Shown: one piece after another, positions 1 through 64,000 of the stretch
Position numbering within the stretch: the stretch's first letter is position 1
Layout: every line of letters starts with the position of its first letter
From: Planifilum fulgidum
Lineage (GTDB): Bacteria > Bacillota > Bacilli > Thermoactinomycetales > DSM-44946
Assembly: GCF_900113175.1 (NCBI RefSeq)
Contig: NZ_FOOK01000001.1
Coordinates: 56,160-120,159, forward strand
Length of the DNA: 64,000 nt
Direction: 5' to 3'
Program-made: the position numbers and the translations under genes
Notes under the pieces: model-generated
What the model saw: only the letters and a program-made list of their open reading frames with translations
Database searches by the model: none
Told to the model about the DNA's origin: nothing

Positions 1-13
1 GATGCGGCGGGTT

Positions 14-190
14 GTCACAATCAGAACACCTCTATAAAGAGAATTGAAACTGCGCGTCGCTTACCCCGATGGACCGAAACATGTCGGTCCTTACAATCAC
101 AACACCTCTATAAAAATAAGATTGAAACACCCACGACCCTTCCACATGTTCGATCCCCCCTGTTACAATCAAAACACCTCTATTAACACC
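14..190 (+). CRISPR. CRISPR array 1, trailer end (3 decayed repeats)
   Basis: Three repeat copies are visible at 14-50, 90-128 and 162-190, separated by spacers of about 39 and 33 nt. They match the reverse complement of the repeats in the other four arrays (start GTCACAAT, contain AACACCTC, end ATTGAAAC), so this array is read on the plus strand, opposite to arrays 2-5, with its leader outside the window to the left. Decay increases rightward: the second copy has a 2-nt insertion and the third loses its 3' half, as expected at the leader-distal end. A hairpin follows directly. Confidence 0.85.
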
Positions 191-207
191 CCATGCACCG
201 CTTAAAA

Positions 208-240
208 TGAAAAGGCTGGGTTTTGTGCCCAGCCTTTTCA
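208..240 (+). terminator. Trailer hairpin / terminator of array 1
   Basis: Inverted repeat TGAAAAGGCTGGG / CCCAGCCTTTTCA (208-220, 228-240) with a 7-nt loop, followed by TTGATTT. It lies just after the last decayed repeat. The same AAAATGAAA-GGCTGGG block occurs at the trailer of array 5. Confidence 0.7.
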
Positions 241-245
241 TTGAT

Positions 246-695
246 TTAGGAAGTTTTTTCCTTTGTCCGTTTCGATGAAATCGTTAGAGGCACGCCTTCG
301 AGGAAAGAGGCAGTTGATATTCCGCGCAGCAAAACCCTGCCGAAGCGGGTGCGGACCGGTCGGCCGGAGCACAACCACATCGCAAAGTTTCTTACTTTCC
401 CTCTCTATGCGGCCTCCGCCCCACATCAATCAAGAAGTGGGTCGATGCGCCATTTCCAAGACGTCTGTAAAAGATCGATGGACAGGCAGTTCCTCCTTCT
501 TCCCCATAAAGGGCACGCCATTTGACTGACGTCTGCGGTTCGGGTACCCTGACTGTGGGAAACACCTTAAAACCAACGGCCAAAGGGATGCCGCGCAAGA
601 GCCGTCGGGCACAAGTCTTGCCGGGATGCTCCAGGCGCTCACACATCACCACTTATGAAAGCGATAACAAATTTCGTGCAAGGAGTGGAAAATGG
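246..695. other. Intergenic region upstream of tryptophanase
   Basis: About 450 bp without a convincing gene. A TTGACT at 521-526 followed after 17 nt by TACCCT is a weak promoter candidate for the downstream gene. No riboswitch, T-box or leader peptide was recognised. Confidence 0.4.
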
Positions 696-2075
696 ATGAA
701 ACGCCTGCCTGAACCGTACAAGATCAAGATGGTGGAACCGCTCCGCATGATTTCAAGAGAAGAAAGAGAAAAAGCCCTGAAGGAAGCCGGTTACAACCTT
801 TTTAACCTGAAATCGGAAGACGTCTACATCGACCTGTTGACGGACAGCGGAACCGGCGCGATGAGCGATTGGCAATGGGCGGGATTGATGCTCGGCGACG
901 AATCCTATTCGGGCAGCCGGAACTATTTTCACCTGAGGGAAACGGTCGAAGACATCTTCGGTTATCCGTATGTCATTCCGACCCATCAAGGCCGGGGAGC
1001 CGAGCAGGTGCTGTTCCCCCTTCTCATCAAAAAGGGACAGTATGTGCTGAGCAACTGGCACTTTGACACCACCCGTGCCCACGTCGATTTGGCATGCGGC
1101 AAGCCGATCGATGTGGTGACCAAAGAGGCGCTGGATACGACGACCCCCTACGACTTCAAGGGCAACTTCGACCTGGAGAAGCTGGAAGCGACCATCCGGG
1201 AGAAGGGGCCGGAAAACATCGCGATGATCATCTGCACCGTCACGAACAACAGCGCGGGCGGACAGCCGGTGTCCATGGAAAACATCCGGGAAGCCTCGGA
1301 AATCGCCAAAAAGTACGGCATTCCCCTGATCATGGACGCCGCGCGCTATGCGGAAAACGCTTATTTCATCAAACAGCGCGAACCGGGATACGAAAACAAA
1401 AGCATCCGGGAAATCGTCCGGGAGATGTTTTCCTACGCCGACGCCTTTACCATGAGCGCCAAAAAGGACGGACTGGTCAACATCGGAGGGATTTTGGCCT
1501 TCAACAAGGACCAGAAGAAATTGTACGAACAGGCCCGTTCCATGGCGGTCCCCTACGAAGGCTTCCCCACCTACGGCGGTCTGGCCGGCCGGGATTTGGA
1601 GGCGCTGGCGCGCGGACTGAAGGAGGGAATCAACGAGGAATTTCTCAGATCCCGCATCCATCAGGTGGAGTATTTGGGACAGAGATTGCTGGATGGTGGA
1701 ATCCCGATCCAGACGCCGCCCGGCGGGCACGCCGTGTTTGTCGACGCCGGAAAACTTCTCCCCCACATCCCGACGCACCAGTTTCCGGGACAGGTGCTGG
1801 CCAATGAACTTTACCTGGAATGCGGTGTGCGCAGTGTGGAAATCGGCTCGCTGATGTTGGGAAGGGATCCCGAGACGGGAGAACAGCTGAAAAGCCCGTT
1901 GGAACTGGTTCGCCTGGCCATTCCGCGCCGGGTCTACACCTACAACCACATGGATTTCGTCGCCGACGGCTTGATCGCCATCAAAGAGCGGGCCGACCAA
2001 TTGGTCGGGCTGGAGTTCACCTATGAACCGAAAGTGTTGCGCCACTTTACGGCACGATTGAAACCGGCCCAATAA
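696..2075 (+). CDS. tnaA: Tryptophanase (L-tryptophan indole-lyase)
   Basis: PLP-dependent lyase cleaving tryptophan to indole, pyruvate and ammonia; 459 residues, close to the family length of about 470. The beta-eliminating lyase signature is complete: THQGRGAE (96-103), the PLP site MSAKKD with the reactive lysine near 257, and [17 protein letters not shown]. Tyrosine phenol-lyase was considered, but diagnostic residues favour tryptophanase: VEIGS instead of the Arg-containing MERG, and LRHFTA with His instead of Phe. The ATG at 696 is chosen over longer in-frame starts because AGGAG at 681-685 precedes it and the protein then begins at the conserved LPEPYKIK. No tryptophan permease lies next to it. 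Confidence 0.93.
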
Positions 2076-2345
2076 GCCACCGTGGTGAGGGAGGATGAAG
2101 GAATTTCCGCATGCAGCCCATCCCCATCGGACCGCGTTCCGTCCGGTCGCAACAAGATCCGTCCACCCCCACCATCCGCCGAACCGCAAACCGTACCGCC
2201 GCATCCCCTTCATCCTTCCCCTCCCGCGAAAAGGAAGGTGTCCGCTCACAGGATCGACTCGCCTGCGCATCGGTGTCAAAACGAGCCGCCGGCGGGAGCA
2301 ATCGACGCGATGCCGACCGGGAAAAGGCCCTCCAAAAAAACAAAC

Positions 2346-2367
2346 AACCGGGGAATGTTCCCCGGAA
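2346..2367 (-). terminator. Terminator of the TcaA-like gene
   Basis: On the minus strand CCGGGGAACATTCCCCGG (2348-2365) followed by TTGTTTGTTTTTTT, placed just after the stop codon at 2372. Confidence 0.85.
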
Positions 2368-2371
2368 ACGT

Positions 2372-3715
2372 TTATTTGAACTCGCTTTTTACCACGCCTT
2401 TGCCCTTGAAATAGTCTTCCGCCTGCCAGGTATATAAGTGTGTGCTCGAATGGACCCACCAGCGCTTGCCCTTCTCGTCATACCGAAGCGTCACCATTCT
2501 CGACACGATTTCCTCTTGCATTCTTTCATCAAAGTTGTCGTTGTGCCTATAATGATATTCCACAGGAATACTGAGGACATAGTGATCGTTTTCATAGGTG
2601 AATTTGATGTTGTCTAAATCGATTCTCGTTCCCAAGGATTCCTCCTTGTATCCCTGGCGAATCTCCTCGATCGCCTCGATCAGCTCCTTCTTCATCCCGT
2701 CATCCCCGACCGTATAGACAGAGGGGTCTCCCTTCGCCACCGCCTGTCCCCACTGCTTAAAATGGGCATTGATCGTGCTGATGATCTGCTCCTGACCCTT
2801 TTTATCGGCAAAGGGCTTGGGAGTGAGATCCACGCTGGCCGTATACTGTTCCACCTTCTTTTTATCGCTTCTGGACACTCCCCACGGAAATTTTCGCTCC
2901 CCCTGGAGGGTGACTGAACCGTCCTGGGATACCGGGCCAAACTTTTTGAGCTCTTTCACCGTCTTGTCTGTCGGTTTTCCGTTGACAATCACCCGGGTGT
3001 CCCCGAAGGCGGAATACAGCTCCACATGGGTCCCGGTCAGATCGACTTCCACTTCCACCTCCCCGTCCGTATCGTCAAAGAGAGCCACCTCCCGGGTATC
3101 CTTCACCAAGGCGTAGGGATATTTCTTGCTGCCTTCCACCTTGTAGCGCCCGGGCATCAACGGTCCCACCACCTTGATGTTCCCCTCTTCCGGTGTCAGG
3201 ACCTCTTCTCCATCCACTTTCACCGTCCCGCCCTTTTCACTCGCTTTGATGCGCATATAATAGGGGCGCACGCCGATGGAATAGGAATCGAACAAAAAGC
3301 CATCCTCCCACTTCAGGTAATAATCCATCTGTTCAAGATTGTATTTATCCGGATAAGGCGCATAATTCCCCTCGAAGGATGCCAATTGGTACCGCAACAG
3401 GGACAAATACATTTCCATCGTCCGCTCGTTTTTCTGTATTCGCTCGAGGAAATCGGCAAGGTGTCTGCGGTCGATTTCCATCCGGTCGTCATCCGGCGAC
3501 ACGATCTCCTCCAGGGCATCCACGTCGTTGTTGTAAACCGCTTCTTCAAACTTCCGAACCACTTCTTCAGGATCATCGGTCGCAGCAAACGAAATGCCAA
3601 CAAGCACGAAAACGGCAATCACAACCAACGCGACAATCCCCTTGCGCCTTAGGGCCCATCCCTTTGCCACCTGCAGGGATTCCGTCCATTGATCCTTATC
3701 GATTTGCGGATTCAC
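2372..3715 (-). CDS. TcaA/YvbJ-like membrane-anchored surface protein
   Basis: About 447 residues. A short cytoplasmic N-terminus is followed by one transmembrane segment (GIVALVVIAVFVLVGISFA) and a long extracytoplasmic part with TcaA-like modules: an NTF2-like acidic helical section, then two beta-rich repeats (TVKVDGEEVLTPEEG, TRVIVNGKPTDKTV), then a C-terminal NTF2-like domain. TcaA proteins of Bacillota are linked to cell-wall stress; the usual N-terminal zinc ribbon is missing. The GTG start at 3715 is preferred because AAAGGAGG lies 11 nt upstream; the paralogue at 13-14.4 kb has the same start context. It may be controlled by the adjacent TetR gene. The exact function is unknown. Confidence 0.75.
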   Translation of the reverse strand: MNPQIDKDQWTESLQVAKGWALRRKGIVALVVIAVFVLVGISFAATDDPEEVVRKFEEAVYNNDVDALEEIVSPDDDRMEIDRRHLADFLERIQKNERTMEMYLSLLRYQLASFEGNYAPYPDKYNLEQMDYYLKWEDGFLFDSYSIGVRPYYMRIKASEKGGTVKVDGEEVLTPEEGNIKVVGPLMPGRYKVEGSKKYPYALVKDTREVALFDDTDGEVEVEVDLTGTHVELYSAFGDTRVIVNGKPTDKTVKELKKFGPVSQDGSVTLQGERKFPWGVSRSDKKKVEQYTASVDLTPKPFADKKGQEQIISTINAHFKQWGQAVAKGDPSVYTVGDDGMKKELIEAIEEIRQGYKEESLGTRIDLDNIKFTYENDHYVLSIPVEYHYRHNDNFDERMQEEIVSRMVTLRYDEKGKRWWVHSSTHLYTWQAEDYFKGKGVVKSEFK

Positions 3716-3854
3716 GGACGATGTCGCCTCCTTTAAATGCAATATGCGATTGACATCTTCTTACATCCGGCCGCACTTCCCATGGATTTGTCGCTTCAAG
3801 ACCGGGTCACAGGAAGTTTGCCCGCACCTCCTACGCAAAATTTGTCTGAAAAAT

Positions 3855-3887
3855 AACTAACCATTCAGTATGTTTTTGACCATTATA
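3855..3887 (-). promoter_or_regulatory. Possible TetR operator and -10 box before the TcaA-like gene
   Basis: Minus-strand TATAAT (plus ATTATA at 3882-3887) is followed by an imperfect palindrome AACTAACCATTCAGTATGTT (3855-3874; outer arms AAC..AC/GT..GTT) of the size used by TetR proteins. It sits between the tetR terminator and the TcaA-like gene. No good -35 at ideal spacing was seen. Confidence 0.35.
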
Positions 3888-3932
3888 ATAAATGATCATC
3901 CAAAAAATTGCAATATCCTTCCTTTGAACAAC

Positions 3933-3960
3933 ACAAAAAAAAAGTCGGGGATTCCCCGAT
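3933..3960 (-). terminator. Terminator of the TetR gene
   Basis: Minus strand: stem TCGGGGAATCCCCGA (3945-3959) followed by nine T residues. It lies four bases after the tetR stop codon. Confidence 0.85.
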
Positions 3961-3963
3961 TCC

Positions 3964-4560
3964 TCACCGGAAAAAGGATTCCACCAGCTTCCGTTCTTCA
4001 AACAGATCCGCTTTCGGATCAACGATCAAACGGAGTTCGTATCCCTGAAACGCCGCAATCAACAGATTGCCTATGACCCGGGCCTCAATATCCGAACGGA
4101 TTTGCCCCAGCTCCTGCCCCCGCCGGACTACGGTCGCCATAAACGATTCCCATTCCCGATACTGCTCTTGAAGCCACTCCCGGATGAACGGGTTTTTCCG
4201 ACTCATTAAAAAAAATTGATAATAGGTGGCGGACCATACCGGATCCGAACCCGTGGAACCCTGATACACCATCTCCAGCAATTGAAGGAGAATCTCCCGG
4301 ACGTCACAGGGCTCCTCCTTCAGCTTATTCAGCGTCTTTTCAGCAATTTCGTCGAATTTCCGGTCCAATTTCGTCCGCATCAATTCGTACAACAAGTCCT
4401 CTTTGCTCTGAAAATGGGAATAAAACGCCCCCTTCGTTTTTCCCACTTCGTTCATGATATCTTCAATCGACATGTCATCATATCCTTTATCCGCAATCAA
4501 GCGGAACGTGGCGTCAATAATCTGTTGCTTCGTCCATTCGCCGGATTTGTATTTCGTCAT
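3964..4560 (-). CDS. TetR/AcrR family transcriptional regulator
   Basis: 198-residue DNA-binding repressor type. The N-terminal helix-turn-helix is typical: IIDATFRLIADKGYDDMSIEDI followed by EVGKTKGAFYSHFQSKEDLLYELM (written here in two parts, about residues 13-60). The C-terminal half is a helical ligand-binding domain containing Trp/Tyr-rich stretches and ends VESFFR. ATG at 4560 is preferred over the TTG six bases upstream because GAGGAGA lies 6-7 nt before it. It is followed by its own terminator, so it is monocistronic. Target unknown; the TcaA-like gene downstream is the nearest candidate. Confidence 0.88.
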   Translation of the reverse strand: MTKYKSGEWTKQQIIDATFRLIADKGYDDMSIEDIMNEVGKTKGAFYSHFQSKEDLLYELMRTKLDRKFDEIAEKTLNKLKEEPCDVREILLQLLEMVYQGSTGSDPVWSATYYQFFLMSRKNPFIREWLQEQYREWESFMATVVRRGQELGQIRSDIEARVIGNLLIAAFQGYELRLIVDPKADLFEERKLVESFFR

Positions 4561-4840
4561 AGGCAATCTCCTCTCCTGCGAAGGATATCACTTCCCACTT
4601 GGATATTACCACAAAATTTTGCCCATTAAAAATCCGCCCGACCTTCCCGGACATCGCCCCTTGATAAATCCAACAAGGGGAAATTGCGCAGCTGCAAATC
4701 CAATAGAAAAATCAAAAGGCATTCAAACCGAGGAGCCGAACCGCTCGGCGAGCCGGATCATCCGCCTCGGGCTCCTTTCCTCCCATTTTCGTCGGAAAGC
4801 GGATAGAGCCGTTCCGCCTTCGGCTGAAAGGAGCCCGGTA
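4561..4840. other. Intergenic region, nothing recognised
   Basis: Spacer between the PTS operon terminator and the tetR gene. An AT-rich stretch upstream of tetR (about 4600-4640) probably holds its promoter, but no clear boxes were identified. Confidence 0.3.
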
Positions 4841-4843
4841 AAG

Positions 4844-4878
4844 TGAAAAAGACGGGATGAAATGCCATCACCCCGTCA
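4844..4878 (-). terminator. Terminator of the PTS operon
   Basis: Minus strand: GACGGGGTGATG-gcat-TTCATCCCGTC followed by TTTTTC (4846-4877). It closes the operon that ends with the EIIC gene at 5083, leaving a long 3' untranslated stretch of about 200 nt. Confidence 0.75.
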
Positions 4879-5082
4879 GCAATCCCGGAGAACGCAGGCA
4901 AAGGGCGGCCACCCCGTCTCTTCTGCCAATCGATAACCTCCCTTCGCGCCGCATCCATCCGGTCCAACGCAAAAACGCCGCGATTTCCTAAGTACATCCG
5001 GAGAAGCGTCCCCTCCGGCTTCCGCCTGCGCGAAACGCATTGAGACCTCCCGCGTGAAGTTCGCCTCCTCCCCGGACATTTC

Positions 5083-6357
5083 TCACGCCCCGATCCGCTG
5101 CTCCGCCTCCTCCTCTTCGATCAGTTTCCTCTCGTGCATCCGGAAGAAGGGATAATAGATCACAAAGGAGATGGCCACATTGACGACGACCAGCACCACC
5201 GCCCGCCAATCGCCCCCGGTGGCCAAATAAGCGCCGATGGGAGCGGGCAGTGTCCAGGGCGGCATGATGTAGGTGGGGGTGACCAGTCCGAGGACCGTGG
5301 CGAAATAGGACAGGGTGGACGTGACCAGGGGCGTGACCACGAAGGGAATGATCATGATCGGGTTCAGCATGATAGGCACGCCGAAGATGACGGGTTCATT
5401 GATGTTAAAGATGCTGGGGGCGAGGGCGGTTTTGCCCAGAGTTTTGGAATATTTCGTCCGCGCGAAAAAAAGCATGCAGATGACCAATCCGAAGGTGGCT
5501 CCGGATCCTCCGATCCAGACGAACCACTGGAAGAACGTTTCGGGGGCCGCGTGGGGAATCGCCTCGCCGGCGACGACGGCTTCGGCATTGTTGGCCAGAA
5601 ACACTTCCCACAGGGGGCGGGCGATCGTGCCGACGATGGAATCCCCGTGGATGCCGAGGGACCAGAAAAAGGTGATCAAAAAGACGGGAACCAAAACACC
5701 CGGCAGACTGTCCCCCACCGTCACCAGCGGAGAGACCAGTTTGCCGATCACCCCGTGCAAATCGATCCGGAACACCACCGTGATCAGGGTCATGAGAAGG
5801 ACGGTGATGGCGACGGGAATGAGGGCCTCAAAGGACCGGATCAGCGCGGGCGGAACCTGTTCCGGCATCTTGATCGTCCAGTTTTTCCTCTTGCAGAACC
5901 TGAGAATCTCGACGGCCACGATGGAAGTCAGGATGGCCACGAACAGGCCCCGTCCCCCCAGGTTGGTCATGGGCAACACTTCTCCGACCCCATCGATGGT
6001 CTGGGGGACGATGGTCAACAGAAACGCCGCGGCGGAAATCTGGGCGCCGGCCAGCGGATCGATCCGGTAGCTTTTGGCCAGATTGTATCCAATGCCGTAC
6101 ACAATGTAGAGGGACATGATGAACATGGTCAAACGGTACGGGATCAGGATCTCCCTCACATGCTCCTCCGCCCAGCGGGCGATGGCGGAGCCCTCGGGCA
6201 CGGGCGGGAACGCGACAATCAGGAAGAAACTCCCGACGATAATGAAGGGCAGGGCGGAGATCACTCCGTTGCGGACCGCCTGCAAATGGCGCTGTTCAGC
6301 CAATTTCACGGCGGGTCCCGAAAAATAGCGATCCAGGAGTTGAACCGCTTTTTCCAT
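5083..6357 (-). CDS. celB: PTS cellobiose/lactose-family transporter subunit IIC (intact copy)
   Basis: 424-residue membrane permease of the lactose/cellobiose PTS family that moves a beta-linked disaccharide or chitobiose through the membrane while EIIB phosphorylates it. About ten hydrophobic segments are visible. Family signatures include LPFIIVGSFFLI near residue 40, the substrate-site stretch GIHGDSIVGT, IGGSGATFGL and FNINEPVIFGVP. AAAGGAGG lies 8 nt before the ATG. It is the last gene of the operon, 30 nt after the GH4 gene. It is homologous to, but clearly diverged from, the broken EIIC at 8.2-9.5 kb, so it probably supplies the permease function for the operon. Confidence 0.9.
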   Translation of the reverse strand: MEKAVQLLDRYFSGPAVKLAEQRHLQAVRNGVISALPFIIVGSFFLIVAFPPVPEGSAIARWAEEHVREILIPYRLTMFIMSLYIVYGIGYNLAKSYRIDPLAGAQISAAAFLLTIVPQTIDGVGEVLPMTNLGGRGLFVAILTSIVAVEILRFCKRKNWTIKMPEQVPPALIRSFEALIPVAITVLLMTLITVVFRIDLHGVIGKLVSPLVTVGDSLPGVLVPVFLITFFWSLGIHGDSIVGTIARPLWEVFLANNAEAVVAGEAIPHAAPETFFQWFVWIGGSGATFGLVICMLFFARTKYSKTLGKTALAPSIFNINEPVIFGVPIMLNPIMIIPFVVTPLVTSTLSYFATVLGLVTPTYIMPPWTLPAPIGAYLATGGDWRAVVLVVVNVAISFVIYYPFFRMHERKLIEEEEAEQRIGA

Positions 6358-6387
6358 ACGCCGTCCTCCTTTTGGAAAGCTGATCCC

Positions 6388-7725
6388 TCAGCGGGCACGG
6401 GTCCGGCCCTTTTGGAAAAATTGCGGCAAATGTTCCCGGTGAGCTTCCAGCATTTCATCGAGGATTTGTTTGGCGATGGTATCCGAGGGAACCAGGGGAT
6501 TGATCGTCATCGCCACCAGGGCCTTGTGATAATCTCCCGTCACCGCCGCCTCGGCCGCGACCCGCTCAAAGGATTTGATCTGCTGCACGAGCCCCCGCAC
6601 CGCCACCGGCAGGTCCCCGACGGCGATCGGCTTCGGACCCTCTTTGGTGATCACGCAATTGACCTCCACGGCCGAATCGGGAGAAATGCCGGCGATCGCC
6701 CCGCAATTCCGTACATTGACCGTCTGAATGTCCCGCTTGTCGGTGTGAATGGAATGGATCAGGCTGCAGGCCGCATCGCTGTAATAGGCGCCTCCCCGCT
6801 TTTCCAATTGGGGCGGTTTGATGTCCAAGTCCGGATCCCGATACAGCTCGAACAACTCCTCCTCCAGCCGCTTCACCACCTCCGCGCGCGTCCCCTCTTT
6901 TTTCACCGCCTCCTTTTGCTCCTCCAGCATTTTTTTCGTCTGAAAATAGTATCTGTGGTAGGGACACGGCAAAAGCCCCAACCCCTTGATAAAATCGGGC
7001 TCCCAGCCGAGATCGACAATGTTTTTCATGGTGACGCCGGATCGTTCGCCGCTCGTGATGCGTTCCAGCACCTGCCCGGTGATCCTTTGACCGTCCAAGT
7101 AGACATCCAAACCGAACACCATGTGGTTCAAACCGGCAAAGTCGATGTGAAGGCGGTCCGCCTCCACTCCGAGCAAGCGGGCGACTCCCATCTTCATCCC
7201 GATGGGCACGTTGCACAGCCCGACGGTTTTCCGGATGTTGCCGTAGCGCAGCACCGCCTCCGTCACCATTCCGACGGGGTTGGAAAAGTTGATGAGCCAG
7301 GCCTCCGGGCACAACTCCTCCATTTCCCGGGCGATGTCGAGGATGACGGGAATCGTCCGGAGCCCCTTGAACAAACCACCCGGCCCGTTGGTCTCTTGGC
7401 CGATCACGCCGTATTTCAGGGGAATCTTTTCATCCTTGATGCGGGCCTCGATCCGGCCGACGCGAATCTGGGTGATCACAAAATCCGCATCGTTCAGGGC
7501 TTTCCTCCGGTCCAAGGTGCGATGGATGCGGATGGGCACACCGGCCTTCTTCACCATCCGCTCGGCCAAGGCGCCCACGATGTGCAGCTTTTCCTCCCCT
7601 TCCGGGATATCCACCAGCCACAGTTCACGCACCGGCAACTCCTCAAACCGCTTGATGAACCCCTCCACCAGCTCCGGCGTGTAGCTGGAACCGCCGCCGA
7701 TCACCGCGATCTTCAAACCCGTCAC
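6388..7725 (-). CDS. celF: 6-phospho-beta-glucosidase, glycoside hydrolase family 4
   Basis: 445-residue cytoplasmic enzyme hydrolysing the 6-phosphorylated disaccharide delivered by the PTS, using NAD and a divalent metal. The Rossmann motif is AVIGGGSSYTPEL (7-19). The GH4 metal ligands are visible as CN (171-172) and NHMVFG (His about 201). The sequence INFSNPVGMVTEAV is characteristic of the family. The GTG start overlaps the EIIA stop codon (GTGA at 7722-7725) and follows GGGAGG by 9 nt, so translation is coupled. CelF/LicH-type specificity (cellobiose- or chitobiose-6-phosphate) is inferred from the neighbouring PTS class. Confidence 0.92.
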   Translation of the reverse strand: MTGLKIAVIGGGSSYTPELVEGFIKRFEELPVRELWLVDIPEGEEKLHIVGALAERMVKKAGVPIRIHRTLDRRKALNDADFVITQIRVGRIEARIKDEKIPLKYGVIGQETNGPGGLFKGLRTIPVILDIAREMEELCPEAWLINFSNPVGMVTEAVLRYGNIRKTVGLCNVPIGMKMGVARLLGVEADRLHIDFAGLNHMVFGLDVYLDGQRITGQVLERITSGERSGVTMKNIVDLGWEPDFIKGLGLLPCPYHRYYFQTKKMLEEQKEAVKKEGTRAEVVKRLEEELFELYRDPDLDIKPPQLEKRGGAYYSDAACSLIHSIHTDKRDIQTVNVRNCGAIAGISPDSAVEVNCVITKEGPKPIAVGDLPVAVRGLVQQIKSFERVAAEAAVTGDYHKALVAMTINPLVPSDTIAKQILDEMLEAHREHLPQFFQKGRTRAR

Positions 7726-8051
7726 TTCTTCGCACCTCCCGCAGGGGTCATCCGTTTGTACAAGTCGATCAATTCGACGGCAAGATCCTTGACTGTGATG
7801 GCATTCATCAGGTGGTCCTGCGCATGGACCAGAAGCAGGGTGACCTCTTTCCGCTCTCCGCCGGCCTCCCGCTGGATCCATTTGGTTTGAATCCGGTGGG
7901 CCTTGCGAATCTCGGCTTCCGCCTGTCGGATTTTCTGCCGCGCCGCCTGCCAATTCCCGCTTTTGGCGTCATGGACGGCCTCCATCGCCAAACTCCGGGC
8001 ATTTCCTCCGTGCAGCAGGATGCGAAAGATGTTTTCCTCGGAAAACTCCAA
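7722..8051 (-). CDS. celC: PTS lactose/cellobiose-family subunit IIA
   Basis: 109-residue all-helical phosphocarrier that receives phosphate from HPr and passes it to EIIB. The phosphorylated histidine is the first His of VHAQDHLMNAI (about residue 76), exactly as in LacF/CelC proteins, and the C-terminal helix ELIDLYKRM is conserved. TTG start with AAGGAG about 8 nt upstream. Its stop overlaps the start of the GH4 gene. Confidence 0.92.
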   Translation of the reverse strand: MEFSEENIFRILLHGGNARSLAMEAVHDAKSGNWQAARQKIRQAEAEIRKAHRIQTKWIQREAGGERKEVTLLLVHAQDHLMNAITVKDLAVELIDLYKRMTPAGGAKK

Positions 8052-8150
8052 CGGTCTCTCTCCTTACTCTTTGCAAAATTCTTTTCATTTCAAGTCAGTT
8101 AACTCGATCATTCGGGGAAGTTTCAAAACCCCTTTACCTTTCCACGGCAT

Positions 8151-9489
8151 TCAGGCAGCTCCTTTTGTTTTCCCTTCGCGGCCACTTTCCTGAAGCAGCT
8201 GGCGCTCATAAAGTTTGAAAAAGGGAAACCACAGCAGACCGGACAGACCGATCAGCAAGAAAACCAGCAGAGCTGCCCGAAAATCCATCGCCGCATAAAA
8301 CGCGCCCAAAGGAGCCGGAGCGGTCCAAGGCGCCTCGGCGAAAGTGGCGCCGACCAATCCCCATTTTGTCGCATAATACGCTATCACCCCCAAGATGCCT
8401 TCAATGAAGACAAAAGGGAAAAACAGTGTGGGATTAAACACCACCGGTGTGCCAAAAATCACGGGTTCATTGATGTTAAAGATTGCCGGGACCAAGGCAA
8501 CCCTCCCAACACTTCGAAGATGCGTACTCTTCGATCGCAAATACAGGAGCACAAGCGCAAGGTGGCGCCGGATCCACCAATCACCATGTAGAACGCCCAA
8601 AACATCTTTGTGAAGATATAAGGAGGTGCCTCTCCCTGAGCGACCGCAGCAGCATTGGCAGCAATATTGTGCTCAAAAAATGCGCCCAGAATGGCCGAAC
8701 TCACGATTACCGCACCGTGGATGCCGGTAAACCAGAGAAGATTGGCAAACACCGCCGCAAAAAACACCGCGAAGGGAGAATCAACGGCCGCGATGGCCGG
8801 TGCAAGGATTTTCATGACCCACTCTGGAAGCAGATAACCGGTCAAACCCTGAAGAATTAGACTGAAGGTATAGAAAATAACGATGTTAATCAACAGAGGC
8901 GTCATGTTATCGAAAGCATTAGCTACCGCGGGAGGCACCCCCTCCGGCATGCGGATGGTCAATCTTCTCTTCCTGAGAAACCGCGTGATTTCCACGGTCA
9001 GAATGCCGACCAACAAGGCCGTGAACAAACCCTTGCCGCCGAGAAAATCCGTTTTCATCGCATTGAATTCCGCACTGTTAAGAACGAACGACTCAGCTGG
9101 GGAAGCAACCAATAAGAAGGTGACACCGGCAACCACAACAGCGGAAATTTCATTCATCTTGTAGGTTCGGGCAAGGCTGTATGCAATGGTCATTGAGGCG
9201 AAAAGTCCAATGAGACCGAAGGTCATTTCATAGGGGGTCAATATCATCTTCCGAACGGCCGGATTACTGACCCACTCATGCCAGTTCATCGCAAAAGCGG
9301 TGAAAAACCCCGTCACTTTATCGGGTTTGGGTACAAAAGATTGGCGATCAGCAGGGGCAACGACCCGATTATGGTTAAAGGCATAATGGCGATTAAACCG
9401 TCACGTATTGCGGTTAAATGAGTTTGACTCGCCAATCGGCCAAGAATCGGCAACAATCTCGATTCAAGAACCTGATAAAACCGACTCAC
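8151..9489 (-). pseudogene. Broken PTS EIIC (two frameshifts)
   Basis: The GTG at 9489 with AGGAGGG upstream opens a typical EIIC N-terminus (VSRFYQVLESRLLPILGRLA). It runs into TGA after NLLYPNPIK near 9320; the sequence continues in another frame as VTGFFTAFAMNWHEW through IVIGGSGATL. A second shift near 8565 moves the C-terminal third (ALVLLYLRSKS, FNINEPVIFGTP) to a third frame ending at 8151. Joined, the pieces make a full-length EIIC of about 440 residues. Both a decayed gene and sequencing errors fit; the intact EIIC at the end of the operon suggests redundancy. Confidence 0.85.
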
Positions 9490-9501
9490 CCCAAATCCCT
9501 C

Positions 9502-9810
9502 CTATCTTTGGCCGATGAGAGACAAAGCCGTATCCAGGATCTTGGCGCCGTTCACCATGCCGTAATCCCTGGGATCGATCACGGCGACCGGAACGCCGTA
9601 ATCTTTCGCCTTTTTTTCGAATTCCGCCAGTCTGAAGCGAACCTGGGGCCCCACCAGGACAACGGAAGCATCCTGAATCTGCTCTTCAAACTCTTCCATC
9701 GGTATGGCGATCACTTCGACGTCCAGCTGCCGGTCGGCCGCCTCTTTTTTCATCCGCTGGACCACCAGGGACGTGGACATGCCTGCGGCACACACCAAAA
9801 CGATTTTCAC
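9502..9810 (-). CDS. celA: PTS lactose/cellobiose-family subunit IIB
   Basis: 102-residue cytoplasmic phosphotransfer subunit. The P-loop with the phosphorylated cysteine is MKIVLVCAAGMSTSLVV (Cys7), and the later VLVGPQVRF is the family's second conserved block. GTG at 9810 is preferred to the ATG six bases upstream because AGGGGGG then lies 7 nt before the start rather than touching it. First gene of the operon, directly downstream of a sigma-54-type promoter. Confidence 0.9.
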   Translation of the reverse strand: MKIVLVCAAGMSTSLVVQRMKKEAADRQLDVEVIAIPMEEFEEQIQDASVVLVGPQVRFRLAEFEKKAKDYGVPVAVIDPRDYGMVNGAKILDTALSLIGQR

Positions 9811-9848
9811 AAACATCCCCCCTGAAATGCGTTGCTGCCAATTACTTT

Positions 9849-9866
9849 AAGCAATTCCCATGCCAA
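9849..9866 (-). promoter_or_regulatory. Sigma-54 (-24/-12) promoter of the PTS operon
   Basis: Minus strand TTGGCATGGGAATTGCTT: TGGCAT, 5 nt, TTGC, matching the TGGCAC-N5-TTGC consensus. It lies about 35 nt before the EIIB start and immediately downstream of the gene for an activator with the sigma-54-contacting GAFTGA motif, which makes the assignment coherent. Confidence 0.8.
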
Positions 9867-9926
9867 GGGTTGGGCGGCCCGTTGAGCCTCCCTTTTTTCC
9901 CGTCTGTGTTTGTGTGTCAAAGTGTG

Positions 9927-12602
9927 TCACTGAGTGTGCGTGCGTTTTGCCCCGTCCAGGAAGCTGATCAAGTAACAGATCTCATCGTCAGAGAGCTTGA
10001 TTCGGTATATCTCCTCCAAAGTCCTGAACACGTCGCGGACGGTCTGATAGACCGGGAAACGCTCCCGGATGTATTGCCGCTTGTTCTTGAACGACACGGA
10101 ATCATCTCCGGAGACCAGGCGGTCCACCATGCAGCAGGCATGCAGGACAACGCCCACCAGATCCCCCGTGGGAATGGAGATCTTAAGACGCGCTTGGACG
10201 CGGTTCAAACACCGCCTCACATCCGAAACCACCTGCGCCGGAGCCACACGCCGCAGATGATTTCGAAGCGTTTCCGCCATCTTTAAATAGGTCTCCTCGG
10301 TGTCGATGAAGTATTGGATCTGGTCAATGGCCTTCAGATTGAGCACCTCGTCCACGCGAAATTGCGGGATTTCCCCTCCAAGGCAGCAGTCGCTCACAAC
10401 GCAGAGCAGGTTCCTCTTCCGTTCGATCCTGGAGAGCCGGCGCATCAGATCGCGGGGGTCGGCCGCTTGAAGCGGAATGATATCCAGCCACCGCCGGTTG
10501 AAATGCAGGTATTTTTCAAGGACCTTTTGGATGGCAACGGCATTTCCCGCCACGCAGGCCGTCACGATGGCCCCCTTCACCGGGGGATCGTCCCTGGAAG
10601 CGACTGTCGCAAGCTCGGCGTCATAGGGCGTCAGCCGCTTCAAGTCGTCATAAATCTGTTCGAGGGGACAGCCCAACATCGCCATGCGGGTGGCTTCCAA
10701 CACGTGGAGGGTGCTGACCATCGGAATCGTCTTCACCGGGATGTTCAGTTCATCCGCCAACTTTTCGTCAAACCGGACCAGGGAACCCATGTCGACGAGA
10801 AGCAGCACCCCCGACGCGGTTTGCCGAATCTGTTCCTTCACCCTTTCATAGGCCTCTTCCGGAGACATCGTGAGGGGAATATCGACGGCCGATGCATGGC
10901 GGGTGCCGAGCAGCCGATTGGCCACCCCGGCCATGGCCGACGCAATCCCGTCGCCATGGGCCAGCACCAGGATCTGCACCTGTTCCGCCTCTTTGCCCTC
11001 CGGCGGATCCAGCACAAAAAACAGGGCCAGAAATCCCGCTTCATCAATGGGAAGATCGATGTTCAACCGATCTTCGATTTTTTTGAGGCAATCGATGGCC
11101 GCAACAAACGCTGCCTTATATTTTCTTCTCACCTGGTTCAACCGGGGATGGACGATCTTTCCGCCCTTTTGGATGCGGTCGGCGGAGGTTTGGATGTGCA
11201 ACGCGAGGCTTTGCAGCACTTCCTCGTCAAATTTCCGGCCAAGCTTCTCCCCCGCATATTTCAAAATTTCTCCCGCCAGCTGCAGGATTTCCGGCCGGAC
11301 AATCCTTGCCGGACCGCCTTCCTTCACGCTCCGGCTCATCCGCTTCAAATAGTGGGTAAAATAGTTTTCGATATCGATCTCCATCAGCAAATCGAGCTCG
11401 TCGTCAGCCACCCCCCGCGCTTTCAACTCGCGGTACCGCTTCTCAATCTTTTCGTACACCGTCTGTTTCGGATCCGGCTGCGCAATTACAAAGGCCTCTT
11501 CCCTTCCACCGGGATGGAACACATACCATCCCTCGTGAAGGGAAACCTCTTCCCTCCGGGAAGTGCTCAAAATCAGCCCTTCCTTGACCCGGGGCGGAAG
11601 GTCCGGGAAATCGATCCGCACCCGCTCTTTCTTTGCGCTGACATGGTCGGCAAAGGCCTTGGCGCACAAAAGCTGAATGTCGACCTTCAGTTGCCCCACA
11701 TTGTTCGGACAGGGGTAATGAAGAAGCGCCCGAATCACATCCGGCGACACACTGATTTCCCGGCCCAAACGGAGGGCCTCTTCCTTGAAAAAGCCCGTAA
11801 TGAGCCGGTAACGCTCTTCCGCGCTCCTCTCCCTCAGGGGGGGAAGTTCGATCACCATGGGGATGCGCCGGGTGAAAGATTTCAACAGGCTGGAGCCGGG
11901 GCTTTCCGTCGTCGCGGCGATCAGGAGGACGCGGGCGGTTCGCTCCGCCTCCGTCTCCCCCAATCGCCGAAAACATCCCTTATCGATAAAGGTAAACAGC
12001 ATTTCCTGGCCTTCCCCGGGAAGACGGTGAACCTCGTCCAAAAACAGAATCCCCCCGTTCGCAATCTCCAGCAGTCCCCGCTGTTCCCGGGCGCCGGTGA
12101 AGGCGCCCTTTTGAATTCCGAACAACTGGCCCAGCAACAGCTGGGGATTGTTTGCGTAATCGGCGCAATTGAAGGGTACGAAGGGCGCGTTTTCGGCCAT
12201 CTTCCCCACTTCCACGGCATACCGGTGCAAACATTCGGCGAACATCGACTTGCCCACGCCCGTCTCGCCGAGGAGCAGCATGTGCATGCCTCCCGGATAC
12301 AGGACGGCCGCCTTTCCCTGCTCACAGGCCGTCCTCAGGCTGTCGCAGGTCTCCGCCAACCGGTCCAGGATGGTGGAAGAAGCAAAAGCCCGACAGTCCG
12401 CCACGGGGGGCTCTGAGACGGAAAATCGGACCGGCCTTCCCGGTTGCTTCCGAACCTTTCCCTCCCTCCACAGGGCGTTGAGCTCCCTGCTGACATTCGC
12501 CCGGTTCAAACCCAGCCGCTTCGCCAATTCGCCGGCGCTGATCCCCTCGGTTCCCATGTCCATTTCCCTTAATTTTTCGAATATAAATTCCTTTCGTTTC
12601 AT
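9927..12602 (-). CDS. LevR/CelR-type sigma-54-dependent PTS operon activator
   Basis: 891-residue regulator. Order of domains: N-terminal winged helix-turn-helix (about 20-60, ELAKRLGLNRANVSREL); AAA+ sigma-54 activator with Walker A GETGVGKS (112-119), GAFTGA (167-172) and Walker B GGILFLDEV (183-191); a PRD region; an EIIA-Man-like domain (LVLAHGDGIASAMAGV); an EIIB-Gat-like segment (GAIVTACVAGNAVA); and a C-terminal PRD. Such proteins are phosphorylated on PRD/EIIA histidines by PTS proteins and open sigma-54 promoters. It lies upstream of the operon on the same strand, 60 bp before the -24/-12 element. ATG at 12602 follows AGGGGTGA. Confidence 0.92.
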   Translation of the reverse strand: MKRKEFIFEKLREMDMGTEGISAGELAKRLGLNRANVSRELNALWREGKVRKQPGRPVRFSVSEPPVADCRAFASSTILDRLAETCDSLRTACEQGKAAVLYPGGMHMLLLGETGVGKSMFAECLHRYAVEVGKMAENAPFVPFNCADYANNPQLLLGQLFGIQKGAFTGAREQRGLLEIANGGILFLDEVHRLPGEGQEMLFTFIDKGCFRRLGETEAERTARVLLIAATTESPGSSLLKSFTRRIPMVIELPPLRERSAEERYRLITGFFKEEALRLGREISVSPDVIRALLHYPCPNNVGQLKVDIQLLCAKAFADHVSAKKERVRIDFPDLPPRVKEGLILSTSRREEVSLHEGWYVFHPGGREEAFVIAQPDPKQTVYEKIEKRYRELKARGVADDELDLLMEIDIENYFTHYLKRMSRSVKEGGPARIVRPEILQLAGEILKYAGEKLGRKFDEEVLQSLALHIQTSADRIQKGGKIVHPRLNQVRRKYKAAFVAAIDCLKKIEDRLNIDLPIDEAGFLALFFVLDPPEGKEAEQVQILVLAHGDGIASAMAGVANRLLGTRHASAVDIPLTMSPEEAYERVKEQIRQTASGVLLLVDMGSLVRFDEKLADELNIPVKTIPMVSTLHVLEATRMAMLGCPLEQIYDDLKRLTPYDAELATVASRDDPPVKGAIVTACVAGNAVAIQKVLEKYLHFNRRWLDIIPLQAADPRDLMRRLSRIERKRNLLCVVSDCCLGGEIPQFRVDEVLNLKAIDQIQYFIDTEETYLKMAETLRNHLRRVAPAQVVSDVRRCLNRVQARLKISIPTGDLVGVVLHACCMVDRLVSGDDSVSFKNKRQYIRERFPVYQTVRDVFRTLEEIYRIKLSDDEICYLISFLDGAKRTHTQ

Positions 12603-13020
12603 GATTTCACCCCTGCGCCCCCGCTTTTTCCCCGTTTCATTCCTTCCAACAATCCCTGCAGCTTCCCTCTCCATTCCCGAATTTTAAAGGAAAGCTGCTC
12701 GCCACATATATATTCCCCTCCGAACAGGGATAAAGCAGGCCGCGGAAGCGGAAGCGGGGTGGATGCCGGTTGCGGAAGCGGAGGACGGCGCAAAAGACAG
12801 ACGGCGAATCACCCCGGATGTTCACAGGGGAGAATCCGCGAAGAAAACCTTTCTTCCTCCCGCTCCGGCGGTCTCAAGGCAAGGGCACCCTCAAGCGCCG
12901 GGCCTTCCGCCGCATGTCTCTTGATCGGGGTTTTCCCCCTTGACAAAAGCACGACACATTGCCGCCCCGTTCGTGCGACGCCGGCATACGGACACCGGCC
13001 ATCAGCAATCCAAATGAAGA
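12603..13020. other. Intergenic region upstream of the PTS activator
   Basis: About 420 bp with no recognisable gene. It includes a purine-rich GCGGAAGCGGAAGCGG mini-repeat near 12740-12780. The activator's promoter should lie in 12620-12720 but no clear boxes were identified. Confidence 0.3.
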
Positions 13021-13042
13021 AAACCGGGGAAGTTTCCCCGGC
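13021..13042 (-). terminator. Terminator of the TcaA-like paralogue
   Basis: Minus strand CCGGGGAAACTTCCCCGG (13024-13041) followed by TTTTCTTC, just after the stop at 13047. It is nearly identical in design to the terminator of the paralogue at 2346-2367. Confidence 0.85.
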
Positions 13043-13046
13043 AAGC

Positions 13047-14398
13047 TCACTTGAATTCGGTTTTGACCGTGTTTTTTCCCTGGAAATACTCCGATGTTCC
13101 GAACAGGATCTCCTCCGAGTGAACCAACCACCTTTTCCCGCCCTCATCATAACGGAGCACCAACCACTTCGCGTCGAACTCCTCTTCCATCCGCTCATGA
13201 ATGTTGTCATTGTGTTTTGAATGCAACTCCACCGGGATTTGGACCACATAATGATCGTCCGTGTATTCAAACCGCAATTTGTCTAAGTCTATTCTCGTTC
13301 CCAGGACAACACCCCTGAACGGTTCTTTCCCCCAGGATGCCACCAAAGACTTTTTGGTCTCGATGTCCCTGACCAGCTCCCTTTTCAGATCGTGCCCCGC
13401 CACGGTCAGGAGGGAAGCGTCCTGCTTTTGCTTTGCCGTAAACCATTCCTTGAAAAAGGTGTTGACCGTCTTTACAATCCGGTCCTTGCCTTTTTTGTCC
13501 GCGTAGGGTTTGGGAGTGAGATCCACGGCCAACGTGTTCTCGGTCACTTTGATTTTGTCGCTTCTGGACGTGCCCCAGGGGAATGTCCCCTCTCCCTGAA
13601 GGGTGATCGACCCGTCCCGGGATACCGGCCCGAACTCGCTGACTTCCTCGACCCTTTTGTTGATCGGTTTTCCATTGACAATCACCCGGGTATCCTTGAA
13701 GCCGGACTGCAGCCGGATATACGTGCCGGTCAAATCCACCTGCACTTCCGCCTGCCCATCCTCGCGGGCGAACAGTTTTACCTTCTTGGCATCCCTCACC
13801 AACGCGTAGGAATATTTCTTCGTGCCTTCCACCTCGTATTCCCCGGGCATCAGTGGCCCCAGCATCTTGGCGTCTCCCTCTTCGGAAGTGAGAACCGTCT
13901 CTCCGTCCACTTTCACCGTCCCGCCCGGTTTATTTGTCTTGATGTGCAAAAAGTAGGGGCGGACGCCGATGGAATAGGAATCGAACAGGACCCCTTCCTC
14001 CCGCTTCAAGTAATAATCCACCCAGGCAAAGGCATCCGTGCCGTAAAAGTCATTTCCATCCGATTGATATAATGCCAGTTGGGAGTGCAGCAGGGACATG
14101 GTCGCCTCCCGGTAACCCTTGTCCCGATGCATAAGCTCAAGAAAATGGGCGAGGTATTTGCGATCGATTTCCATCCGTTCGTCATCCGGCGACACAATCT
14201 CCTCCAGGGCCTCCACATCGTTGTTATGTACCGCTTCCTTGAACTTCCTGACCACATCCTCAGGTCCATCGGCTGCGGCAAACGCAATGGATGTCCCGAC
14301 AATCAGCAGAACCGCAATGACGGCCAGTACGGCAAACCCCTTGTGCTTTTTTGAATGCCCTTCTTCTTTTTTGACAATTTAAAATCATTCGTATTCAC
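13047..14398 (-). CDS. TcaA/YvbJ-like surface protein, paralogue with its start in a different frame
   Basis: Paralogue of the gene at 2372-3715, with the same module order and near-identical stretches (DSYSIGVRPYF, TRVIVNGKPINK, ASVDLTPKP-like AVDLTPKPYADKKG). The homologous start is GTG at 14398 with GAGGGAGG 11 nt upstream, the same spacing as the sister gene. That frame reads VNTNDFKLSKKKKG and would end soon, while the transmembrane segment (FAVLAVIAVLLIVGTSIAFAAA) and all later domains are in the -1 frame. The switch coincides with TCA AAA AAG (A AAA AAG heptamer, 14366-14372). This is programmed frameshifting, a mutation, or a homopolymer error. Without a shift the first usable start would be the GTG at 14255, which removes the membrane anchor. 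Confidence 0.65.
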
Positions 14399-15044
14399 TC
14401 GCAATATTTCCTCCCTCAAGATCCAGGTCCATTGATAGAAAGTTTTTCCGACGATTTCACCTGCCGCTTCCGCGTTTTGTTCAAATCATCATGCTACTTC
14501 CTCTCGCTATTCCCAAGTAAAAAACATTCCGTCTGTCCGACCACTGCAACCCATTCCGGCCACATCCTGGCCCGTTTTCTCTCCACCAAAACGGGTCAAA
14601 ATTGTTTATTCTCCTTCAAATAAAAAAAGTCTTCCCATTTCAGACCCCCTTGCAATCACAAGAATTGACCCCGGTAAGGGTTCGGAATAATAATAAGTGA
14701 ATGTCGGACGGATTTCAACAAAAAATTTCGTAACACTAAAAATAAGTAATACCAATAATTCGATTCCCGAATCTAATCGCGAACAAAAAATCAAGCTACC
14801 GGGGGCTGTAGCGACTGGAACCCATATTGGGGCAGGCACCTGGCTTATGCCCGAGTCGGGGTTGGCCGCCGATGCCCTGGACCACCCGGGTCGCCACCTT
14901 TGCGCACCTTGGGTCGTTTCACGCGGTTGGTCCTTCGGCACCGAGCCAAGTCGTCTGCACCCAGATGCGAGACAAAACAAAGGGAAGGGCCGAAAAAGGA
15001 AAACATTCTGAGAAAAGGGCTGTTTGTCGTTTTTTGGGACGGTA
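14399..15044. other. Non-coding stretch with an AT-rich flank and a GC-rich patch
   Basis: About 650 bp without a credible protein gene. Positions 14420-14800 are AT-rich. Positions 14800-14985 form a sharply bounded GC-rich block with nested inverted repeats on the minus strand, for example TTGGCTCGGTGCCGAAGGACC near 14930 and GGGC-N-GCC-AGGTGCCT-GCCC near 14830-14850. It could be a structured RNA or the end of an insertion element; no family was recognised. Confidence 0.35.
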
Positions 15045-15449
15045 TTAATAAAAACCCAATAAAGTTTCTCCTTCATGATAATACTCCACCACGTACCTTT
15101 CCTTCGGGCAATAGATCCAGGTGTCGAAGTCCACGGATATGACATCCTCCACGACCTGGATGACGTTTTTTATGGAGGTTTGTATTACCGGCAACCTCGC
15201 GTTGAACCAGAATACATACACCGGCTCATTTACATTGACGTTATTTTTATATAACTCCTCCAATATGTCCTCATCCATCACAATCTCTTTCTTCCGCGAT
15301 ACCTGACTGAAATCCACTCTGCCAACAAACCGATCCAACGGAACGTTTTCTTTAAATTCCCTTTTTACTTCCCTTGATTCCTCCTCAGATAAAACCATTA
15401 CCTCTCCTTCTCTCTTTAACGCCTCGATACATTCTTCAAAAAGAGTCAT
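15045..15449 (-). CDS. Hypothetical protein, possibly an immunity protein of a polymorphic/CDI toxin
   Basis: 134 residues, acidic, no signal peptide or membrane segment. It begins MTLFEECIEALKREGEVMVLSEEE and later has VYVFWFNARLPVIQTSIKNV and FDTWIYCPKERYVVEYYHEG. The alternation of an acidic helical N-terminus and a strand-rich C-terminus with conserved aromatic residues resembles small immunity proteins of contact-dependent toxins, but this is an impression and not a firm match. ATG with GGGAG 9 nt upstream. No toxin gene lies next to it. It borders the trailer end of CRISPR array 2. Confidence 0.5.
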   Translation of the reverse strand: MTLFEECIEALKREGEVMVLSEEESREVKREFKENVPLDRFVGRVDFSQVSRKKEIVMDEDILEELYKNNVNVNEPVYVFWFNARLPVIQTSIKNVIQVVEDVISVDFDTWIYCPKERYVVEYYHEGETLLGFY

Positions 15450-15653
15450 TGTCTATTTCTCCCTTCCAAAGCGGGCGCTTCATCTGAGATAATCCCCACC
15501 ATCCGCCAAGATCAGGGATGCTGCGGCATCGGAGGGTGATTCGCCGGAAAAAACGGACTCTGCATTCTGGAACGGTTTGCCAGATGGTGTTTAAGGTAAG
15601 AAACCCATCCAGTCCACCTATCCATGTCAGTAACAGCAACATAACATAACAAG

Positions 15654-15677
15654 AGGGGTGACGTCAGCGTCACCCCT
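15654..15677 (-). terminator. Trailer hairpin of array 2
   Basis: Perfect 10-bp stem AGGGGTGACG / CGTCACCCCT with a 4-nt loop, about 30 nt beyond the decayed last repeat of array 2. In the transcribed (minus) direction it is followed by CTTGTTATGTTATGTT. Probable array transcript terminator. Confidence 0.7.
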
Positions 15678-15707
15678 GACTGATTTAACCCCATGTTATA
15701 TAAGGCG

Positions 15708-16324
15708 GATTCAATGTTTTTTATTAAGGTGTGCTTGACTTGGTGCTGATCAGCGAAGGGATTTTAGCCTTTCACCAGTTTCAATCCTCTTTACTGAGGT
15801 GTTCTTTTTGTGACGAACTGATGGACCCTCGTCCCGCCTTCCCAGAACCGTTTCAATCCTCTTTACTGAGGTGTTCTTTTTGTGACGGCGAAGCTCACCA
15901 CGCCGTTGCGTGACGGCGACGAGGGTTTCAATCCTCTTTACTGAGGTGTTCTTTTTGTGACGAACTGATGGACCCTCGTCCCGCCTTCCCAGAACCGTTT
16001 CAATCCTCTTTACTGAGGTGTTCTTTTTGTGACGACGGAGTTATAGGTTCGGAGTTCCTTCATCAGCATCGTTTCAATCCTCTTTACTGAGGTGTTCTTT
16101 TTGTGACGAAGGGGGAACCTCGTGAGCAATCGCGTAAAAATGTTTCAATCCTCTTTACTGAGGTGTTCTTTTTGTGACTTTTATGTGGTATAATAAGATC
16201 GTGGAAGGAGGGGCGTTTCAATCCTCTTTACTGAGGTGTTCTTTTTGTGACACATATAAATGAAAGGGAATAAGGGTTTGACTAAAAGTTTCAATCCTCT
16301 TTACTGAGGTGTTCTTTTTGTGAC
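15708..16324 (-). CRISPR. CRISPR array 2 (8 intact repeats, 1 decayed)
   Basis: 37-nt repeats start at 15778, 15850, 15925, 15997, 16071, 16142, 16215 and 16288. On the plus strand they begin GTTTCAATCCTCTTTACTGA and end GTTCTTTTTGTGAC; the transcribed strand is minus, so mature handles end in ATTGAAAC. Spacers are 34-38 nt. A decayed repeat at 15708-15744 marks the trailer side. Spacers at 15815-15849 and 15962-15996 are identical. The variant TTTACTGAGG is specific to this array; the others have TTTATTGAGG. The leader lies on the right. It sits upstream of the csx1-cmr operon. Confidence 0.97.
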
Positions 16325-16631
16325 AGCGGGCGCTAAATCCCTTGATATGCCTGGATCTGTTCGCCGTTTTGCGAACACCTTCTTCATTTAATCATTTTTT
16401 AGGTAATCCGACACCTGATTCAAAAATCGAAAAACGCTGATTTTCCTTATTTGATGCGGGTTTGCGCGTTTGCGAACAACCCCCGGGGTTGCGCCGAAGC
16501 TCCCGGTGTTCGCAAAATCATCTCCATTGACAGATGGATCAAATTACAATCCCTTTCAGAGAAACCCACAACCTAAAAAAGCGACGACAGGGGCACCTTT
16601 TACTATAATCCTTGACTACAATTTCGTCAAT
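16325..16631 (-). promoter_or_regulatory. Leader of array 2 with pairing elements
   Basis: Sequence homologous to the right flanks of arrays 3, 4 and 5. It contains TTTTGCGAACACC (16367-16379), TTTGCGAACA (16469-16478) and the partner GGTGTTCGCAAAA (16505-16517). The partner can pair perfectly with either of the first two (13 bp across 125 nt, or 10 bp across a 28-nt loop). The repeat-proximal 55 nt are the most conserved part between arrays 2, 3 and 5. Confidence 0.85.
16602..16630 (-). promoter_or_regulatory. Sigma-A promoter of array 2
   Basis: Minus strand TTGACG (16625-16630), 17-nt spacer, TATAGT (16602-16607). Transcription would start near 16595, giving a leader RNA of about 270 nt before the first repeat. 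The same boxes and spacing occur at the other leaders. Confidence 0.85.
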
Positions 16632-16897
16632 TAAAAATCATCTTTTCCCCCTTCACATCAATTATTCAGATCGATTGCCCCATTAGAAATCGACGACAGT
16701 TTGAGGGCATCCAACCCAAACAGCCATCCACCAGATAGTTGCCTAGGAAAACAATTGATCTTGCACTTTTGTTTCGTAAGGACTTCGATGTCTACTTTCC
16801 CAAAAAATTGCAAAGAAAAAAAGCTGACAAGAGGAAATGGAACGCACCTGTCGTATTGCTTAAACCGGCCACATCATTGAGTCCGAGGTGGGACAAT

Positions 16898-17386
16898 ATG
16901 GATCCGCTGATGCTTGCGGACCATCTGAAACGGTTGAACAGTGGTGAGAATAATGGTTGGTATACAACAGTCGTTCAGTCAATTGCGGATTTGACTGCGG
17001 AACAGGCCCTTTGGCGACCTTCTCCCGGTATTCCTTGCATATGGGAATTAGCAGCCCACATCCATTATTGGACGATGCGGATGACGGAAGTGTTTGAGGC
17101 GATCCGCCGGGGAGAGGAACCATCCAATCGGTCAGAAACGGACTGGCCGGTCCCGGACTCTCCGGATAACGCTTCCTGGTCTTCTCTTCAAACAGAACTC
17201 GCCCGGGCAATGGCAAAGTTGTCGGATGTGGTAAAAAGCCTCAGGCCTGAGCAGCTCCTGAGTCCGACCCAGGGAGCAAACAGCCCTTCCGTACTGTATG
17301 AAATTCATGGACTGCTCGCACACACCAGCTACCATACAGGCCAAATTCTTCTTCTTCGTCGTCTACAAGGAACATGGTCCCGATGA
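16898..17386 (+). CDS. DinB/YfiT-like metal-dependent protein
   Basis: 162-residue four-helix-bundle protein of the DinB superfamily (thiol-transferase or metal-binding enzymes such as bacillithiol transferases). Putative metal ligands are His54/His56 in WELAAHIHYW and the C-terminal pair in LLAHTSYHTGQ (about 142 and 146), the usual three-histidine arrangement. ATG at 16898 is chosen because GAGGTGG lies 6 nt upstream and the conserved region starts soon after. It stands alone between array 2 and the csx1-cmr operon; no functional tie to CRISPR is implied. Confidence 0.82.
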   Translation: MDPLMLADHLKRLNSGENNGWYTTVVQSIADLTAEQALWRPSPGIPCIWELAAHIHYWTMRMTEVFEAIRRGEEPSNRSETDWPVPDSPDNASWSSLQTELARAMAKLSDVVKSLRPEQLLSPTQGANSPSVLYEIHGLLAHTSYHTGQILLLRRLQGTWSR

Positions 17387-17404
17387 ATGGTCAACCCACA
17401 GGAG

Positions 17405-17436
17405 CATCGGCTGGCCAAACGTTGGTCAGCCGATGT
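17405..17436 (+). terminator. Probable terminator after the DinB-like gene
   Basis: Inverted repeat CATCGGCTGGCC / GGTCAGCCGATG around a short loop, followed by TTGATCTTCC. The T-tract is weak. Confidence 0.5.
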
Positions 17437-18044
17437 TGATCTTCCGGATCGGAGCCTCTCTCTGTCACTACCCCAAATCACGTATGCCTCGGATCATCCG
17501 ACCTTCAACATCTCCTCCAATGGGAACTTTTGATCCATACCGCTCCCCATCCTCTCTCACTCAATTCTTTAACTCGAAAGCTCCGCCAACCTTAAAGTCT
17601 GAAATGTTATTCTCTTTGAACGGACTTTTTTAAAGGACAAAGCCTAATAAAAAACGGTTTTCATCCCCTCCACTTATGCCATGCATTTTTCACCCTTGCG
17701 TGCACTCCTATTTTAAAAAGCCGATTTTCCATTGTGCCGTGGAAAAAACGGCTGATCATACTCAATGCAATTGTCCACATGAACCACTAACTCAAAGTGT
17801 GTCAAAAAAACGAAAACAGTCGATTCGATCCGGTTTCAGAAGGATATGTTCAGGATTTGTCGAATCCGAAAAATGTCTGATACTAAAAGGATTATTTATC
17901 AAATTTCATTGATTTATTGATGGCCATCCCCTGAGATGCATCAAAGCTTATTGATTCGGACACAGGTTATTATTTGTTTTCACATGCTGATATCCATCAA
18001 ATATTTTTGATAGATCAATCGGAAACCAAAATGAAATTATAAAT
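17437..18044. other. AT-rich intergenic region before csx1
   Basis: About 600 bp with no convincing gene. The promoter of the csx1-cmr operon must lie near its right end (17900-18040); several TTGAT boxes are present but none has a TATAAT at standard spacing, so no promoter is called. Confidence 0.3.
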
Positions 18045-18064
18045 AGAGGAGGAGAGAGACAACA

Positions 18065-19417
18065 TTGAAAAAACTGCTCACCTTTCTGGGAAATGGCGAG
18101 TATGATGAAGGCATCTACACTTACAGAGGCCGAAAAGCGACAAAAAGCCGCTTCGTCCAAACGGCTATTTACGAACTATTTTGCGAAAAATTTACTGATA
18201 AAGATCAAATCATCATCTTCCTGACTGAAGAAGCAGAGTCGAAAAACTGGAAAGACAGCATCGGCGAATCTGGTAAAAATAAGGGCAAAAAATTAGAGGG
18301 AATGGAAAACGCATGGAAAAAAATCAACCCTAAACTCCTTCAACAAAACCAAATCCGAAAAGTCCGGATTCCCAGCCAACAAGATGAAGAGCACAATTGG
18401 GAGTTATTTGAGATCATCCTCAACGAGATCGACGAAGGGGACGAGATTATCTTCGATATCACCCACAGCTTCCGCTCCTTCCCCATCATGGCTTTGATTA
18501 TCCTAAACTACGCGCGGATTCTGAAAAACGCCTCACTGAAAAATCTGCTCTATGGTTGTTGGGAAATGAGAGATAAGGGACAGCCTCCCACTGCTCCCAT
18601 CATCGATATGACGGAAATGATTTCCCTGCTCGATTGGGCTTACGGTGTGGACAGCTATAAACAAACGGGTAACGCCTCCGTAATCAAAACCCTTACGAAT
18701 CAAGAAGTGGCTAGTGTCTTTCAAACAGGACAATCCTCCGACGACATGAGACGAACCGAAGCAAACGCCCTGCGCACACTTGCCAACTGTGCCCACGAAT
18801 TTCACCAAATAATGCAAACATGCCGCGCTCCGGAAATTCCTCAAAAGCTGAATAATCTCAGAAAAGCGCTGGAACAGGCGAAAACCATGGAAATACGAGG
18901 GTTCCGTCCCTTCGAAAAGCTGTTTGGAAAAATGGAAGAAAAGATCGAATACCTCACAGATCGGCCAATCATGGATGATTACTGGGCGGCAAAATGGTGC
19001 CATGATAACGGTCTCATTCAACAAGGATACACCTTGCTACAGGAGGGGATTATTACCGCAATCTGCCGAGTGATGGGGATGGAATTAGACGATGTCAATA
19101 AAAGAAAATTGGTATCTGCAGCCATAAGCGTATGGTTGAGTGAAAAAACCACTGAAGAATGGGAAGGAACAGAGGATGAAAAGTCCTTTATGAAGACGGT
19201 CATCGCTTTCTTAAACCCGTACAAGGATCTCTTAAAATCTTATGCAGGATTAACCAGATATCGCAACAGCATCAACCACGCCGGCAGAAATCGGGATAAC
19301 ATTCCTCATCAGAGATTTCGTCCGAAACTCGAAAACTACCTCAAAGACTTCCGCACCTTCTTCGAAAAGATGGATCAGCTCTATCAAGAGAAGCAGGAAG
19401 GAGCGTCCACCCGATGA
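18065..19417 (+). CDS. csx1: Csx1-family CARF-HEPN ribonuclease (TIGR02221/Csx2 type)
   Basis: 450 residues. The N-terminal Rossmann-like CARF domain has the diagnostic DITHSFRSFP (131-140), which binds cyclic oligoadenylate. The C-terminal HEPN domain carries the R-x4-H catalytic motif RNSINH (400-405). By family knowledge the protein is a non-specific RNase switched on by cyclic oligoadenylate made by Cas10. TTG start, AGGAGG 11 nt upstream. It is the first gene of the type III-B operon and its stop overlaps the cmr1 ATG, so expression is coupled to the Cmr complex that makes its activator. Confidence 0.9.
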   Translation: MKKLLTFLGNGEYDEGIYTYRGRKATKSRFVQTAIYELFCEKFTDKDQIIIFLTEEAESKNWKDSIGESGKNKGKKLEGMENAWKKINPKLLQQNQIRKVRIPSQQDEEHNWELFEIILNEIDEGDEIIFDITHSFRSFPIMALIILNYARILKNASLKNLLYGCWEMRDKGQPPTAPIIDMTEMISLLDWAYGVDSYKQTGNASVIKTLTNQEVASVFQTGQSSDDMRRTEANALRTLANCAHEFHQIMQTCRAPEIPQKLNNLRKALEQAKTMEIRGFRPFEKLFGKMEEKIEYLTDRPIMDDYWAAKWCHDNGLIQQGYTLLQEGIITAICRVMGMELDDVNKRKLVSAAISVWLSEKTTEEWEGTEDEKSFMKTVIAFLNPYKDLLKSYAGLTRYRNSINHAGRNRDNIPHQRFRPKLENYLKDFRTFFEKMDQLYQEKQEGASTR

Positions 19418-20337
19418 CGCAGCGGGATTTGCTCACAGCGTCGGCCATTGAAACGGAAGGGTTTACCCTGGAAACCCTGACCCCTCTCTTTATGCACGGA
19501 AATCGCAGGAACCTGGAGGTCCGGGTCCCTTCCATCAAGGGTGTGCTCCGGTATTGGTGGCGCACTCTGCAGGATTCTCCTTCGAAAAAACTCATCAAAC
19601 GGGAAACGGCCAAGTTCGGCGGAATTACGGGGGATCAGGGATGCCGCTCCCCCGTCCGTTTCCGGCTGGAGCTGTCCGAAACCAAAATGGACTCGTCCCC
19701 TCTTCTGCCCCATCGCTCCAGTAAAAAAGGATATAGCCGCGCCATCGGCGCCCATCAATCCCTCCGCCTCTTCATGGTGCACCTGAAAAGGGATGCCGAA
19801 TCCGCCGGTGAGGATGGATTGACCCTGAAGGAGGAGCATTCGCTGTACGTGCGTTGGATGCTCCTCCTGAGCGGCTTCGGCCAGCGGGCGAGGCGGGGGG
19901 CCGGAGCGGTCCAATATGAAGGGTTTCAGTGGCGGACAAGCTCCGACATCCAGAACACCCTCCGCGATCTCCTCACCCGGTTGAAGCGGGAGGGCGCCTT
20001 TCAATTTCCCCCGCCGGAATCGGGATGCCTGCTGCGGCGGAAAGAAAAGCCGGAAAATATACATCCGCAAATCAACGCCGTATGGGTTGGAGAACCGAGC
20101 CTTTCCGCGGAAAAGGTCCGCGAAAGAATCAGCCGGGCGGGACATCGCGCCAATTCGGGGGGAGGCCCTCTCGGATCCTCCGACCCCCGCTTCGCTTCTC
20201 CCCTGCACTGCACGGTGCGCCGGGTGGGGCAGGGCTACGTGCCGGTCATCACCGAAGTCACTTCCCGCGACATGGGAAAAGACCACTACCTCGATGCACG
20301 GAATCGCTTTCTCCAGACACTGGGGGTGAACGTGTGA
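19414..20337 (+). CDS. cmr1: Type III-B RAMP protein Cmr1
   Basis: 307-residue RAMP subunit of the Cmr complex. The N-terminal ETLTPLFMHGN and the hallmark PSIKGVLRYWWR (about 41-52) identify Cmr1, which caps the head of the complex near the 3' end of the crRNA. The glycine-rich RRGAGAVQYEGF near the middle fits the RAMP G-loop. ATGA overlap with csx1 upstream and GTGA overlap with cmr2 downstream show tight translational coupling. Confidence 0.93.
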   Translation: MTQRDLLTASAIETEGFTLETLTPLFMHGNRRNLEVRVPSIKGVLRYWWRTLQDSPSKKLIKRETAKFGGITGDQGCRSPVRFRLELSETKMDSSPLLPHRSSKKGYSRAIGAHQSLRLFMVHLKRDAESAGEDGLTLKEEHSLYVRWMLLLSGFGQRARRGAGAVQYEGFQWRTSSDIQNTLRDLLTRLKREGAFQFPPPESGCLLRRKEKPENIHPQINAVWVGEPSLSAEKVRERISRAGHRANSGGGPLGSSDPRFASPLHCTVRRVGQGYVPVITEVTSRDMGKDHYLDARNRFLQTLGVNV

Positions 20338-22070
20338 ACCGTCAACTGCTCGTCATCAGCATCGGACCCGTCCAATCCTTTATCGCTGCGGCGCGGAAAA
20401 CGGAAGATCTATGGAGCGGAAGCCACCTCCTGTCCCATTTGGCCCGGAAGGCGATCGAGTTCCTCTTTCAAAAGGGTGAGGAACAACACCGGCAGGTGGA
20501 GATGGTCTATCCGGCGGTGACAGAGGATGAACTGAAAAAAAGCGCACCCGTCACGGAACGTGACGCAGCCTCCCTCCCCAACCGCTTTGTCGCCCTGATC
20601 ACGGGGGAAGCCGGTGAAGTGGCCGAACTGGCACGGGAAACCAAAGAAGCGGTCCGTAAGGAATTGATCGATCTGTGCCGCGGAGCCATCAACCACGTTT
20701 TCTCAATAAAGCCGGAAGATAAACCATTATATCAACAGATGTATCAACAGGCAGAAAGGCAAGTAGATTCCAGCCTGGAATTTTTCTGGGCGTTGGAGAA
20801 ACTGCCCGACGATCGATCCTTCGAAGAGGCGCGGTCCAAAGTGGAAAGACGGTTGGCGGCGGTCAAAAACAACCGTACCTACCCCCCGCACGGACAAAAC
20901 GGGTTGATCTGCACCATTTGCGGAGAACGGGATGCCCTTTGCAATGAAAAACTGGATGACAATGACCCGATCGGCAAGCTGAGGCAAAAGCTCGAGAAAA
21001 CTTGGAAGAAACGGAAAGGTTCCTTCCTCAAATACGAAGGAGAGCAGGAGGGGGAAGGTCGGATTCAGGACGGGGAGTACCTGTGCGCCCTGTGCCTCTG
21101 CAAACGGGCATCGCGGGAGTTGTTCGGAAAAAAGCCGTTTCCCTCCGTCCTGGAGATCGCCCAAGACGAAAAATATTACGCCATTCTGATGATGGACGGC
21201 GATGATATGGGCAAATGGGTCTCCGGAGAGAAAAGGCCGGACCGGAACGATGAAGAGGATGCACCCGGACATGCCATGACTCAGCTGGACACTTACCGGG
21301 AAATCAGCCGGCGCCTCAGTCGTTTTGCAAAACAAACAGTGCCGCAAATTGTACAGGAATACGAAGGCGAACTGGTATACGCCGGCGGAGACGATGTCCT
21401 TGCCTTTGCCCCGGTTAAAAACGTGCTTTCCCTCGCCCGGGAATTGCGCAAAGCCTTCAGTGATCCCAAACGGGGTTTGGACAGAAAGGCGACGGCCTCC
21501 ATGGGCATCATCATCGCCTACTGCAAGGATCCGCTGTATCGCATGCTGAACCGGGTGCGGAGCCTGGAAAAGAAGGCCAAAAGCTTCCGGCGGGAGGACG
21601 GAACCTCCAAGGATGCCTTTGCCCTCGCCTATTTGGCCCGCAGCGGGGAACAGCGGGAAGTGGTTTTGCCGTGGCTTGTAGATCCGCAAAATCCGGGAGA
21701 ATGGACCGTCTCCCATCTCAATTACCTGATCGACTCCATCAAAAGCGAGGTTTCCTCCACTTTCCTGTTCACCTTCTCCCAATCCTTCCTGCCCCTGCTT
21801 CCCAGGGAAGCAAATCAGGAGGAAGGAAAGCTGGCCGTCTTTGGAAAGGATGATCCCCGGAATGAGGAATTGTTGGAAGTGGAACTGAAACGGTTGCTTC
21901 GCAGGGCATTGAAGGAATCGGACCAATCGGCCAAGGCGGAATCCCTGGCGAAAAGCCTCGTCATACTGCACCGGTTGGTTCCCGCCAGCTTTCAGTTTAT
22001 TCAATTGATGGAAATCCTCCGCATCCTGGGGGTGAAAAAACATGAGGGCGCTTCTGCTAAGGCCGGTTGA
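20334..22070 (+). CDS. cmr2: Type III-B Cas10 (Cmr2), cyclic-oligoadenylate synthase without HD domain
   Basis: 578-residue large subunit. It starts directly with the first palm region (LLVISIGPVQSFIAAARKT), so the N-terminal HD nuclease domain is absent and target DNA cleavage by this subunit is not expected. A zinc-binding section has CTIC (193-196) and CALCLC (251-256). The second palm keeps DGDDMGKW (288-295) and the cyclase motif GGDD (351-354), which converts ATP to cyclic oligoadenylate when target RNA is bound. The GTG at 20334 overlaps the cmr1 stop. The product should activate the Csx1 encoded at the start of the operon. Confidence 0.93.
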   Translation: MNRQLLVISIGPVQSFIAAARKTEDLWSGSHLLSHLARKAIEFLFQKGEEQHRQVEMVYPAVTEDELKKSAPVTERDAASLPNRFVALITGEAGEVAELARETKEAVRKELIDLCRGAINHVFSIKPEDKPLYQQMYQQAERQVDSSLEFFWALEKLPDDRSFEEARSKVERRLAAVKNNRTYPPHGQNGLICTICGERDALCNEKLDDNDPIGKLRQKLEKTWKKRKGSFLKYEGEQEGEGRIQDGEYLCALCLCKRASRELFGKKPFPSVLEIAQDEKYYAILMMDGDDMGKWVSGEKRPDRNDEEDAPGHAMTQLDTYREISRRLSRFAKQTVPQIVQEYEGELVYAGGDDVLAFAPVKNVLSLARELRKAFSDPKRGLDRKATASMGIIIAYCKDPLYRMLNRVRSLEKKAKSFRREDGTSKDAFALAYLARSGEQREVVLPWLVDPQNPGEWTVSHLNYLIDSIKSEVSSTFLFTFSQSFLPLLPREANQEEGKLAVFGKDDPRNEELLEVELKRLLRRALKESDQSAKAESLAKSLVILHRLVPASFQFIQLMEILRILGVKKHEGASAKAG

Positions 22071-23178
22071 CACCTTCTTCTTCCGGGATCACAAACCCTT
22101 TTCCATGGGTGAAGTCTCCAAAGCGACCGGATGGTTCCCTCCCCGCCCCGGCACGGTGTACGGTGCCCTGCGCAGCGGATACATCCACCGGCACAGCGAT
22201 TTTCACACCTTTTACGAGGGAAAGGACCCGGAAATCAAGCGGTGGATGGGTACACCGGAAAAACCCGGGGACTTCTCCATCCGCGCCGTTTGGCTCTATG
22301 ACGCGCAGGGAGCCGTGCTTCCCCTTCCTCTCGATTATCAGGTGGTAAAGACGGAAAAGGGGGAACAGGCCCTTCCGTTGGTTCTTTGCCACGAAAAGGA
22401 AAAGGGGGATTGGGCGTCGGACGGCTCGGAATGGCGGTTGTACGCCTCGGAGAATAAAAAATCCGCATCCCCCGCCGATGCCTACCTGGGAGAAAACGAG
22501 TGGAGGGAAAGGGCGGCCTTCCACCAGGAGATTCCCTCCATCGCCCGGGTCGACCGGTGGCTTGCGAGGGAACCGAAAATCGGAATCGCACGGGACAACC
22601 TGACGATGCGGGTCAGGGAAGGGATGCTGTATCAGTTGCCGATGCACCGGTTCAAAGAGGAACAGGGAAAAGGAACCACCGGCTTGCTCGTCCTCTGCGA
22701 TCAAGCCCCCTCCTTCGACGATGTCCGCTATGTGCTGTTGGGCGGCGAAGGAAGACCCTGGCATCTCACCACCCTCAGGCGGGATCATCTTTTGTATTCC
22801 AAAGAGGAAGAAGAGAAACTGATTCAACAGATCCGGGAACGGGAAAGGGCCCGCATCATCCTGCTCACCCCCGCCATCTGGAAACAGGGCACACGTCCGG
22901 CGTGTTACGACAGAGAGACACAGGAGTTGGACCTCGGCAACAATCTCCGGGTGAAACTCTTGACGGCCGCCGTCGGACGGCCTCTCGTCATCGGGGGCTG
23001 GGACATGAAGAAAAACCGTCCGAAGAAACGGCAATATGCTGTTCCTGCGGGATCGGTGCTGATAGTCAAAGTCAATAAAGAACAAGCGGAACAACTGGTA
23101 CGGACCGTTCACTCCATGAAACTGACCGATGAGCTGGAACACGAAGGGTATGGATGCGCCGTATGCGGCGCCCTATGA
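22042..23178 (+). CDS. cmr3: Type III-B RAMP protein Cmr3
   Basis: 378 residues. Cmr3 signatures: an N-terminal RPVDTFFFRDHKPF and the glycine-rich FPPRPGTVYGALRSGYI (about 36-52), with a C-terminal EHEGYGCAVCGAL. Cmr3 binds the 5' handle of the crRNA beside Cmr2. It overlaps the end of cmr2 by 29 bp, and its own last bases overlap nothing downstream once cmr4 is started at its ATG. Confidence 0.92.
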   Translation: MRALLLRPVDTFFFRDHKPFSMGEVSKATGWFPPRPGTVYGALRSGYIHRHSDFHTFYEGKDPEIKRWMGTPEKPGDFSIRAVWLYDAQGAVLPLPLDYQVVKTEKGEQALPLVLCHEKEKGDWASDGSEWRLYASENKKSASPADAYLGENEWRERAAFHQEIPSIARVDRWLAREPKIGIARDNLTMRVREGMLYQLPMHRFKEEQGKGTTGLLVLCDQAPSFDDVRYVLLGGEGRPWHLTTLRRDHLLYSKEEEEKLIQQIRERERARIILLTPAIWKQGTRPACYDRETQELDLGNNLRVKLLTAAVGRPLVIGGWDMKKNRPKKRQYAVPAGSVLIVKVNKEQAEQLVRTVHSMKLTDELEHEGYGCAVCGAL

Positions 23179-23206
23179 ACAATTCAGCAAAGGAGATGAG
23201 TCAGAC

Positions 23207-24148
23207 ATGTTCACCAAAGCCAAACCTTTCCTGCTCTACGCCGTCTCCTCCGTCCACGCCGGAAGCGGCAGTGAAGTGGGATTGGTCGATCTGCCGATCC
23301 AGCGGGAACAGCATACCGGTTTTCCGAAAATCGAAAGTTCATCCCTGAAAGGGGCGATCCGTGCGGCTTGCTCCCATCAGGCCCGGGATGACGAGGAAGC
23401 CAAACGGCGACTTCGACTCATCTTCGGGAGCGATCCCAACGAAACCGAAGGTGACGGTTCCCGTGAACTGCAAGCGGGGACGATCTCCCTCGCCGATGCC
23501 CGTCTACTCCTCTTTCCGGTGAAGTCGATGCGAGGAGTTTTCGCTTGGGTCACCTGTCCCTACGTACTGAATCGGTGGAATTATGAACTGGAACTCTTCG
23601 GAAACGGATCATACGAAAAATTCCCGGTACCGGACGTCAATACGGTCGCCCCTGACAGCAAATTGCTGATCCAACTGGGCGGACAGAAAGACAAGCCTAC
23701 CATCGTGCTGGGGGAATATACCCTGGATGTAACCCCCGCGGAAGAGACCTCCGAACTGGGACAAGCCCTGGAACGACTTTTGTCTCTCCACGATATGGAG
23801 TTGGAAAAACGCCTTGTTATCCTGGATGACGACACCTTCCGCGATTTCGTCACCCTGTCCACGGAAGTAAACGCCCGGATTCGAATCGAATCGGAAAAGG
23901 GAACGGTCGTCAACAAAGCCCTGTGGTACGAGGAAAACCTTCCGCCGGAATCGGTGCTGTACAGCTTTCTGTTCACCGGTCACGTCCGGATCAAAAACGA
24001 AGATTCCACCCAAAATGACGGAGATTCTTTCCGAACTGACGAGGACGTTTTGAACTATCTGATGAATGATGACAACTTTCCCTCCGTCTTTCAACTGGGT
24101 GGAAACTCAACCATCGGACGGGGCATCTTGCGAAGGATCTGGTTGTAA
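23207..24148 (+). CDS. cmr4: Type III-B backbone RAMP Cmr4 (target RNA nuclease)
   Basis: 313 residues; Cas7-like subunit that multimerises along the crRNA and cuts target RNA at 6-nt intervals. Typical N-terminus: YAVSSVHAGSGSEVGLVDLP followed by IQRE, with the likely catalytic Asp28 in GLVD. Further signatures are SSLKGAIRAACS and, at the end, LGGNSTIGRGILRRIW. The ATG at 23207 is used because AGGAG lies 11 nt upstream and it matches the family start. All residues expected for activity appear present. Confidence 0.93.
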   Translation: MFTKAKPFLLYAVSSVHAGSGSEVGLVDLPIQREQHTGFPKIESSSLKGAIRAACSHQARDDEEAKRRLRLIFGSDPNETEGDGSRELQAGTISLADARLLLFPVKSMRGVFAWVTCPYVLNRWNYELELFGNGSYEKFPVPDVNTVAPDSKLLIQLGGQKDKPTIVLGEYTLDVTPAEETSELGQALERLLSLHDMELEKRLVILDDDTFRDFVTLSTEVNARIRIESEKGTVVNKALWYEENLPPESVLYSFLFTGHVRIKNEDSTQNDGDSFRTDEDVLNYLMNDDNFPSVFQLGGNSTIGRGILRRIWL

Positions 24149-24163
24149 GGGAGGGATTCTTTT

Positions 24164-24571
24164 ATGGGGGACAAGGTCAGGGCCATCGCCAACGAAAGAG
24201 CCGCGTACGCCTTTGAAAAGGTCAAAGGGTTTGTCGACGCGGAAAAAAGCCCGCAAAAGCAGAGGGAATACCGCTCCTACCTGAAAAAAATGCCTGCCAT
24301 GGTGCAGGTGAACGGACTGGGGGAAACCCTCGCCTTCTACTACGCAAAGGACGGGGCCTACAGGGTGATTTACGAACAAATCGCCGAGTGGATCAAAAAA
24401 AGCATGGGATCGTTGATCGATGAGAAAGAAAAAAGCAAAGAATTTATTGAAATCCTGGTGAACATGAAAAGCCCCGAATACCGTCTGGTGACAATGGAAG
24501 TGCTGGCCCTTCTCAACTGGATGCACCGTTTTGCGGAGGGAATGATCGATGTCAAGGAATCAGCCCGATAA
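24164..24571 (+). CDS. cmr5: Type III-B small subunit Cmr5
   Basis: 135-residue helical protein (Csm2/Cmr5 group) forming the inner filament that lines the target RNA. It begins MGDKVRAIANERAAYAFEKV and contains YLKKMPAMVQVNGLGETLAF, the best conserved Cmr5 segment. RBS GGGAGG upstream; its end overlaps the cmr6 start by 23 bp. Confidence 0.92.
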   Translation: MGDKVRAIANERAAYAFEKVKGFVDAEKSPQKQREYRSYLKKMPAMVQVNGLGETLAFYYAKDGAYRVIYEQIAEWIKKSMGSLIDEKEKSKEFIEILVNMKSPEYRLVTMEVLALLNWMHRFAEGMIDVKESAR

Positions 24572-25865
24572 GAAGAATGAAAAAGAAAAATGGATGATTT
24601 TCCATCCGCGTGACACGGCGAATATTTACCGCAACCTGTTTGCAGTCAATCAGTCCTCCGGCAGAAGACAGTCATCAAAGAAAGGAGATCCCCACAAGCA
24701 AATAGACCATTTGTGGTACGATGTACACTATCGTCAACAAAAAACCTATAAAAAAAAGGAATCGAAGGATCGTCTATACCTGCTGAAGAAAGAAATCGCC
24801 CTCTCCAACGAGCAACGGGAAACTTATCGTCAGGTGCTAGAGCAGCGCCGGGAAGCCTTGGCCCTTCTAAGTCGAGACCAACGAATCAAAATCCTGCACG
24901 GCAGACCGATGGGGAAAACATTTCCCGGCCTGGGGGCCGCCCACGTCCGGGAAGCATCGCTGACGATTCACCCCGTGTACGGCGTTCCCTATCTCCCCGG
25001 CTCCTCCATTAAGGGCGTGGTCCGCCACTGGGCCCTTGAAGCTTTTTTCCAGGGGAGCGAGAAGACGTATGAGACGGCCCTGAAGGGGGAAGCCGGGGAA
25101 GCGCAGGCGCATCACGCCCGTGCGATCCGCGACATTTTCGGCGATCAGGAGCATTCCGGCGCCGTCCAATTCCATGACGCCTTCGTCTGTGAAGACGTCT
25201 GTCTCAAGCCCGATGTCCTGACAGTGCATTTCAAAGATTATTATCAAGAAAAAAAACCGCCCACAGATGACATGAATCCGATCCCCACCGAATTTTACGG
25301 GGTGGAGACACCCTATTTCGAATTTGTCATCACCCTAACCGGCCAAAACTATCGGAACTCCTCCCTGTCCGACGAGGAATTGCTGGAGGTGGCCGGAACA
25401 TGGCTGCAACAGGCGCTGACCGAGATGGGAATCGGTGCCAAAACCACCTCCGGATACGGCAGTTTTGAATCCTTTCAGGACAAAACGGAGGAAATACTGG
25501 AGGTTGCATTCCAAAGGCTGAAAAATCGGGAGGAAAAACAAAAGGCCCAAGAAGAGGCGCTACGACGGGAAAGGGAAGAACGGAAGCGGCAGGAAGCTTG
25601 GGCGAAGAAATGGGCGGAAATGCCCGAAGAGGAAAGGCTGCTCTATGAAATTAGACAATTGTCCAAGGAAAAAGAGGAGGATCGGGAAAAGAGCAAAGGA
25701 GAGCTGTTCGAACGGGTGGTGGCGCAAGCCGAACAGGGCAACTTGGAGCCCGCAAAGGAATTGAGAAAATACTGGGAAGAAACCGGTGACTGGAATGTGA
25801 AGAAAAAGAAGAAAAAGCAGTATGAAAAGGTTCAAACCCTCCTGCGGCTGCTGGGCGAATCCTGA
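24549..25865 (+). CDS. cmr6: Type III-B RAMP Cmr6 with long charged C-terminal extension
   Basis: 438 residues, clearly longer than typical Cmr6 (roughly 250-340). The RAMP core spans about 110-315 with GRPMGKTFPGLGAAHV, YLPGSSIKGVVRHW and MGIGAKTTSGYGSF. Residues from about 325 to the end are a highly charged, probably coiled-coil helix (EEKQKAQEEALRREREERKR) followed by a small helical domain ending TLLRLLGES. The extension is in frame and has no counterpart in the other Cmr proteins here. Last gene of the operon, followed by strong terminators. Confidence 0.92.
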   Translation: MSRNQPDKKNEKEKWMIFHPRDTANIYRNLFAVNQSSGRRQSSKKGDPHKQIDHLWYDVHYRQQKTYKKKESKDRLYLLKKEIALSNEQRETYRQVLEQRREALALLSRDQRIKILHGRPMGKTFPGLGAAHVREASLTIHPVYGVPYLPGSSIKGVVRHWALEAFFQGSEKTYETALKGEAGEAQAHHARAIRDIFGDQEHSGAVQFHDAFVCEDVCLKPDVLTVHFKDYYQEKKPPTDDMNPIPTEFYGVETPYFEFVITLTGQNYRNSSLSDEELLEVAGTWLQQALTEMGIGAKTTSGYGSFESFQDKTEEILEVAFQRLKNREEKQKAQEEALRREREERKRQEAWAKKWAEMPEEERLLYEIRQLSKEKEEDREKSKGELFERVVAQAEQGNLEPAKELRKYWEETGDWNVKKKKKKQYEKVQTLLRLLGES

Positions 25866-25927
25866 CAAGCCGGATCTCAGGAACAGGTGGATGGCACTTC
25901 CCCGCTTGCGTGATGCAAATCCAAAAA

Positions 25928-26007
25928 AACGGGACACACCGGTCCCGTCAACGATAATCCTTTGCCATCTGTGGACCTCCAGTTTCGGAGGTCACAGATT
26001 TTTTTGG
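25928..26007 (+). terminator. Terminators of the csx1-cmr operon
   Basis: Two hairpins in series: ACGGGACACACCGGTCCCGT at 25929-25949, then ATCTGTGGACCTCC / GGAGGTCACAGAT (25967-25999) followed by TTTTTTGG. The second is a strong rho-independent terminator on the plus strand. Confidence 0.85.
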
Positions 26008-26246
26008 ACTTCAGTCCGTCGATTTCAGCGCCCCGTCGGACGAATGCCTCCTTTCTCCTTCCGCGAAACGGGGGTGTACTCACGTTTGCCTGCCGGAGGT
26101 TCTTGCCCTCAGATCCTGGCCACGCCTTCCTCCATTACGGTCCATATGCGCCGAGAACACGTCGCTGCCAATCCGAGCTTTCCCGCGGCTTCAGCCGCCA
26201 AACGTACCCCCATAGAATGCTTCCAGCCAGGACAATTCCAAAATCC
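26008..26246. other. Intergenic, nothing recognised
   Basis: About 240 bp between the cmr terminator and the end of the convergent amidohydrolase gene; no motif stands out. Confidence 0.3.
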
Positions 26247-27611
26247 CTATAAAAGCCACAAGCCGTCCGGATTCCCATACTGAGAAAAGATGTGATCCCT
26301 TGCTTCCCGGGCTAATCGGAGCACGCGATCCATATTTTTGTAAAGCATCTTCCCGCCTCGTTTCACCGCCCTCCCGGCGACAAAAACCGAATCCACATTG
26401 CCGGCGTGGGCACACTGCACCACCGCTCCCACCGGATCATTCATGGGGAAAAGGTTTAAATCCGTGGCGCGAATCATGATGATATCCGCCTCTTTTCCGG
26501 GGGTGAGAGAGCCGATCTTGTGATCCAGCTTCAACGCCCTGGCCCCCTCGATCGTGGCAAACTCCAGCACATCTCTCGCCGAGAGAGACAATCGCTCAGG
26601 CATCTCCCCTTCCATCAACAACCGGGCATTCACGCGGGCCCGCTCCGCCTGCAACGCAAACTTCATTTGGGCAAACATGTCTCCACCCGTGGACGTCACC
26701 ACATCAACGCCCAGCGCGGGCCTTCCGCCGTTTGCCAGAATCAATCCCGTGGCCGGATAGCCATGTCCCATCATCATTTCGATTTCAGGTGTCACGGTCA
26801 CGGAAGCCCCCGCATCCGCTATGGCCTTGAATTCTTCCTCCCGAATCGTGTTGCTGTGAACAAAATTCAAATCCGGCCCCAGCAGCTTTTCCCGCCGGAT
26901 TTTTTCAATGGAACGATCGACGGGCCCCCAGGTCCCAAAACCGAGATGCATGCTGCAAAGCACATCGAGCTCCCGCGCCAGTTGAATATCGTGAACGGTC
27001 GCACTCCACGAACTGAACTCCGGCCCCCGGATGGCCAGAGCCATCGTCAGGAGCTGGTCATCGGAGGAAAAATATCGGCTTCTGATCCGCTTGCTGTCCT
27101 CGGTGTGATTCAGCCGGCTGTCCCTGGACCAATAATCCCTGTCACCGGGAATTCCGTGGGCAAAAACCGCCCGAATCCCGGATTCTTTCAACCCCCTGAT
27201 CAACTCGTCGGTGTGCTCCTGCGAGATAACCATCGACCAGTCCAACAGTGTGGTCACACCCGCATCCAAAGCTTCGAGCGCCCCCAACAGATTGGCAATA
27301 TACCCGTCCTCCGGACGCAATTTCGCACCGATGTTGCCGAAATAGATGCTGTTCAAATATTTGGTCAACGACCAATCCGCACCGACATTCCGCACCACCG
27401 ATTCCCAAGTATGCCGGTGCGTATCCACAAAACCGGGCATCACAATCATGTTGGAGGCATCGATCACTTCACAGTCCTCCACACCTTCGATGGAGGGTTT
27501 CACCTCGACGATTTTACTTTTTTCCACCAACACATCCGCTTTTTTAAAATCCCCCAGGGACTTGTCGAGCGTGAGCACACAGCCGCCCTTAAAAAGCTTT
27601 CTGTTCGACAT
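26247..27611 (-). CDS. Metal-dependent amidohydrolase (SsnA/AtzB/cytosine deaminase-like)
   Basis: 454-residue TIM-barrel hydrolase of the amidohydrolase superfamily. Metal ligands: DTHRHTWE (about residues 63-70), MHLGFG, VHSN and the Asp in ALGVDVVTSTGGD. The C-terminal LTPGKEADIIMIR closes the barrel-flanking beta-sandwich, as in chlorohydrolase/deaminase members acting on C-N or C-Cl bonds of ring compounds. The substrate cannot be set from sequence. ATG at 27611 with AAAGGGG about 9 nt upstream. Monocistronic, between the cmr operon and array 3. Confidence 0.85.
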   Translation of the reverse strand: MSNRKLFKGGCVLTLDKSLGDFKKADVLVEKSKIVEVKPSIEGVEDCEVIDASNMIVMPGFVDTHRHTWESVVRNVGADWSLTKYLNSIYFGNIGAKLRPEDGYIANLLGALEALDAGVTTLLDWSMVISQEHTDELIRGLKESGIRAVFAHGIPGDRDYWSRDSRLNHTEDSKRIRSRYFSSDDQLLTMALAIRGPEFSSWSATVHDIQLARELDVLCSMHLGFGTWGPVDRSIEKIRREKLLGPDLNFVHSNTIREEEFKAIADAGASVTVTPEIEMMMGHGYPATGLILANGGRPALGVDVVTSTGGDMFAQMKFALQAERARVNARLLMEGEMPERLSLSARDVLEFATIEGARALKLDHKIGSLTPGKEADIIMIRATDLNLFPMNDPVGAVVQCAHAGNVDSVFVAGRAVKRGGKMLYKNMDRVLRLAREARDHIFSQYGNPDGLWLL

Positions 27612-27850
27612 GCTTCCAGCCCCTTTCCATCGGTGAGGAGGGTTTGCTTTCAATTTTAAAATATATCAGACATCATAAAAAATAAACCCCTTTCTGCACT
27701 CCATCCGAGACGGATCTTTACATACGGAAAAGGGCTGAAAAATTGTTTGCGCCTCCCGTGAGGCGTACTCGAAAAGAAATGCCGTTTACTTCTGGGACGG
27801 CCTAAATTGAGGCGTCCTTTGACACCACCATGTCCCGGAGCTTGAAATCC

Positions 27851-28194
27851 TTTGAATTCACTCTCTTTACGGTGTTCTTTTTGTAACGCTAAGGGTGGTG
27901 TAACATCAGGCGACGACCCGCTGGCAAGGCAATTTCAATCCTCTTTATTGAGGTGTTCTTTTTGTGACCCCTCAATGGCGGGCCAGAGGGAGTGGACGGA
28001 AGCACGGCGTTTCAATCCTCTTTATTGAGGTGTTCTTTTTGTGACCGGGACTTCATCACCTCCCCGATTGATACGACCAAGGGTTTCAATCCTCTTTATT
28101 GAGGTGTTCTTTTTGTGACCGTACCGTTCAAGATCGCGTTTTCAACAGCCATTGCCAGTTTCAATCCTCTTTATTGAGGTGTTCTTTTTGTGAC
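27851..28194 (-). CRISPR. CRISPR array 3 (4 good repeats, 1 decayed)
   Basis: Repeats at 27932, 28009, 28083 and 28158 (37 nt each; the first has A instead of the initial G) plus a decayed copy at 27851-27887 on the trailer side. Repeat variant: TTTATTGAGG with GTTCTTTTTGTGAC. Spacers are 37-44 nt, the longest being the oldest. Transcribed on the minus strand with the leader at the right. It lies between the cmr operon and the type I-D operon. Confidence 0.97.
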
Positions 28195-28530
28195 GGCGGG
28201 TGCTAAATCCCTTGATATGCCTGGATCTCTGCACCATTTTGCGAACACCTCCTTCATTTATCCATTTTTTAGGTGATCCGGCGCCTGCACCTAAAATCGA
28301 AAATCGCTGTTTTTCCTTATTTGACGCGGGTTTTCGAATTTGCGAACATCCCCCGGGGTTGCGCCGAAGCTCCCGGTGTTCGCAAAATCAATTCCCCTTG
28401 AGGAACCTACAAATAAAGCTGAAAAACAATTTGGAACTAAGGCCTGTTTCATCCCTTATAGTTAATATTAAATCCTGAATCACGCGTTTACATTTTTACT
28501 ATAATCCTTGAAGATCATTTCGCCAATTGA
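28195..28530 (-). promoter_or_regulatory. Leader of array 3 with pairing elements
   Basis: Homologous to the leader of array 2 over almost its full length. Pairing elements TTTTGCGAACACC (28237-28249), TTTGCGAACA (28339-28348) and GGTGTTCGCAAAA (28375-28387) are all intact. Confidence 0.85.
28498..28526 (-). promoter_or_regulatory. Sigma-A promoter of array 3
   Basis: Minus strand TTGGCG (28521-28526), 17-nt spacer, TATAGT (28498-28503). One mismatch in the -35 relative to the other leaders. Leader RNA about 295 nt. Confidence 0.8.
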
Positions 28531-28779
28531 AAAACGTCTGAGCAACTACGACCAATTGTCATTAACACCTGTCTAAGGCCTTGCTTTTTACAATTTATCG
28601 CCCCCTTTGTTCTTACAGTACCACTCGTTGTTAAATACGAGATGACTTACTGTTCAATTCTAATGTCCTCTTCAATGGAGTATTTTAATGACTTATTTGT
28701 GTGTGCCCCTACATGTGCTTATACAGGCGACATGTTTGAACCATAAAATATAGGAACTGAATAGGAAAGGGGAAGGAAC

Positions 28780-29244
28780 ATGGCTTGTTCCGGTAGGAAT
28801 TTGCTCAAAAACGGGGGATTCACAAGGGGAATCGCCCCTTGGACGGGGTCCCGGATTCGCCGGATGAAAAACCCGTTACGCCCGGGGGATTATTCCCTTT
28901 TCATGAGCGCATCGCCAAGATTACCCGCCGCGTTGAAACAAACGGTTTCCGGTCCTTTTGAACGGGGGTGCGCCTATTACCTCTACTTTCGCCTTCTCAA
29001 CGTGACGCCCCCATCAAGCAGGGCGGAAATTTATGCAACCGTCGCTTATCTGGATAAAAACCGCCGGATCCTCAACTCCACCCCCTTGCTTGTCAGACCT
29101 CCCCGCCAAACCAAAAGCTGGTACCCCTACTTCTCCATCGTGCCGACGCCTCCCCGGGGAACGGCGATGCTTTCTGTCGTTTTCTTGCTGGCCAAGGGCA
29201 CATTGTTTGTGGATTATATCAGCGTCGCATCCCACAAGGTCTGA
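28780..29244 (+). CDS. Small jelly-roll protein, NTTRR-F1/CBM-like
   Basis: 154 residues without a signal peptide. It starts NLLKNGGFTRGIAPWTG, the NxxxNGxFExGxxPW-type opening of carbohydrate-binding-module-like and NTTRR-F1 domains, continues with strand-rich repeats (SLFMSASPRLPAALKQTV, AYYLYFRLLNVTPP) and ends GTLFVDYISVASHKV, the usual closing strand. In spore formers such domains often cap collagen-like or exosporium proteins; here the domain stands alone. RBS AAGGGGAAGGA upstream. Located just behind the promoter of array 3 and read away from it. Confidence 0.6.
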   Translation: MACSGRNLLKNGGFTRGIAPWTGSRIRRMKNPLRPGDYSLFMSASPRLPAALKQTVSGPFERGCAYYLYFRLLNVTPPSSRAEIYATVAYLDKNRRILNSTPLLVRPPRQTKSWYPYFSIVPTPPRGTAMLSVVFLLAKGTLFVDYISVASHKV

Positions 29245-29445
29245 TGTCTTCAGCCTGACTATTACTCAAAAGTTTTTTCATCTCCAACAGGGGATAGAGC
29301 CATTTCAATCCGGCACGGATTTTGAAATCGGCTCTTTTTTCATTTTGAATCACGGAGAAGGACGATTCCATTTCTCACCGCTTTCATTGGTCAAAACCAA
29401 TGTTGAAATCGGCCAAGGAGACAGCTCACGCTGCCCCCTTGCATT

Positions 29446-29923
29446 TTATTCCGACAAGGTCTTCATCAACAATATAAATCCGAGAGTGATGCCAGTTCCG
29501 CCGAACAGCAAGATATTTTCAGACCTGCTTTTCCGCGTTTGATCCTGTGATTTCCACGCGATGAAATACAAGACAAGACCCGGCAATAAGACAATGGCTC
29601 CTACTGCTATCAGGAAAAGATTGATATAGACATTGACCATCCAATCCGTTTCCGGTTCCAGCATCCAACCGCTTGCCATCCAATATAACGATGCCGATGG
29701 GCAGCATAAACAGGAATAAAAACAAAATGGCACCCAGACAGGAGTTTCCGTATTTTCGCAAAAGGGTCCTGAAAAGGAATATCAAAAAAATAGCCAGATA
29801 ATCATAAAAACAGCAAAAGCGGTGGCGATAGTGATCAACCCCTCTCCATGAATCTCGCTCCTGATGCTGACGCAAACAGCTTGACCGACAAAGAGATATT
29901 CTCACCCAACTATTGTGACACAA
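29446..29923 (-). pseudogene. Broken small membrane protein gene
   Basis: Two reading frames join into one hydrophobic protein: NSCLGAILFLFLFMLPIGIVILD in one frame up to about 29700, then WMVNVYINLFLIAVGAIVLL and FGGTGITLGFILLMKTLSE in another, ending at 29446. At least one frameshift; three or four membrane segments. Family not recognised. Confidence 0.55.
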
Positions 29924-29959
29924 CCCTTCCGAGAGGAAAAGCGGGTCGTGGTTTTTTCT

Positions 29960-30361
29960 TTATCCCTCCTGTATTTTCCCGGCTTGTTCCGGGCAACACC
30001 CTTCTCTAGCATTGCATATCACTAAATCTGCAATACACCCAAAAAAAGCAAAAAACAGCGCAAATCCAATCATTATCCCCGAAAGGTTTAATATCACATC
30101 GCCGATAAACGGTTCTGTAAGAGAATCTGTACAGCAGGAAATCACCAGCCGAAGCTCTATTGAAAACGTAATAAATCATCCAAGAAACGATAGCCCGAAT
30201 CCAAACGGAATCCCAGGGCCAACATTTCCAAGGATGACCGACAACGGACATATCCCGAAGTTTATATCGGCAGGTAATTCGATCATTTCTGAATCAAGAC
30301 CAAAAAGCGGGATGGTATATCTTAGGTCAAGGTCATCAAACCAGGGCGTAGAAGGCGGCAA
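29960..30361 (-). pseudogene. Broken membrane protein remnant
   Basis: Hydrophobic fragments in successive frames: GPGIPFGFGLSFLG (ending about 30176), WMIYYVFNRASAGDFLLYRF, then GDVILNLSGIMIGFALFFAFF ending at 29960. At least two frameshifts. Same style as the neighbouring remnant; possibly one former gene pair. No family assigned. Confidence 0.45.
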
Positions 30362-30462
30362 ACCCTACCAACTAACCAATTGATCGCCCTTTCTTTTTCT
30401 TCAAATAGACAGGAAGTGGAACCAGAACTACGGACCACAAGCGGTGCAATGCGCAAAACGAC

Positions 30463-30592
30463 GTCTTCCCTTATGGAACACGGATTTTTCAATGTGTGAA
30501 CAACCCCCAAATCTGAGCCGAAGCTCCCGGTGCTAACAAAGAATCAATCGCGTCATTCGTAACCCTCGGAAACAAATCGAATTAAAATGGCG
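30463..30592 (-). promoter_or_regulatory. Orphan CRISPR leader relic (no array)
   Basis: Matches the promoter-side half of the leaders. The block GAACAACCCCC and GCCGAAGCTCCCGGTG (30498-30532) is nearly identical to leader 2, followed by ACAAAGAATCAAT. A decayed version of the promoter region follows (AACCCTCGGAAACAAATCGAATT at 30560-30582 in two pieces; compare AACTTCCGGAAACAATTTCG in leader 4). No repeats are found to the left, where the broken membrane genes lie. Confidence 0.7.
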
Positions 30593-30614
30593 AGAGCCTC
30601 TTTTTGTCAGTTTC

Positions 30615-31208
30615 TCAGGTGTTTCTGAGAAATGGTTGTCCCACCCTTGTACCTATTTCCAAGTTTGCTTTTTTTACATATGAACACAACAGCTCCTCCG
30701 TTGTGGAAAATGCGAGCTCATCCCAGGGAATCTCGTCAAATGCGAAAAATCGGCCTTTTTTACTTTCCAAGTTGACATGAACTTCCTCGCGATCAGCGAT
30801 CGCTTCATAGGCTAATTGGATCAACCCATCTTCAGGAAAAGAAAAAGTACCGATAATCTCACCGACTTCCACAACAAGTCCCGTTTCCTCTCTCACCTCG
30901 TTTTTAATCGTTTCAAAAGGATCCTGACCGCGCTCCACATATCCCCCCGGAAAAGCCCACAAACCTTTCCCGGGATCCTCATTTCGCTGAAGAAGCAATA
31001 CTTTGTTTTTATTCTTATTGAATACCACCGCTGTCACGGCCAACTTCGGATCCAAATAGAAAATAAAATGACAATGGTGACACAATAGCTGGGGCTGGTT
31101 GGGTATGTGCAGATCTTCCAATGATAAACGATGCCCGCATCGCGGACAAAATTTCAGGTCCTCTTTCTTATATTTCCATTCATATTTGAAATAAAGATCT
31201 TTATTCAT
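30615..31208 (-). CDS. Nudix hydrolase with N-terminal zinc ribbon
   Basis: 197 residues. N-terminal zinc ribbon CPRCGH...CHHC (about residues 21-47), then the Nudix fold with the complete box GGYVERGQDPFETIKNEVREETGL read as G-x5-E-x7-REETGL (about 88-111, catalytic REETG present). Such proteins hydrolyse nucleoside diphosphates linked to another group (NADH, ADP-ribose, ADP-sugars); the arrangement is similar to NudC-like or ADP-ribose pyrophosphatases. It lies 230 bp downstream of cas6 on the same strand, between two leader relics. A role in degrading CRISPR signalling nucleotides is conceivable but unsupported. Confidence 0.87.
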   Translation of the reverse strand: MNKDLYFKYEWKYKKEDLKFCPRCGHRLSLEDLHIPNQPQLLCHHCHFIFYLDPKLAVTAVVFNKNKNKVLLLQRNEDPGKGLWAFPGGYVERGQDPFETIKNEVREETGLVVEVGEIIGTFSFPEDGLIQLAYEAIADREEVHVNLESKKGRFFAFDEIPWDELAFSTTEELLCSYVKKANLEIGTRVGQPFLRNT

Positions 31209-31394
31209 CCGTTCAAATCTCCCTGACCATGGATTTGTTGTTCCATAACAAAAAACTCTTAACCTGTGGATATAAGAAAACGCTTATCATATTGCGGGCA
31301 GATCAGCCATCTTCTTCCATTCCTATATTTCTCCGCCATTTGCCCCTTTTCGAACCGCTGTTCTTTTTCCTGCTCGCCCTCCAAACGCATATTC

Positions 31395-31475
31395 CCTGTT
31401 TTCATGCGGGCATGCGCGTCCGCGAACGCCTCTGCTGGTTAAGCCGGAGCTTTCGGTGTTTGGAAAAAAGCACGG
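31395..31475 (-). promoter_or_regulatory. CRISPR leader core fragment overlapping the cas6 3' end
   Basis: CTGTTTTCATGCGGGCATGCGCGTCCGCGAAC (31396-31427 in part) and GCCGGAGCTTTCGGTGTTTGG (31443-31463 in part) align in order and spacing with the leader core (ATGCGGGTTTGCGCGTTTGCGAAC ... GCCGAAGCTCCCGGTGTTCGC). The last residues of Cas6 are encoded inside this block. No repeats flank it. Confidence 0.55.
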
Positions 31476-32203
31476 GCGTCCTCCAGGGGATCGAGGAGGG
31501 TTTGTCCCAGACCCCAGGCCGTTTTGTATCCAAAGCCCATCAGGGAGCCGTAGGCAAGCAGCCGCCACATCATGCGCTGCGACTCCTCCGGCAGGGCCTT
31601 CAGACTCATGGCCATCCTTCCCTTGAAGCCGATGATGTTAAATTCTCCGAAACGCACCCGCTCGGTCCTCACATGGAGATCCTCGATCCGAACGGGATAA
31701 ATCAGCGGCTCGAGCGTCTCCCATTCAACGCGCCGCCCGGTGACAATTTCGCCGGCCTTGGCGGCACTGGAAAACAGGCGCTTCAACTCCGGCAGCGGAT
31801 AGTAGTTATTCCGCTGATAAAAGGTGGTCGGAGTCAAGAAATGCAGAGTAAAGGCGGCCGAAAACCGCTCATCGATCCATGCCGGATCGAAGGTCTGGCA
31901 ATGCACCTCCCGCACGGTGCCTCTCCAGTCCAACAAATCGATCTCCGCCTCCCGCAAAAAATGGCGCTGAAGGCAGGAGACAACCTCCCGGTCCGGCGTG
32001 TGGATCCGGATTTCCCCCTTCTTGAGCATCAAATGGGTGGAAAAAACCTGCCGATCCCTACGATCGTGAAGTTCCTTCGACAATTCCGGCGACTCCCGCT
32101 GCAGGGCCTTCAACACAAAGGCATGAAATCTCCGGGACAACACTCCGACCGGGTTTCCCCGAAAGGGCGCGGGAGAATCCACTTTCAAACATAACCGGTA
32201 CAT
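31439..32203 (-). CDS. cas6: CRISPR pre-crRNA endoribonuclease Cas6
   Basis: 254 residues, two RAMP-like domains. The C-terminal glycine-rich loop SLMGFGYKTAWGLGQT (about 227-242) is the Cas6 signature. It processes pre-crRNA at the repeat to leave the 8-nt ATTGAAAC 5' handle. It is the only Cas6 in the window, so it likely serves both I-D and III-B effectors. RBS AGGGGG 6 nt before the ATG; 9 bp after cas2. The C-terminal end (FFQTPKAPA) is encoded in sequence derived from a leader-like element, which suggests that the original stop was replaced. Confidence 0.92.
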   Translation of the reverse strand: MYRLCLKVDSPAPFRGNPVGVLSRRFHAFVLKALQRESPELSKELHDRRDRQVFSTHLMLKKGEIRIHTPDREVVSCLQRHFLREAEIDLLDWRGTVREVHCQTFDPAWIDERFSAAFTLHFLTPTTFYQRNNYYPLPELKRLFSSAAKAGEIVTGRRVEWETLEPLIYPVRIEDLHVRTERVRFGEFNIIGFKGRMAMSLKALPEESQRMMWRLLAYGSLMGFGYKTAWGLGQTLLDPLEDARAFFQTPKAPA

Positions 32204-32212
32204 ACAATCCCC

Positions 32213-32488
32213 CTATAAAATCGGATTTTGTTCCTCCATCAGCCACTGGGTGAAATTTCCCCTGTAAAAGGCGCGATCTGCACAGGACCGACACAGCGTA
32301 TACACGCAGAGGGAATCCTCCTCCGACATCAGGTCGAACAGGCGAAACTGCAGCTGAATCCAGCTCTTTTCATCGCATTCCACTTCAAACACGGAATATT
32401 GAACCCGCCGGCCGTAATCCTTCAGCAATTTGAAGATCCGATTTCTCCTGCGGTCGTCGACAACATCATAACAAACCACCCGTTTCAC
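32213..32488 (-). CDS. cas2: CRISPR adaptation protein Cas2
   Basis: 91-residue ferredoxin-fold protein: VVCYDVVDDRRRNRIFKLLKDYG with the conserved Asp after the first strand, and VQYSVFEVEC. It forms the Cas1-Cas2 integrase that inserts spacers at the leader end. GTG at 32488 follows AGGAGG by 7 nt. It sits 17 nt after cas1 on the same strand. Confidence 0.93.
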   Translation of the reverse strand: MKRVVCYDVVDDRRRNRIFKLLKDYGRRVQYSVFEVECDEKSWIQLQFRLFDLMSEEDSLCVYTLCRSCADRAFYRGNFTQWLMEEQNPIL

Positions 32489-32505
32489 GTCACCGCCTCC
32501 TATCC

Positions 32506-33498
32506 TCACTTGGCCAGGAAGGGATAGTAATCTTCCATTTCCCCTTTGAGGAATTTGGCGAGCAGGATCGCCTGTTTGTGGAATATTTCCCGATAGCTCA
32601 TCTTCCGCTGCAACAGCCGATGAAACACCTCATCCTTCCTGCGGCGGTCAAAGGCCTGTAAAAAGCGCTTTCGGGCGGAATCCTTGAGGCGCGGCTCCCC
32701 CAGTTCGAAGGTGAAATCCGTAGGCTGAATCATCCCCTGGTTAATCACCTTGACGACCAGATTGTCCACCAAAATGGAGCGAAACTCTTCCATCAAATCA
32801 AAGGACAAAGATTCCCGGCCGTACCGTTCGCGATGGAGAAAGCCGATATACGGATCCAGGCCCGCCGCCTGCAGAGCACCCGTGATTTCCGCCCGCAACA
32901 GGGCGTAGCCGTAATTCAGCAGGGCGTTGACGGGATCTTTGGCCGGGCGCCGGCTGCGACCGTGAAAATCAAAGCCGCTTTCCCGGATCAACTCCGGAAA
33001 TGCTTCAAAATAGCGTTTGGCGGCCATCCCCTCGATACCCCGCAATTCATCCAAATCTTTCGCCTGCAACGCCTGTTCCATCGCTTGTTTTAAAGATCCA
33101 ATCACAGACTCGAAGTCCAGCTCCTTGCGCCTGGCAAAACGCTGCAGACTGGTCCGGGTGTTTTTCAATTTGGCCAAAACCAGATTCCGCGCAATCCGCA
33201 AGCTCGTCTCTTCCGACAAATGAGCCTGGACCTGGGCGATTCTTAACCGGACATTTCGATTTTCCGGCCCGACAAACCGGCCGATCATGCGGTTTCCCGA
33301 AAAATACACCACATCAATCCCCTTTTCGGCCATGAGCATCAGGGCATCGGTGGTCAAGGTCGAAGATTCATGAATGAAAAAGCGGGAATATTCCTGAACC
33401 CGAACTTCCTTGAGCAGGGAACGGTTTTTATATATTTTGAGTCGTTCCGATTCCTTCCGGACAAAGCAATGAGGCTCGCTCAAATAAAACGTTCCCAT
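32506..33498 (-). CDS. cas1: CRISPR integrase Cas1
   Basis: 330 residues. The C-terminal helical domain shows GIEGMAAKRYF (metal-binding Glu), GFLHRERYGRESL (His) and DLMEEFR (Glu), the three catalytic positions of Cas1. Catalyses spacer insertion with Cas2; Cas4 beside it selects PAM-containing prespacers. ATG at 33498 with GGGGAGG upstream; it overlaps the cas4 end by 19 bp. Confidence 0.94.
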   Translation of the reverse strand: MGTFYLSEPHCFVRKESERLKIYKNRSLLKEVRVQEYSRFFIHESSTLTTDALMLMAEKGIDVVYFSGNRMIGRFVGPENRNVRLRIAQVQAHLSEETSLRIARNLVLAKLKNTRTSLQRFARRKELDFESVIGSLKQAMEQALQAKDLDELRGIEGMAAKRYFEAFPELIRESGFDFHGRSRRPAKDPVNALLNYGYALLRAEITGALQAAGLDPYIGFLHRERYGRESLSFDLMEEFRSILVDNLVVKVINQGMIQPTDFTFELGEPRLKDSARKRFLQAFDRRRKDEVFHRLLQRKMSYREIFHKQAILLAKFLKGEMEDYYPFLAK

Positions 33499-34079
33499 GC
33501 CACCCTCCCCTTCAGGCGGCCTCGTTCCTGCGGCAAGCAATAGTCCACCATGCTGCACTTTTGGCACCGATGTCCTTCGTCGATTCCGGCAGGCGGCCGC
33601 TCCAGTTCATAAAGGCTCCGGATGGCTTCGATGGTTTGCCGGGTCCGTTCCCTTAGCTCCTCATCCAACATCACCTTTTCGCGCCGAAAGGAGCCGTAGT
33701 AAAAAAGGTAGCCAAAGGGGACGGCCTTTTCGATCCGCTCCTCCAAAGCCATTCCCTGGGCGCAAAGCTGCAGGTGATTGTTCTCCCATCCTGCCTGACT
33801 TCCCCGCTTGTATTCGACGGGGTAAATCATCCCGTCCGCCTCCTCGATCACATCGCACCGCACCGAAATCCACAGCCGTTCCGATCGCAAGTGGAGGGAA
33901 CGGTGAATTTGCCGTTCCCCCCGCAGTTCCCTTCCGAAGCGGTCGACGCGTTCGTGGAGCAGTTTTCCGTGGATAGTGTACGCGTTGTGGTAAAACACGC
34001 CTTCCACATATTCGTAGTAACAACGCCGGGGACAGTAGGCATAGGCATTAATGGCATGGGCCTCCACCAAGACATCCAT
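33480..34079 (-). CDS. cas4: CRISPR Cas4 exonuclease
   Basis: 199 residues, RecB-like nuclease with an iron-sulfur cluster. N-terminal CPRRC (16-20) and C-terminal HRCQKCSMVDYCLP supply the cluster cysteines; the nuclease core shows HGKLLHERVD, a DVIEEADG strand and VEYKRG. Trims and orients prespacers for Cas1-Cas2. Encoded between cas3' and cas1 with overlapping ends. Confidence 0.93.
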   Translation of the reverse strand: MDVLVEAHAINAYAYCPRRCYYEYVEGVFYHNAYTIHGKLLHERVDRFGRELRGERQIHRSLHLRSERLWISVRCDVIEEADGMIYPVEYKRGSQAGWENNHLQLCAQGMALEERIEKAVPFGYLFYYGSFRREKVMLDEELRERTRQTIEAIRSLYELERPPAGIDEGHRCQKCSMVDYCLPQERGRLKGRVAWERFI

Positions 34080-34080
34080 G

Positions 34081-36201
34081 TCACAACACCTCGCTCCGGA
34101 CGGTTTCCCACACGCTCCACAGCTGAAACGCCTCCGAATTGAAGGCGATACTCCAATCCGCCCCCTGCAGGGATTTGGCAGGATACAGCCGGAACATCGG
34201 CGGCAGGCGCAGGAGATCGGTCAATTCGCCGACGGACCGTTTGATGATGTATACAATCCAGGAAGTGCGCCTAATGGATTGGAACAACAGATTCAACTGT
34301 TCATTCAGCCCGGAGTCGTCCGATTCCAGTCGCAGGCGATCCAGGCGTACCAGCTCTTCGGCGCAACGCCCCGCTTTGGCGGGAAGCCGCCAGACCAATT
34401 TCGCCGGCTTGTCCCGTACCCCCACAGCCACCGCATACCCCAGCACACGGTCCCGGGAAAGCGCCTCAAGGTATTCTTCCTGCTCCGGTCCGGACAGATG
34501 CTCCTTCACCCGACGGACCATCTCTTCCCGATCCACAAACCGCACCCGTCGCCGACGGAGAACGAAGTGGAAATCATAACGTTTGAGTGGGCTGTCGGGA
34601 GCCGTTTCATCCCAAAACCAAAGATCAGGATGGAAAGTCTCGGATTCCTCTTCTCCCCATCTGTAAAGCTGAAATTCCAACTCATTTTGCCCGCGGAAGC
34701 TCAACACCGGCTCCAGCAGTTTCTTTTGCTTCCACTCCCGATATTGCCTCTCCTGCTCCTCAAAACCCAAACCATACATGCGCTCGCAAAGGATTCGGAT
34801 CTGCTTAAGGGCGGGGGACTGCTCCCGGTCCACGTGATGCTTTTTCTGAAGATGATACCCGTGGACCAGGTTCATGCCCCCAACCTTTTCAATGTAAGGG
34901 GAAAAATCCTGATAATATCGATACGCTCTTGTGACGATCTCTTCCAATTCCGATCGGGTCATCTCCGCATTTCCCCGATCCTGAATCTGTCCGGCCACAT
35001 GTCCCGGCACGTAAGCCCACACGTGAAGGGGCGGCTCTGGATTGGACCTGCTCCCCCGGCCAATCCGGCCTAAGCGCTGCATGAAGCTGCCGGCGTTGCG
35101 CGCTTCGAACACGAGAAAATCCTTCCAGATCTCCCCCTGAAAATCCACCCCCACCTCCACCGTGGCGGTGGCCACGGTAATGGGCTTGGCCAGGGCCTCC
35201 CGGCTCCGGCTGCGGTCAGACAAACCGTGCACCTCCCCCACATCGTATCCCTTTTCCCGGAGCGCCGCCGCCAACTGCTGGGCCTCGTGGATGGAATCGA
35301 GAATGATCAATCCCTTGGCTTTCGGCCATTCCGACAAATAATCCTCGATCTCATCCCACCTCTCCAAAATGCGCTCACCGGTGTTCCAGGCCGGCAGATA
35401 AGCGGAAACGACGTGGAGATGGACCGGCTCCAGGAAGATTCGCTCCTCGTACACGGAGGGTTTCTCCTCCTCCAGCCAGCACCGGGCCTCTTCCTGCACA
35501 TTCCAAATCGGCAGGCCGGTTCCTTCGATCAGACGGAACACCTCCGGCCGGGGCGTCGCCGATGACAAAAGGAAAACCATGCCTTTTTTCGGGAAGGAGG
35601 CCGCCATGAGGGCGATCCATTGGGCCAGCACATTCACCTGGGCGATATTGTAAAGGTGAAATTCATCAAAGGCCTGCAACACATATTCGCCGAGGCGGTA
35701 AAAAACCTCCACCGCCTTTCCCAGGCGGGGATCATACCCTTCCTTCCGGGGAGTGTACAGGCGCTCCTGGGCCACCAGCACCAAGTGGTCCGGATTGGTC
35801 AAAATCGCCCGGTGATATCGGGTGGACAATCGCTGCAACTGTTCAAGTTTGCTTTCTCCGGGCAAACGACTTTTTCGCAATTCTTCCGCGGTCCATAGGG
35901 CAATCTCGTCCCAATCTTTCAGAGGCAATCCCTTTTTGAGGGATTGAAATTGATCCTTGACGAGTTCGTTGACCGGATATACCCCGAGCGCCCGTACCCA
36001 TGAAGCCTTTGTCAAGTATCCGAAATTGGCCAAGGTTTTTCCCGCACCGGTCCGCGCCCGGTTCCAGAGGACCACCTGCCGATTTTCCTTGAGCGCCCGC
36101 TCCACCAATTTGAGTTGCACCGCTTGATGGGCGTAGGGGCGAAGGTTACCGACAAAGGGCAGATCGTAGGTTTTCCCCCTCTCCTCCAACAGGCGGATCA
36201 T
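34081..36201 (-). CDS. cas3': Type I-D CRISPR helicase Cas3' (no HD domain)
   Basis: 706 residues, superfamily 2 helicase of the type I-D (cyano) Cas3 kind. Motif I RTGAGKTLANFGYL (about 50-62), motif II DEFH in AFDEFHLYN, motif III LSSATP, motif VI FMQRLGRIGRG. No HD nuclease domain is present at either end, as expected in I-D where the HD motif is on Cas10d. Unwinds and feeds target DNA. ATG at 36201 with GGAGGTGAGGGG; starts 5 bp after the csc1 stop region. Confidence 0.92.
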   Translation of the reverse strand: MIRLLEERGKTYDLPFVGNLRPYAHQAVQLKLVERALKENRQVVLWNRARTGAGKTLANFGYLTKASWVRALGVYPVNELVKDQFQSLKKGLPLKDWDEIALWTAEELRKSRLPGESKLEQLQRLSTRYHRAILTNPDHLVLVAQERLYTPRKEGYDPRLGKAVEVFYRLGEYVLQAFDEFHLYNIAQVNVLAQWIALMAASFPKKGMVFLLSSATPRPEVFRLIEGTGLPIWNVQEEARCWLEEEKPSVYEERIFLEPVHLHVVSAYLPAWNTGERILERWDEIEDYLSEWPKAKGLIILDSIHEAQQLAAALREKGYDVGEVHGLSDRSRSREALAKPITVATATVEVGVDFQGEIWKDFLVFEARNAGSFMQRLGRIGRGSRSNPEPPLHVWAYVPGHVAGQIQDRGNAEMTRSELEEIVTRAYRYYQDFSPYIEKVGGMNLVHGYHLQKKHHVDREQSPALKQIRILCERMYGLGFEEQERQYREWKQKKLLEPVLSFRGQNELEFQLYRWGEEESETFHPDLWFWDETAPDSPLKRYDFHFVLRRRRVRFVDREEMVRRVKEHLSGPEQEEYLEALSRDRVLGYAVAVGVRDKPAKLVWRLPAKAGRCAEELVRLDRLRLESDDSGLNEQLNLLFQSIRRTSWIVYIIKRSVGELTDLLRLPPMFRLYPAKSLQGADWSIAFNSEAFQLWSVWETVRSEVL

Positions 36202-36205
36202 CCCC

Positions 36206-36880
36206 TCACCTCCACCAGAAAGCGGATTCCGGCAAAAACTCTTCCTCTACCTGCTGCCCCTCCATCTTTTTGATCCGGTATCCCTCCACCGCTTCTCCCC
36301 ATTCCGCTTCCTTCACCAATCGAGTGGGCAAAATATTGTACATGGAGGTGAAGGTGACGGGAAGTTGCGGCAGATCCTGCACATTGACCATTATGGAGGA
36401 ACTTTTGCCCTTCCCCCGCTCCAAGGCGACCTCCTCCGCTTCCAGCCGTGCCTGGCTCATCCATTTCCCGAGCCGGACGCGCGGGGGAAACGAAAGGGGA
36501 TTGTGGCTCAAGGCGTAGGTCTCAAAACAGGAACCCGGCCGCAGGCATTTGATAAATCCCCAGTTGGGATAACCCAGGCTCTGGTGACGCACCATCCACA
36601 GGGCCTCCGGTGTCGTGTTGTACTGCATAAGCCGATGCGTCACCTTAAGAGGAGACGCGGGAAAAATGTAAATCCCTTCCTCATTCAGCGGCTGCAGTTG
36701 TTTCTCATATCCCGGAGCCTGTTGTTCCTGATAGTAGGGGGAAATCGCCCAGGACAAGGCGTAGGCCAGGGCGTAATTGTGGATAAGGGGAGCGGTCTCG
36801 GCGACCTTCCCCTTCTCCATGCTGGCAAAGAACAGATAATCCTCCAGCTCGATCCGAATCCGGTACGCAAACCGTTTCAC
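36206..36880 (-). CDS. csc1: Type I-D Cascade subunit Csc1 (Cas5 family)
   Basis: 224 residues if started at the GTG that overlaps the csc2 stop (GTGA at 36877-36880), giving MKRFAYRIRIELEDYLFFAS. This Cas5-like RAMP holds the crRNA 5' handle. Conserved stretches include HNYALAYALSW, PLKVTHRLMQYN and the terminal EFLPESAFWWR. No strong RBS precedes it, so translation is probably coupled to csc2. A longer start 51 bp upstream exists but would overlap csc2 heavily. Confidence 0.88.
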   Translation of the reverse strand: MKRFAYRIRIELEDYLFFASMEKGKVAETAPLIHNYALAYALSWAISPYYQEQQAPGYEKQLQPLNEEGIYIFPASPLKVTHRLMQYNTTPEALWMVRHQSLGYPNWGFIKCLRPGSCFETYALSHNPLSFPPRVRLGKWMSQARLEAEEVALERGKGKSSSIMVNVQDLPQLPVTFTSMYNILPTRLVKEAEWGEAVEGYRIKKMEGQQVEEEFLPESAFWWR

Positions 36881-37854
36881 TTTAATTTTGCGAGATAAGC
36901 CTTTTGATCGTTTTCCAGCTCTTGCAGCCACTCCTCATTCGCCTCCTCGTTGCGCCACAGCTCGCGGACACCGTCGAGAAACGCCGCCAACTCCTCCCCG
37001 GCACACACATCAACGGGAAGATACGAGCGTTTCGCCTCCTCCTCCAGCACATCCATCACCGCCGCCTGCACATCGGACCGCTCCAGCGGAAACTCATGGA
37101 ACCTCTCCCCTCCTTTTTCCCGCAGCCGGTCGTACACCCCCTGGGTCAGGGACAGATTGGAAATCAGTTCGTTTTGTCCAAATATCAGAGCCACCACGTG
37201 ATTGTTGACAAAGCCCTGCCGGTTGCTTTCGGCGCCGTAACGGGTCGTGGTCAGAATGTTGCGCAGCACGTAAAGAAACTCGGCAGGCGTCACGTCCACC
37301 GCCGTTTCAACGGTGGGGAAAAAGACCTGGGGCCGGATGTGTTCCCGCTCGGCGAAGGCGCTGCCGGAAACCCCTCCCCGGGTGGAATCATCGATGGCGT
37401 TGAGGGTGATCGAACGCTGCATGGCCTCATAGGGACGGATCGCAAAGCCGGAATCCGTCAACACCCGGGAACGGTGAGCACCTTCCTTTTTGGTTGCCGC
37501 AAACCCGTAAATCAGGCAATCAGGGCACACTCCGCACATATCGTTCAAGAAAACACATTTTTCCCCGAGACCCCGATCCCGGTTGAAGGCCCGGCCGGTC
37601 CGCCGCTCCGGTGCGATTTGCTTGCGCTTTTGCAGAAGCACCCGGGAAATCGGCTCCGAATATTTCCTGCCGCTTCGCACCATCTCCACATCCATGGTCT
37701 GCCCTTCGGTCGTCAATACGGCCGTCGAGTCAAACTCCCTCAGGATCACCACGGAAACGTACCGTCGCATCGGATAAATCGGAATTTCTGAGGGAAGATG
37801 CGCCTCGAGACGTTTTTTCACCGGGGATTCCTGCCAGCTGATCGTTTGGCTCAT
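36877..37854 (-). CDS. csc2: Type I-D Cascade backbone Csc2 (Cas7 family)
   Basis: 325 residues. Hallmarks: a zinc-binding loop CGVCPDCLIYGFAA, RVLTDSGFAIRPYEAMQ, STRGGVSGSAFAEREHIRPQ and TRYGAESNRQGFVNNHVV. Csc2 polymerises on the crRNA spacer. ATG overlaps the cas10d stop (ATGA) and has GGAGGG 8 nt upstream. Confidence 0.94.
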   Translation of the reverse strand: MSQTISWQESPVKKRLEAHLPSEIPIYPMRRYVSVVILREFDSTAVLTTEGQTMDVEMVRSGRKYSEPISRVLLQKRKQIAPERRTGRAFNRDRGLGEKCVFLNDMCGVCPDCLIYGFAATKKEGAHRSRVLTDSGFAIRPYEAMQRSITLNAIDDSTRGGVSGSAFAEREHIRPQVFFPTVETAVDVTPAEFLYVLRNILTTTRYGAESNRQGFVNNHVVALIFGQNELISNLSLTQGVYDRLREKGGERFHEFPLERSDVQAAVMDVLEEEAKRSYLPVDVCAGEELAAFLDGVRELWRNEEANEEWLQELENDQKAYLAKLK

Positions 37855-40829
37855 ACCGTTTCCCTCCTATCGGTTTGGTTTTTCGCCGCCTGTCTTTCCC
37901 GAATCTCCTTGAGCCGTTCGAGATGGGTCTCAAAAAAAATCCCGTCGGCCAACTGGTTTTGCCTTTGGTTCAGCTTGGCGATGTTGCCGCCGCACGCATC
38001 CATGTAAAACCGGTCATAAATGAGATCCACAAACTCCTGCACAGCCTTTTCTTCAACTCGCACATACTCTCTCTTCGACGACTGTTTGGCCAACCGTTCC
38101 AGCCGTTTGAAAAGCAGCCCGCAGATCTCGCTTTTCTCCCTCCTCTCCTTGATGCCCTTGACGACCAGACGGAACAGGTTTTCATAGCGGTGGGCCCTAC
38201 CTTCCTGCGAAATGTCGGGCTTGTACAACTTGAGCGAAGCCAAGGCGATTTCCCGGGCCAGACTCACTTCCATCCCTCCCCGCATTTGATCGATTGCGCG
38301 GCAGGCCCGCACAAAGGGGTCGGCCGCATAGGCATGTTCCGTCAAGTGCCGCTTGAAGAAATGGGCACCGGCCATCGGATGCACATCCAGTTGGTGTAAA
38401 ATGATAGATACGTTTTTGTCCGTCGGTTTGGAAAAATCGAGGGGGTTCACCGTTTGATGAATTTCCCAGACACAGGCCAGGCGTTTCAGCAGATCGTTCA
38501 CTTGTCCGATCGGCACGACAAAATCCGTCGTTCCGCGCCGCTCAGGCCCCTCCAACAGCCGGGCCACTTTGTAGGGAGGGGCGTCCAGATGGATCGCATG
38601 TCGCACCTCCCGCACATCCGACATCATCAAGAAGGGCTTCTCCGTCACCCAGAGGCGAAAGCCATACAATTTGTGAAGGGAAAGTGCCGCCGACAGGGCC
38701 TTCAACCAAATCTCCTCCCGCGTTCGATCCGAAGAATTGTTGTAGTAGTCGTAGGTGAACAATAACACGTTACCGGGCGGACTGGCTTTCAGCACGTCTC
38801 CGTTCTTGGGAGGACGCCCCCGTTCTTCCATTTCCTGTTCAAAATAATCCTTGTACAATTGGAAATGATCACGCAGATGCTTCCGAAGCTTCTCCTGTTT
38901 CTCCTCCACCCAAGGATCCTGCCAAACGTGATTGATCTCCCCGCGACGGTGGACATAAATGGTGCCGAAGAAGTTCTTCAGATCATACTGCAGATCCAGC
39001 AACCTCTCTTCGGTGATCTGAAAGGAGGGAAAGGCAAACAAGTTAATCTGCCGCGACTGATCCCCTCCCGAAAAACTGTCCATGGAAAACACTTGCCGCA
39101 GAATAAACTCAAAAAAGCAGACGCCGCACCAATGCAGAGCCGCCACATCCCCCCTCTTACCGGGATCCCATCCTTTCGGCAGAATCCGGTTGCTGAACAC
39201 ATTGACGTTGTCCTGGATCACCTGCGCCTTCACCTTGGGTTCGCTTCCCGACAAGATTTTACGGTTACAAAGATTGCAGATGCGCTTTTGCGACCGTGTC
39301 TTCTTCTTGAGCAACTCCTTCATATCCAGAAGGTTTAAGTTGCGGACGGTCTCCCAGGAAACAATGAGCTGTTCCCGGAAATAGTTCTGAAGATCGTCTC
39401 CAATCTTCAATTCCTCATCGACAATTTCCATCATCTTTTCGGGCGTGATCTTTCCCTCGAGAAAATCCGCCGCTTTTTTTCGCACGGTCACCCGCCAATC
39501 CTCAATCGGCAGATGGCGGGCCGGTTTTCCGTCCACTTCGGTCTCCTGAAGAAAACGATAAGCCAACCAAATTGCTCCGTCGAACCGTTTGTTGTTGGTG
39601 TGCAGCGGATCCGGAACCCGGTTTGCAATGTCCTCAGCCGGTAGTCCGAGAAAATTTGCCAATTGAAGCAGCGCGTCCACCGCCGAAATTTTCTCCAGCC
39701 GCTGAACCAGACGCTGAAGTGCTGCCAAATACCGGGAAGTGTAGAACCACTTTTCACGAAACTCCTCGTCGAAGGAGGAATCGACCCCGAAAATCCGGTA
39801 AAGTTCGTCCAGATTCCTCGCTTTGTAGGCGGCAAGTTGGCTCTCCTTGAAATTCTTCTCGGGGAATGTCTTACTTCCTGAAGAAGATTTCATAAACAGC
39901 TCATGAAACATCCACGCAAATTCCCCGGGTGTCTGATTTACCAAAAACGCCAAGGGTTGACACTGCAAGGTGGGCCGATTGAACAACTTTTCCCAATCCA
40001 CCTGATCCGCCTCTCTGATGGAACGGAAAAACAGGTGCGTCAACTCTGCCATCAGCGAATCCTTGTCCGGCAATTCTCTCCCGTCGAAGGTGATGTACAG
40101 CGTGCCGTCCCCGAAACGGAGCCAGGGGTAATAGCCGTACCGTTTCATCAGAAGAGCCATCCCGTTGTGCAATTGCGTGGTGATCATGCCGCGCATCTCT
40201 TGGACGCGATGGCAGACGATCCGCAGGTGTTCCGTCAACTTGGGAGGCAAAACCCTCCGGAGTTTTTCCTCGAGGGAATAAATCGTCCGGTGTTCCATGC
40301 ACTCGGCGATGCCGATGATGGATGCGGTCTGATCCATCAGTTTCACCCAATCCCGAATGCCGGTCCAGGAATATCGATTGGACAAGGATCCCAAGTCCCC
40401 CAATTTGGGAGAAAAATTGGAAACCCCCGCCGCCCGCAGAAACGCAGCGGGAGGCAGATCCTCCCCCACCGCCCGGCTGAGCTCCCCTGCGACCCGCTCC
40501 AGCTCTTCCAGCGACAGGGCGTACTCGCTGGATCCCTTTTTTTCAACAGCCGAATCTTTGTGCAGATCGTGCAGCACAAAGGCGACCAGGGCGATTTTTA
40601 GTTCCTCTTCGGGGGGCTCAAAGCCGATCGATTCAAGGTGGCTCAGCAGAGCCAGACAGGCCTCCACCCCGGTGCGGATGTGATCCCACATGGACTGGTC
40701 CAGTAGATTGCGTCCCTGCCTGTACGACTTGGACTGGTTCGCCCAGTTATACGACTTGGCAATTCTCTCGGACAGATCCATTTTTTGAAACTCCAAGAGC
40801 AAGCGCTCGCTGAAAGACTTCAAATCCAA
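37851..40829 (-). CDS. cas10d: Type I-D large subunit Cas10d (Csc3) with HD nuclease
   Basis: 992 residues. The N-terminal HD domain shows DHIRTG (His50) and FVLHDLHKD (His87, Asp88), the nuclease expected to cut target DNA in type I-D. A zinc ribbon has CNLC (about 517) and HWCGVC further on. The palm region lacks a GGDD, so no cyclase activity is expected, unlike Cmr2. TTG start at 40829 behind GGGGAGGTGAAAGGGG. First gene of the type I-D operon. Confidence 0.93.
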   Translation of the reverse strand: MDLKSFSERLLLEFQKMDLSERIAKSYNWANQSKSYRQGRNLLDQSMWDHIRTGVEACLALLSHLESIGFEPPEEELKIALVAFVLHDLHKDSAVEKKGSSEYALSLEELERVAGELSRAVGEDLPPAAFLRAAGVSNFSPKLGDLGSLSNRYSWTGIRDWVKLMDQTASIIGIAECMEHRTIYSLEEKLRRVLPPKLTEHLRIVCHRVQEMRGMITTQLHNGMALLMKRYGYYPWLRFGDGTLYITFDGRELPDKDSLMAELTHLFFRSIREADQVDWEKLFNRPTLQCQPLAFLVNQTPGEFAWMFHELFMKSSSGSKTFPEKNFKESQLAAYKARNLDELYRIFGVDSSFDEEFREKWFYTSRYLAALQRLVQRLEKISAVDALLQLANFLGLPAEDIANRVPDPLHTNNKRFDGAIWLAYRFLQETEVDGKPARHLPIEDWRVTVRKKAADFLEGKITPEKMMEIVDEELKIGDDLQNYFREQLIVSWETVRNLNLLDMKELLKKKTRSQKRICNLCNRKILSGSEPKVKAQVIQDNVNVFSNRILPKGWDPGKRGDVAALHWCGVCFFEFILRQVFSMDSFSGGDQSRQINLFAFPSFQITEERLLDLQYDLKNFFGTIYVHRRGEINHVWQDPWVEEKQEKLRKHLRDHFQLYKDYFEQEMEERGRPPKNGDVLKASPPGNVLLFTYDYYNNSSDRTREEIWLKALSAALSLHKLYGFRLWVTEKPFLMMSDVREVRHAIHLDAPPYKVARLLEGPERRGTTDFVVPIGQVNDLLKRLACVWEIHQTVNPLDFSKPTDKNVSIILHQLDVHPMAGAHFFKRHLTEHAYAADPFVRACRAIDQMRGGMEVSLAREIALASLKLYKPDISQEGRAHRYENLFRLVVKGIKERREKSEICGLLFKRLERLAKQSSKREYVRVEEKAVQEFVDLIYDRFYMDACGGNIAKLNQRQNQLADGIFFETHLERLKEIRERQAAKNQTDRRETV

Positions 40830-40904
40830 CCCCTTTCACCTCCCCGAGTTCATTATCGTACGGACATTATTTGGAAGACAATCATCAAAAATCGTATAAA
40901 CAAA

Positions 40905-40940
40905 AAAATCGGAATCGTAAAGAGTTCCGATTTATTACTG
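40905..40940 (-). terminator. Terminator between WYL regulator and type I-D operon
   Basis: Minus strand AAATCGGAA-N10-TTCCGATTT (40906-40933) followed by TTTTG; a second hairpin AAGCGGTACC / GGTGCCGCTT with TTCTCGTTTTT overlaps the WYL stop (40975-41012). The I-D operon therefore needs its own promoter in 40830-40905, where ATAATG is directly repeated 8 nt apart near 40850-40870. Confidence 0.75.
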
Positions 40941-40991
40941 CTTCCGATAGAAATCCTTGTTGCCAAAAACGAGAAAAGCGGCACCTTTAGG

Positions 40992-42032
40992 TTAACTTTG
41001 GTACCGCTTATAAAACATCGTTTGTATCTCATCCCGCAATTCCCTTCGTTTCTCCGCCGGTTTCACCAATTCGACGGCACTTCCCCATCCCAGCACCCAT
41101 TTCTTGATCTCCATCCAGCTGGTAATCTTGGGAAACACGATCTCCCCCACCGCTCCCCTTTCTCGAATTTCCCGGATTCTTTGGTCCGGATGCCACTGCT
41201 TTTCCCGTATCCTTTCAAAGACGTTCGGATCATAGATCCTTATCACATAATCCTGCTTAACTTTACTGTGCTCCGCCTCCAACATCTGCTTGATATATTT
41301 TTCGGCGTGATTCCGTTTGTATTCCCATATATCCGCTTTCTTTCTTCTTCCCAAAGAAGACGGACGAGAGATGCGCGAAATATCGCGGATTCGATCCAAC
41401 CGGAGATGAATCAGCGGAAGATCCGGCCCATCCGGCCATTTGACTATTTTTCCGATCAGATAAAAAAGATGTTTCGCATAATAAACACCGTAAGGATCAA
41501 AATATTTGCGCCCCCCTCTGTGCTCAAATTGCAAAATTTGATCATATCGGATCGCCTCAAACACATCCTGCAGGGCACGATAAAAATGGGTGCGGTTCCT
41601 CGGGAAGCCATACTCGCTTACAAAATAAAAACCGGACCATTCCTTCAGGCGGCGCACATCCTCCTCCCGCAACACCGAATAGGTATGCTCCAACAACTCC
41701 TGATACGCCCGTTCCCCTTCGCCCTTCAACAGGGGCTGCACCTGCCTCAGGGCCAGAAAGAGATACAGCCGCACCTCCGGCGACAAATTCGCCACCGCCC
41801 GGGCAAAATTGCCCTGATAATAGCCATGTCCCCGGATAATATACTCCCTTTGATTCCGTTGATTAAACATTTTTTCGAGATATTTGATATCTCTGCGTAT
41901 TTTCTCCTGGGACACCCCGTACCTTTCCGCCGCATCCCGGATCCAATGCCGTCGGGAATCCAGCAACATCTCGGCCAACATCGACAACAAACGCTCACGA
42001 TGCCTCACATGGGCACGGTGTACCTTTGACAT
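40992..42032 (-). CDS. WYL-domain transcriptional regulator of the type I-D locus
   Basis: 346 residues. N-terminal winged helix (RERLLSMLAEMLLDSRRHWI, YGVSQEKIRRDIKYLEKMF), central WYL-like ligand domain with KYFDPYGVYYAKHLFYLIGKI, and a C-terminal WCX-type module (KITSWMEIKKWVLGWG). WYL proteins sense nucleic-acid or nucleotide ligands and commonly sit beside type I-D and III systems. RBS GAGGAG 7 nt before the ATG. Its upstream region is filled with decayed repeats of array 4, which may supply or disrupt regulatory sites. Confidence 0.85.
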   Translation of the reverse strand: MSKVHRAHVRHRERLLSMLAEMLLDSRRHWIRDAAERYGVSQEKIRRDIKYLEKMFNQRNQREYIIRGHGYYQGNFARAVANLSPEVRLYLFLALRQVQPLLKGEGERAYQELLEHTYSVLREEDVRRLKEWSGFYFVSEYGFPRNRTHFYRALQDVFEAIRYDQILQFEHRGGRKYFDPYGVYYAKHLFYLIGKIVKWPDGPDLPLIHLRLDRIRDISRISRPSSLGRRKKADIWEYKRNHAEKYIKQMLEAEHSKVKQDYVIRIYDPNVFERIREKQWHPDQRIREIRERGAVGEIVFPKITSWMEIKKWVLGWGSAVELVKPAEKRRELRDEIQTMFYKRYQS

Positions 42033-42082
42033 CCGCCATCTCCTCGCTGGAGCAATCTACTGACGGCAACGGTCGACCTCGA

Positions 42083-42525
42083 CGAAGCCATCCTCTTGCC
42101 GAAGTGTTCTCATATCGACAGGGTGTAACCGGCTTTCACATGATCAAAGTGTTCTCATATAGTAACATTTTGCAAACGAAGATGGTGCAACATTAGTCAC
42201 CTTCAATCTTCTTCACTAAGGAATTTTTAATTGTGACGGTAAAATGGCTCGCTGTCTGGATACCGTAAACCTGTGTTGCAATCCCTTTAGGTGTTTCCAT
42301 TGTGACGCAGAAATTCAAAGCGCGTTGGATGCTTTTTTTCCAAGTTTCAATCCTCTTTATTGAGGTGTTTTCATTGTGACCTGGAGCGCTATAGCCAGCG
42401 CTTTTATTTCGTTCATGTTTCAATCCTCTTTATTGAGGTGTTTTCATTGTGACAGAGCAAGGCGAGTGAGTTCAATTTCCGGACGTACGTTTCAATCCTC
42501 TTTATTGAGGTGTTTTCATTGTGAC
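42083..42525 (-). CRISPR. CRISPR array 4 (3 intact repeats, 4 decayed)
   Basis: Intact 37-nt repeats at 42344, 42417 and 42489, with the private variant GTGTTTTCATTGTGAC. Decay rises to the left: 42275-42306 (5-nt deletion), 42201-42237, 42133-42166 and 42083-42119, the last two recognisable by AAGTGTTCTCATAT. Spacers between intact repeats are 35-36 nt. Transcribed on the minus strand from the leader at the right. The decayed end reaches to within 50 bp of the WYL gene. Confidence 0.93.
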
Positions 42526-42798
42526 GGCGGGCGCGGAGTTTCTTGGTAGAACTGGTTTCCTAAGCGATTTTCCGAACACCTCCTTAAAATGACCATTTTT
42601 TAGGAAATGCTATTCTTGTTCAAAAATGATCAAAGTGCTGTTTTCCCTTGTCTGACACGGGTTTGCACGTTTCCGAACATCTCCGGGGTTTTTGCCAAAG
42701 CTCCCGGTGTTCGGAAAATCAATTTTGTCATTAACTACAAGTCCCTAAATCAATAATGTTGCATTTTCACTATAACTTCCGGAAACAATTTCGTCAAT
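42526..42798 (-). promoter_or_regulatory. Leader of array 4 with compensatory changes
   Basis: Same element order as the other leaders but with TTTTCCGAACACC (42568-42580), TTTCCGAACA (42670-42679) and GGTGTTCGGAAAA (42706-42718). The G-to-C change is present in both same-sense copies and balanced in the partner, keeping all pairs. Confidence 0.85.
42769..42797 (-). promoter_or_regulatory. Sigma-A promoter of array 4
   Basis: Minus strand TTGACG (42792-42797), 17-nt spacer, TATAGT (42769-42774). Leader RNA about 240 nt, the shortest of the four. Confidence 0.85.
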
Positions 42799-43047
42799 TG
42801 AAAAAATGAATGTACCAAGATGGACTTTTTCTGAAAATGCTCCCTGCCACTAATCCGTCATATCCGTAAAAAACTTAGATTCTCAACGCCGCTTGGAACA
42901 AGGCCTATAGATGCATTTACATGCTTATACGCTGAAATAACACGAGCAGAATTCTTTGTGCCTATACATAAGCAATCAATTCATACCCTGACAGTGATCT
43001 GCAGAATAAACTGTTCACCATCATGAGCAATATGGTCTTCTTGGCCA
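42799..43047. other. AT-rich intergenic region behind leader 4
   Basis: No gene or motif recognised. It separates the array 4 promoter from the stop codon of the secreted protein gene. Confidence 0.3.
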
Positions 43048-43734
43048 TTATTTCACAGCTTCTTTCAACCAGTTTTCCGGAACACTTCTGAAGAGTGCTG
43101 TATTTTCGTCTTCTTCACTGGATTGTTTTACGGAATGGATTTGATTATTTTTAAGCAAATTTTCTATAGTTCCAGCCCTTCCTTTAACCTTTATCCCGTA
43201 AATAATTCGGGTATCATGATTTGAAAGCTCTTCTAATTTCATTTCAATCGCCCGGCGTTTGGCCAGAGCATTGTTTCTTGCCTTCTCAGACAATCCCTCG
43301 TTTTTTTCAAATTCCTTCAATACCTCAATTTGTCTGCTCAGAGTTGATTTCATTATTTGGATGAATCTTTTCTCTGACTCTATCATGGATTCCTTCGGAT
43401 TAAGAGAATATGCACCAACTGCAGTGTGGTCTCCAATGTCGATCATGTAACTCCAACCCTTGATCTCCAAATCATTCTTTTTTGCAAAATCGACGACCTC
43501 TTTAGCGGTCATTTTCTTATTCAGAGTGATTTGGGCATATACTTCTTTATTGTTGTCAACTCTACTAATCCATTTTTCGCCTATGCCTTTTACTTTGTCT
43601 AACTGGTTAACAAGAGCCGATTCTATCTTCTCCTCCTGTTCTTTTGTGTCTGACTCTGTTTGAGTGCTTGCAAATGCAATAGTTGTACCGATGATGGCGG
43701 CCCCCACGACCAAAGGAATAAACTTTTTCTTCAT
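43048..43734 (-). CDS. Secreted or lipid-free exported protein of unknown function
   Basis: 228 residues. Clear signal peptide MKKKFIPLVVGAAIIGTTIAFA with likely cleavage after AFA or AST. The mature part is charged and mainly helical (KEQEEKIESALVNQLDKVKG, RRAIEMKLEELSNHD) with a strand-rich middle (GWSYMIDIGDHTAVGAY). No catalytic motif or family was recognised. AGGAGG is 5-6 nt before the ATG at 43734. Monocistronic by appearance. Confidence 0.8.
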   Translation of the reverse strand: MKKKFIPLVVGAAIIGTTIAFASTQTESDTKEQEEKIESALVNQLDKVKGIGEKWISRVDNNKEVYAQITLNKKMTAKEVVDFAKKNDLEIKGWSYMIDIGDHTAVGAYSLNPKESMIESEKRFIQIMKSTLSRQIEVLKEFEKNEGLSEKARNNALAKRRAIEMKLEELSNHDTRIIYGIKVKGRAGTIENLLKNNQIHSVKQSSEEDENTALFRSVPENWLKEAVK

Positions 43735-44425
43735 AGGATCCTCCTCCTGCAATGGCTCACACTTCCTTCTGGCTTACTGAACCGGTTCCCGGTTGCTTGG
43801 ATGCGAGCGGAATACCGCCATTCCCACCTTTGTACCGTTTGTTTGTGATAATCCCATAAATGTTGAAATGCCGCGGGAGTTGTATTCCTCCATCCGCCGG
43901 CGTCGATGTAGGCGGCATCGCGGGACATGCGGTTGTGAACGACGGCGGTCCGCACCCCGTCCATAATCATGGGTGGGACGATGGGCATATGCCGATTCCT
44001 CTGAAGAAGTGCCATCCCCATCCCGGTCGATCGCGGACCGGGGCCACGCCTTTCACAGCCATGTGTGTGTTCCGGATGACGGGCAACTGGGGAAGTATAA
44101 GACCGCCGTCGTGAAGGCCGGGACAAATCTGGTTTCCGGTTGATGAAAAAACATCGGGATCGTATCCCGGACAGGGCGATGCTCGGGATGATCATGACAT
44201 GCCGGTCGCGCCCGGAACCAGCATGGCCCATTTCCGCCGGGTGATGCAGATCCCGAAGAGAACGGCGGTCAGGATCGCCGCGCCCACAGACATCCCCGCC
44301 CGCTGGACGGGCTCCCAACCCCATTCAACTATCCGGGGATGCAATGGGACTTTGCACAGCTCCACCGCCTGTAATGTTGCGATTTCTATGCCAAGTCTTT
44401 GGACCGGGTCATGATCCCTTTTCGG
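43735..44425. other. Degraded region with short gene fragments
   Basis: About 690 bp without an intact gene. A minus-strand fragment ending at about 44196 reads VEWGWEPVQRAGMSVGAAIL then TAVLFGICITRRKWAML, like the end of a membrane protein. Another fragment (MALLQRNRHMPIVPPMIMDG, 43950-44000) looks coding in style. Neither could be assigned to a family; likely remnants. Confidence 0.35.
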
Positions 44426-45733
44426 TCAAGTATTTTGTTCCAGACACACCTCCGCCAGCACCTCAACCAGATGCAAAACGCGAATGCGGCCGGCCTCTCC
44501 CATCCGCTCCACCCCCAGCCTCATCTGCAGGTGACAGCCGGGATTGGCGGTGACGATGGTGGCGGCGCCGGTTTTCGCCGCCTCTTTCATCTTGTCGTCC
44601 AGGATCTTCATGGACTCTTCAAAGTGAAGGAGATTGTAGATGCCGCCGGACCCGCAGCAGCGGTCGGCCCCCTCCATCTCCACATAGACGGCCCCCGGAA
44701 TGGAGCGAAGCAGTTCCCTGGGTTCCTCGACCACCTTCTGGACATGGCGCAGGTGGCAGGAATCCTGGTAGACGATGACCCCTTCCCACTCCCTCCGAAA
44801 GGCGGGCAGGCCGAACCGGACCAGCACCTCCGAAATATCCCGGGTTCTTTCCGCCAAACGGGCGGCGCGCTCCCGCCACTTTGGCTCATCCTGGAAAAGG
44901 CGGTCGTATTCCCGGAGCATCGCCCCGCATCCGCCGGCGTTGCTGACATAAATCTCCGCCCCCGACGCTTCAAAGACGCGGATGTTGGCCTTCGCCAGCT
45001 GTTTGGCCTCCTCCCGCATTCCCTGGTGGGCGTGCAGGGCCCCGCAACAGCGCTGGTTCTCCGGGATGATCACCTCCCACCCCGTTTGCCGAAGCAGTTC
45101 GACAGTCAAGCGGTTGATCCCGTGAAAGACTTCATCCATGATGCACCCTGAAAAAAGGGCCGCCCGTCCCTTTTTCCGCCCCTGGGCAGGCAGGAGCGCA
45201 CCCCGCCGAAGCCGCGAATAAGGCGCCTCCACCCGGGGCAGCACCTTCCCCAGCTGATGGAAGGCGACGGACCTCCGCCGCAAAAATCCCGAACGCAGCA
45301 TTAGGGATTGCAGGCCGGTTTTTTGAGACAGCCACAACAGCGTCCCCGCCATCCGCAACCTTCCCGGATGGGGAAGGAGATGGCGGAGCAGCGCCTCCTT
45401 CATCCTCTCCCCCAGCGGGGAGGGCGCACCCCTTCGCTCCTCGGCCACTGCCTCCTTCGCCTCCTCCAGGATCTGCCCGTAGGGTACCCCCACCGGACAG
45501 GCGGCTTCGCAGGCCCGACACCCCAGGCACAGGTCGATCGGCTCCGCCAGATCCCGGATCACGTCCGTTTTTCCTTCGGCGGCCAACTTGACCAGGTTGA
45601 TTCTTCCCCGGGGGGAAGCCGACTCCTTCCCCATCGATTGATAAGTGGGACAGACCGGTAGGCAATATCCGCATTGCACGCACCGGAGGGCGGAATCCCA
45701 CGCCTTTTCCTTAAGCAGATCCCTTCCCCTCAT
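44426..45733 (-). CDS. glcF: Glycolate/lactate oxidase iron-sulfur subunit (GlcF-like)
   Basis: 435 residues. Two 4Fe-4S motifs at the N-terminus, CVQCGYCLPVCP (about 18-29) and CLGCRACEAACP (about 69-80), followed by two cysteine-rich CCG domains (FSGCIMDEVFHG, ENQRCCGALHAHQG; DSCHLRHVQ, ADRCCGSGGIYN). It passes electrons from the flavin subunit to the quinone pool. Its ATG overlaps the glcD stop (ATGA). Confidence 0.92.
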   Translation of the reverse strand: MRGRDLLKEKAWDSALRCVQCGYCLPVCPTYQSMGKESASPRGRINLVKLAAEGKTDVIRDLAEPIDLCLGCRACEAACPVGVPYGQILEEAKEAVAEERRGAPSPLGERMKEALLRHLLPHPGRLRMAGTLLWLSQKTGLQSLMLRSGFLRRRSVAFHQLGKVLPRVEAPYSRLRRGALLPAQGRKKGRAALFSGCIMDEVFHGINRLTVELLRQTGWEVIIPENQRCCGALHAHQGMREEAKQLAKANIRVFEASGAEIYVSNAGGCGAMLREYDRLFQDEPKWRERAARLAERTRDISEVLVRFGLPAFRREWEGVIVYQDSCHLRHVQKVVEEPRELLRSIPGAVYVEMEGADRCCGSGGIYNLLHFEESMKILDDKMKEAAKTGAATIVTANPGCHLQMRLGVERMGEAGRIRVLHLVEVLAEVCLEQNT

Positions 45734-47133
45734 CGCAGGACCACCTTGGTCTGACCCGGGGCGGGAAATATTTTGCCCGGATTGAGGATGTTGTTCGGGT
45801 CCCAGGCCTCTTTGATCTTTTTCATCATCATCACGCCTTCCCGCCCCAGCTCCATCTCCATGTAGGGGGCCTTCAAGATCCCGATCCCGTGCTCCCCGGA
45901 CAGGGTTCCCCCCAGGGAAACGGCCGCTTCGAAGATTTCTCCCACCGCCTTTTCCACCCGTTCCATCTCCTCCCGGTTCCGCTCATCGGTGATGATGTTG
46001 GGATGCAGGTTTCCGTCCCCCGCGTGTCCGAACACCACCAGCTGCAGCCGGTACTTCTCCCGGATCCGCTTCAGATGCTCCATCATCTCCGGAATTTTCT
46101 CGCGGGGGACCGTGGCGTCCTCGGAGATCTTCGTCGGACCCAATCGGGTGATCGCCGGGGAGACCATCTTCCTCGACATCCAGATCTTCTCCCGCTCTTC
46201 CTCACTCTCCGCCACCCTGCACCCCCCTGCTCCCTGCAGGAGGCACAGCTCCTTACAGCGATGAATCTCCTCATCCACCGCCAAAGGATGCCCGTCCACC
46301 TCGATGATCAGAATCGCTTCCGCATCGGTGGGCAATCCGTGGGGGCGGTAACTTTCCACCGCGCGGATGCAGGCATTGTCCATCAATTCCATCGCCGCCG
46401 GCAGGATGCCCGAGGACAAAATCCGGGTGACGGCGCAGCCGGCATCCTTCAGCCGCGGAAAATGAGCCAACAACGTCCTGCGGGCGGGAGGCTTGGGAAT
46501 CAGCCGGAGGATCGCCTCGGTGACGATGCCCAGGGTTCCCTCCGAACCGACGATCAACCGGGTCAAATCGTAGCCCGTGACGTTTTTGACCGTCTTTCCC
46601 CCGACCCGGATCACCTCCCCCGTCGGCGTCACCACTTCCATTCCGATCACATACTCCTTGGTCGTTCCGTACTTCAGCCCCCGGGGACCGCTGGAATTTT
46701 CCAGCAGGTTGCCCCCGATGGTGGAAACGTGGGAGCTGCTCGGATCCGGCGGATAGAAGAGGCCAACCGCCTCCGCCTCCCGGTGAATCTCCGCCGTGAT
46801 CACGCTCGGGGTCACGACCGCCAGCAAATTCTCCCGATCCACTTCCAAGCGCTTGGGATATTGCGACATGTCGATCACGATGCCGCCCTTGACCGGAAGG
46901 GGGCCTCCGCTCAAGGAGGTGGCCGAACCGCGGGGATAGAGGGGAATCAGGTGCTTATTGGCCAGACGGACCAGCCGGGCGATCTGCTCCGCCGTTTGAG
47001 GCTGCACCACCAACTCCGGCAAATACTGCCCGAAGGAGGCATCAAAGCCGTAGGTGTACCGGTCACCCAATCCGGTCAGGATTCGGTCCCCAGGAAAAAT
47101 CGCCTCGATTTCCCGAAGGATTTTCGGATCCAT
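45730..47133 (-). CDS. glcD: FAD-binding 2-hydroxyacid oxidase (GlcD-like)
   Basis: 467 residues. FAD_binding_4 (PCMH) domain with LYPRGSATSLSGGPLP and STIGGNLLENSSGPRGLKYG; C-terminal FAD-oxidase domain with VFGHAGDGNLHPNI and SLGGTLSGEHGIG. Oxidises glycolate, lactate or a related 2-hydroxy acid. ATG at 47133 follows GAGGAGG by 7 nt; longer in-frame starts upstream give no homologous sequence. Forms a two-gene unit with glcF. No glcE was found, so GlcD and GlcF act without it or the substrate differs. Confidence 0.92.
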   Translation of the reverse strand: MDPKILREIEAIFPGDRILTGLGDRYTYGFDASFGQYLPELVVQPQTAEQIARLVRLANKHLIPLYPRGSATSLSGGPLPVKGGIVIDMSQYPKRLEVDRENLLAVVTPSVITAEIHREAEAVGLFYPPDPSSSHVSTIGGNLLENSSGPRGLKYGTTKEYVIGMEVVTPTGEVIRVGGKTVKNVTGYDLTRLIVGSEGTLGIVTEAILRLIPKPPARRTLLAHFPRLKDAGCAVTRILSSGILPAAMELMDNACIRAVESYRPHGLPTDAEAILIIEVDGHPLAVDEEIHRCKELCLLQGAGGCRVAESEEEREKIWMSRKMVSPAITRLGPTKISEDATVPREKIPEMMEHLKRIREKYRLQLVVFGHAGDGNLHPNIITDERNREEMERVEKAVGEIFEAAVSLGGTLSGEHGIGILKAPYMEMELGREGVMMMKKIKEAWDPNNILNPGKIFPAPGQTKVVLR

Positions 47134-47740
47134 CCGCAAACCTCCTCGAAACAGATATCCGAACAAGGCCCCGGAAGAAAACCCCGCGGCGTAAATCCCC
47201 TTCCCACCCTGGAACTCGCCGAAACATCGCGGAAAAAACCGGAGGGGGGAGCCAACCGATTCCCTCCCCGGGCTGTCACTTTTCAGTCGATGTCCAGCGG
47301 CAACCGGGGGTTGCGGGCCGGATCTCCTCATCGGAAAAGCCGCACCGGGCGATCCGACAAACCGGTTGGGGGTTTTCCCTGCGAGGGATGAAGGAGTAAC
47401 GCTCTGCGATGGGCCTTTCTCATGGGCGTCACTGCCTTCCCGGTACGATGGGCCTTGCGGAAGCAAGAAGAAAGCATCCGTCTGATCGAACCCTTTTTGG
47501 ACAACAAATGGTCTCCCGAGCGGATCGAACTCGGCGGAATCCCTTGTCAAAAGAACCGCCCGACAAAACCGGATCGCTCTTCGACGAACGTCGCTCCCTT
47601 CCGATTCAATTCCTGCCGGAAAAATTGGAGAGCATCGAGAAAAAACGATTCCCGATGCCCTGGAGCAAACCGGAGAGCAGATCGCCACCGCCCCTTTCCA
47701 GGCGGCGCCTCGTATGCAAGACGGACAGGTCACAACGGAT
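47134..47740. other. Intergenic region, nothing recognised
   Basis: About 600 bp between the HpcH aldolase end and the glcD start. It should contain the glcDF promoter. Long open frames here are out of character in codon use and were not accepted as genes. Confidence 0.3.
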
Positions 47741-48514
47741 TCAGCGGAGACCCTTCAGCGCCTCCCGCCACTCGGCGGCCAACGCTTGGGCCCTGGAAGC
47801 GAGCAGGACGATGTCCATGGAACAGGTGATGTACCGGATTCCCATCTCGGCGTATTCCACGACGTGGTCCGCCGTGGGAGCATGAATCCCCACCGTCTTC
47901 CCGCGGGCGCGAAGGCGCTCAGTGATTCGGCGGATGGTTTCGCCAAGGAGAGGATGGTCAAACTGGCAGGGGATGCCCAGGGACTGGGACAGGTCGGCGG
48001 GCCCGATGTAGTAGACATCCACCGAATCGCCGGAGGCGTCCAGGATTTCGTCCAGCCGCTCCACCGCCTCTTTGGATTCGATCTGGACGAGGATCAATCG
48101 CCGGTCTGCCGCTTCGGACACCTCGGCAAAGGGGAGCGTTCCGTAGCCGTCCGCCCGGCACCCGCCGGCCACCCCCCTCATCCCCCTCGGATGAAAACGG
48201 CCGGCCCGGACGACGGACCTGACATCCTCCCCGCTTGCCACATGGGGGATGATCACCCCCTCCGCTCCCAGATCCAAGGCCTGGCCGATCCGGGTGCCGT
48301 CCTTGCCGGGAACCCGGACAACAGCCGGAATGCCGCTCGCCTTGGCGGCGAGGATCAACTGGTCCAGCTCCGCCGTCCCGATCGGACCGTGCTCCTGATC
48401 GAGGTGGACAAAATCGAACCCGGCGGCGGCGATCGCCTCCACCACCATCGGATGGGGAATCCGAATCCAGGTGCCGAAAACCGCACCTTTCGAGGCCAAT
48501 TTTTCCTTCAGCAT
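47741..48514 (-). CDS. HpcH/HpaI-family class II aldolase
   Basis: 257 residues. Signature stretches WIRIPHPMVVEAIAAAGFDF, LDQEHGP, EGVIIPHV and VQIESKEAVERLDEI (metal-binding Glu and following Asp in SVDVYYIGPADLSQSLG). Members cleave 2-keto-3-deoxy sugar acids or related hydroxy-oxo acids to pyruvate plus an aldehyde. ATG at 48514 with GGGGAGGAGGG upstream. Neighbouring genes suggest a role in sugar-acid breakdown; the substrate is not fixed by sequence. Confidence 0.9.
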   Translation of the reverse strand: MLKEKLASKGAVFGTWIRIPHPMVVEAIAAAGFDFVHLDQEHGPIGTAELDQLILAAKASGIPAVVRVPGKDGTRIGQALDLGAEGVIIPHVASGEDVRSVVRAGRFHPRGMRGVAGGCRADGYGTLPFAEVSEAADRRLILVQIESKEAVERLDEILDASGDSVDVYYIGPADLSQSLGIPCQFDHPLLGETIRRITERLRARGKTVGIHAPTADHVVEYAEMGIRYITCSMDIVLLASRAQALAAEWREALKGLR

Positions 48515-48606
48515 TCTCCGCCCTCCTCCCCTCACGGATTGAATCATTCCTCCAAATCGGTCTTTTCAGATCCCTCGGGCGGCGGGGCGAAAGCGCCCGC
48601 TGCAGA

Positions 48607-49647
48607 TCACTCAAACGCCACCGCCTTCTTTTCCCGGTCGCTGCGGATGGCGCATTCGATCACCCGGATCACGTCCCGGGCATCTTCGGGGGCGACGGGC
48701 ACCGGGCGGTTCGAGGCAATCGCCTCCGCCATTTTCTCGTAAAAGGAAGCGTAATCTCCCGGCAGGGTTTCCACCCGCCCCCTTACCGAAAGTCCGTTCC
48801 AATTGATGCTAATCTCCCCGTGGTTCTCCTCCCGGTCCCTTCCGTATCCCGGATCCGCGGGAGATGCTCCCCGCTTCAGCTGATCCTCCTGAGGATCCAT
48901 CCCGTATTTGACAAAGCTCCCCCGCTCCCCGTGAATTTGAAATCGCGGCCCCGGACTGCGCACCAGGGAACCCGAATGCAAAACCGCCTTCATCCGCCCG
49001 TAGTCCAACACCAGATGAAAATAGTCGACGGCCTTCGCCCCGGGGCGCTGCGCCTCCAAATCGGCCCAGACCCTCCGGGGCGGGCCGAACAACACCAAAG
49101 CCTGGTCGATCAGATGAGAACCCAGATCGTACAGGGTCCCCGAGCCCGGCAGATCCCATTCCCGCCAGCGGTCGCGGACTTTCGGACGGTAACGGTCGTA
49201 GTGGGATTCGTACAGGGAAAGTTCACCCAGGCAACCGGATTCCACCAGGCGGCGCACGGTGAGAAAATCGCCGTCCCACCGCCGGTTGTGGTACACGCTG
49301 AGCAAAACCCCTTGCCTGCGCGCCAGATCGATCAGCTCTTCCGCCTCTTCGGAGGTGACGGTAAAGGGTTTCTCGACGACCACGTGCTTGCCGGCGGCGA
49401 TGGCCGCCTTGGCCAAAGGGTAATGGAGGGTGTTGGGAGTCGTGACGACGACGAGGGAGACATCCCTTCGGGCGAACAATTCCTCCGAGGTGGCGAGCAC
49501 CTCCACCCCCGGATGATCCCGCAGCACCTTATCGGGCTTGCTGGAGACGACCGCCGCCAGTTCCATCCCCTCCACATGCCGGATCAGCGGAGCGTGAAAC
49601 ACCGCGCCGGACATGCCGTAGCCGATCAGGCCCACCTGAATGGTCAT
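48607..49647 (-). CDS. Gfo/Idh/MocA-family oxidoreductase (first copy)
   Basis: 346 residues. N-terminal Rossmann motif GLIGYGMSGAVFHAP, conserved EKP in HVVVEKPFTVTSEE (NAD-sugar site), and the YHNRRWDGDF stretch typical of YdgJ/IolW-like dehydrogenases. C-terminal alpha/beta substrate domain. Oxidises a sugar or sugar-acid hydroxyl with NAD(P). Directly upstream of the HpcH aldolase on the same strand with 90 bp between. Confidence 0.9.
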   Translation of the reverse strand: MTIQVGLIGYGMSGAVFHAPLIRHVEGMELAAVVSSKPDKVLRDHPGVEVLATSEELFARRDVSLVVVTTPNTLHYPLAKAAIAAGKHVVVEKPFTVTSEEAEELIDLARRQGVLLSVYHNRRWDGDFLTVRRLVESGCLGELSLYESHYDRYRPKVRDRWREWDLPGSGTLYDLGSHLIDQALVLFGPPRRVWADLEAQRPGAKAVDYFHLVLDYGRMKAVLHSGSLVRSPGPRFQIHGERGSFVKYGMDPQEDQLKRGASPADPGYGRDREENHGEISINWNGLSVRGRVETLPGDYASFYEKMAEAIASNRPVPVAPEDARDVIRVIECAIRSDREKKAVAFE

Positions 49648-49867
49648 GCCTTATCTCCTCCCATTCTCTCTCCAGCGCCATCGGACGTTCATCCCATTTT
49701 GAAAAGATTGTTCTCCCTTTGTCACAAATCGCTGGTTTCTCTGTGATTGGAAACGATGAAAGGTGTGATATGCTGACCATGAACGGGGCTTCACAACCGC
49801 TGCCGTCCCGTCACGGATGCTGCCCGCGTCCGACAACGAAATCCGCAAGCCGTGAGGAGGCATCGAA

Positions 49868-50395
49868 ATGGCAAAATATCAACCCAGACTGGATCTTACG
49901 GACTGGAAGCGGACGAGCGCGCAGGAAGTGGACAAAATCATGGCGATCGTCGCTCCCGAGTTGCATTCCTTCATCGAAGAGCACGCCTCTCTGAGCCGGT
50001 TGATGGACCGGGTCCGGGAGGGTTACGACGCCGAAATCTACCGGGAGGCTTTGAATCAAATCGGTCACGAGTTGGAACATCACTTCCTTTTTGAAGAAAA
50101 GTACATTCTCTCCCGCCTGGAAAACCACATTCCGGAGACGGAAGTGGGACCCATCGCCAAATTAAAAAGCGAACACGACGTCATCCGGAAACATCACAGG
50201 GAGGCGTTGGACATGTTTGAAGGCCACGATCCCGAAAACCCCTCCCAGGAACTGATTCAGAAAATGGGACTGCTTGCCTACCTGCTGAAAAAACACATTG
50301 AAAAGGAAGACCACTACCTGTTTCCCCTGTTCAGCGTGATTTTAACCGAGGATGAGAAGAAGGCGATCGCCAGAGACGTCAATCGGCCCTTGTAA
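49868..50395 (+). CDS. Hemerythrin HHE-domain protein
   Basis: 175 residues, four-helix bundle with di-iron ligands in HSFIEEHASLS, GHELEHHFLFEE, SEHDVIRKHHREAL and KKHIEKEDHYLFP. Such proteins bind oxygen or nitric oxide, or protect and repair iron-sulfur clusters (Ric/DnrN type). RBS GAGGAGG 7 nt before the ATG. Divergent from the first Gfo/Idh gene and convergent with the AbrB transporter gene (17 bp apart). Confidence 0.9.
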   Translation: MAKYQPRLDLTDWKRTSAQEVDKIMAIVAPELHSFIEEHASLSRLMDRVREGYDAEIYREALNQIGHELEHHFLFEEKYILSRLENHIPETEVGPIAKLKSEHDVIRKHHREALDMFEGHDPENPSQELIQKMGLLAYLLKKHIEKEDHYLFPLFSVILTEDEKKAIARDVNRPL

Positions 50396-50412
50396 ATGTG
50401 CGTTGCCGGATG

Positions 50413-51483
50413 TCAGCCCTTCCCTTCCGTTCCCCTGGCGGCGAGGCGCCTCCCCAGCCAGATCGTCATTCCGGGCGCGACCAGAAACATGGTGAACAGC
50501 CGGATCATTTGGATGGCGGCAACCAGTGTCACATCGCGGCCGAGGGTGAGCGCGATGGTGGCCATCTCTGCGGCACCGCCGGGGATGGTGGCCAACAGGC
50601 TGGTCACCAATCCGACGGAAGTGACCCGGTAAAACAGATAGCCGAGGCCCAGGGAGATCAGCAGCGTAAATATCATGACGAGCATCATCGTCTTCCCCAA
50701 CCGGACAATCCGGATCCAGGTGGCGCGGTCGAATTTCGACCCGACCGAGACGCCCAGGAGCATCTGGCCGATCATGGTATACGACAGCGGCGCCTTATCC
50801 AAATGAAACCACACTCCGTTGCCGATGACCCCCAGCAAAACGGCCAACAAAAAGGAAGCGGCGCGGAACCGGATCCGGGTGGACAGCCACCAGGCGAGCG
50901 TACCGATCAACAAAAGCAGCGGAGTCCAGGAAGCCCCGAGCCCAATGGAGGGTTCCGCTCCGCCGGAAATGGCCTCCCCGCCCGGGCCACCCGCCAACCA
51001 GGGGGCCAAAAACGACATGGAAACGATGATGAGCACGATCCGCGCCGTATGGTAAGTGGCGACGATCCGGGAATCCGCCCCGTACGCCTCCGAGTAGCTG
51101 ATCATTTCGGAAGCCCCTCCGGGAACGCAGCAAAAAAGGGCGGTCATTCCGTCCAGATCGGACAATTTGAAAAGCAAATACCCCGATACGAACCCCAGGA
51201 CCATGATCGCCAGAAGATAAACGATCAGCGGCACCGCCAGGCCGATCAGCGACTGATGAAAAGAGAGGGAAAAGGAAAAGCCGATGCTTACGCCGATCAA
51301 GGCCTGGGCCAATTGGGTGACGCCCTGCGGAACGGGCAAGGTATCGGAACGAAGGGTTTGCAGGAGAGCCGTCGCCAACATGGACCCCAAAAGAAACGGA
51401 AGAGGAAGTCCCAACAAAAAAAAGGAAACCCCGCCGATGGCGGCAACTGTTCCTGTGAATAGAAGACGCCTTGCAGTGATCAT
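50413..51483 (-). CDS. AbrB-family membrane protein (COG3180)
   Basis: 356 residues, about ten to eleven membrane segments arranged as two homologous halves. The AbrB duplication motifs CVPGGASEMISYSEAYGADS and ATIPGGAAEMATIALTLGRD occur in the first and second half. Members are proposed regulators or transporters; function is not established. ATG at 51483 behind AATGGGAGA. Confidence 0.85.
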   Translation of the reverse strand: MITARRLLFTGTVAAIGGVSFFLLGLPLPFLLGSMLATALLQTLRSDTLPVPQGVTQLAQALIGVSIGFSFSLSFHQSLIGLAVPLIVYLLAIMVLGFVSGYLLFKLSDLDGMTALFCCVPGGASEMISYSEAYGADSRIVATYHTARIVLIIVSMSFLAPWLAGGPGGEAISGGAEPSIGLGASWTPLLLLIGTLAWWLSTRIRFRAASFLLAVLLGVIGNGVWFHLDKAPLSYTMIGQMLLGVSVGSKFDRATWIRIVRLGKTMMLVMIFTLLISLGLGYLFYRVTSVGLVTSLLATIPGGAAEMATIALTLGRDVTLVAAIQMIRLFTMFLVAPGMTIWLGRRLAARGTEGKG

Positions 51484-51614
51484 TCTCCCATTCCTTCTTC
51501 GGATCGGATCACCGGGGTGCTTTTTCCCACATCCTAATCGATGACGGGAAAAGGAGTCAACCTGTCCTTTCTCTTTGCCCGCCTTTGCTTCCCGGGAAGC
51601 GTCTTCTCTTTCTT

Positions 51615-52781
51615 TCACTCCTTCACTTCCACCCATCTCTTCGTCCGGTGGCTTTCCAGAATCGCGTCGATCAACACCATGATCCGGTGGCCGTCTTCAA
51701 AAGTCGCGAAGGACGGGAATCGCCCTCCTTCCTCCGCCGCGCGTCCCTCTTTCTTTCTTCTCACTTCTTTATAGAAGTCGATCAACAGATTTTTCAAACC
51801 GTCCGGCCACCCTTCCTGATGTCCTCCGGGATAATGGGCCATCGACGCGGCCGGCTCCGAAAGGATCGACGGATCCCGGAGCAGCTCCCGGTTGGCCTCA
51901 TCCCGCTTTCCGATCCACAGGCGGTTCGGCTCCTCCTGGTCCCAGGCCAAACTCGCTTTTTCGGCGGAAATTTCGAAGTAGAGGCGGTTTTTTCGCCCGG
52001 CGCTCACCTGGGACACGGTGAAGACCCCTTGGATTCCTCCCTCGAAATGAACCATCACGATACCGCAATCCTCGGTGTGGATCGGAACCTCCTCCCGGTC
52101 CCCATCCTCGCTTTTCGCAAAGGTGGTCACCGGTCCCTTCGGCTTGTAACGGACGGGATGCACCGTCTTCAAATCGGCGAACACCTCCACGATCCGGCGT
52201 CCCAGCACATGCTGGACCGTGTCGCACCAGTGGGATCCGATATCGGCGACGGCGCGGGTGCTTCCGCTCTGCTCCGGATCGAGCCGCCAGTTATAATCCG
52301 TGTTGTAAAGCAACCAATCCTGCAGATAACCTCCCTGAACCAGATAAACCTCGCCGCATTCGCCCCCGGCGATCGCGGCCCGGGCCTCGGCCACCATCGG
52401 ATAATGGCGGTAGTTGAAACAGACGCCGCTCACTCCCTCGCTCTTCTGCGCCCATTCCATCAGCTGCCGGGATTCCCGGCTGTTCAGCGCCAAAGGTTTT
52501 TCCGACAAAAGGTGCTTGCCCGCCTCCAGCACCTCGCGGTTGAGCGGAAAATGAAGGTGATTGGGGGTGCAGTTGTGAACCGCTTCCACCTCCGGATCGT
52601 GGATCAGCTGACGGGCATCCCCGTACGCCTTGGGAATGCCGAATTCCTTTGCCACCTGTTCCGCCCGTTCCTGACGGCTTGAGGCGATCGCCACCACTTC
52701 CACCTGATTCAACCGCCTCAGCGCCTCCAAATGAGACTTGGCGGAAAAACCCGTCCCGATAATCCCGACTTTGATGCCCAA
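51615..52781 (-). CDS. Gfo/Idh/MocA-family oxidoreductase (second copy)
   Basis: 388 residues. Rossmann motif GIIGTGFSAKSHLEAL, EKP in HLLSEKPLALNSRE, CTPNHLHFPL, and DIGSHWCDTVQHVLG with the catalytic His region. Longer and only distantly similar to the copy at 48.6 kb. The substrate is probably a sugar or inositol derivative. Confidence 0.9.
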   Translation of the reverse strand: MGIKVGIIGTGFSAKSHLEALRRLNQVEVVAIASSRQERAEQVAKEFGIPKAYGDARQLIHDPEVEAVHNCTPNHLHFPLNREVLEAGKHLLSEKPLALNSRESRQLMEWAQKSEGVSGVCFNYRHYPMVAEARAAIAGGECGEVYLVQGGYLQDWLLYNTDYNWRLDPEQSGSTRAVADIGSHWCDTVQHVLGRRIVEVFADLKTVHPVRYKPKGPVTTFAKSEDGDREEVPIHTEDCGIVMVHFEGGIQGVFTVSQVSAGRKNRLYFEISAEKASLAWDQEEPNRLWIGKRDEANRELLRDPSILSEPAASMAHYPGGHQEGWPDGLKNLLIDFYKEVRRKKEGRAAEEGGRFPSFATFEDGHRIMVLIDAILESHRTKRWVEVKE

Positions 52782-52931
52782 TGCCCTTCTCCCCTTTTTG
52801 AAATGTTCTGATGAATGATTTCACCGGAACGGAAGGGAAAACTTCCTTTCCCACCAAGAAACTTTCCCTTCCCAAGACTTCAAATAACCCCTCTTTGCTA
52901 CAGGTCCGGATCCCATGCCTGCCGCTCCCGC

Positions 52932-53110
52932 TCAACCCCTTCCCTCCATCCGGATCCACATGATCTGGTAGGGGGCGAGATCCGCCTGGCCGTCGACATG
53001 CCGATTGCCGATCACATCCGTTCCGGAGGCGTCCACCTTCAACGAAATCCTCTGATCGGACACATTGACCAGCGCCAAAATCCTCTCCCCCGTCTCCTCA
53101 TGGAGAGTCG
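52932..53110 (-). pseudogene. C-terminal fragment of a GH13 enzyme (sucrose phosphorylase/amylase-like)
   Basis: About 58 codons end at TGA 52932: PTLHEETGERILALVNVS, then ISLKVDASGTDVIGN and the terminal ADLAPYQIMWIRM. This matches the C-terminal beta-domain of GH13 enzymes (LALVN-S, LAPYQ-WIR). A stop precedes it in frame and no start is present; the rest of the gene is missing and array 5 begins 140 bp further on. Confidence 0.6.
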
Positions 53111-53218
53111 GTGTTTATCTTTAAAACGGCTTTAAAACAATGTTCGTGTATATGAAGTTCGTTTGCAGTTCCGTTTGCAAAAAAGACAAACCGAGATCAA
53201 TCCACCAGACATGATGAA

Positions 53219-53241
53219 GGCCGGGTGTAATACCCAGCCCT
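53219..53241 (-). terminator. Trailer hairpin of array 5
   Basis: Minus strand GGCTGGGTATTACACCCGGCC directly behind the decayed last repeat; preceded by AAAATGAAAGAG, as at the trailer of array 1 (AAAATGAAA-GGCTGGG). T-tract weak. Confidence 0.55.
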
Positions 53242-53247
53242 CTTTCA

Positions 53248-53575
53248 TTTTAGATCCACTTTACTGAGGTGTTCTTATTGTGACAGCAACGTCTGGGCTC
53301 TGTATGAAATCCCACAGGAGCAGTTTCAATCCTCTTTATTGAGGTGTTCTTATTGTGACAGTTATGGGAAGCCCATTCTCTTCGAGGACTTCCCATGTTT
53401 CAATCCTCTTTATTGAGGTGTTCTTATTGTGACGGGAATATTCGGGTTTGCGCTTTTCGCCATCAGCGTTTCAATCCTCTTTATTGAGGTGTTCTTATTG
53501 TGACCATCCAGTTAAAGGGCGGAATGTTGGCCATTGCCGTTTCAATCCTCTTTATTGAGGTGTTCTTATTGTGAC
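53248..53575 (-). CRISPR. CRISPR array 5 (4 intact repeats, 1 decayed)
   Basis: Intact repeats at 53323, 53397, 53468 and 53539 (37 nt, private variant GTTCTTATTGTGAC) and a decayed copy at 53248-53284 at the trailer side. Spacers 34-38 nt. Minus-strand transcription from the leader on the right. The spacer at 53360-53396 has its own 8-bp inverted repeat (ATGGGAAG/CTTCCCAT). Confidence 0.96.
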
Positions 53576-53912
53576 AGCGGACGCTGAATCCCTTGATATG
53601 CTTGGACTTCTACGCCGTTTTGCGAACACCTCCTCCGAATAACCATAATTTAGTTGATTTCTCGCTTGTTTAAGAATGATCAAAGTGCTATTTTTCCTTA
53701 TATGATGCGGGTTTTCGCGTTTGCGAACAACACCGGGGTTTTTACCGAAGCTCCCGGTGTTCGCAAAATCCATTTTTTTATAGTCAAAACCCCGGATAAA
53801 ATGATAGGGGCACCACAGCAAGACAATTTTATTCTAAAGAGAAGGCCCGTAACCCGACGACAACGCCATGCGCTGTATTTACACTATAACTCTCGAGGAC
53901 AATTCCGTCAAT
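53576..53912 (-). promoter_or_regulatory. Leader of array 5 with pairing elements
   Basis: Homologous to leaders 2-4. TTTTGCGAACACC (53618-53630), TTTGCGAACA (53720-53729) and GGTGTTCGCAAAA (53756-53768) are intact; the loop differs (CACCGGGGTTTTTACCG). Confidence 0.85.
53883..53911 (-). promoter_or_regulatory. Sigma-A promoter of array 5
   Basis: Minus strand TTGACG (53906-53911), 17-nt spacer, TATAGT (53883-53888). Leader RNA about 300 nt. Confidence 0.85.
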
Positions 53913-54287
53913 TGAAAAAACGGCTCCCCATGCACTTGGTTTTACATTTCGGATACGAGAAAGAACAAAAAAACCAGGGATGACTCCCCTGTTTGCATCC
54001 AAAGCGAAAAAACGGTACGTGAGCTTGCGTGCATCAGCCCTTACATCAGGCAGCATTCGTCTAAGTAACTGGAAATAGATGTCCTTCGTGTCATCTGGTT
54101 ACGGTCCAGGCACTTCCCTTACGGCTTTGTCCAAATCCCACCGATGCCCCGCCATGTGCCGCTTCGTTTGGTTGCAACGGCAAAGACACTCCGCGGCCCA
54201 TCCCATTCTTCCTTCCGGAAGGAATGACGGATGAGCCGTGCATGATGAGTCGGTTCGCCTCCATGAGGATAGGGCCGATGTCCCTGT
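53913..54287. other. Intergenic region behind leader 5
   Basis: About 370 bp with no gene. A palindrome CTTCCTTCCGGAAGGAA near 54210 may form a hairpin downstream of the aldehyde dehydrogenase gene, but it lacks a T-tract. Confidence 0.3.
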
Positions 54288-55748
54288 TTACCCTTTGACG
54301 AACACGGTCTTGATCGAGGTGAAAAATTCGATGGCAGCCCGCCCTTGTTCCCGCGAATGAGAACTGGACTGTTTCATGCCGCCGAAGGGGGCCTGCAGCT
54401 CGACGCCGGCGGTCTCCGCGTTGACCCGGACCAGGCCTGCATCCACTTCGTCGATAAAGGACAGCATATTGCCGATATCCCTCGTAAAGATCGAGGCGCT
54501 CAGCCCATAGGGAACATCGTTTGCCAGCCTCAATGCTTCTTCCAGGGTTTCCACCCGGATCAGGGCCAACACCGGCCCGAAGATCTCCTCCCGGGCGATC
54601 GTCATGTCCGGCGTCACGTCTTCAAACACGGTCGGTTCCACAAAAAATCCGTCCTTCAGATGTCCTTCCTCCAGTCTGCGTCCGCCGCAGAGCAAAGTTG
54701 CTCCCTCCTCCACTCCCTTCCGGATGTAGGAGAGAACCCTTTGCAACTGCTCCTCGCTGACGAGCGGTCCCATCCAGGTTCTCGGATCCATCCCGTCTCC
54801 CACCTGGATCTCCTTCACCCGGCTCAGCAGCTTCTCCTTGAACGGATCGTACACGGCGCCCTGCACAAACACCCGGCTGGTCGCCGTGCACTTTTGCCCG
54901 GAGGTGCGCAGGCCGCCGCTGACGGTCGCCTCGACCGCCCGGTCCAAATCGGCGTCTTCCAGGACGATCACCGGGTTTTTCCCGCCCATCTCCAGCTGAT
55001 ATTTGGCGCCGCGGGCCACCGCCCTTTGGCCGACCCGCCTTCCCACCTCATTGGAACCGGTGAAGGTGATGCCGCTGATGTCCGGATGGTCCACGATGCC
55101 CTGCCCAATAACCAAGCCGCTGCCCATCACCAGATTGACCACCCCGGCCGGCAGCCCCGCTTCCTCCATGCATTCCACCAACTTGGTAGCGGTGACCGCC
55201 GCTTCCTCCGCCGGCTTGAAAACCACCGTGTTTCCGTATGCCAGCGCCGGCGCCATTTTCCAAAGGGGGATCGCCACAGGAAAATTCCACGGGGTGATCA
55301 CCCCAACCACGCCGAGGGGCACACGGGTGGTAAACATCAGCCCCCCGCTGTCGGTGGAAGGGATCACATCCCCCACCTTCCGCATCCCTTCCCCCGCATA
55401 ATATCGGAGAAGGGCGACGCCACGGGCCGTCTCCCCCTTGGCTTCGGGAAGCGTCTTGCCCATTTCCCGGGTCATCGTCTTCGCGATCTCATCCGCCCGG
55501 CGCTCCAGAATGTTCGCCATGCGGTGCAGAAATTCTCCCCTTTCCGGTCCGGACCGCTTCCGCCAAAAAGACAAGGCGTTTTTGGCGGCGGCCACCGCCT
55601 TCTCCAGATCGTCCCGGCCCGAAATCTGCACATAACCGACCACGTCGTGGCGATTCGCCGGATTGATGGATGCCTCCACCTCTCCGGTGGAAGCGGGAAC
55701 CCATTTTCCACCGATATAGTTGAGATAGGTTTGAATCCCCGTTGTCAT
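54288..55748 (-). CDS. Aldehyde dehydrogenase, probably 2-ketoglutarate semialdehyde dehydrogenase
   Basis: 486 residues, NAD(P)-dependent aldehyde dehydrogenase superfamily. Conserved [43 protein letters not shown] (general base Glu) and [10 protein letters not shown] (catalytic Cys). Sequence style matches GucD/KGSADH enzymes that oxidise 2,5-dioxopentanoate to 2-ketoglutarate at the end of oxidative pentose, glucarate and galactarate routes, which agrees with the FAH-family dehydratase next door. Start uncertain: ATG 55748 or TTG 55754, the latter better spaced from AAGGCGGG. Confidence 0.88.
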
Positions 55749-55817
55749 CGTCAAGGAAGCTTCACCCGCCTTTCATCTTTTCCGGAAATCCGTTGCGACC
55801 CCGGCCTTTCGCAGGCG

Positions 55818-56966
55818 TCAAAACGTGGGGCCGATTCTCCAGATGCCGAAATCGTGCTGTCTCAGGATTTCCGACTTGGTCAGCTTGCCGGAGCAAACCT
55901 GCAGGATTTCTTCAAAAATCCTCTTCCCCACCGATTCCACCGACTCCGTCCCGTCGATGACCGTTCCAGCGTTGAGGTCCATGTTCTCCTGCATCGTCTC
56001 GAACATCCGAGTGTTGCTGGCGATCTTGATCACGGGCGCGATCGGCGATCCCGTCGGCGTCCCGCGGCCGCTGGTGAACAGGACCAGCTGGGCGCCGCCG
56101 GCCACCATGCCGGTCAACTGCTCGATATCGTGGCCCGGCGTGTCCATCCAGACCAGCCCTTTTTTCGTCGGCCGCTGCGCGTATTCCACCAGTTCCTGCA
56201 GTGGGCGCGTGCCCGCCTTCGCCGCCGCTCCCAGCGATTTTTCCTCCAGCGTGGTGAGGCCGCCGCGGACGTTGCCGGGGCTCGGATTGCCGGTCCGGAT
56301 ATCGACCCCCATCGCGATCGCCCGGTTTTCCATCGCCTCGATGACTTCATACACCCGCTTGGCCACCCGATCGTCCACCGCCCGCTCGGCCAGCAGGTGT
56401 TCGGCGCCGATCAGCTCCGTCGTCTCCGCCAAGATGGCTGTTCCACCCCGGTCTACGATCATGTCGCTGACCACCCCGACGGCCGGGTTGGCGGACAGGC
56501 CCGAGCAGGCGTCCGATCCGCCGCACTCGGTTCCCACGATCAGTTCCTCGAAGCCGAAGGGCTCCCGGGTCAGGGCGGAAGCGTCCTGCACCATCCGGGA
56601 GGCGATCCGGGCCGCCTGCGCGATCGCCCCCAGCGTCCCTCCGTGATCCTGGATCGAGACTACTTCCACCGGTTTTCCGCTCTTCGCGATCTCGTCGGCT
56701 ACGCTTCTAGCCTGGTGGGTTTCGCACCCCAGCCCCATCACCACCACGCCGTACACGTTGGGATGGGTACCCATCCCCACATAGGTACGGAAGGTTTGCT
56801 CATAATCGGCGCCCACCTGGGCACAGCCGTGCTGGTGAATAAAGGAGACAGTGCCGTGAACCAGCTCCGTCACCCGTTGGGCAGCCTGCGTCGCACAGGT
56901 GATGGTGGGCAGGATCAGCACGTGGTTGCGGACGCCCATCCGTCCATCAGGCCTCCGGTAGCCCAT
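55818..56966 (-). CDS. UxaA-family hydro-lyase, large subunit (altronate/galactarate dehydratase type)
   Basis: 382 residues from ATG 56966, four bases after the stop of the small subunit; a GTG at 57002 is an alternative start. Begins GYRRPDGRMGVRNHVLILP, with HQHGCAQ, VVVMGLGCET, GTECGGSDACSG and FTSGRGTPTG, all conserved in the catalytic C-terminal domain of UxaA/GarD. Dehydrates a hexonate or hexarate to a 2-keto-3-deoxy acid. Here the SAF domain is a separate gene. The exact sugar acid is unknown. Confidence 0.88.
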   Translation of the reverse strand: MGYRRPDGRMGVRNHVLILPTITCATQAAQRVTELVHGTVSFIHQHGCAQVGADYEQTFRTYVGMGTHPNVYGVVVMGLGCETHQARSVADEIAKSGKPVEVVSIQDHGGTLGAIAQAARIASRMVQDASALTREPFGFEELIVGTECGGSDACSGLSANPAVGVVSDMIVDRGGTAILAETTELIGAEHLLAERAVDDRVAKRVYEVIEAMENRAIAMGVDIRTGNPSPGNVRGGLTTLEEKSLGAAAKAGTRPLQELVEYAQRPTKKGLVWMDTPGHDIEQLTGMVAGGAQLVLFTSGRGTPTGSPIAPVIKIASNTRMFETMQENMDLNAGTVIDGTESVESVGKRIFEEILQVCSGKLTKSEILRQHDFGIWRIGPTF

Positions 56967-56970
56967 CAGC

Positions 56971-57285
56971 TCAGGAAGACTCTCCGCGCACAACCCGATC
57001 ACCCCTTCCCCTCTTTCCCTCCACATTGTGGACGTGGACGTGCTCCCCGACCCGGATGTTGCGGGTGGCCGCGCCGATCACCTCGCCGTACTTCCGCACA
57101 TCCTGCCCCTTTCGGATCGGCACCACGGCAAATTTATGTCCGAATTCGACGGCATCCCGCAACACCACCGTAAACCGGCTTCCCCTGCACGAGACCTCCA
57201 CGGCGGCGCCTGCGGGAATCAGGGACAGGGCGACGGCCACCGAATCTTCCGGGTTCAACATTACCGCCCTGTATCCCTCTTCCAT
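56971..57285 (-). CDS. UxaA-family hydro-lyase, small SAF-domain subunit
   Basis: 104 residues: AVMLNPEDSVAVALSLIPAG, VEFGHKFAVVPIRKG, YGEVIGAATRNIRVGEHVHV and HNVEG form a complete SAF domain as at the N-terminus of altronate and galactarate dehydratases. Its product should pair with the large subunit encoded immediately downstream. RBS GGGGAG before the ATG. Confidence 0.88.
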   Translation of the reverse strand: MEEGYRAVMLNPEDSVAVALSLIPAGAAVEVSCRGSRFTVVLRDAVEFGHKFAVVPIRKGQDVRKYGEVIGAATRNIRVGEHVHVHNVEGKRGRGDRVVRGESS

Positions 57286-57306
57286 CCGGATCTCCCCTCC
57301 CGTCCG

Positions 57307-58194
57307 TCAGTACTGCGGGACCGGTGCTTTGACATAGTTAATCAGGGTTCCGATACCGGAAATTTCGATCTCGATCCGGTCTCCCTCCCGCAAGGTGAAA
57401 TTGTCGGGAGGCACAATGCAGGTTCCGGTCAAAAGCACGGTCCCGTCAAAAATCGGGTTGTCCCGGATCAAGAAGGACACCAATTCCTCCATTTTCCGCT
57501 TCATCCGCCCCGTGGTCGCCGACTCCTCAAACACTTTCCGTCCGCCGCGATAGATGCGGCAGGAGATCTCGAACCGATACGGGTCCTCCACCGTTTCCGC
57601 CAGTCGGATCGACGGCCCGATGGAGCAGGAATGTCTCCATATTTTTGCCTGGGGCAGGTAGAGAGGGTTCTCTCCTTCGATGTCGCGGGAACTCATGTCG
57701 TTCCCCGCCGTGTATCCAAGAATCCGGCCGTTCCGGTCGAGCACCAGTCCCAACTCCGGCTCCGGAACCTGCCAAGAGGAGTCGCTTCGCAGATAGACCG
57801 GCTGATGGGGACCCACCGTCCGAGCGGCGGTCGACTTGAAAAAGATCTCCGGCCTCTCCGCTTCATACACCTTGTCGTAACAGGTCATTCCGCCTTCCCC
57901 GCCGCCGGATTCCGCATTCCGGGCATCTCTGCTCCGCTCGTAGGTGACGCCGCAGGCCCACACCTCGGGGGCCTCGATGGGAACCAGCAAAGCGAGTTCC
58001 TCGTAAGATCTGTTCAGCGGCTCCAAAGAAGAAAGCACCTGCCGCAACAGCATCAGCGGCGTTTCCCCCCGGCGCTCCGCCGTCCTTACCAGTTCCAAAA
58101 AATCGGTGTACGGCAGGGGATAAATCCGGCGATCATCGGTGACCGCGGCCAGAACGGGGGAATATGGATCGCTTAAAAACCGGATGATGCGCAT
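57307..58194 (-). CDS. Fumarylacetoacetase-family dehydratase (2-keto-3-deoxy-pentonate type)
   Basis: 295 residues. Metal-binding core: ACGVTYERSRDAR, EIFFKSTAARTVG, PEPELGLVLDRNG, GYTAGNDMSSRDIEGENPLY and LTGTCIVPP. Best fit is 2-dehydro-3-deoxy-D-arabinonate dehydratase, which makes 2-ketoglutarate semialdehyde, the substrate of the dehydrogenase two genes away. GGAGG 8 nt before the ATG. Confidence 0.87.
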   Translation of the reverse strand: MRIIRFLSDPYSPVLAAVTDDRRIYPLPYTDFLELVRTAERRGETPLMLLRQVLSSLEPLNRSYEELALLVPIEAPEVWACGVTYERSRDARNAESGGGEGGMTCYDKVYEAERPEIFFKSTAARTVGPHQPVYLRSDSSWQVPEPELGLVLDRNGRILGYTAGNDMSSRDIEGENPLYLPQAKIWRHSCSIGPSIRLAETVEDPYRFEISCRIYRGGRKVFEESATTGRMKRKMEELVSFLIRDNPIFDGTVLLTGTCIVPPDNFTLREGDRIEIEISGIGTLINYVKAPVPQY

Positions 58195-58218
58195 GGAAAT
58201 TGCCTCCGCCCTTTGGAA

Positions 58219-58995
58219 TTAAACCGGGTTTTGATGATGGATGCCGTAACCCAGTTTTCGGGAGATTTTCTCCGCCGTCTGTTTGAGCAAAAGGATCATG
58301 CTTTCCAGCCGTTCCTCCTGAATCCCCGCGATGGGAGACGACATGCTGATGGCGGCCGCCACCTGACCGAGGTGATCGCGGACCGGGACGGCCACGCATT
58401 GCACCCCCGGCTCATTTTCCTGATTGTCGATGGCGTATCCGAGGGAACGCACTTTTTCCAATTCGACTCGATAAGTCCGTTCATCGGTGATGGTGTTGGG
58501 CGTATGCGGCACAAATTCATACCCGTCCAAGATGTTCCGGATCCCCTCCTCGCTCTGGAAGGCGACCAACACCTTTCCGACGGCGCTGGAATGAATCGGT
58601 ACCCTCCGGCCGATGCGCGAGTACATCACGATGCCCGAGGTGCCTTCCACCTTGTCGATGTAGACCCCCTCTTTCCCGTCAAGGATCACCAGGTGAACGG
58701 TCAGTCCGGTCTTCCGGGACAGATCCAGCAGATGTCCCCTGGCCACCGTCCGGATATCCAGCGAATGGAGCACGAGATTGCCCCGTTCGACCAGTTTGAG
58801 CCCCAGCCTGTATTTGCCGCTGTCTGCGTTCTGATCGATGTAGCCGTGGGCCTGCAGCGTTTTCAAGAGCGAGTGGACCGTGCTCTTGTGCAGGCCGGTG
58901 CGGCGGCTGATTTCGGTGATCTTCAATTCGGTGCGGTGTTCATCGAACAGATCGAGTATCCGGAGAGCACGGTCGACAGCTTGAATGATCGGCAA
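58219..58995 (-). CDS. IclR-family transcriptional regulator
   Basis: 258 residues. N-terminal winged helix (ALRILDLFDE, KITEISRRTGLHKSTVHSLL) and C-terminal effector domain (TGLTVHLVILDGKEGVYIDK, IHSSAVGKVLVAF, AVPVRDHLGQVAAAISMS). Typical local regulator of aromatic or sugar-acid operons, here within the sugar-acid cluster. TTG at 58995 is preferred over GTG 59004 because GGAGG is then 8 nt upstream rather than adjacent. Confidence 0.9.
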   Translation of the reverse strand: MPIIQAVDRALRILDLFDEHRTELKITEISRRTGLHKSTVHSLLKTLQAHGYIDQNADSGKYRLGLKLVERGNLVLHSLDIRTVARGHLLDLSRKTGLTVHLVILDGKEGVYIDKVEGTSGIVMYSRIGRRVPIHSSAVGKVLVAFQSEEGIRNILDGYEFVPHTPNTITDERTYRVELEKVRSLGYAIDNQENEPGVQCVAVPVRDHLGQVAAAISMSSPIAGIQEERLESMILLLKQTAEKISRKLGYGIHHQNPV

Positions 58996-59248
58996 TCCCT
59001 TCACCTCCGGTCCTGTGCGGACCTTGTCCGTTGTTTTCCATTTCCGTCACTTCCGAAAAATCCGCTTTTGCCAATGTCCACCCCGGCTGGCGGGGTGCTC
59101 CGATGAAAAGCCGAAGCCTGACCCGCGCCGCACGGGCTGATGGAAAGGTTTGACCGCCGCCTTTTTCGGCGTGTACCCACGGCGCGAGCCGTTTTCGGAA
59201 CCGGCTTCACCCCGCGCGCATTCTCACCATTTTACGGATGTACGGGAG

Positions 59249-60196
59249 CTAACGCAGCACTTGGTCCGGGCGCTTAGGATCGATCTCCGACCAATAGGGT
59301 AGCCCTTCCACATCGCCTGCCACCGTCAGCGCATAGGCACCGGTCCGGTTGCCCAGCCGGATCGCCTCCCGATACGACCAACCCCTGAGCAGTCCCGACA
59401 GAAAGCCGGCGGCAAAAGCATCCCCCGCCCCGATCGGATCGACAATCGGTTCCACCGGATATCCCTCCACGTAGCCCGTCTCCTTACGGGTTGCATAATA
59501 GGCGCCCCGCTCGCCCAGCTTGACCACCGCCGCGCGGGCGCCGTTTTCCAGCAGGCGCGCGGCGATGGCTTCCGGCGTCCGCTCTCCCGTGAGGATCCGG
59601 CCTTCATCTAGCCCGGGCAGAACGATGTCGCAGCGGCTCGCCACATCCATCAGCACCCGCCGGGCTTCCTCCCGGGACCACAACTTCAGGCGGATGTTCG
59701 GGTCAAACACCACCAAAAGCCCGTGTTTCTTGGCCAGTTCAATCGCCCGCTCCACCGCCGCCGCACAGCTTTCGCTGAGGGCCGGCGTGATCCCGGTGAG
59801 ATGAAGGATGCGGGCTTCGCGGATATACGACTCATCCAGATCCTCCGGACTCATCCGGCTGGCGGCGGAGCCTTTCCGGTAATAGTAGACCCTCGGCTCC
59901 CGTCCCGCCTGCCGCTCCTTGAAAAACACCGCCGTCGGATGCCGATCGTCGAAGATGACCCGGGAGGTGTCCACCCCCTCCCCCCGGATGAAATTGCGCA
60001 CGAACAGGCCGAACTCGTCGTTTCCCAGGCGGCTGATCCAGCCCGCCCGATGCCCCAGCCGGGCCAGGCCAATCGCCACGTTCGACTCGGCGCCTCCGAT
60101 CGTCTTCTCAAAGGTGTTCGCAAAGCGGAGCGGGCCAACCGACGTGGGAATGAAGAGCACCATCGTCTCCCCGAGCGTCACAACGTCCAGACTCAT
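59249..60196 (-). CDS. kdgK: 2-keto-3-deoxygluconate kinase (PfkB family)
   Basis: 315 residues. N-terminal GETMVLFIPTSVGPLRFANT, GGAESNVAIGLARLG, the YYYRKGSAASRM lid and the catalytic DPIGAGDAFAAGFLSG. Phosphorylates 2-keto-3-deoxygluconate to KDPG. It fits with dehydratases in the same cluster that supply KDG. RBS weak. Confidence 0.92.
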   Translation of the reverse strand: MSLDVVTLGETMVLFIPTSVGPLRFANTFEKTIGGAESNVAIGLARLGHRAGWISRLGNDEFGLFVRNFIRGEGVDTSRVIFDDRHPTAVFFKERQAGREPRVYYYRKGSAASRMSPEDLDESYIREARILHLTGITPALSESCAAAVERAIELAKKHGLLVVFDPNIRLKLWSREEARRVLMDVASRCDIVLPGLDEGRILTGERTPEAIAARLLENGARAAVVKLGERGAYYATRKETGYVEGYPVEPIVDPIGAGDAFAAGFLSGLLRGWSYREAIRLGNRTGAYALTVAGDVEGLPYWSEIDPKRPDQVLR

Positions 60197-60349
60197 TTTC
60201 CCGCCACGGGGGCCGTCATCCCCTCAACCTCCTTTTTCAAACGAAACAAACCTTGTTCGATCCGCTCCGAAGGGAAAGATCGCCTTCAAAGGGCTCCCGG
60301 CAAACGCAACACGACTTTCTTCTTACCTGCTCCGACGGAACGGTTTCGG

Positions 60350-62551
60350 CTACCGGAGCACGCGCCTTCCCTGGGGCAGGAGGACGTCGTTCCGATAATC
60401 CAACTCGGCCTCCTCCGCCACCGCCAGCGGTACCACCCCGTGCGCCGCATCGGTATGGGCGACCAGCCGGTTGCCGGCTGCCACCCGCCGCTGACGCCTG
60501 CGGAGGCGGGAGAGCCGCTGCTCGGCCAGGGGCTGTCGGGCGGCGCGGACGGAATCAAATTCGAACCGCAGTTGTCCGTTTTGAAAGGCCGATTCATCCA
60601 GGAACTGGATCTTCTTTCCCCTCAGATCGAGATACAGCAGGTCCCCCGTCTTCAGATAGAGAATGCCGCCTCCCTGCAGGGCTTCAGGCGTCATGTGCCC
60701 GATCGCCGCGCCATAGGTCACCCCCGAATAGCGGCCGTCGCTGATGACGGTGACCAGCCGCCTCAGGGTTCGGTTGGCGTTGATGTGCTGCATCGGGGTG
60801 AACATTTCCGGCATCCCGAAGGCGGCGGGACCCTGTCCGGAGATGACCACCGCAATTTTCAACACGTGGTTGTTCACCATGTGATCGTACAGCTCGTCAT
60901 AATCCATGTCTTTCCATCTTTCAACATGCTCCGGCCCATTGTGCCTCAGCATGGCCCGCAGGTTTTGATGGCTGAAGCGGCGCTCCCGCTTCAAATGCTC
61001 CAGCAGATCCGGGTCGAGCAGGCTTCGGTTGGCATCCTCCTCGTTTTCGTAGTAGAGGACGAAGGCCGCTTTCTTGTCGAACTCATCCAGTTGGGGCGTC
61101 GGCATGCCGCTGATTTTGACCACCGCGCTCTCAAAAAAGTTGCCGGTAAGCACGTCCACCCCGCTGAAGGGACGCCGGGGCTTGGACAAAATGATCGGAT
61201 TGTCGGTCACGCGCCCGGCGGAAAGCCCCTCCTTCCGCGACAGCCGTTCCCGCCACGTGGTGCCGGTGACCGTGGGGGCATCCAGATCCATCGGGACCCC
61301 GTTTTCCAGAAGTTCGTGGAACAGCGTCTCCATGCCGCGGATCTTTCCGCTGCAGCACTGCAGGGCCAGGGCGAAGATGTCCCGCCCCTCCGTCAGGCTG
61401 TAGTCGAACAGGTCCGGAACCGGGTGTTCCTTGTGAATCCGGTCGATGTCCCAGAGGCTGAACCGGTAGCCTCCGTACAGCATCGCCGCCACCAGGTGCA
61501 TCATCAGGTTGGTCGATCCGCCGGATGCGCTGTGGATCCGTATCGCGTTCCGGACGTTGGCGGCCATGATATTGGACACGCCGAAGACCGGATCGTTGAT
61601 CATCGCCGCCAGACTGTCGAGAGCCCGGTTCACCGCTTCCTGGTCCGGAGGCTCCGTCAACAGCTCCAGCGCCGGATGGACCAGACCGAGACCGGCCACC
61701 AGATGGCGCGAGCTGTTGCCGGTTCCGTTGAAGGCGCAGATGCCGCCTTTGCCGTCACAGGTTGCCACCGCCAGCCGCTTTTCGTAATCCTTGTGCTCTT
61801 CTTTCGTCAGGATGCCGCGCTCCCGGGCCCGCTGAAGCACTCCCTGGAAAGCGGTGTTTGAGGAGCACTGCAGGATGTAGGTCATCGTTTCCCGCAAATC
61901 CTGCGCGATGTCGTCCGCACCCTGTTCTTCCGCCCTCCTGGCCACGTTCTCCAGCTCCCTGCGCAGATCCGGCGGGATCGTCCCTCCCTTCAACACATGG
62001 GCCGGTGCAAAGGTGGCAAAGAAAGGAGCTTCCCCCCGCAAGCGGCGGATCCGGTCCACATGGGCCAGCGCGCTGACGACCCCGAGAGGCTGTTAGTCGC
62101 ATCCCTGGATCACGAAAGCCCCGTGATAGCTGTGGGCCTCGATCTGATTCACCACCATCTCCGCCACCGCGTTGCGGCTTTGCAGGGAATAGCTCATCCC
62201 CTGGTTGCTCTGCGCCGTTCCGTCACACATGACGGGCGTGGAAAAGGAAAAGGGCACGCCGCCGTTCTGCCATATGCGAAGGGCCGCCCGGGCCGTCGTC
62301 AGATAATCCATGATGTGGGCGGGATGATCGGCGGACCCGCCGATGATGACGATCCGCGGGGCGTTGTTTTCCAGGCGGTCATAAATCGCCTCCAGCGTCC
62401 AGTCGGGCGCAGGCCCCTCATAGGCCGGCCCGAGAACCTGTTTGGCGCGGTCGAGCAATCCCGCCACGCAGATCGGCTCGTTCGCCTTTCCCTGCACGTT
62501 GTCCCGGTAGGGATTCACCGGGTTGTCGATGGTCGGATAACGAAGGGCCAT
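60350..62551 (-). pseudogene. YjhG/YagF-type sugar-acid dehydratase (IlvD/Edd family), interrupted by one in-frame stop
   Basis: From ATG 62551 (AAGGAGGA upstream) the sequence is a YjhG/YagF-like dehydratase: PTIDNPVNPYRDNVQ, STPVMCDGTAQSNQGMSYSL, FVIQGCD. A single TAA (62093-62095) then interrupts the same frame, which continues QPLGVVSALAHVDRIRRLRG, NGTGNSSRH, SASGGSTNLMMH, SDGRYSGVTYGAAIGHM to the stop at 60350. The stop sits where the family has the Lys of CDK, so AAA or AAG changed to TAA is likely. As read, two separate peptides result and activity should be lost unless the stop is a sequencing error. Confidence 0.88.
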
Positions 62552-62616
62552 TTTTCTTCCTCCTTGTCCCGCCTCCAGGCGGTGAAATGGCCGGTCCGGG
62601 AAGAAGCCGCGAAACG

Positions 62617-62848
62617 CTACCATTCCGCCACGGTCCCGTCTTCATTTCTCCAGACCGGGTTTTTCCAGTTGTGCTCCCGCCGCGCCGCCTCTTCGACGCG
62701 CTTTTCATCGATCTCGATGCCGAGGCCCGGTCCCCCGGGAATCTGCACAAAGCCGCCGTCTCAGCGGAACACCCGGGGATCGGCGACATCATCGGGCAAA
62801 TCGCCGTCCCGGCTGTAATGGATGCCCAGGCTCTTCCCGGATGATCGC
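62617..62848 (-). pseudogene. C-terminal fragment of a galactonate-dehydratase-like enolase-superfamily enzyme
   Basis: Minus strand SLGIHYSRDGDLPDDVADPR, VFR, in-frame TGA (62761-62763), then GGFVQIPGGPGLGIEIDE and HNWKNPVWRNEDGTVAEW, TAG at 62617. This is the C-terminus of DgoD/mandelate-racemase-type enzymes. The N-terminal 80 percent is absent; the fragment joins directly to another broken gene. Confidence 0.7.
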
Positions 62849-63333
62849 ACCCCGGAAGGCGGTGTGGGGTTTGACGCGGTTGATGACAATCACCTTGTCG
62901 GCCGAATAAGCTTGCCTGTCGGTGTAGACCGGCAGGCCGCTCGCCAGCCTTCCCACCTCCACCACGTCCATGGAGGAACGGATCGGCGCTTCCACCGAAT
63001 TTTCAGTAATGACCAACTGTTTCAACACCTCAATCTGCCCCTCCGCCGTTGCCCCCCGTGGCTGCCCATGGGAAAGCGATGAAGGGTTGACCACCCCTGG
63101 AACGGACGAGGCGAACCACTTCCCGGGTCATGACATCGATATCCACGCCGCGGCTCCCCACAGCAATCGCCACCCGATCCCCTTCTGCAAATCCGCTCCA
63201 GCACTCTTTCCGCCGCAACCGCTTCCCGCACCGCTTTCGGAACATCGGCCACCTCCGGAGCCGGGAAGGATTGCCGCACCTTCACCATTCGGGGAAGGGG
63301 AACGTCCTTGAGCAGTGACTCGATCACCCGCAT
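62849..63333 (-). pseudogene. N-terminal fragment of a LarA-like (lactate racemase domain) protein
   Basis: ATG 63333 behind GGGAGGTGAGGG: MRVIESLLKDVPLPRMVKVR, then frameshifted pieces GDRVAIAVGSRGVDIDV and GGATAEGQIEVLKQLVITE, then YSADKVIVINRVKPHTAFRG. These match the first third of LarA/DUF2088 proteins (SRG, GSHGGAT, RVKPHT). At least two frameshifts; the remainder is deleted and replaced by the enolase-family fragment. Confidence 0.65.
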
Positions 63334-63364
63334 GAAAAACGCCCTCACCTCCCTCCCGTTTTGC

Positions 63365-64000
63365 TCACCGGTTCCTCGCCTTCTCCACCTCTTCGAAGAG
63401 CTCTTTGACCAGGTCTTCCCCCAGCTTTTTTCTGTACTTTTCAATCACCGGCTGGATGATTTGTTTCATCTTTTCCCGTTCCTCCGGCGACACCTCATTG
63501 ATCTTGATTCCCTGCTTTTTCAGTTCCTCCAGGGCTTCGGCGTTCGCTTTTCGGTTCAGCTCCCGTTCATACTTTCCGGCCTCGATCGCCGCCTCCCGGA
63601 TCAGCTGCTGATCCTCGGGGGAAAGGCGGTCCCAAAAGGATTTGCTGACCAAGAAGACGAAAGGGGTGTAAACATGCTCGGTTAAGGAAAGATACTCCTG
63701 CACCTCGTAAAATTTGTTGGACACGATCGTCGCCAGAGGGTTTTCCTGCCCGTCCACCGTCCCGCTTTCCAAGGCCGTAAACACTTCGGAAAACGGCATC
63801 GGCGTCGGGTTGCTCCCCAAGGCTTTGAAGGCATCCAAGTGAACGTCCGTCTGCATGGTGCGAATCTTCAGCCCTCTGAAGTCCTCGGCCCTCTTCACCG
63901 GCCGCCGGCTGTTGGTCAGATTGCGGTAGCCGTTTTCCCAGTAGGTCAACCCCACCAATCCGTGTTCGGGCAATTTGTCCAAAATCTTCTGTCCCAATGG
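63365..64000 (-). CDS. dctP: TRAP transporter substrate-binding protein DctP, partial
   Basis: The last 211 or so residues of a periplasmic-type solute-binding protein for a tripartite ATP-independent transporter; the start is beyond the window edge. Family signatures: TYWENGYRNLTNSRRPVK, DFRGLKIRTMQTDVHLDAF, NPTPMPFSEVFTALESGTVD and GQENPLATI (ligand-binding Arg/Asn region). C4-dicarboxylates, sugar acids or uronates are usual ligands, which fits the catabolic cluster downstream. Ends EEVEKARNR. Confidence 0.93.
   Translation of the reverse strand, partial: PLGQKILDKLPEHGLVGLTYWENGYRNLTNSRRPVKRAEDFRGLKIRTMQTDVHLDAFKALGSNPTPMPFSEVFTALESGTVDGQENPLATIVSNKFYEVQEYLSLTEHVYTPFVFLVSKSFWDRLSPEDQQLIREAAIEAGKYERELNRKANAEALEELKKQGIKINEVSPEEREKMKQIIQPVIEKYRKKLGEDLVKELFEEVEKARNR

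Follow-up and report, generated by a model that had tools for sequence, protein, structure and literature searches.

Leader motifs that promote CRISPR adaptation are already known, those of type I-D systems included. In cyanobacterial type I-D, three leader motifs enhance spacer uptake, according to a review describing Kieper et al. 2019 (PMC10212523). The type I-F leader, which IHF folds, carries inverted-repeat motifs with which Cas2 makes contact (PMC12259127). In the type I-A system of Sulfolobus islandicus, efficient adaptation depends on a motif far out in the leader (-143 to -94) to which Csa3a binds, and type I-A Cas1 binds stem-loop DNA without sequence specificity; the same source (PMC9456107) describes as largely unknown, outside types I-E and I-F, how an integrase locates the leader end of an array where no IHF-like bender is known.

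The leaders described here come from a stretch of 64,000 nucleotides (hereafter the window) and from related genomes, and they carry three matching boxes, termed A, B and C, of which A is inverted. They resemble those carrying Synechocystis type I-D motifs I-III, known to us by the review's description, in the number of motifs, in the three-box layout of the pSYSA leader (see below) and in leader length, which is 202-220 bp there and approximately 192 bp here; unlike boxes A-C, however, motifs I-III are not called copies of one another, or co-changing, in the covered part of that review (PMC10212523). With type I-F the leaders share inverted copies at set positions, there used in folding the leader for integration (PMC12259127), although the Cas proteins differ. 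With type I-A they share a distant leader motif, there required for efficient adaptation, but the subtype and the reader are others, and the covered part of that source describes no three-copy layout (PMC9456107). The preliminary description of this DNA had held that no such leader structure was known for type I-D, a statement which the three reported I-D motifs oblige us to qualify (PMC10212523, part covered). For the three-copy layout with concerted change of letters we found no description in the literature covered, the scope of which is limited on the key leader studies.

Three boxes in the leaders of the window

The arrays in question consist of 37-nt repeats and lie on the minus strand, as do the leaders, boxes, promoters, type I-D genes, WYL gene and leader remnant listed in this section: array 2 (15778-16324, eight good copies), array 3 (27932-28194, four copies), array 4 (42344-42525, three copies) and array 5 (53248-53574, five copies, the distal one decayed). 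Pattern matching placed sigma70-like promoters upstream of leader 2 (AATTGACG..TATAGT, 16602-16632), leader 4 (42769-42799) and leader 5 (53883-53913). The type I-D operon cas4-cas1-cas3'-csc1-csc2-cas10d (32506-40829) is found near leader 4; within it cas1, the sole Cas1 found in the genome, occupies 32506-33567, and cas4, cas3', csc1, csc2 and cas10d lie within 33480-40829. The nearest named relatives of this Cas1 are those of Thermoactinomyces mirandus (80%) and Seinonella peptonophila (69%), and a Bacillota MAG has one at 94%. An HTH-WYL/WCX protein (40992-42032), a candidate reader or regulator, adjoins leader 4. The window also holds a type III-B operon with cmr2, cmr3, cmr4, cmr6 and a TIGR02221 protein.

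Exact sequence matching revealed boxes A, B and C in all four leaders of the window (2, 3, 4 and 5). The preliminary description had listed three elements in the same order in leaders 2, 3 and 5, and this was confirmed exactly: in plus-strand coordinates TTTTGCGAACACC begins at 16367, 28237 and 53618, TTTGCGAACA at 16469, 28339 and 53720, and GGTGTTCGCAAAA at 16505, 28375 and 53756. Read on the minus strand, all arrays show the 5' to 3' order A (TTTTGCGAACACC), B (TGTTCGCAAA), C (GGTGTTCGCAAAA) and 37-nt repeat. Leader 2, whose 193 bp (16325-16517, as delimited by the alignment of 32 leaders) run from box A up to the first repeat, thus contains box A, TTTTGCGAACACC in transcript sense, at 16505-16517, the core of box B, TGTTCGCAAA, at 16469-16478, and box C, GGTGTTCGCAAAA, at 16367-16379. 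The corresponding positions of A, B core and C are 28375-28387, 28339-28348 and 28237-28249 in leader 3, and 53756-53768, 53720-53729 and 53618-53630 in leader 5.

In leader 4 the plus-strand matches are TTTTCCGAACACC at 42568, TTTCCGAACA at 42670 and GGTGTTCGGAAAA at 42706, so that box A reads TTTTCCGAACACC (42706-42718), the core of box B TGTTCGGAAA (42670-42679) and box C GGTGTTCGGAAAA (42568-42580). Compared with the other leaders, each of its boxes carries the same single G to C substitution (GCG to CCG). The compensated pairing earlier ascribed to this leader stands, whereas the "double change" does not, there being one substitution per copy in three copies. Similarly, of the perfect pairing claimed between one partner and either of the other copies, the A:C part holds, while A:B extends over 10 bp only; the next base of B, opposite the second-last C of A, varies between G, T and A without compensation. 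A decayed leader remnant at 30452-30540, recognised by repeat family and sequence and with no adjacent 37-nt repeat, comprises the A-B region only, has no array, and has largely lost its A:B matching.

Two further features of these leaders were observed. Nearly all leaders have GCTTCG inside the A-B loop (16479-16504 and equivalents), in the same sense as B and 22 bp ahead of it, and this may be a fourth, degenerate copy of the box. In addition, the 37-nt repeat (16288-16324) contains GAACACCTC, whose reverse complement is box C with its flank (GAGGTGTTC, 16367-16379); this complementarity is lost in Seinonella, in which boxes and repeat both differ.

Geometry of homologous leaders

A comparative set of 32 full leaders from 10 genomes was assembled via relatives of Cas1 in the order and their surroundings. 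Boxes are present in 12 leaders of the window's own genome, some of them outside the window, and further ones occur in the same genus. A, B and C are all kept in 32 of the 32 full leaders, so that their occurrence exceeds what chance would give. The gap between A and B is 24 in every one, that between B and C is 88 in 22 and 86, 87 or 89 in the remainder, and the distance from C to the repeat is 42 in 29 of 31. Sequence identity between genomes in the middle of the B-C interval averages 0.34, against 0.27 expected from composition; with the spacing nearly constant and the intervening sequence nearly random, length is kept where sequence is not. Across the 32 leaders, the leader emerges as a unit of approximately 192 bp that starts at box A, ends at the first repeat and holds several boxes at set positions. 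Box A forms its outer edge in differing contexts, following either a degenerate 30-nt repeat or, at a short distance, an upstream reading frame.

By pattern match, the sigma70-like promoter and box A are separated by 82 bp to over 600 bp. This variation arises because an entire 30-nt-repeat array intervenes in loci C2, C21 and C41. These composite loci (L002, L004 and L008, on contigs C2, C21 and C41 of genome G000) have one sigma70-like promoter followed by a 30-nt-repeat array (GTTTGTAGGTTACCTATGAGGGATTGAAAC) and then by the A-B-C leader with its 37-nt-repeat array. Leaders 2-5 of the window look like collapsed composite loci, box A being immediately preceded by a degenerate 30-nt repeat.

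A scan of the genome allowing one mismatch revealed no further paired boxes away from leaders, and exact-pattern scans of genome-contig and viral-contig collections gave no match to the A-B element; cas1, used as a query against viral contigs, had no relative there. A two-mismatch search for GCGAACACCGGGAGC in relatives was discarded, as a reversed control indicated that chance matches dominated its output.

Concerted change of the three copies

Covariation was examined with our own R-scape-like test (not R-scape itself), in which the tree was built without the boxes and the null redistributed substitutions per branch. Among 18,336 column pairs, A5:C5 covaried most strongly, at a level for which a null alignment is expected to yield approximately 0.1 pairs; A5:B5 covaried more weakly. 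Only position-5 pairs were individually notable, most other box positions varying too little, and the CGA/TCG core is invariant in 96 of 96 boxes. By parsimony, the changes at A5 and those at C5 fall on the same three branches, of which B5 shares two: B5 changes in genome G015 alone, A and C in G015 and in genome G030. B mismatches A in both G030 leaders, in which A equals C. Watson-Crick matching within leaders is 0.958 for A:C and 0.919 for A:B, and it falls to 0.840 and 0.802, respectively, when boxes are swapped between genomes. The boxes of Seinonella (TTTTCCGACGGTC and its partners) consist of other letters and still match one another. A and C look like the most tightly coupled copies. 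The earlier proposal that the pairing is under selection is borne out by compensated changes in many leaders.

Two candidate features were rejected. A UUCG tetraloop inside A-B was dropped, its closing stem not being kept in G020 and G022, and a link between the CCG variant and AAAACACC repeats was abandoned, as G001 has CCG with AGAACACC repeats.

Related layouts in other phyla and in 30-nt-repeat leaders

In the type I-D leader of Synechocystis pSYSA, TTTGGCATACC (inverted) is found at -194, GGGTTGCCAAA at -158 and GGTTTGCCAAA at -55. A blind layout scan, with dinucleotide shuffles as the null and a geometry wide enough for a shifted box A or B, was applied to 15 type I-D leaders of other phyla (cyanobacteria, one Chloroflexota plasmid and one Verrucomicrobia MAG; for Anabaena sp. 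90 the cas-adjacent leader was used). The same three-box layout was recovered at p<=0.01 in 10 of these, the pSYSA leader among them, and at p<=0.05 in 12, with no signal in three, whereas controls in cas1 coding sequence gave a best p of 0.049 in 11 tests. The letters of the boxes are lineage-specific across phyla. A weak three-box pattern (p=0.02) was also seen in the leader of the pSYSA type III-B array (L144 41105), which is not type I-D, and some 30-nt-repeat leaders reached p=0.02 as well. The scan is not entirely specific, and type I-D may not be the only type to have this layout.

The 30-nt-repeat leaders have an inverted repeat of their own, TGTCGTCGACCTCC / GGAGGTCGACGACA around a shared GCAAAAACCCC loop. 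It is mostly perfect, with a loop conserved across the order (L145, L147, L148, L151, L153, L155, L156, L157, L158, L162-L164, L168, L169, L172 and L173), and is also present in genomes in which no type I-D-like Cas1 was found. Compensated changes were observed here too: CCTCC/GGAGG to CCCCC/GGGGG, GACC to GATC, and, in G011, a box changed throughout. In the window's own genome its position is upstream of the predicted promoter, as placed by promoter consensus rather than by mapped starts, and A lies 108 bp from the -35 box in five leaders; the inverted repeat is therefore outside the transcript of that promoter.

A probable DNA element for spacer integration

The boxes are probably a DNA-level leader element of the type I-D module that serves spacer integration (CRISPR adaptation). 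As the three copies mostly change together across distant bacteria, we regard a DNA docking site, used in the insertion of new spacers, as the most likely identity of the three-copy signal, rather than an RNA switch. The precedents in type I-D, I-A and I-F leaders point to adaptation, and on this ground we propose that the boxes act as sites of docking or bridging through which the leader is folded for the type I-D integrase. Either Cas1-Cas2(-Cas4) or a DNA-binding partner would bind or bridge the boxes; so bound, they would fold the leader and place the integrase at the leader-repeat junction, and their letters would co-evolve with their reader.

One observation counts against a reader of the DNA letters. 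The sole Cas1 of the genome serves both G-type and C-type leaders, and a reader tolerating both letters should allow mixtures, yet the copies match within each leader. Symmetric cooperative binding, or structural (cruciform) recognition, could explain such matching under a single Cas1. As leaders whose boxes differ in their letters share a single Cas1, complementarity itself may matter, and we tentatively consider, as a possibility that we think doubtful, that it is the signal, the leader being recognised via an extruded DNA hairpin, a cruciform or bridged inverted sites. Letters could then diverge from lineage to lineage, and even among the leaders of one genome with its single Cas1, provided that the copies match, and both of the order's repeat families (37-nt and 30-nt) would follow the same principle.

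The preliminary description had left the choice between mutually exclusive RNA hairpins, acting as a switch or attenuator, and a DNA inverted repeat bound by proteins; of these, the DNA site for adaptation proteins fits best. Were the element to act as RNA, A would pair with B or with C in the leader transcript, and the exclusive hairpins would influence how the pre-crRNA is transcribed, how stable it is or how it is processed. The A-B segment indeed folds strongly (z -2.0 to -7.5), whole-leader folds pick A:C or A:B, leaders 2, 4 and 5 of the window have a promoter ahead of box A, and letters change while complementarity stays. We nevertheless judge this explanation unlikely. The related inverted repeat of the 30-nt leaders lies upstream of its predicted promoter, the distance from promoter to box A is variable, A:B is broken in G030, and spacing is nearly constant within nearly random sequence. 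Moreover, the distinct non-pairing cases of A:B and A:C include 5 G-U against 11 A-C, although selection on RNA would favour G-U, and an Rfam search gave no match at the gathering score. An intrinsic terminator was dropped for either stem, no T run being present after B or C.

An operator function, with the boxes as DNA sites through which a transcription regulator, for instance the WYL protein, would control expression of the array or of the cas genes, appears more improbable still. It gains from the WYL/HTH gene beside leader 4 and from the repression of the Synechocystis I-D system by a WYL protein, as reported in the review (PMC10212523). Against it, box A keeps a fixed distance to the repeat and a variable one to the promoter, 30-nt arrays stand between promoter and box A in three boxed leaders, paired boxes are confined to leaders in the one-mismatch scan, and only one I-D-linked WYL gene is present for two box variants. 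In the remaining scenario, matching is not selected at all, and template switching or recombination between repeats would homogenise the copies. In its favour, inverted repeats are able to correct one another when DNA is replicated, and deletions between B and C did happen (C21a, C39). Homogenisation, however, predicts the best match for the close pair A-B, contrary to the higher value of A:C; in G030 it is A and C that agree while B differs, and the layout persists across phyla. We consider it the least probable explanation, and very improbable.

Under the preferred reading of a DNA docking site, the three-copy element, with its inverted member, fixed geometry and lineage-specific letters, offers a concrete, mutable target in type I-D systems. 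Its natural variants (G-type, C-type, Seinonella and cyanobacterial) permit swap tests of the reader protein, and the element would aid in finding leaders and in orienting type I-D arrays.

Truncated leaders and array size

Three leaders carry a partial element: C21a and C39 are without the B-C interval, and one G001 leader has C only. The arrays behind these truncated leaders have 1-2 repeats, compared with 2-14 behind 13 intact leaders (p=0.007), which indirectly favours a role of the element in adaptation. C21a retains a perfect A:B/C hairpin and still has a short array, indicating that the hairpin alone is not enough. The short arrays of the three could also result from decay of the whole locus.

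Outside the arrays, the window contains two diverged copies of a coding stretch (2750-3596 and 13443-14289; 72-81% identical), 10,693 bp apart, which flank a gene for a DagR-like sigma54 regulator (9927-12674).
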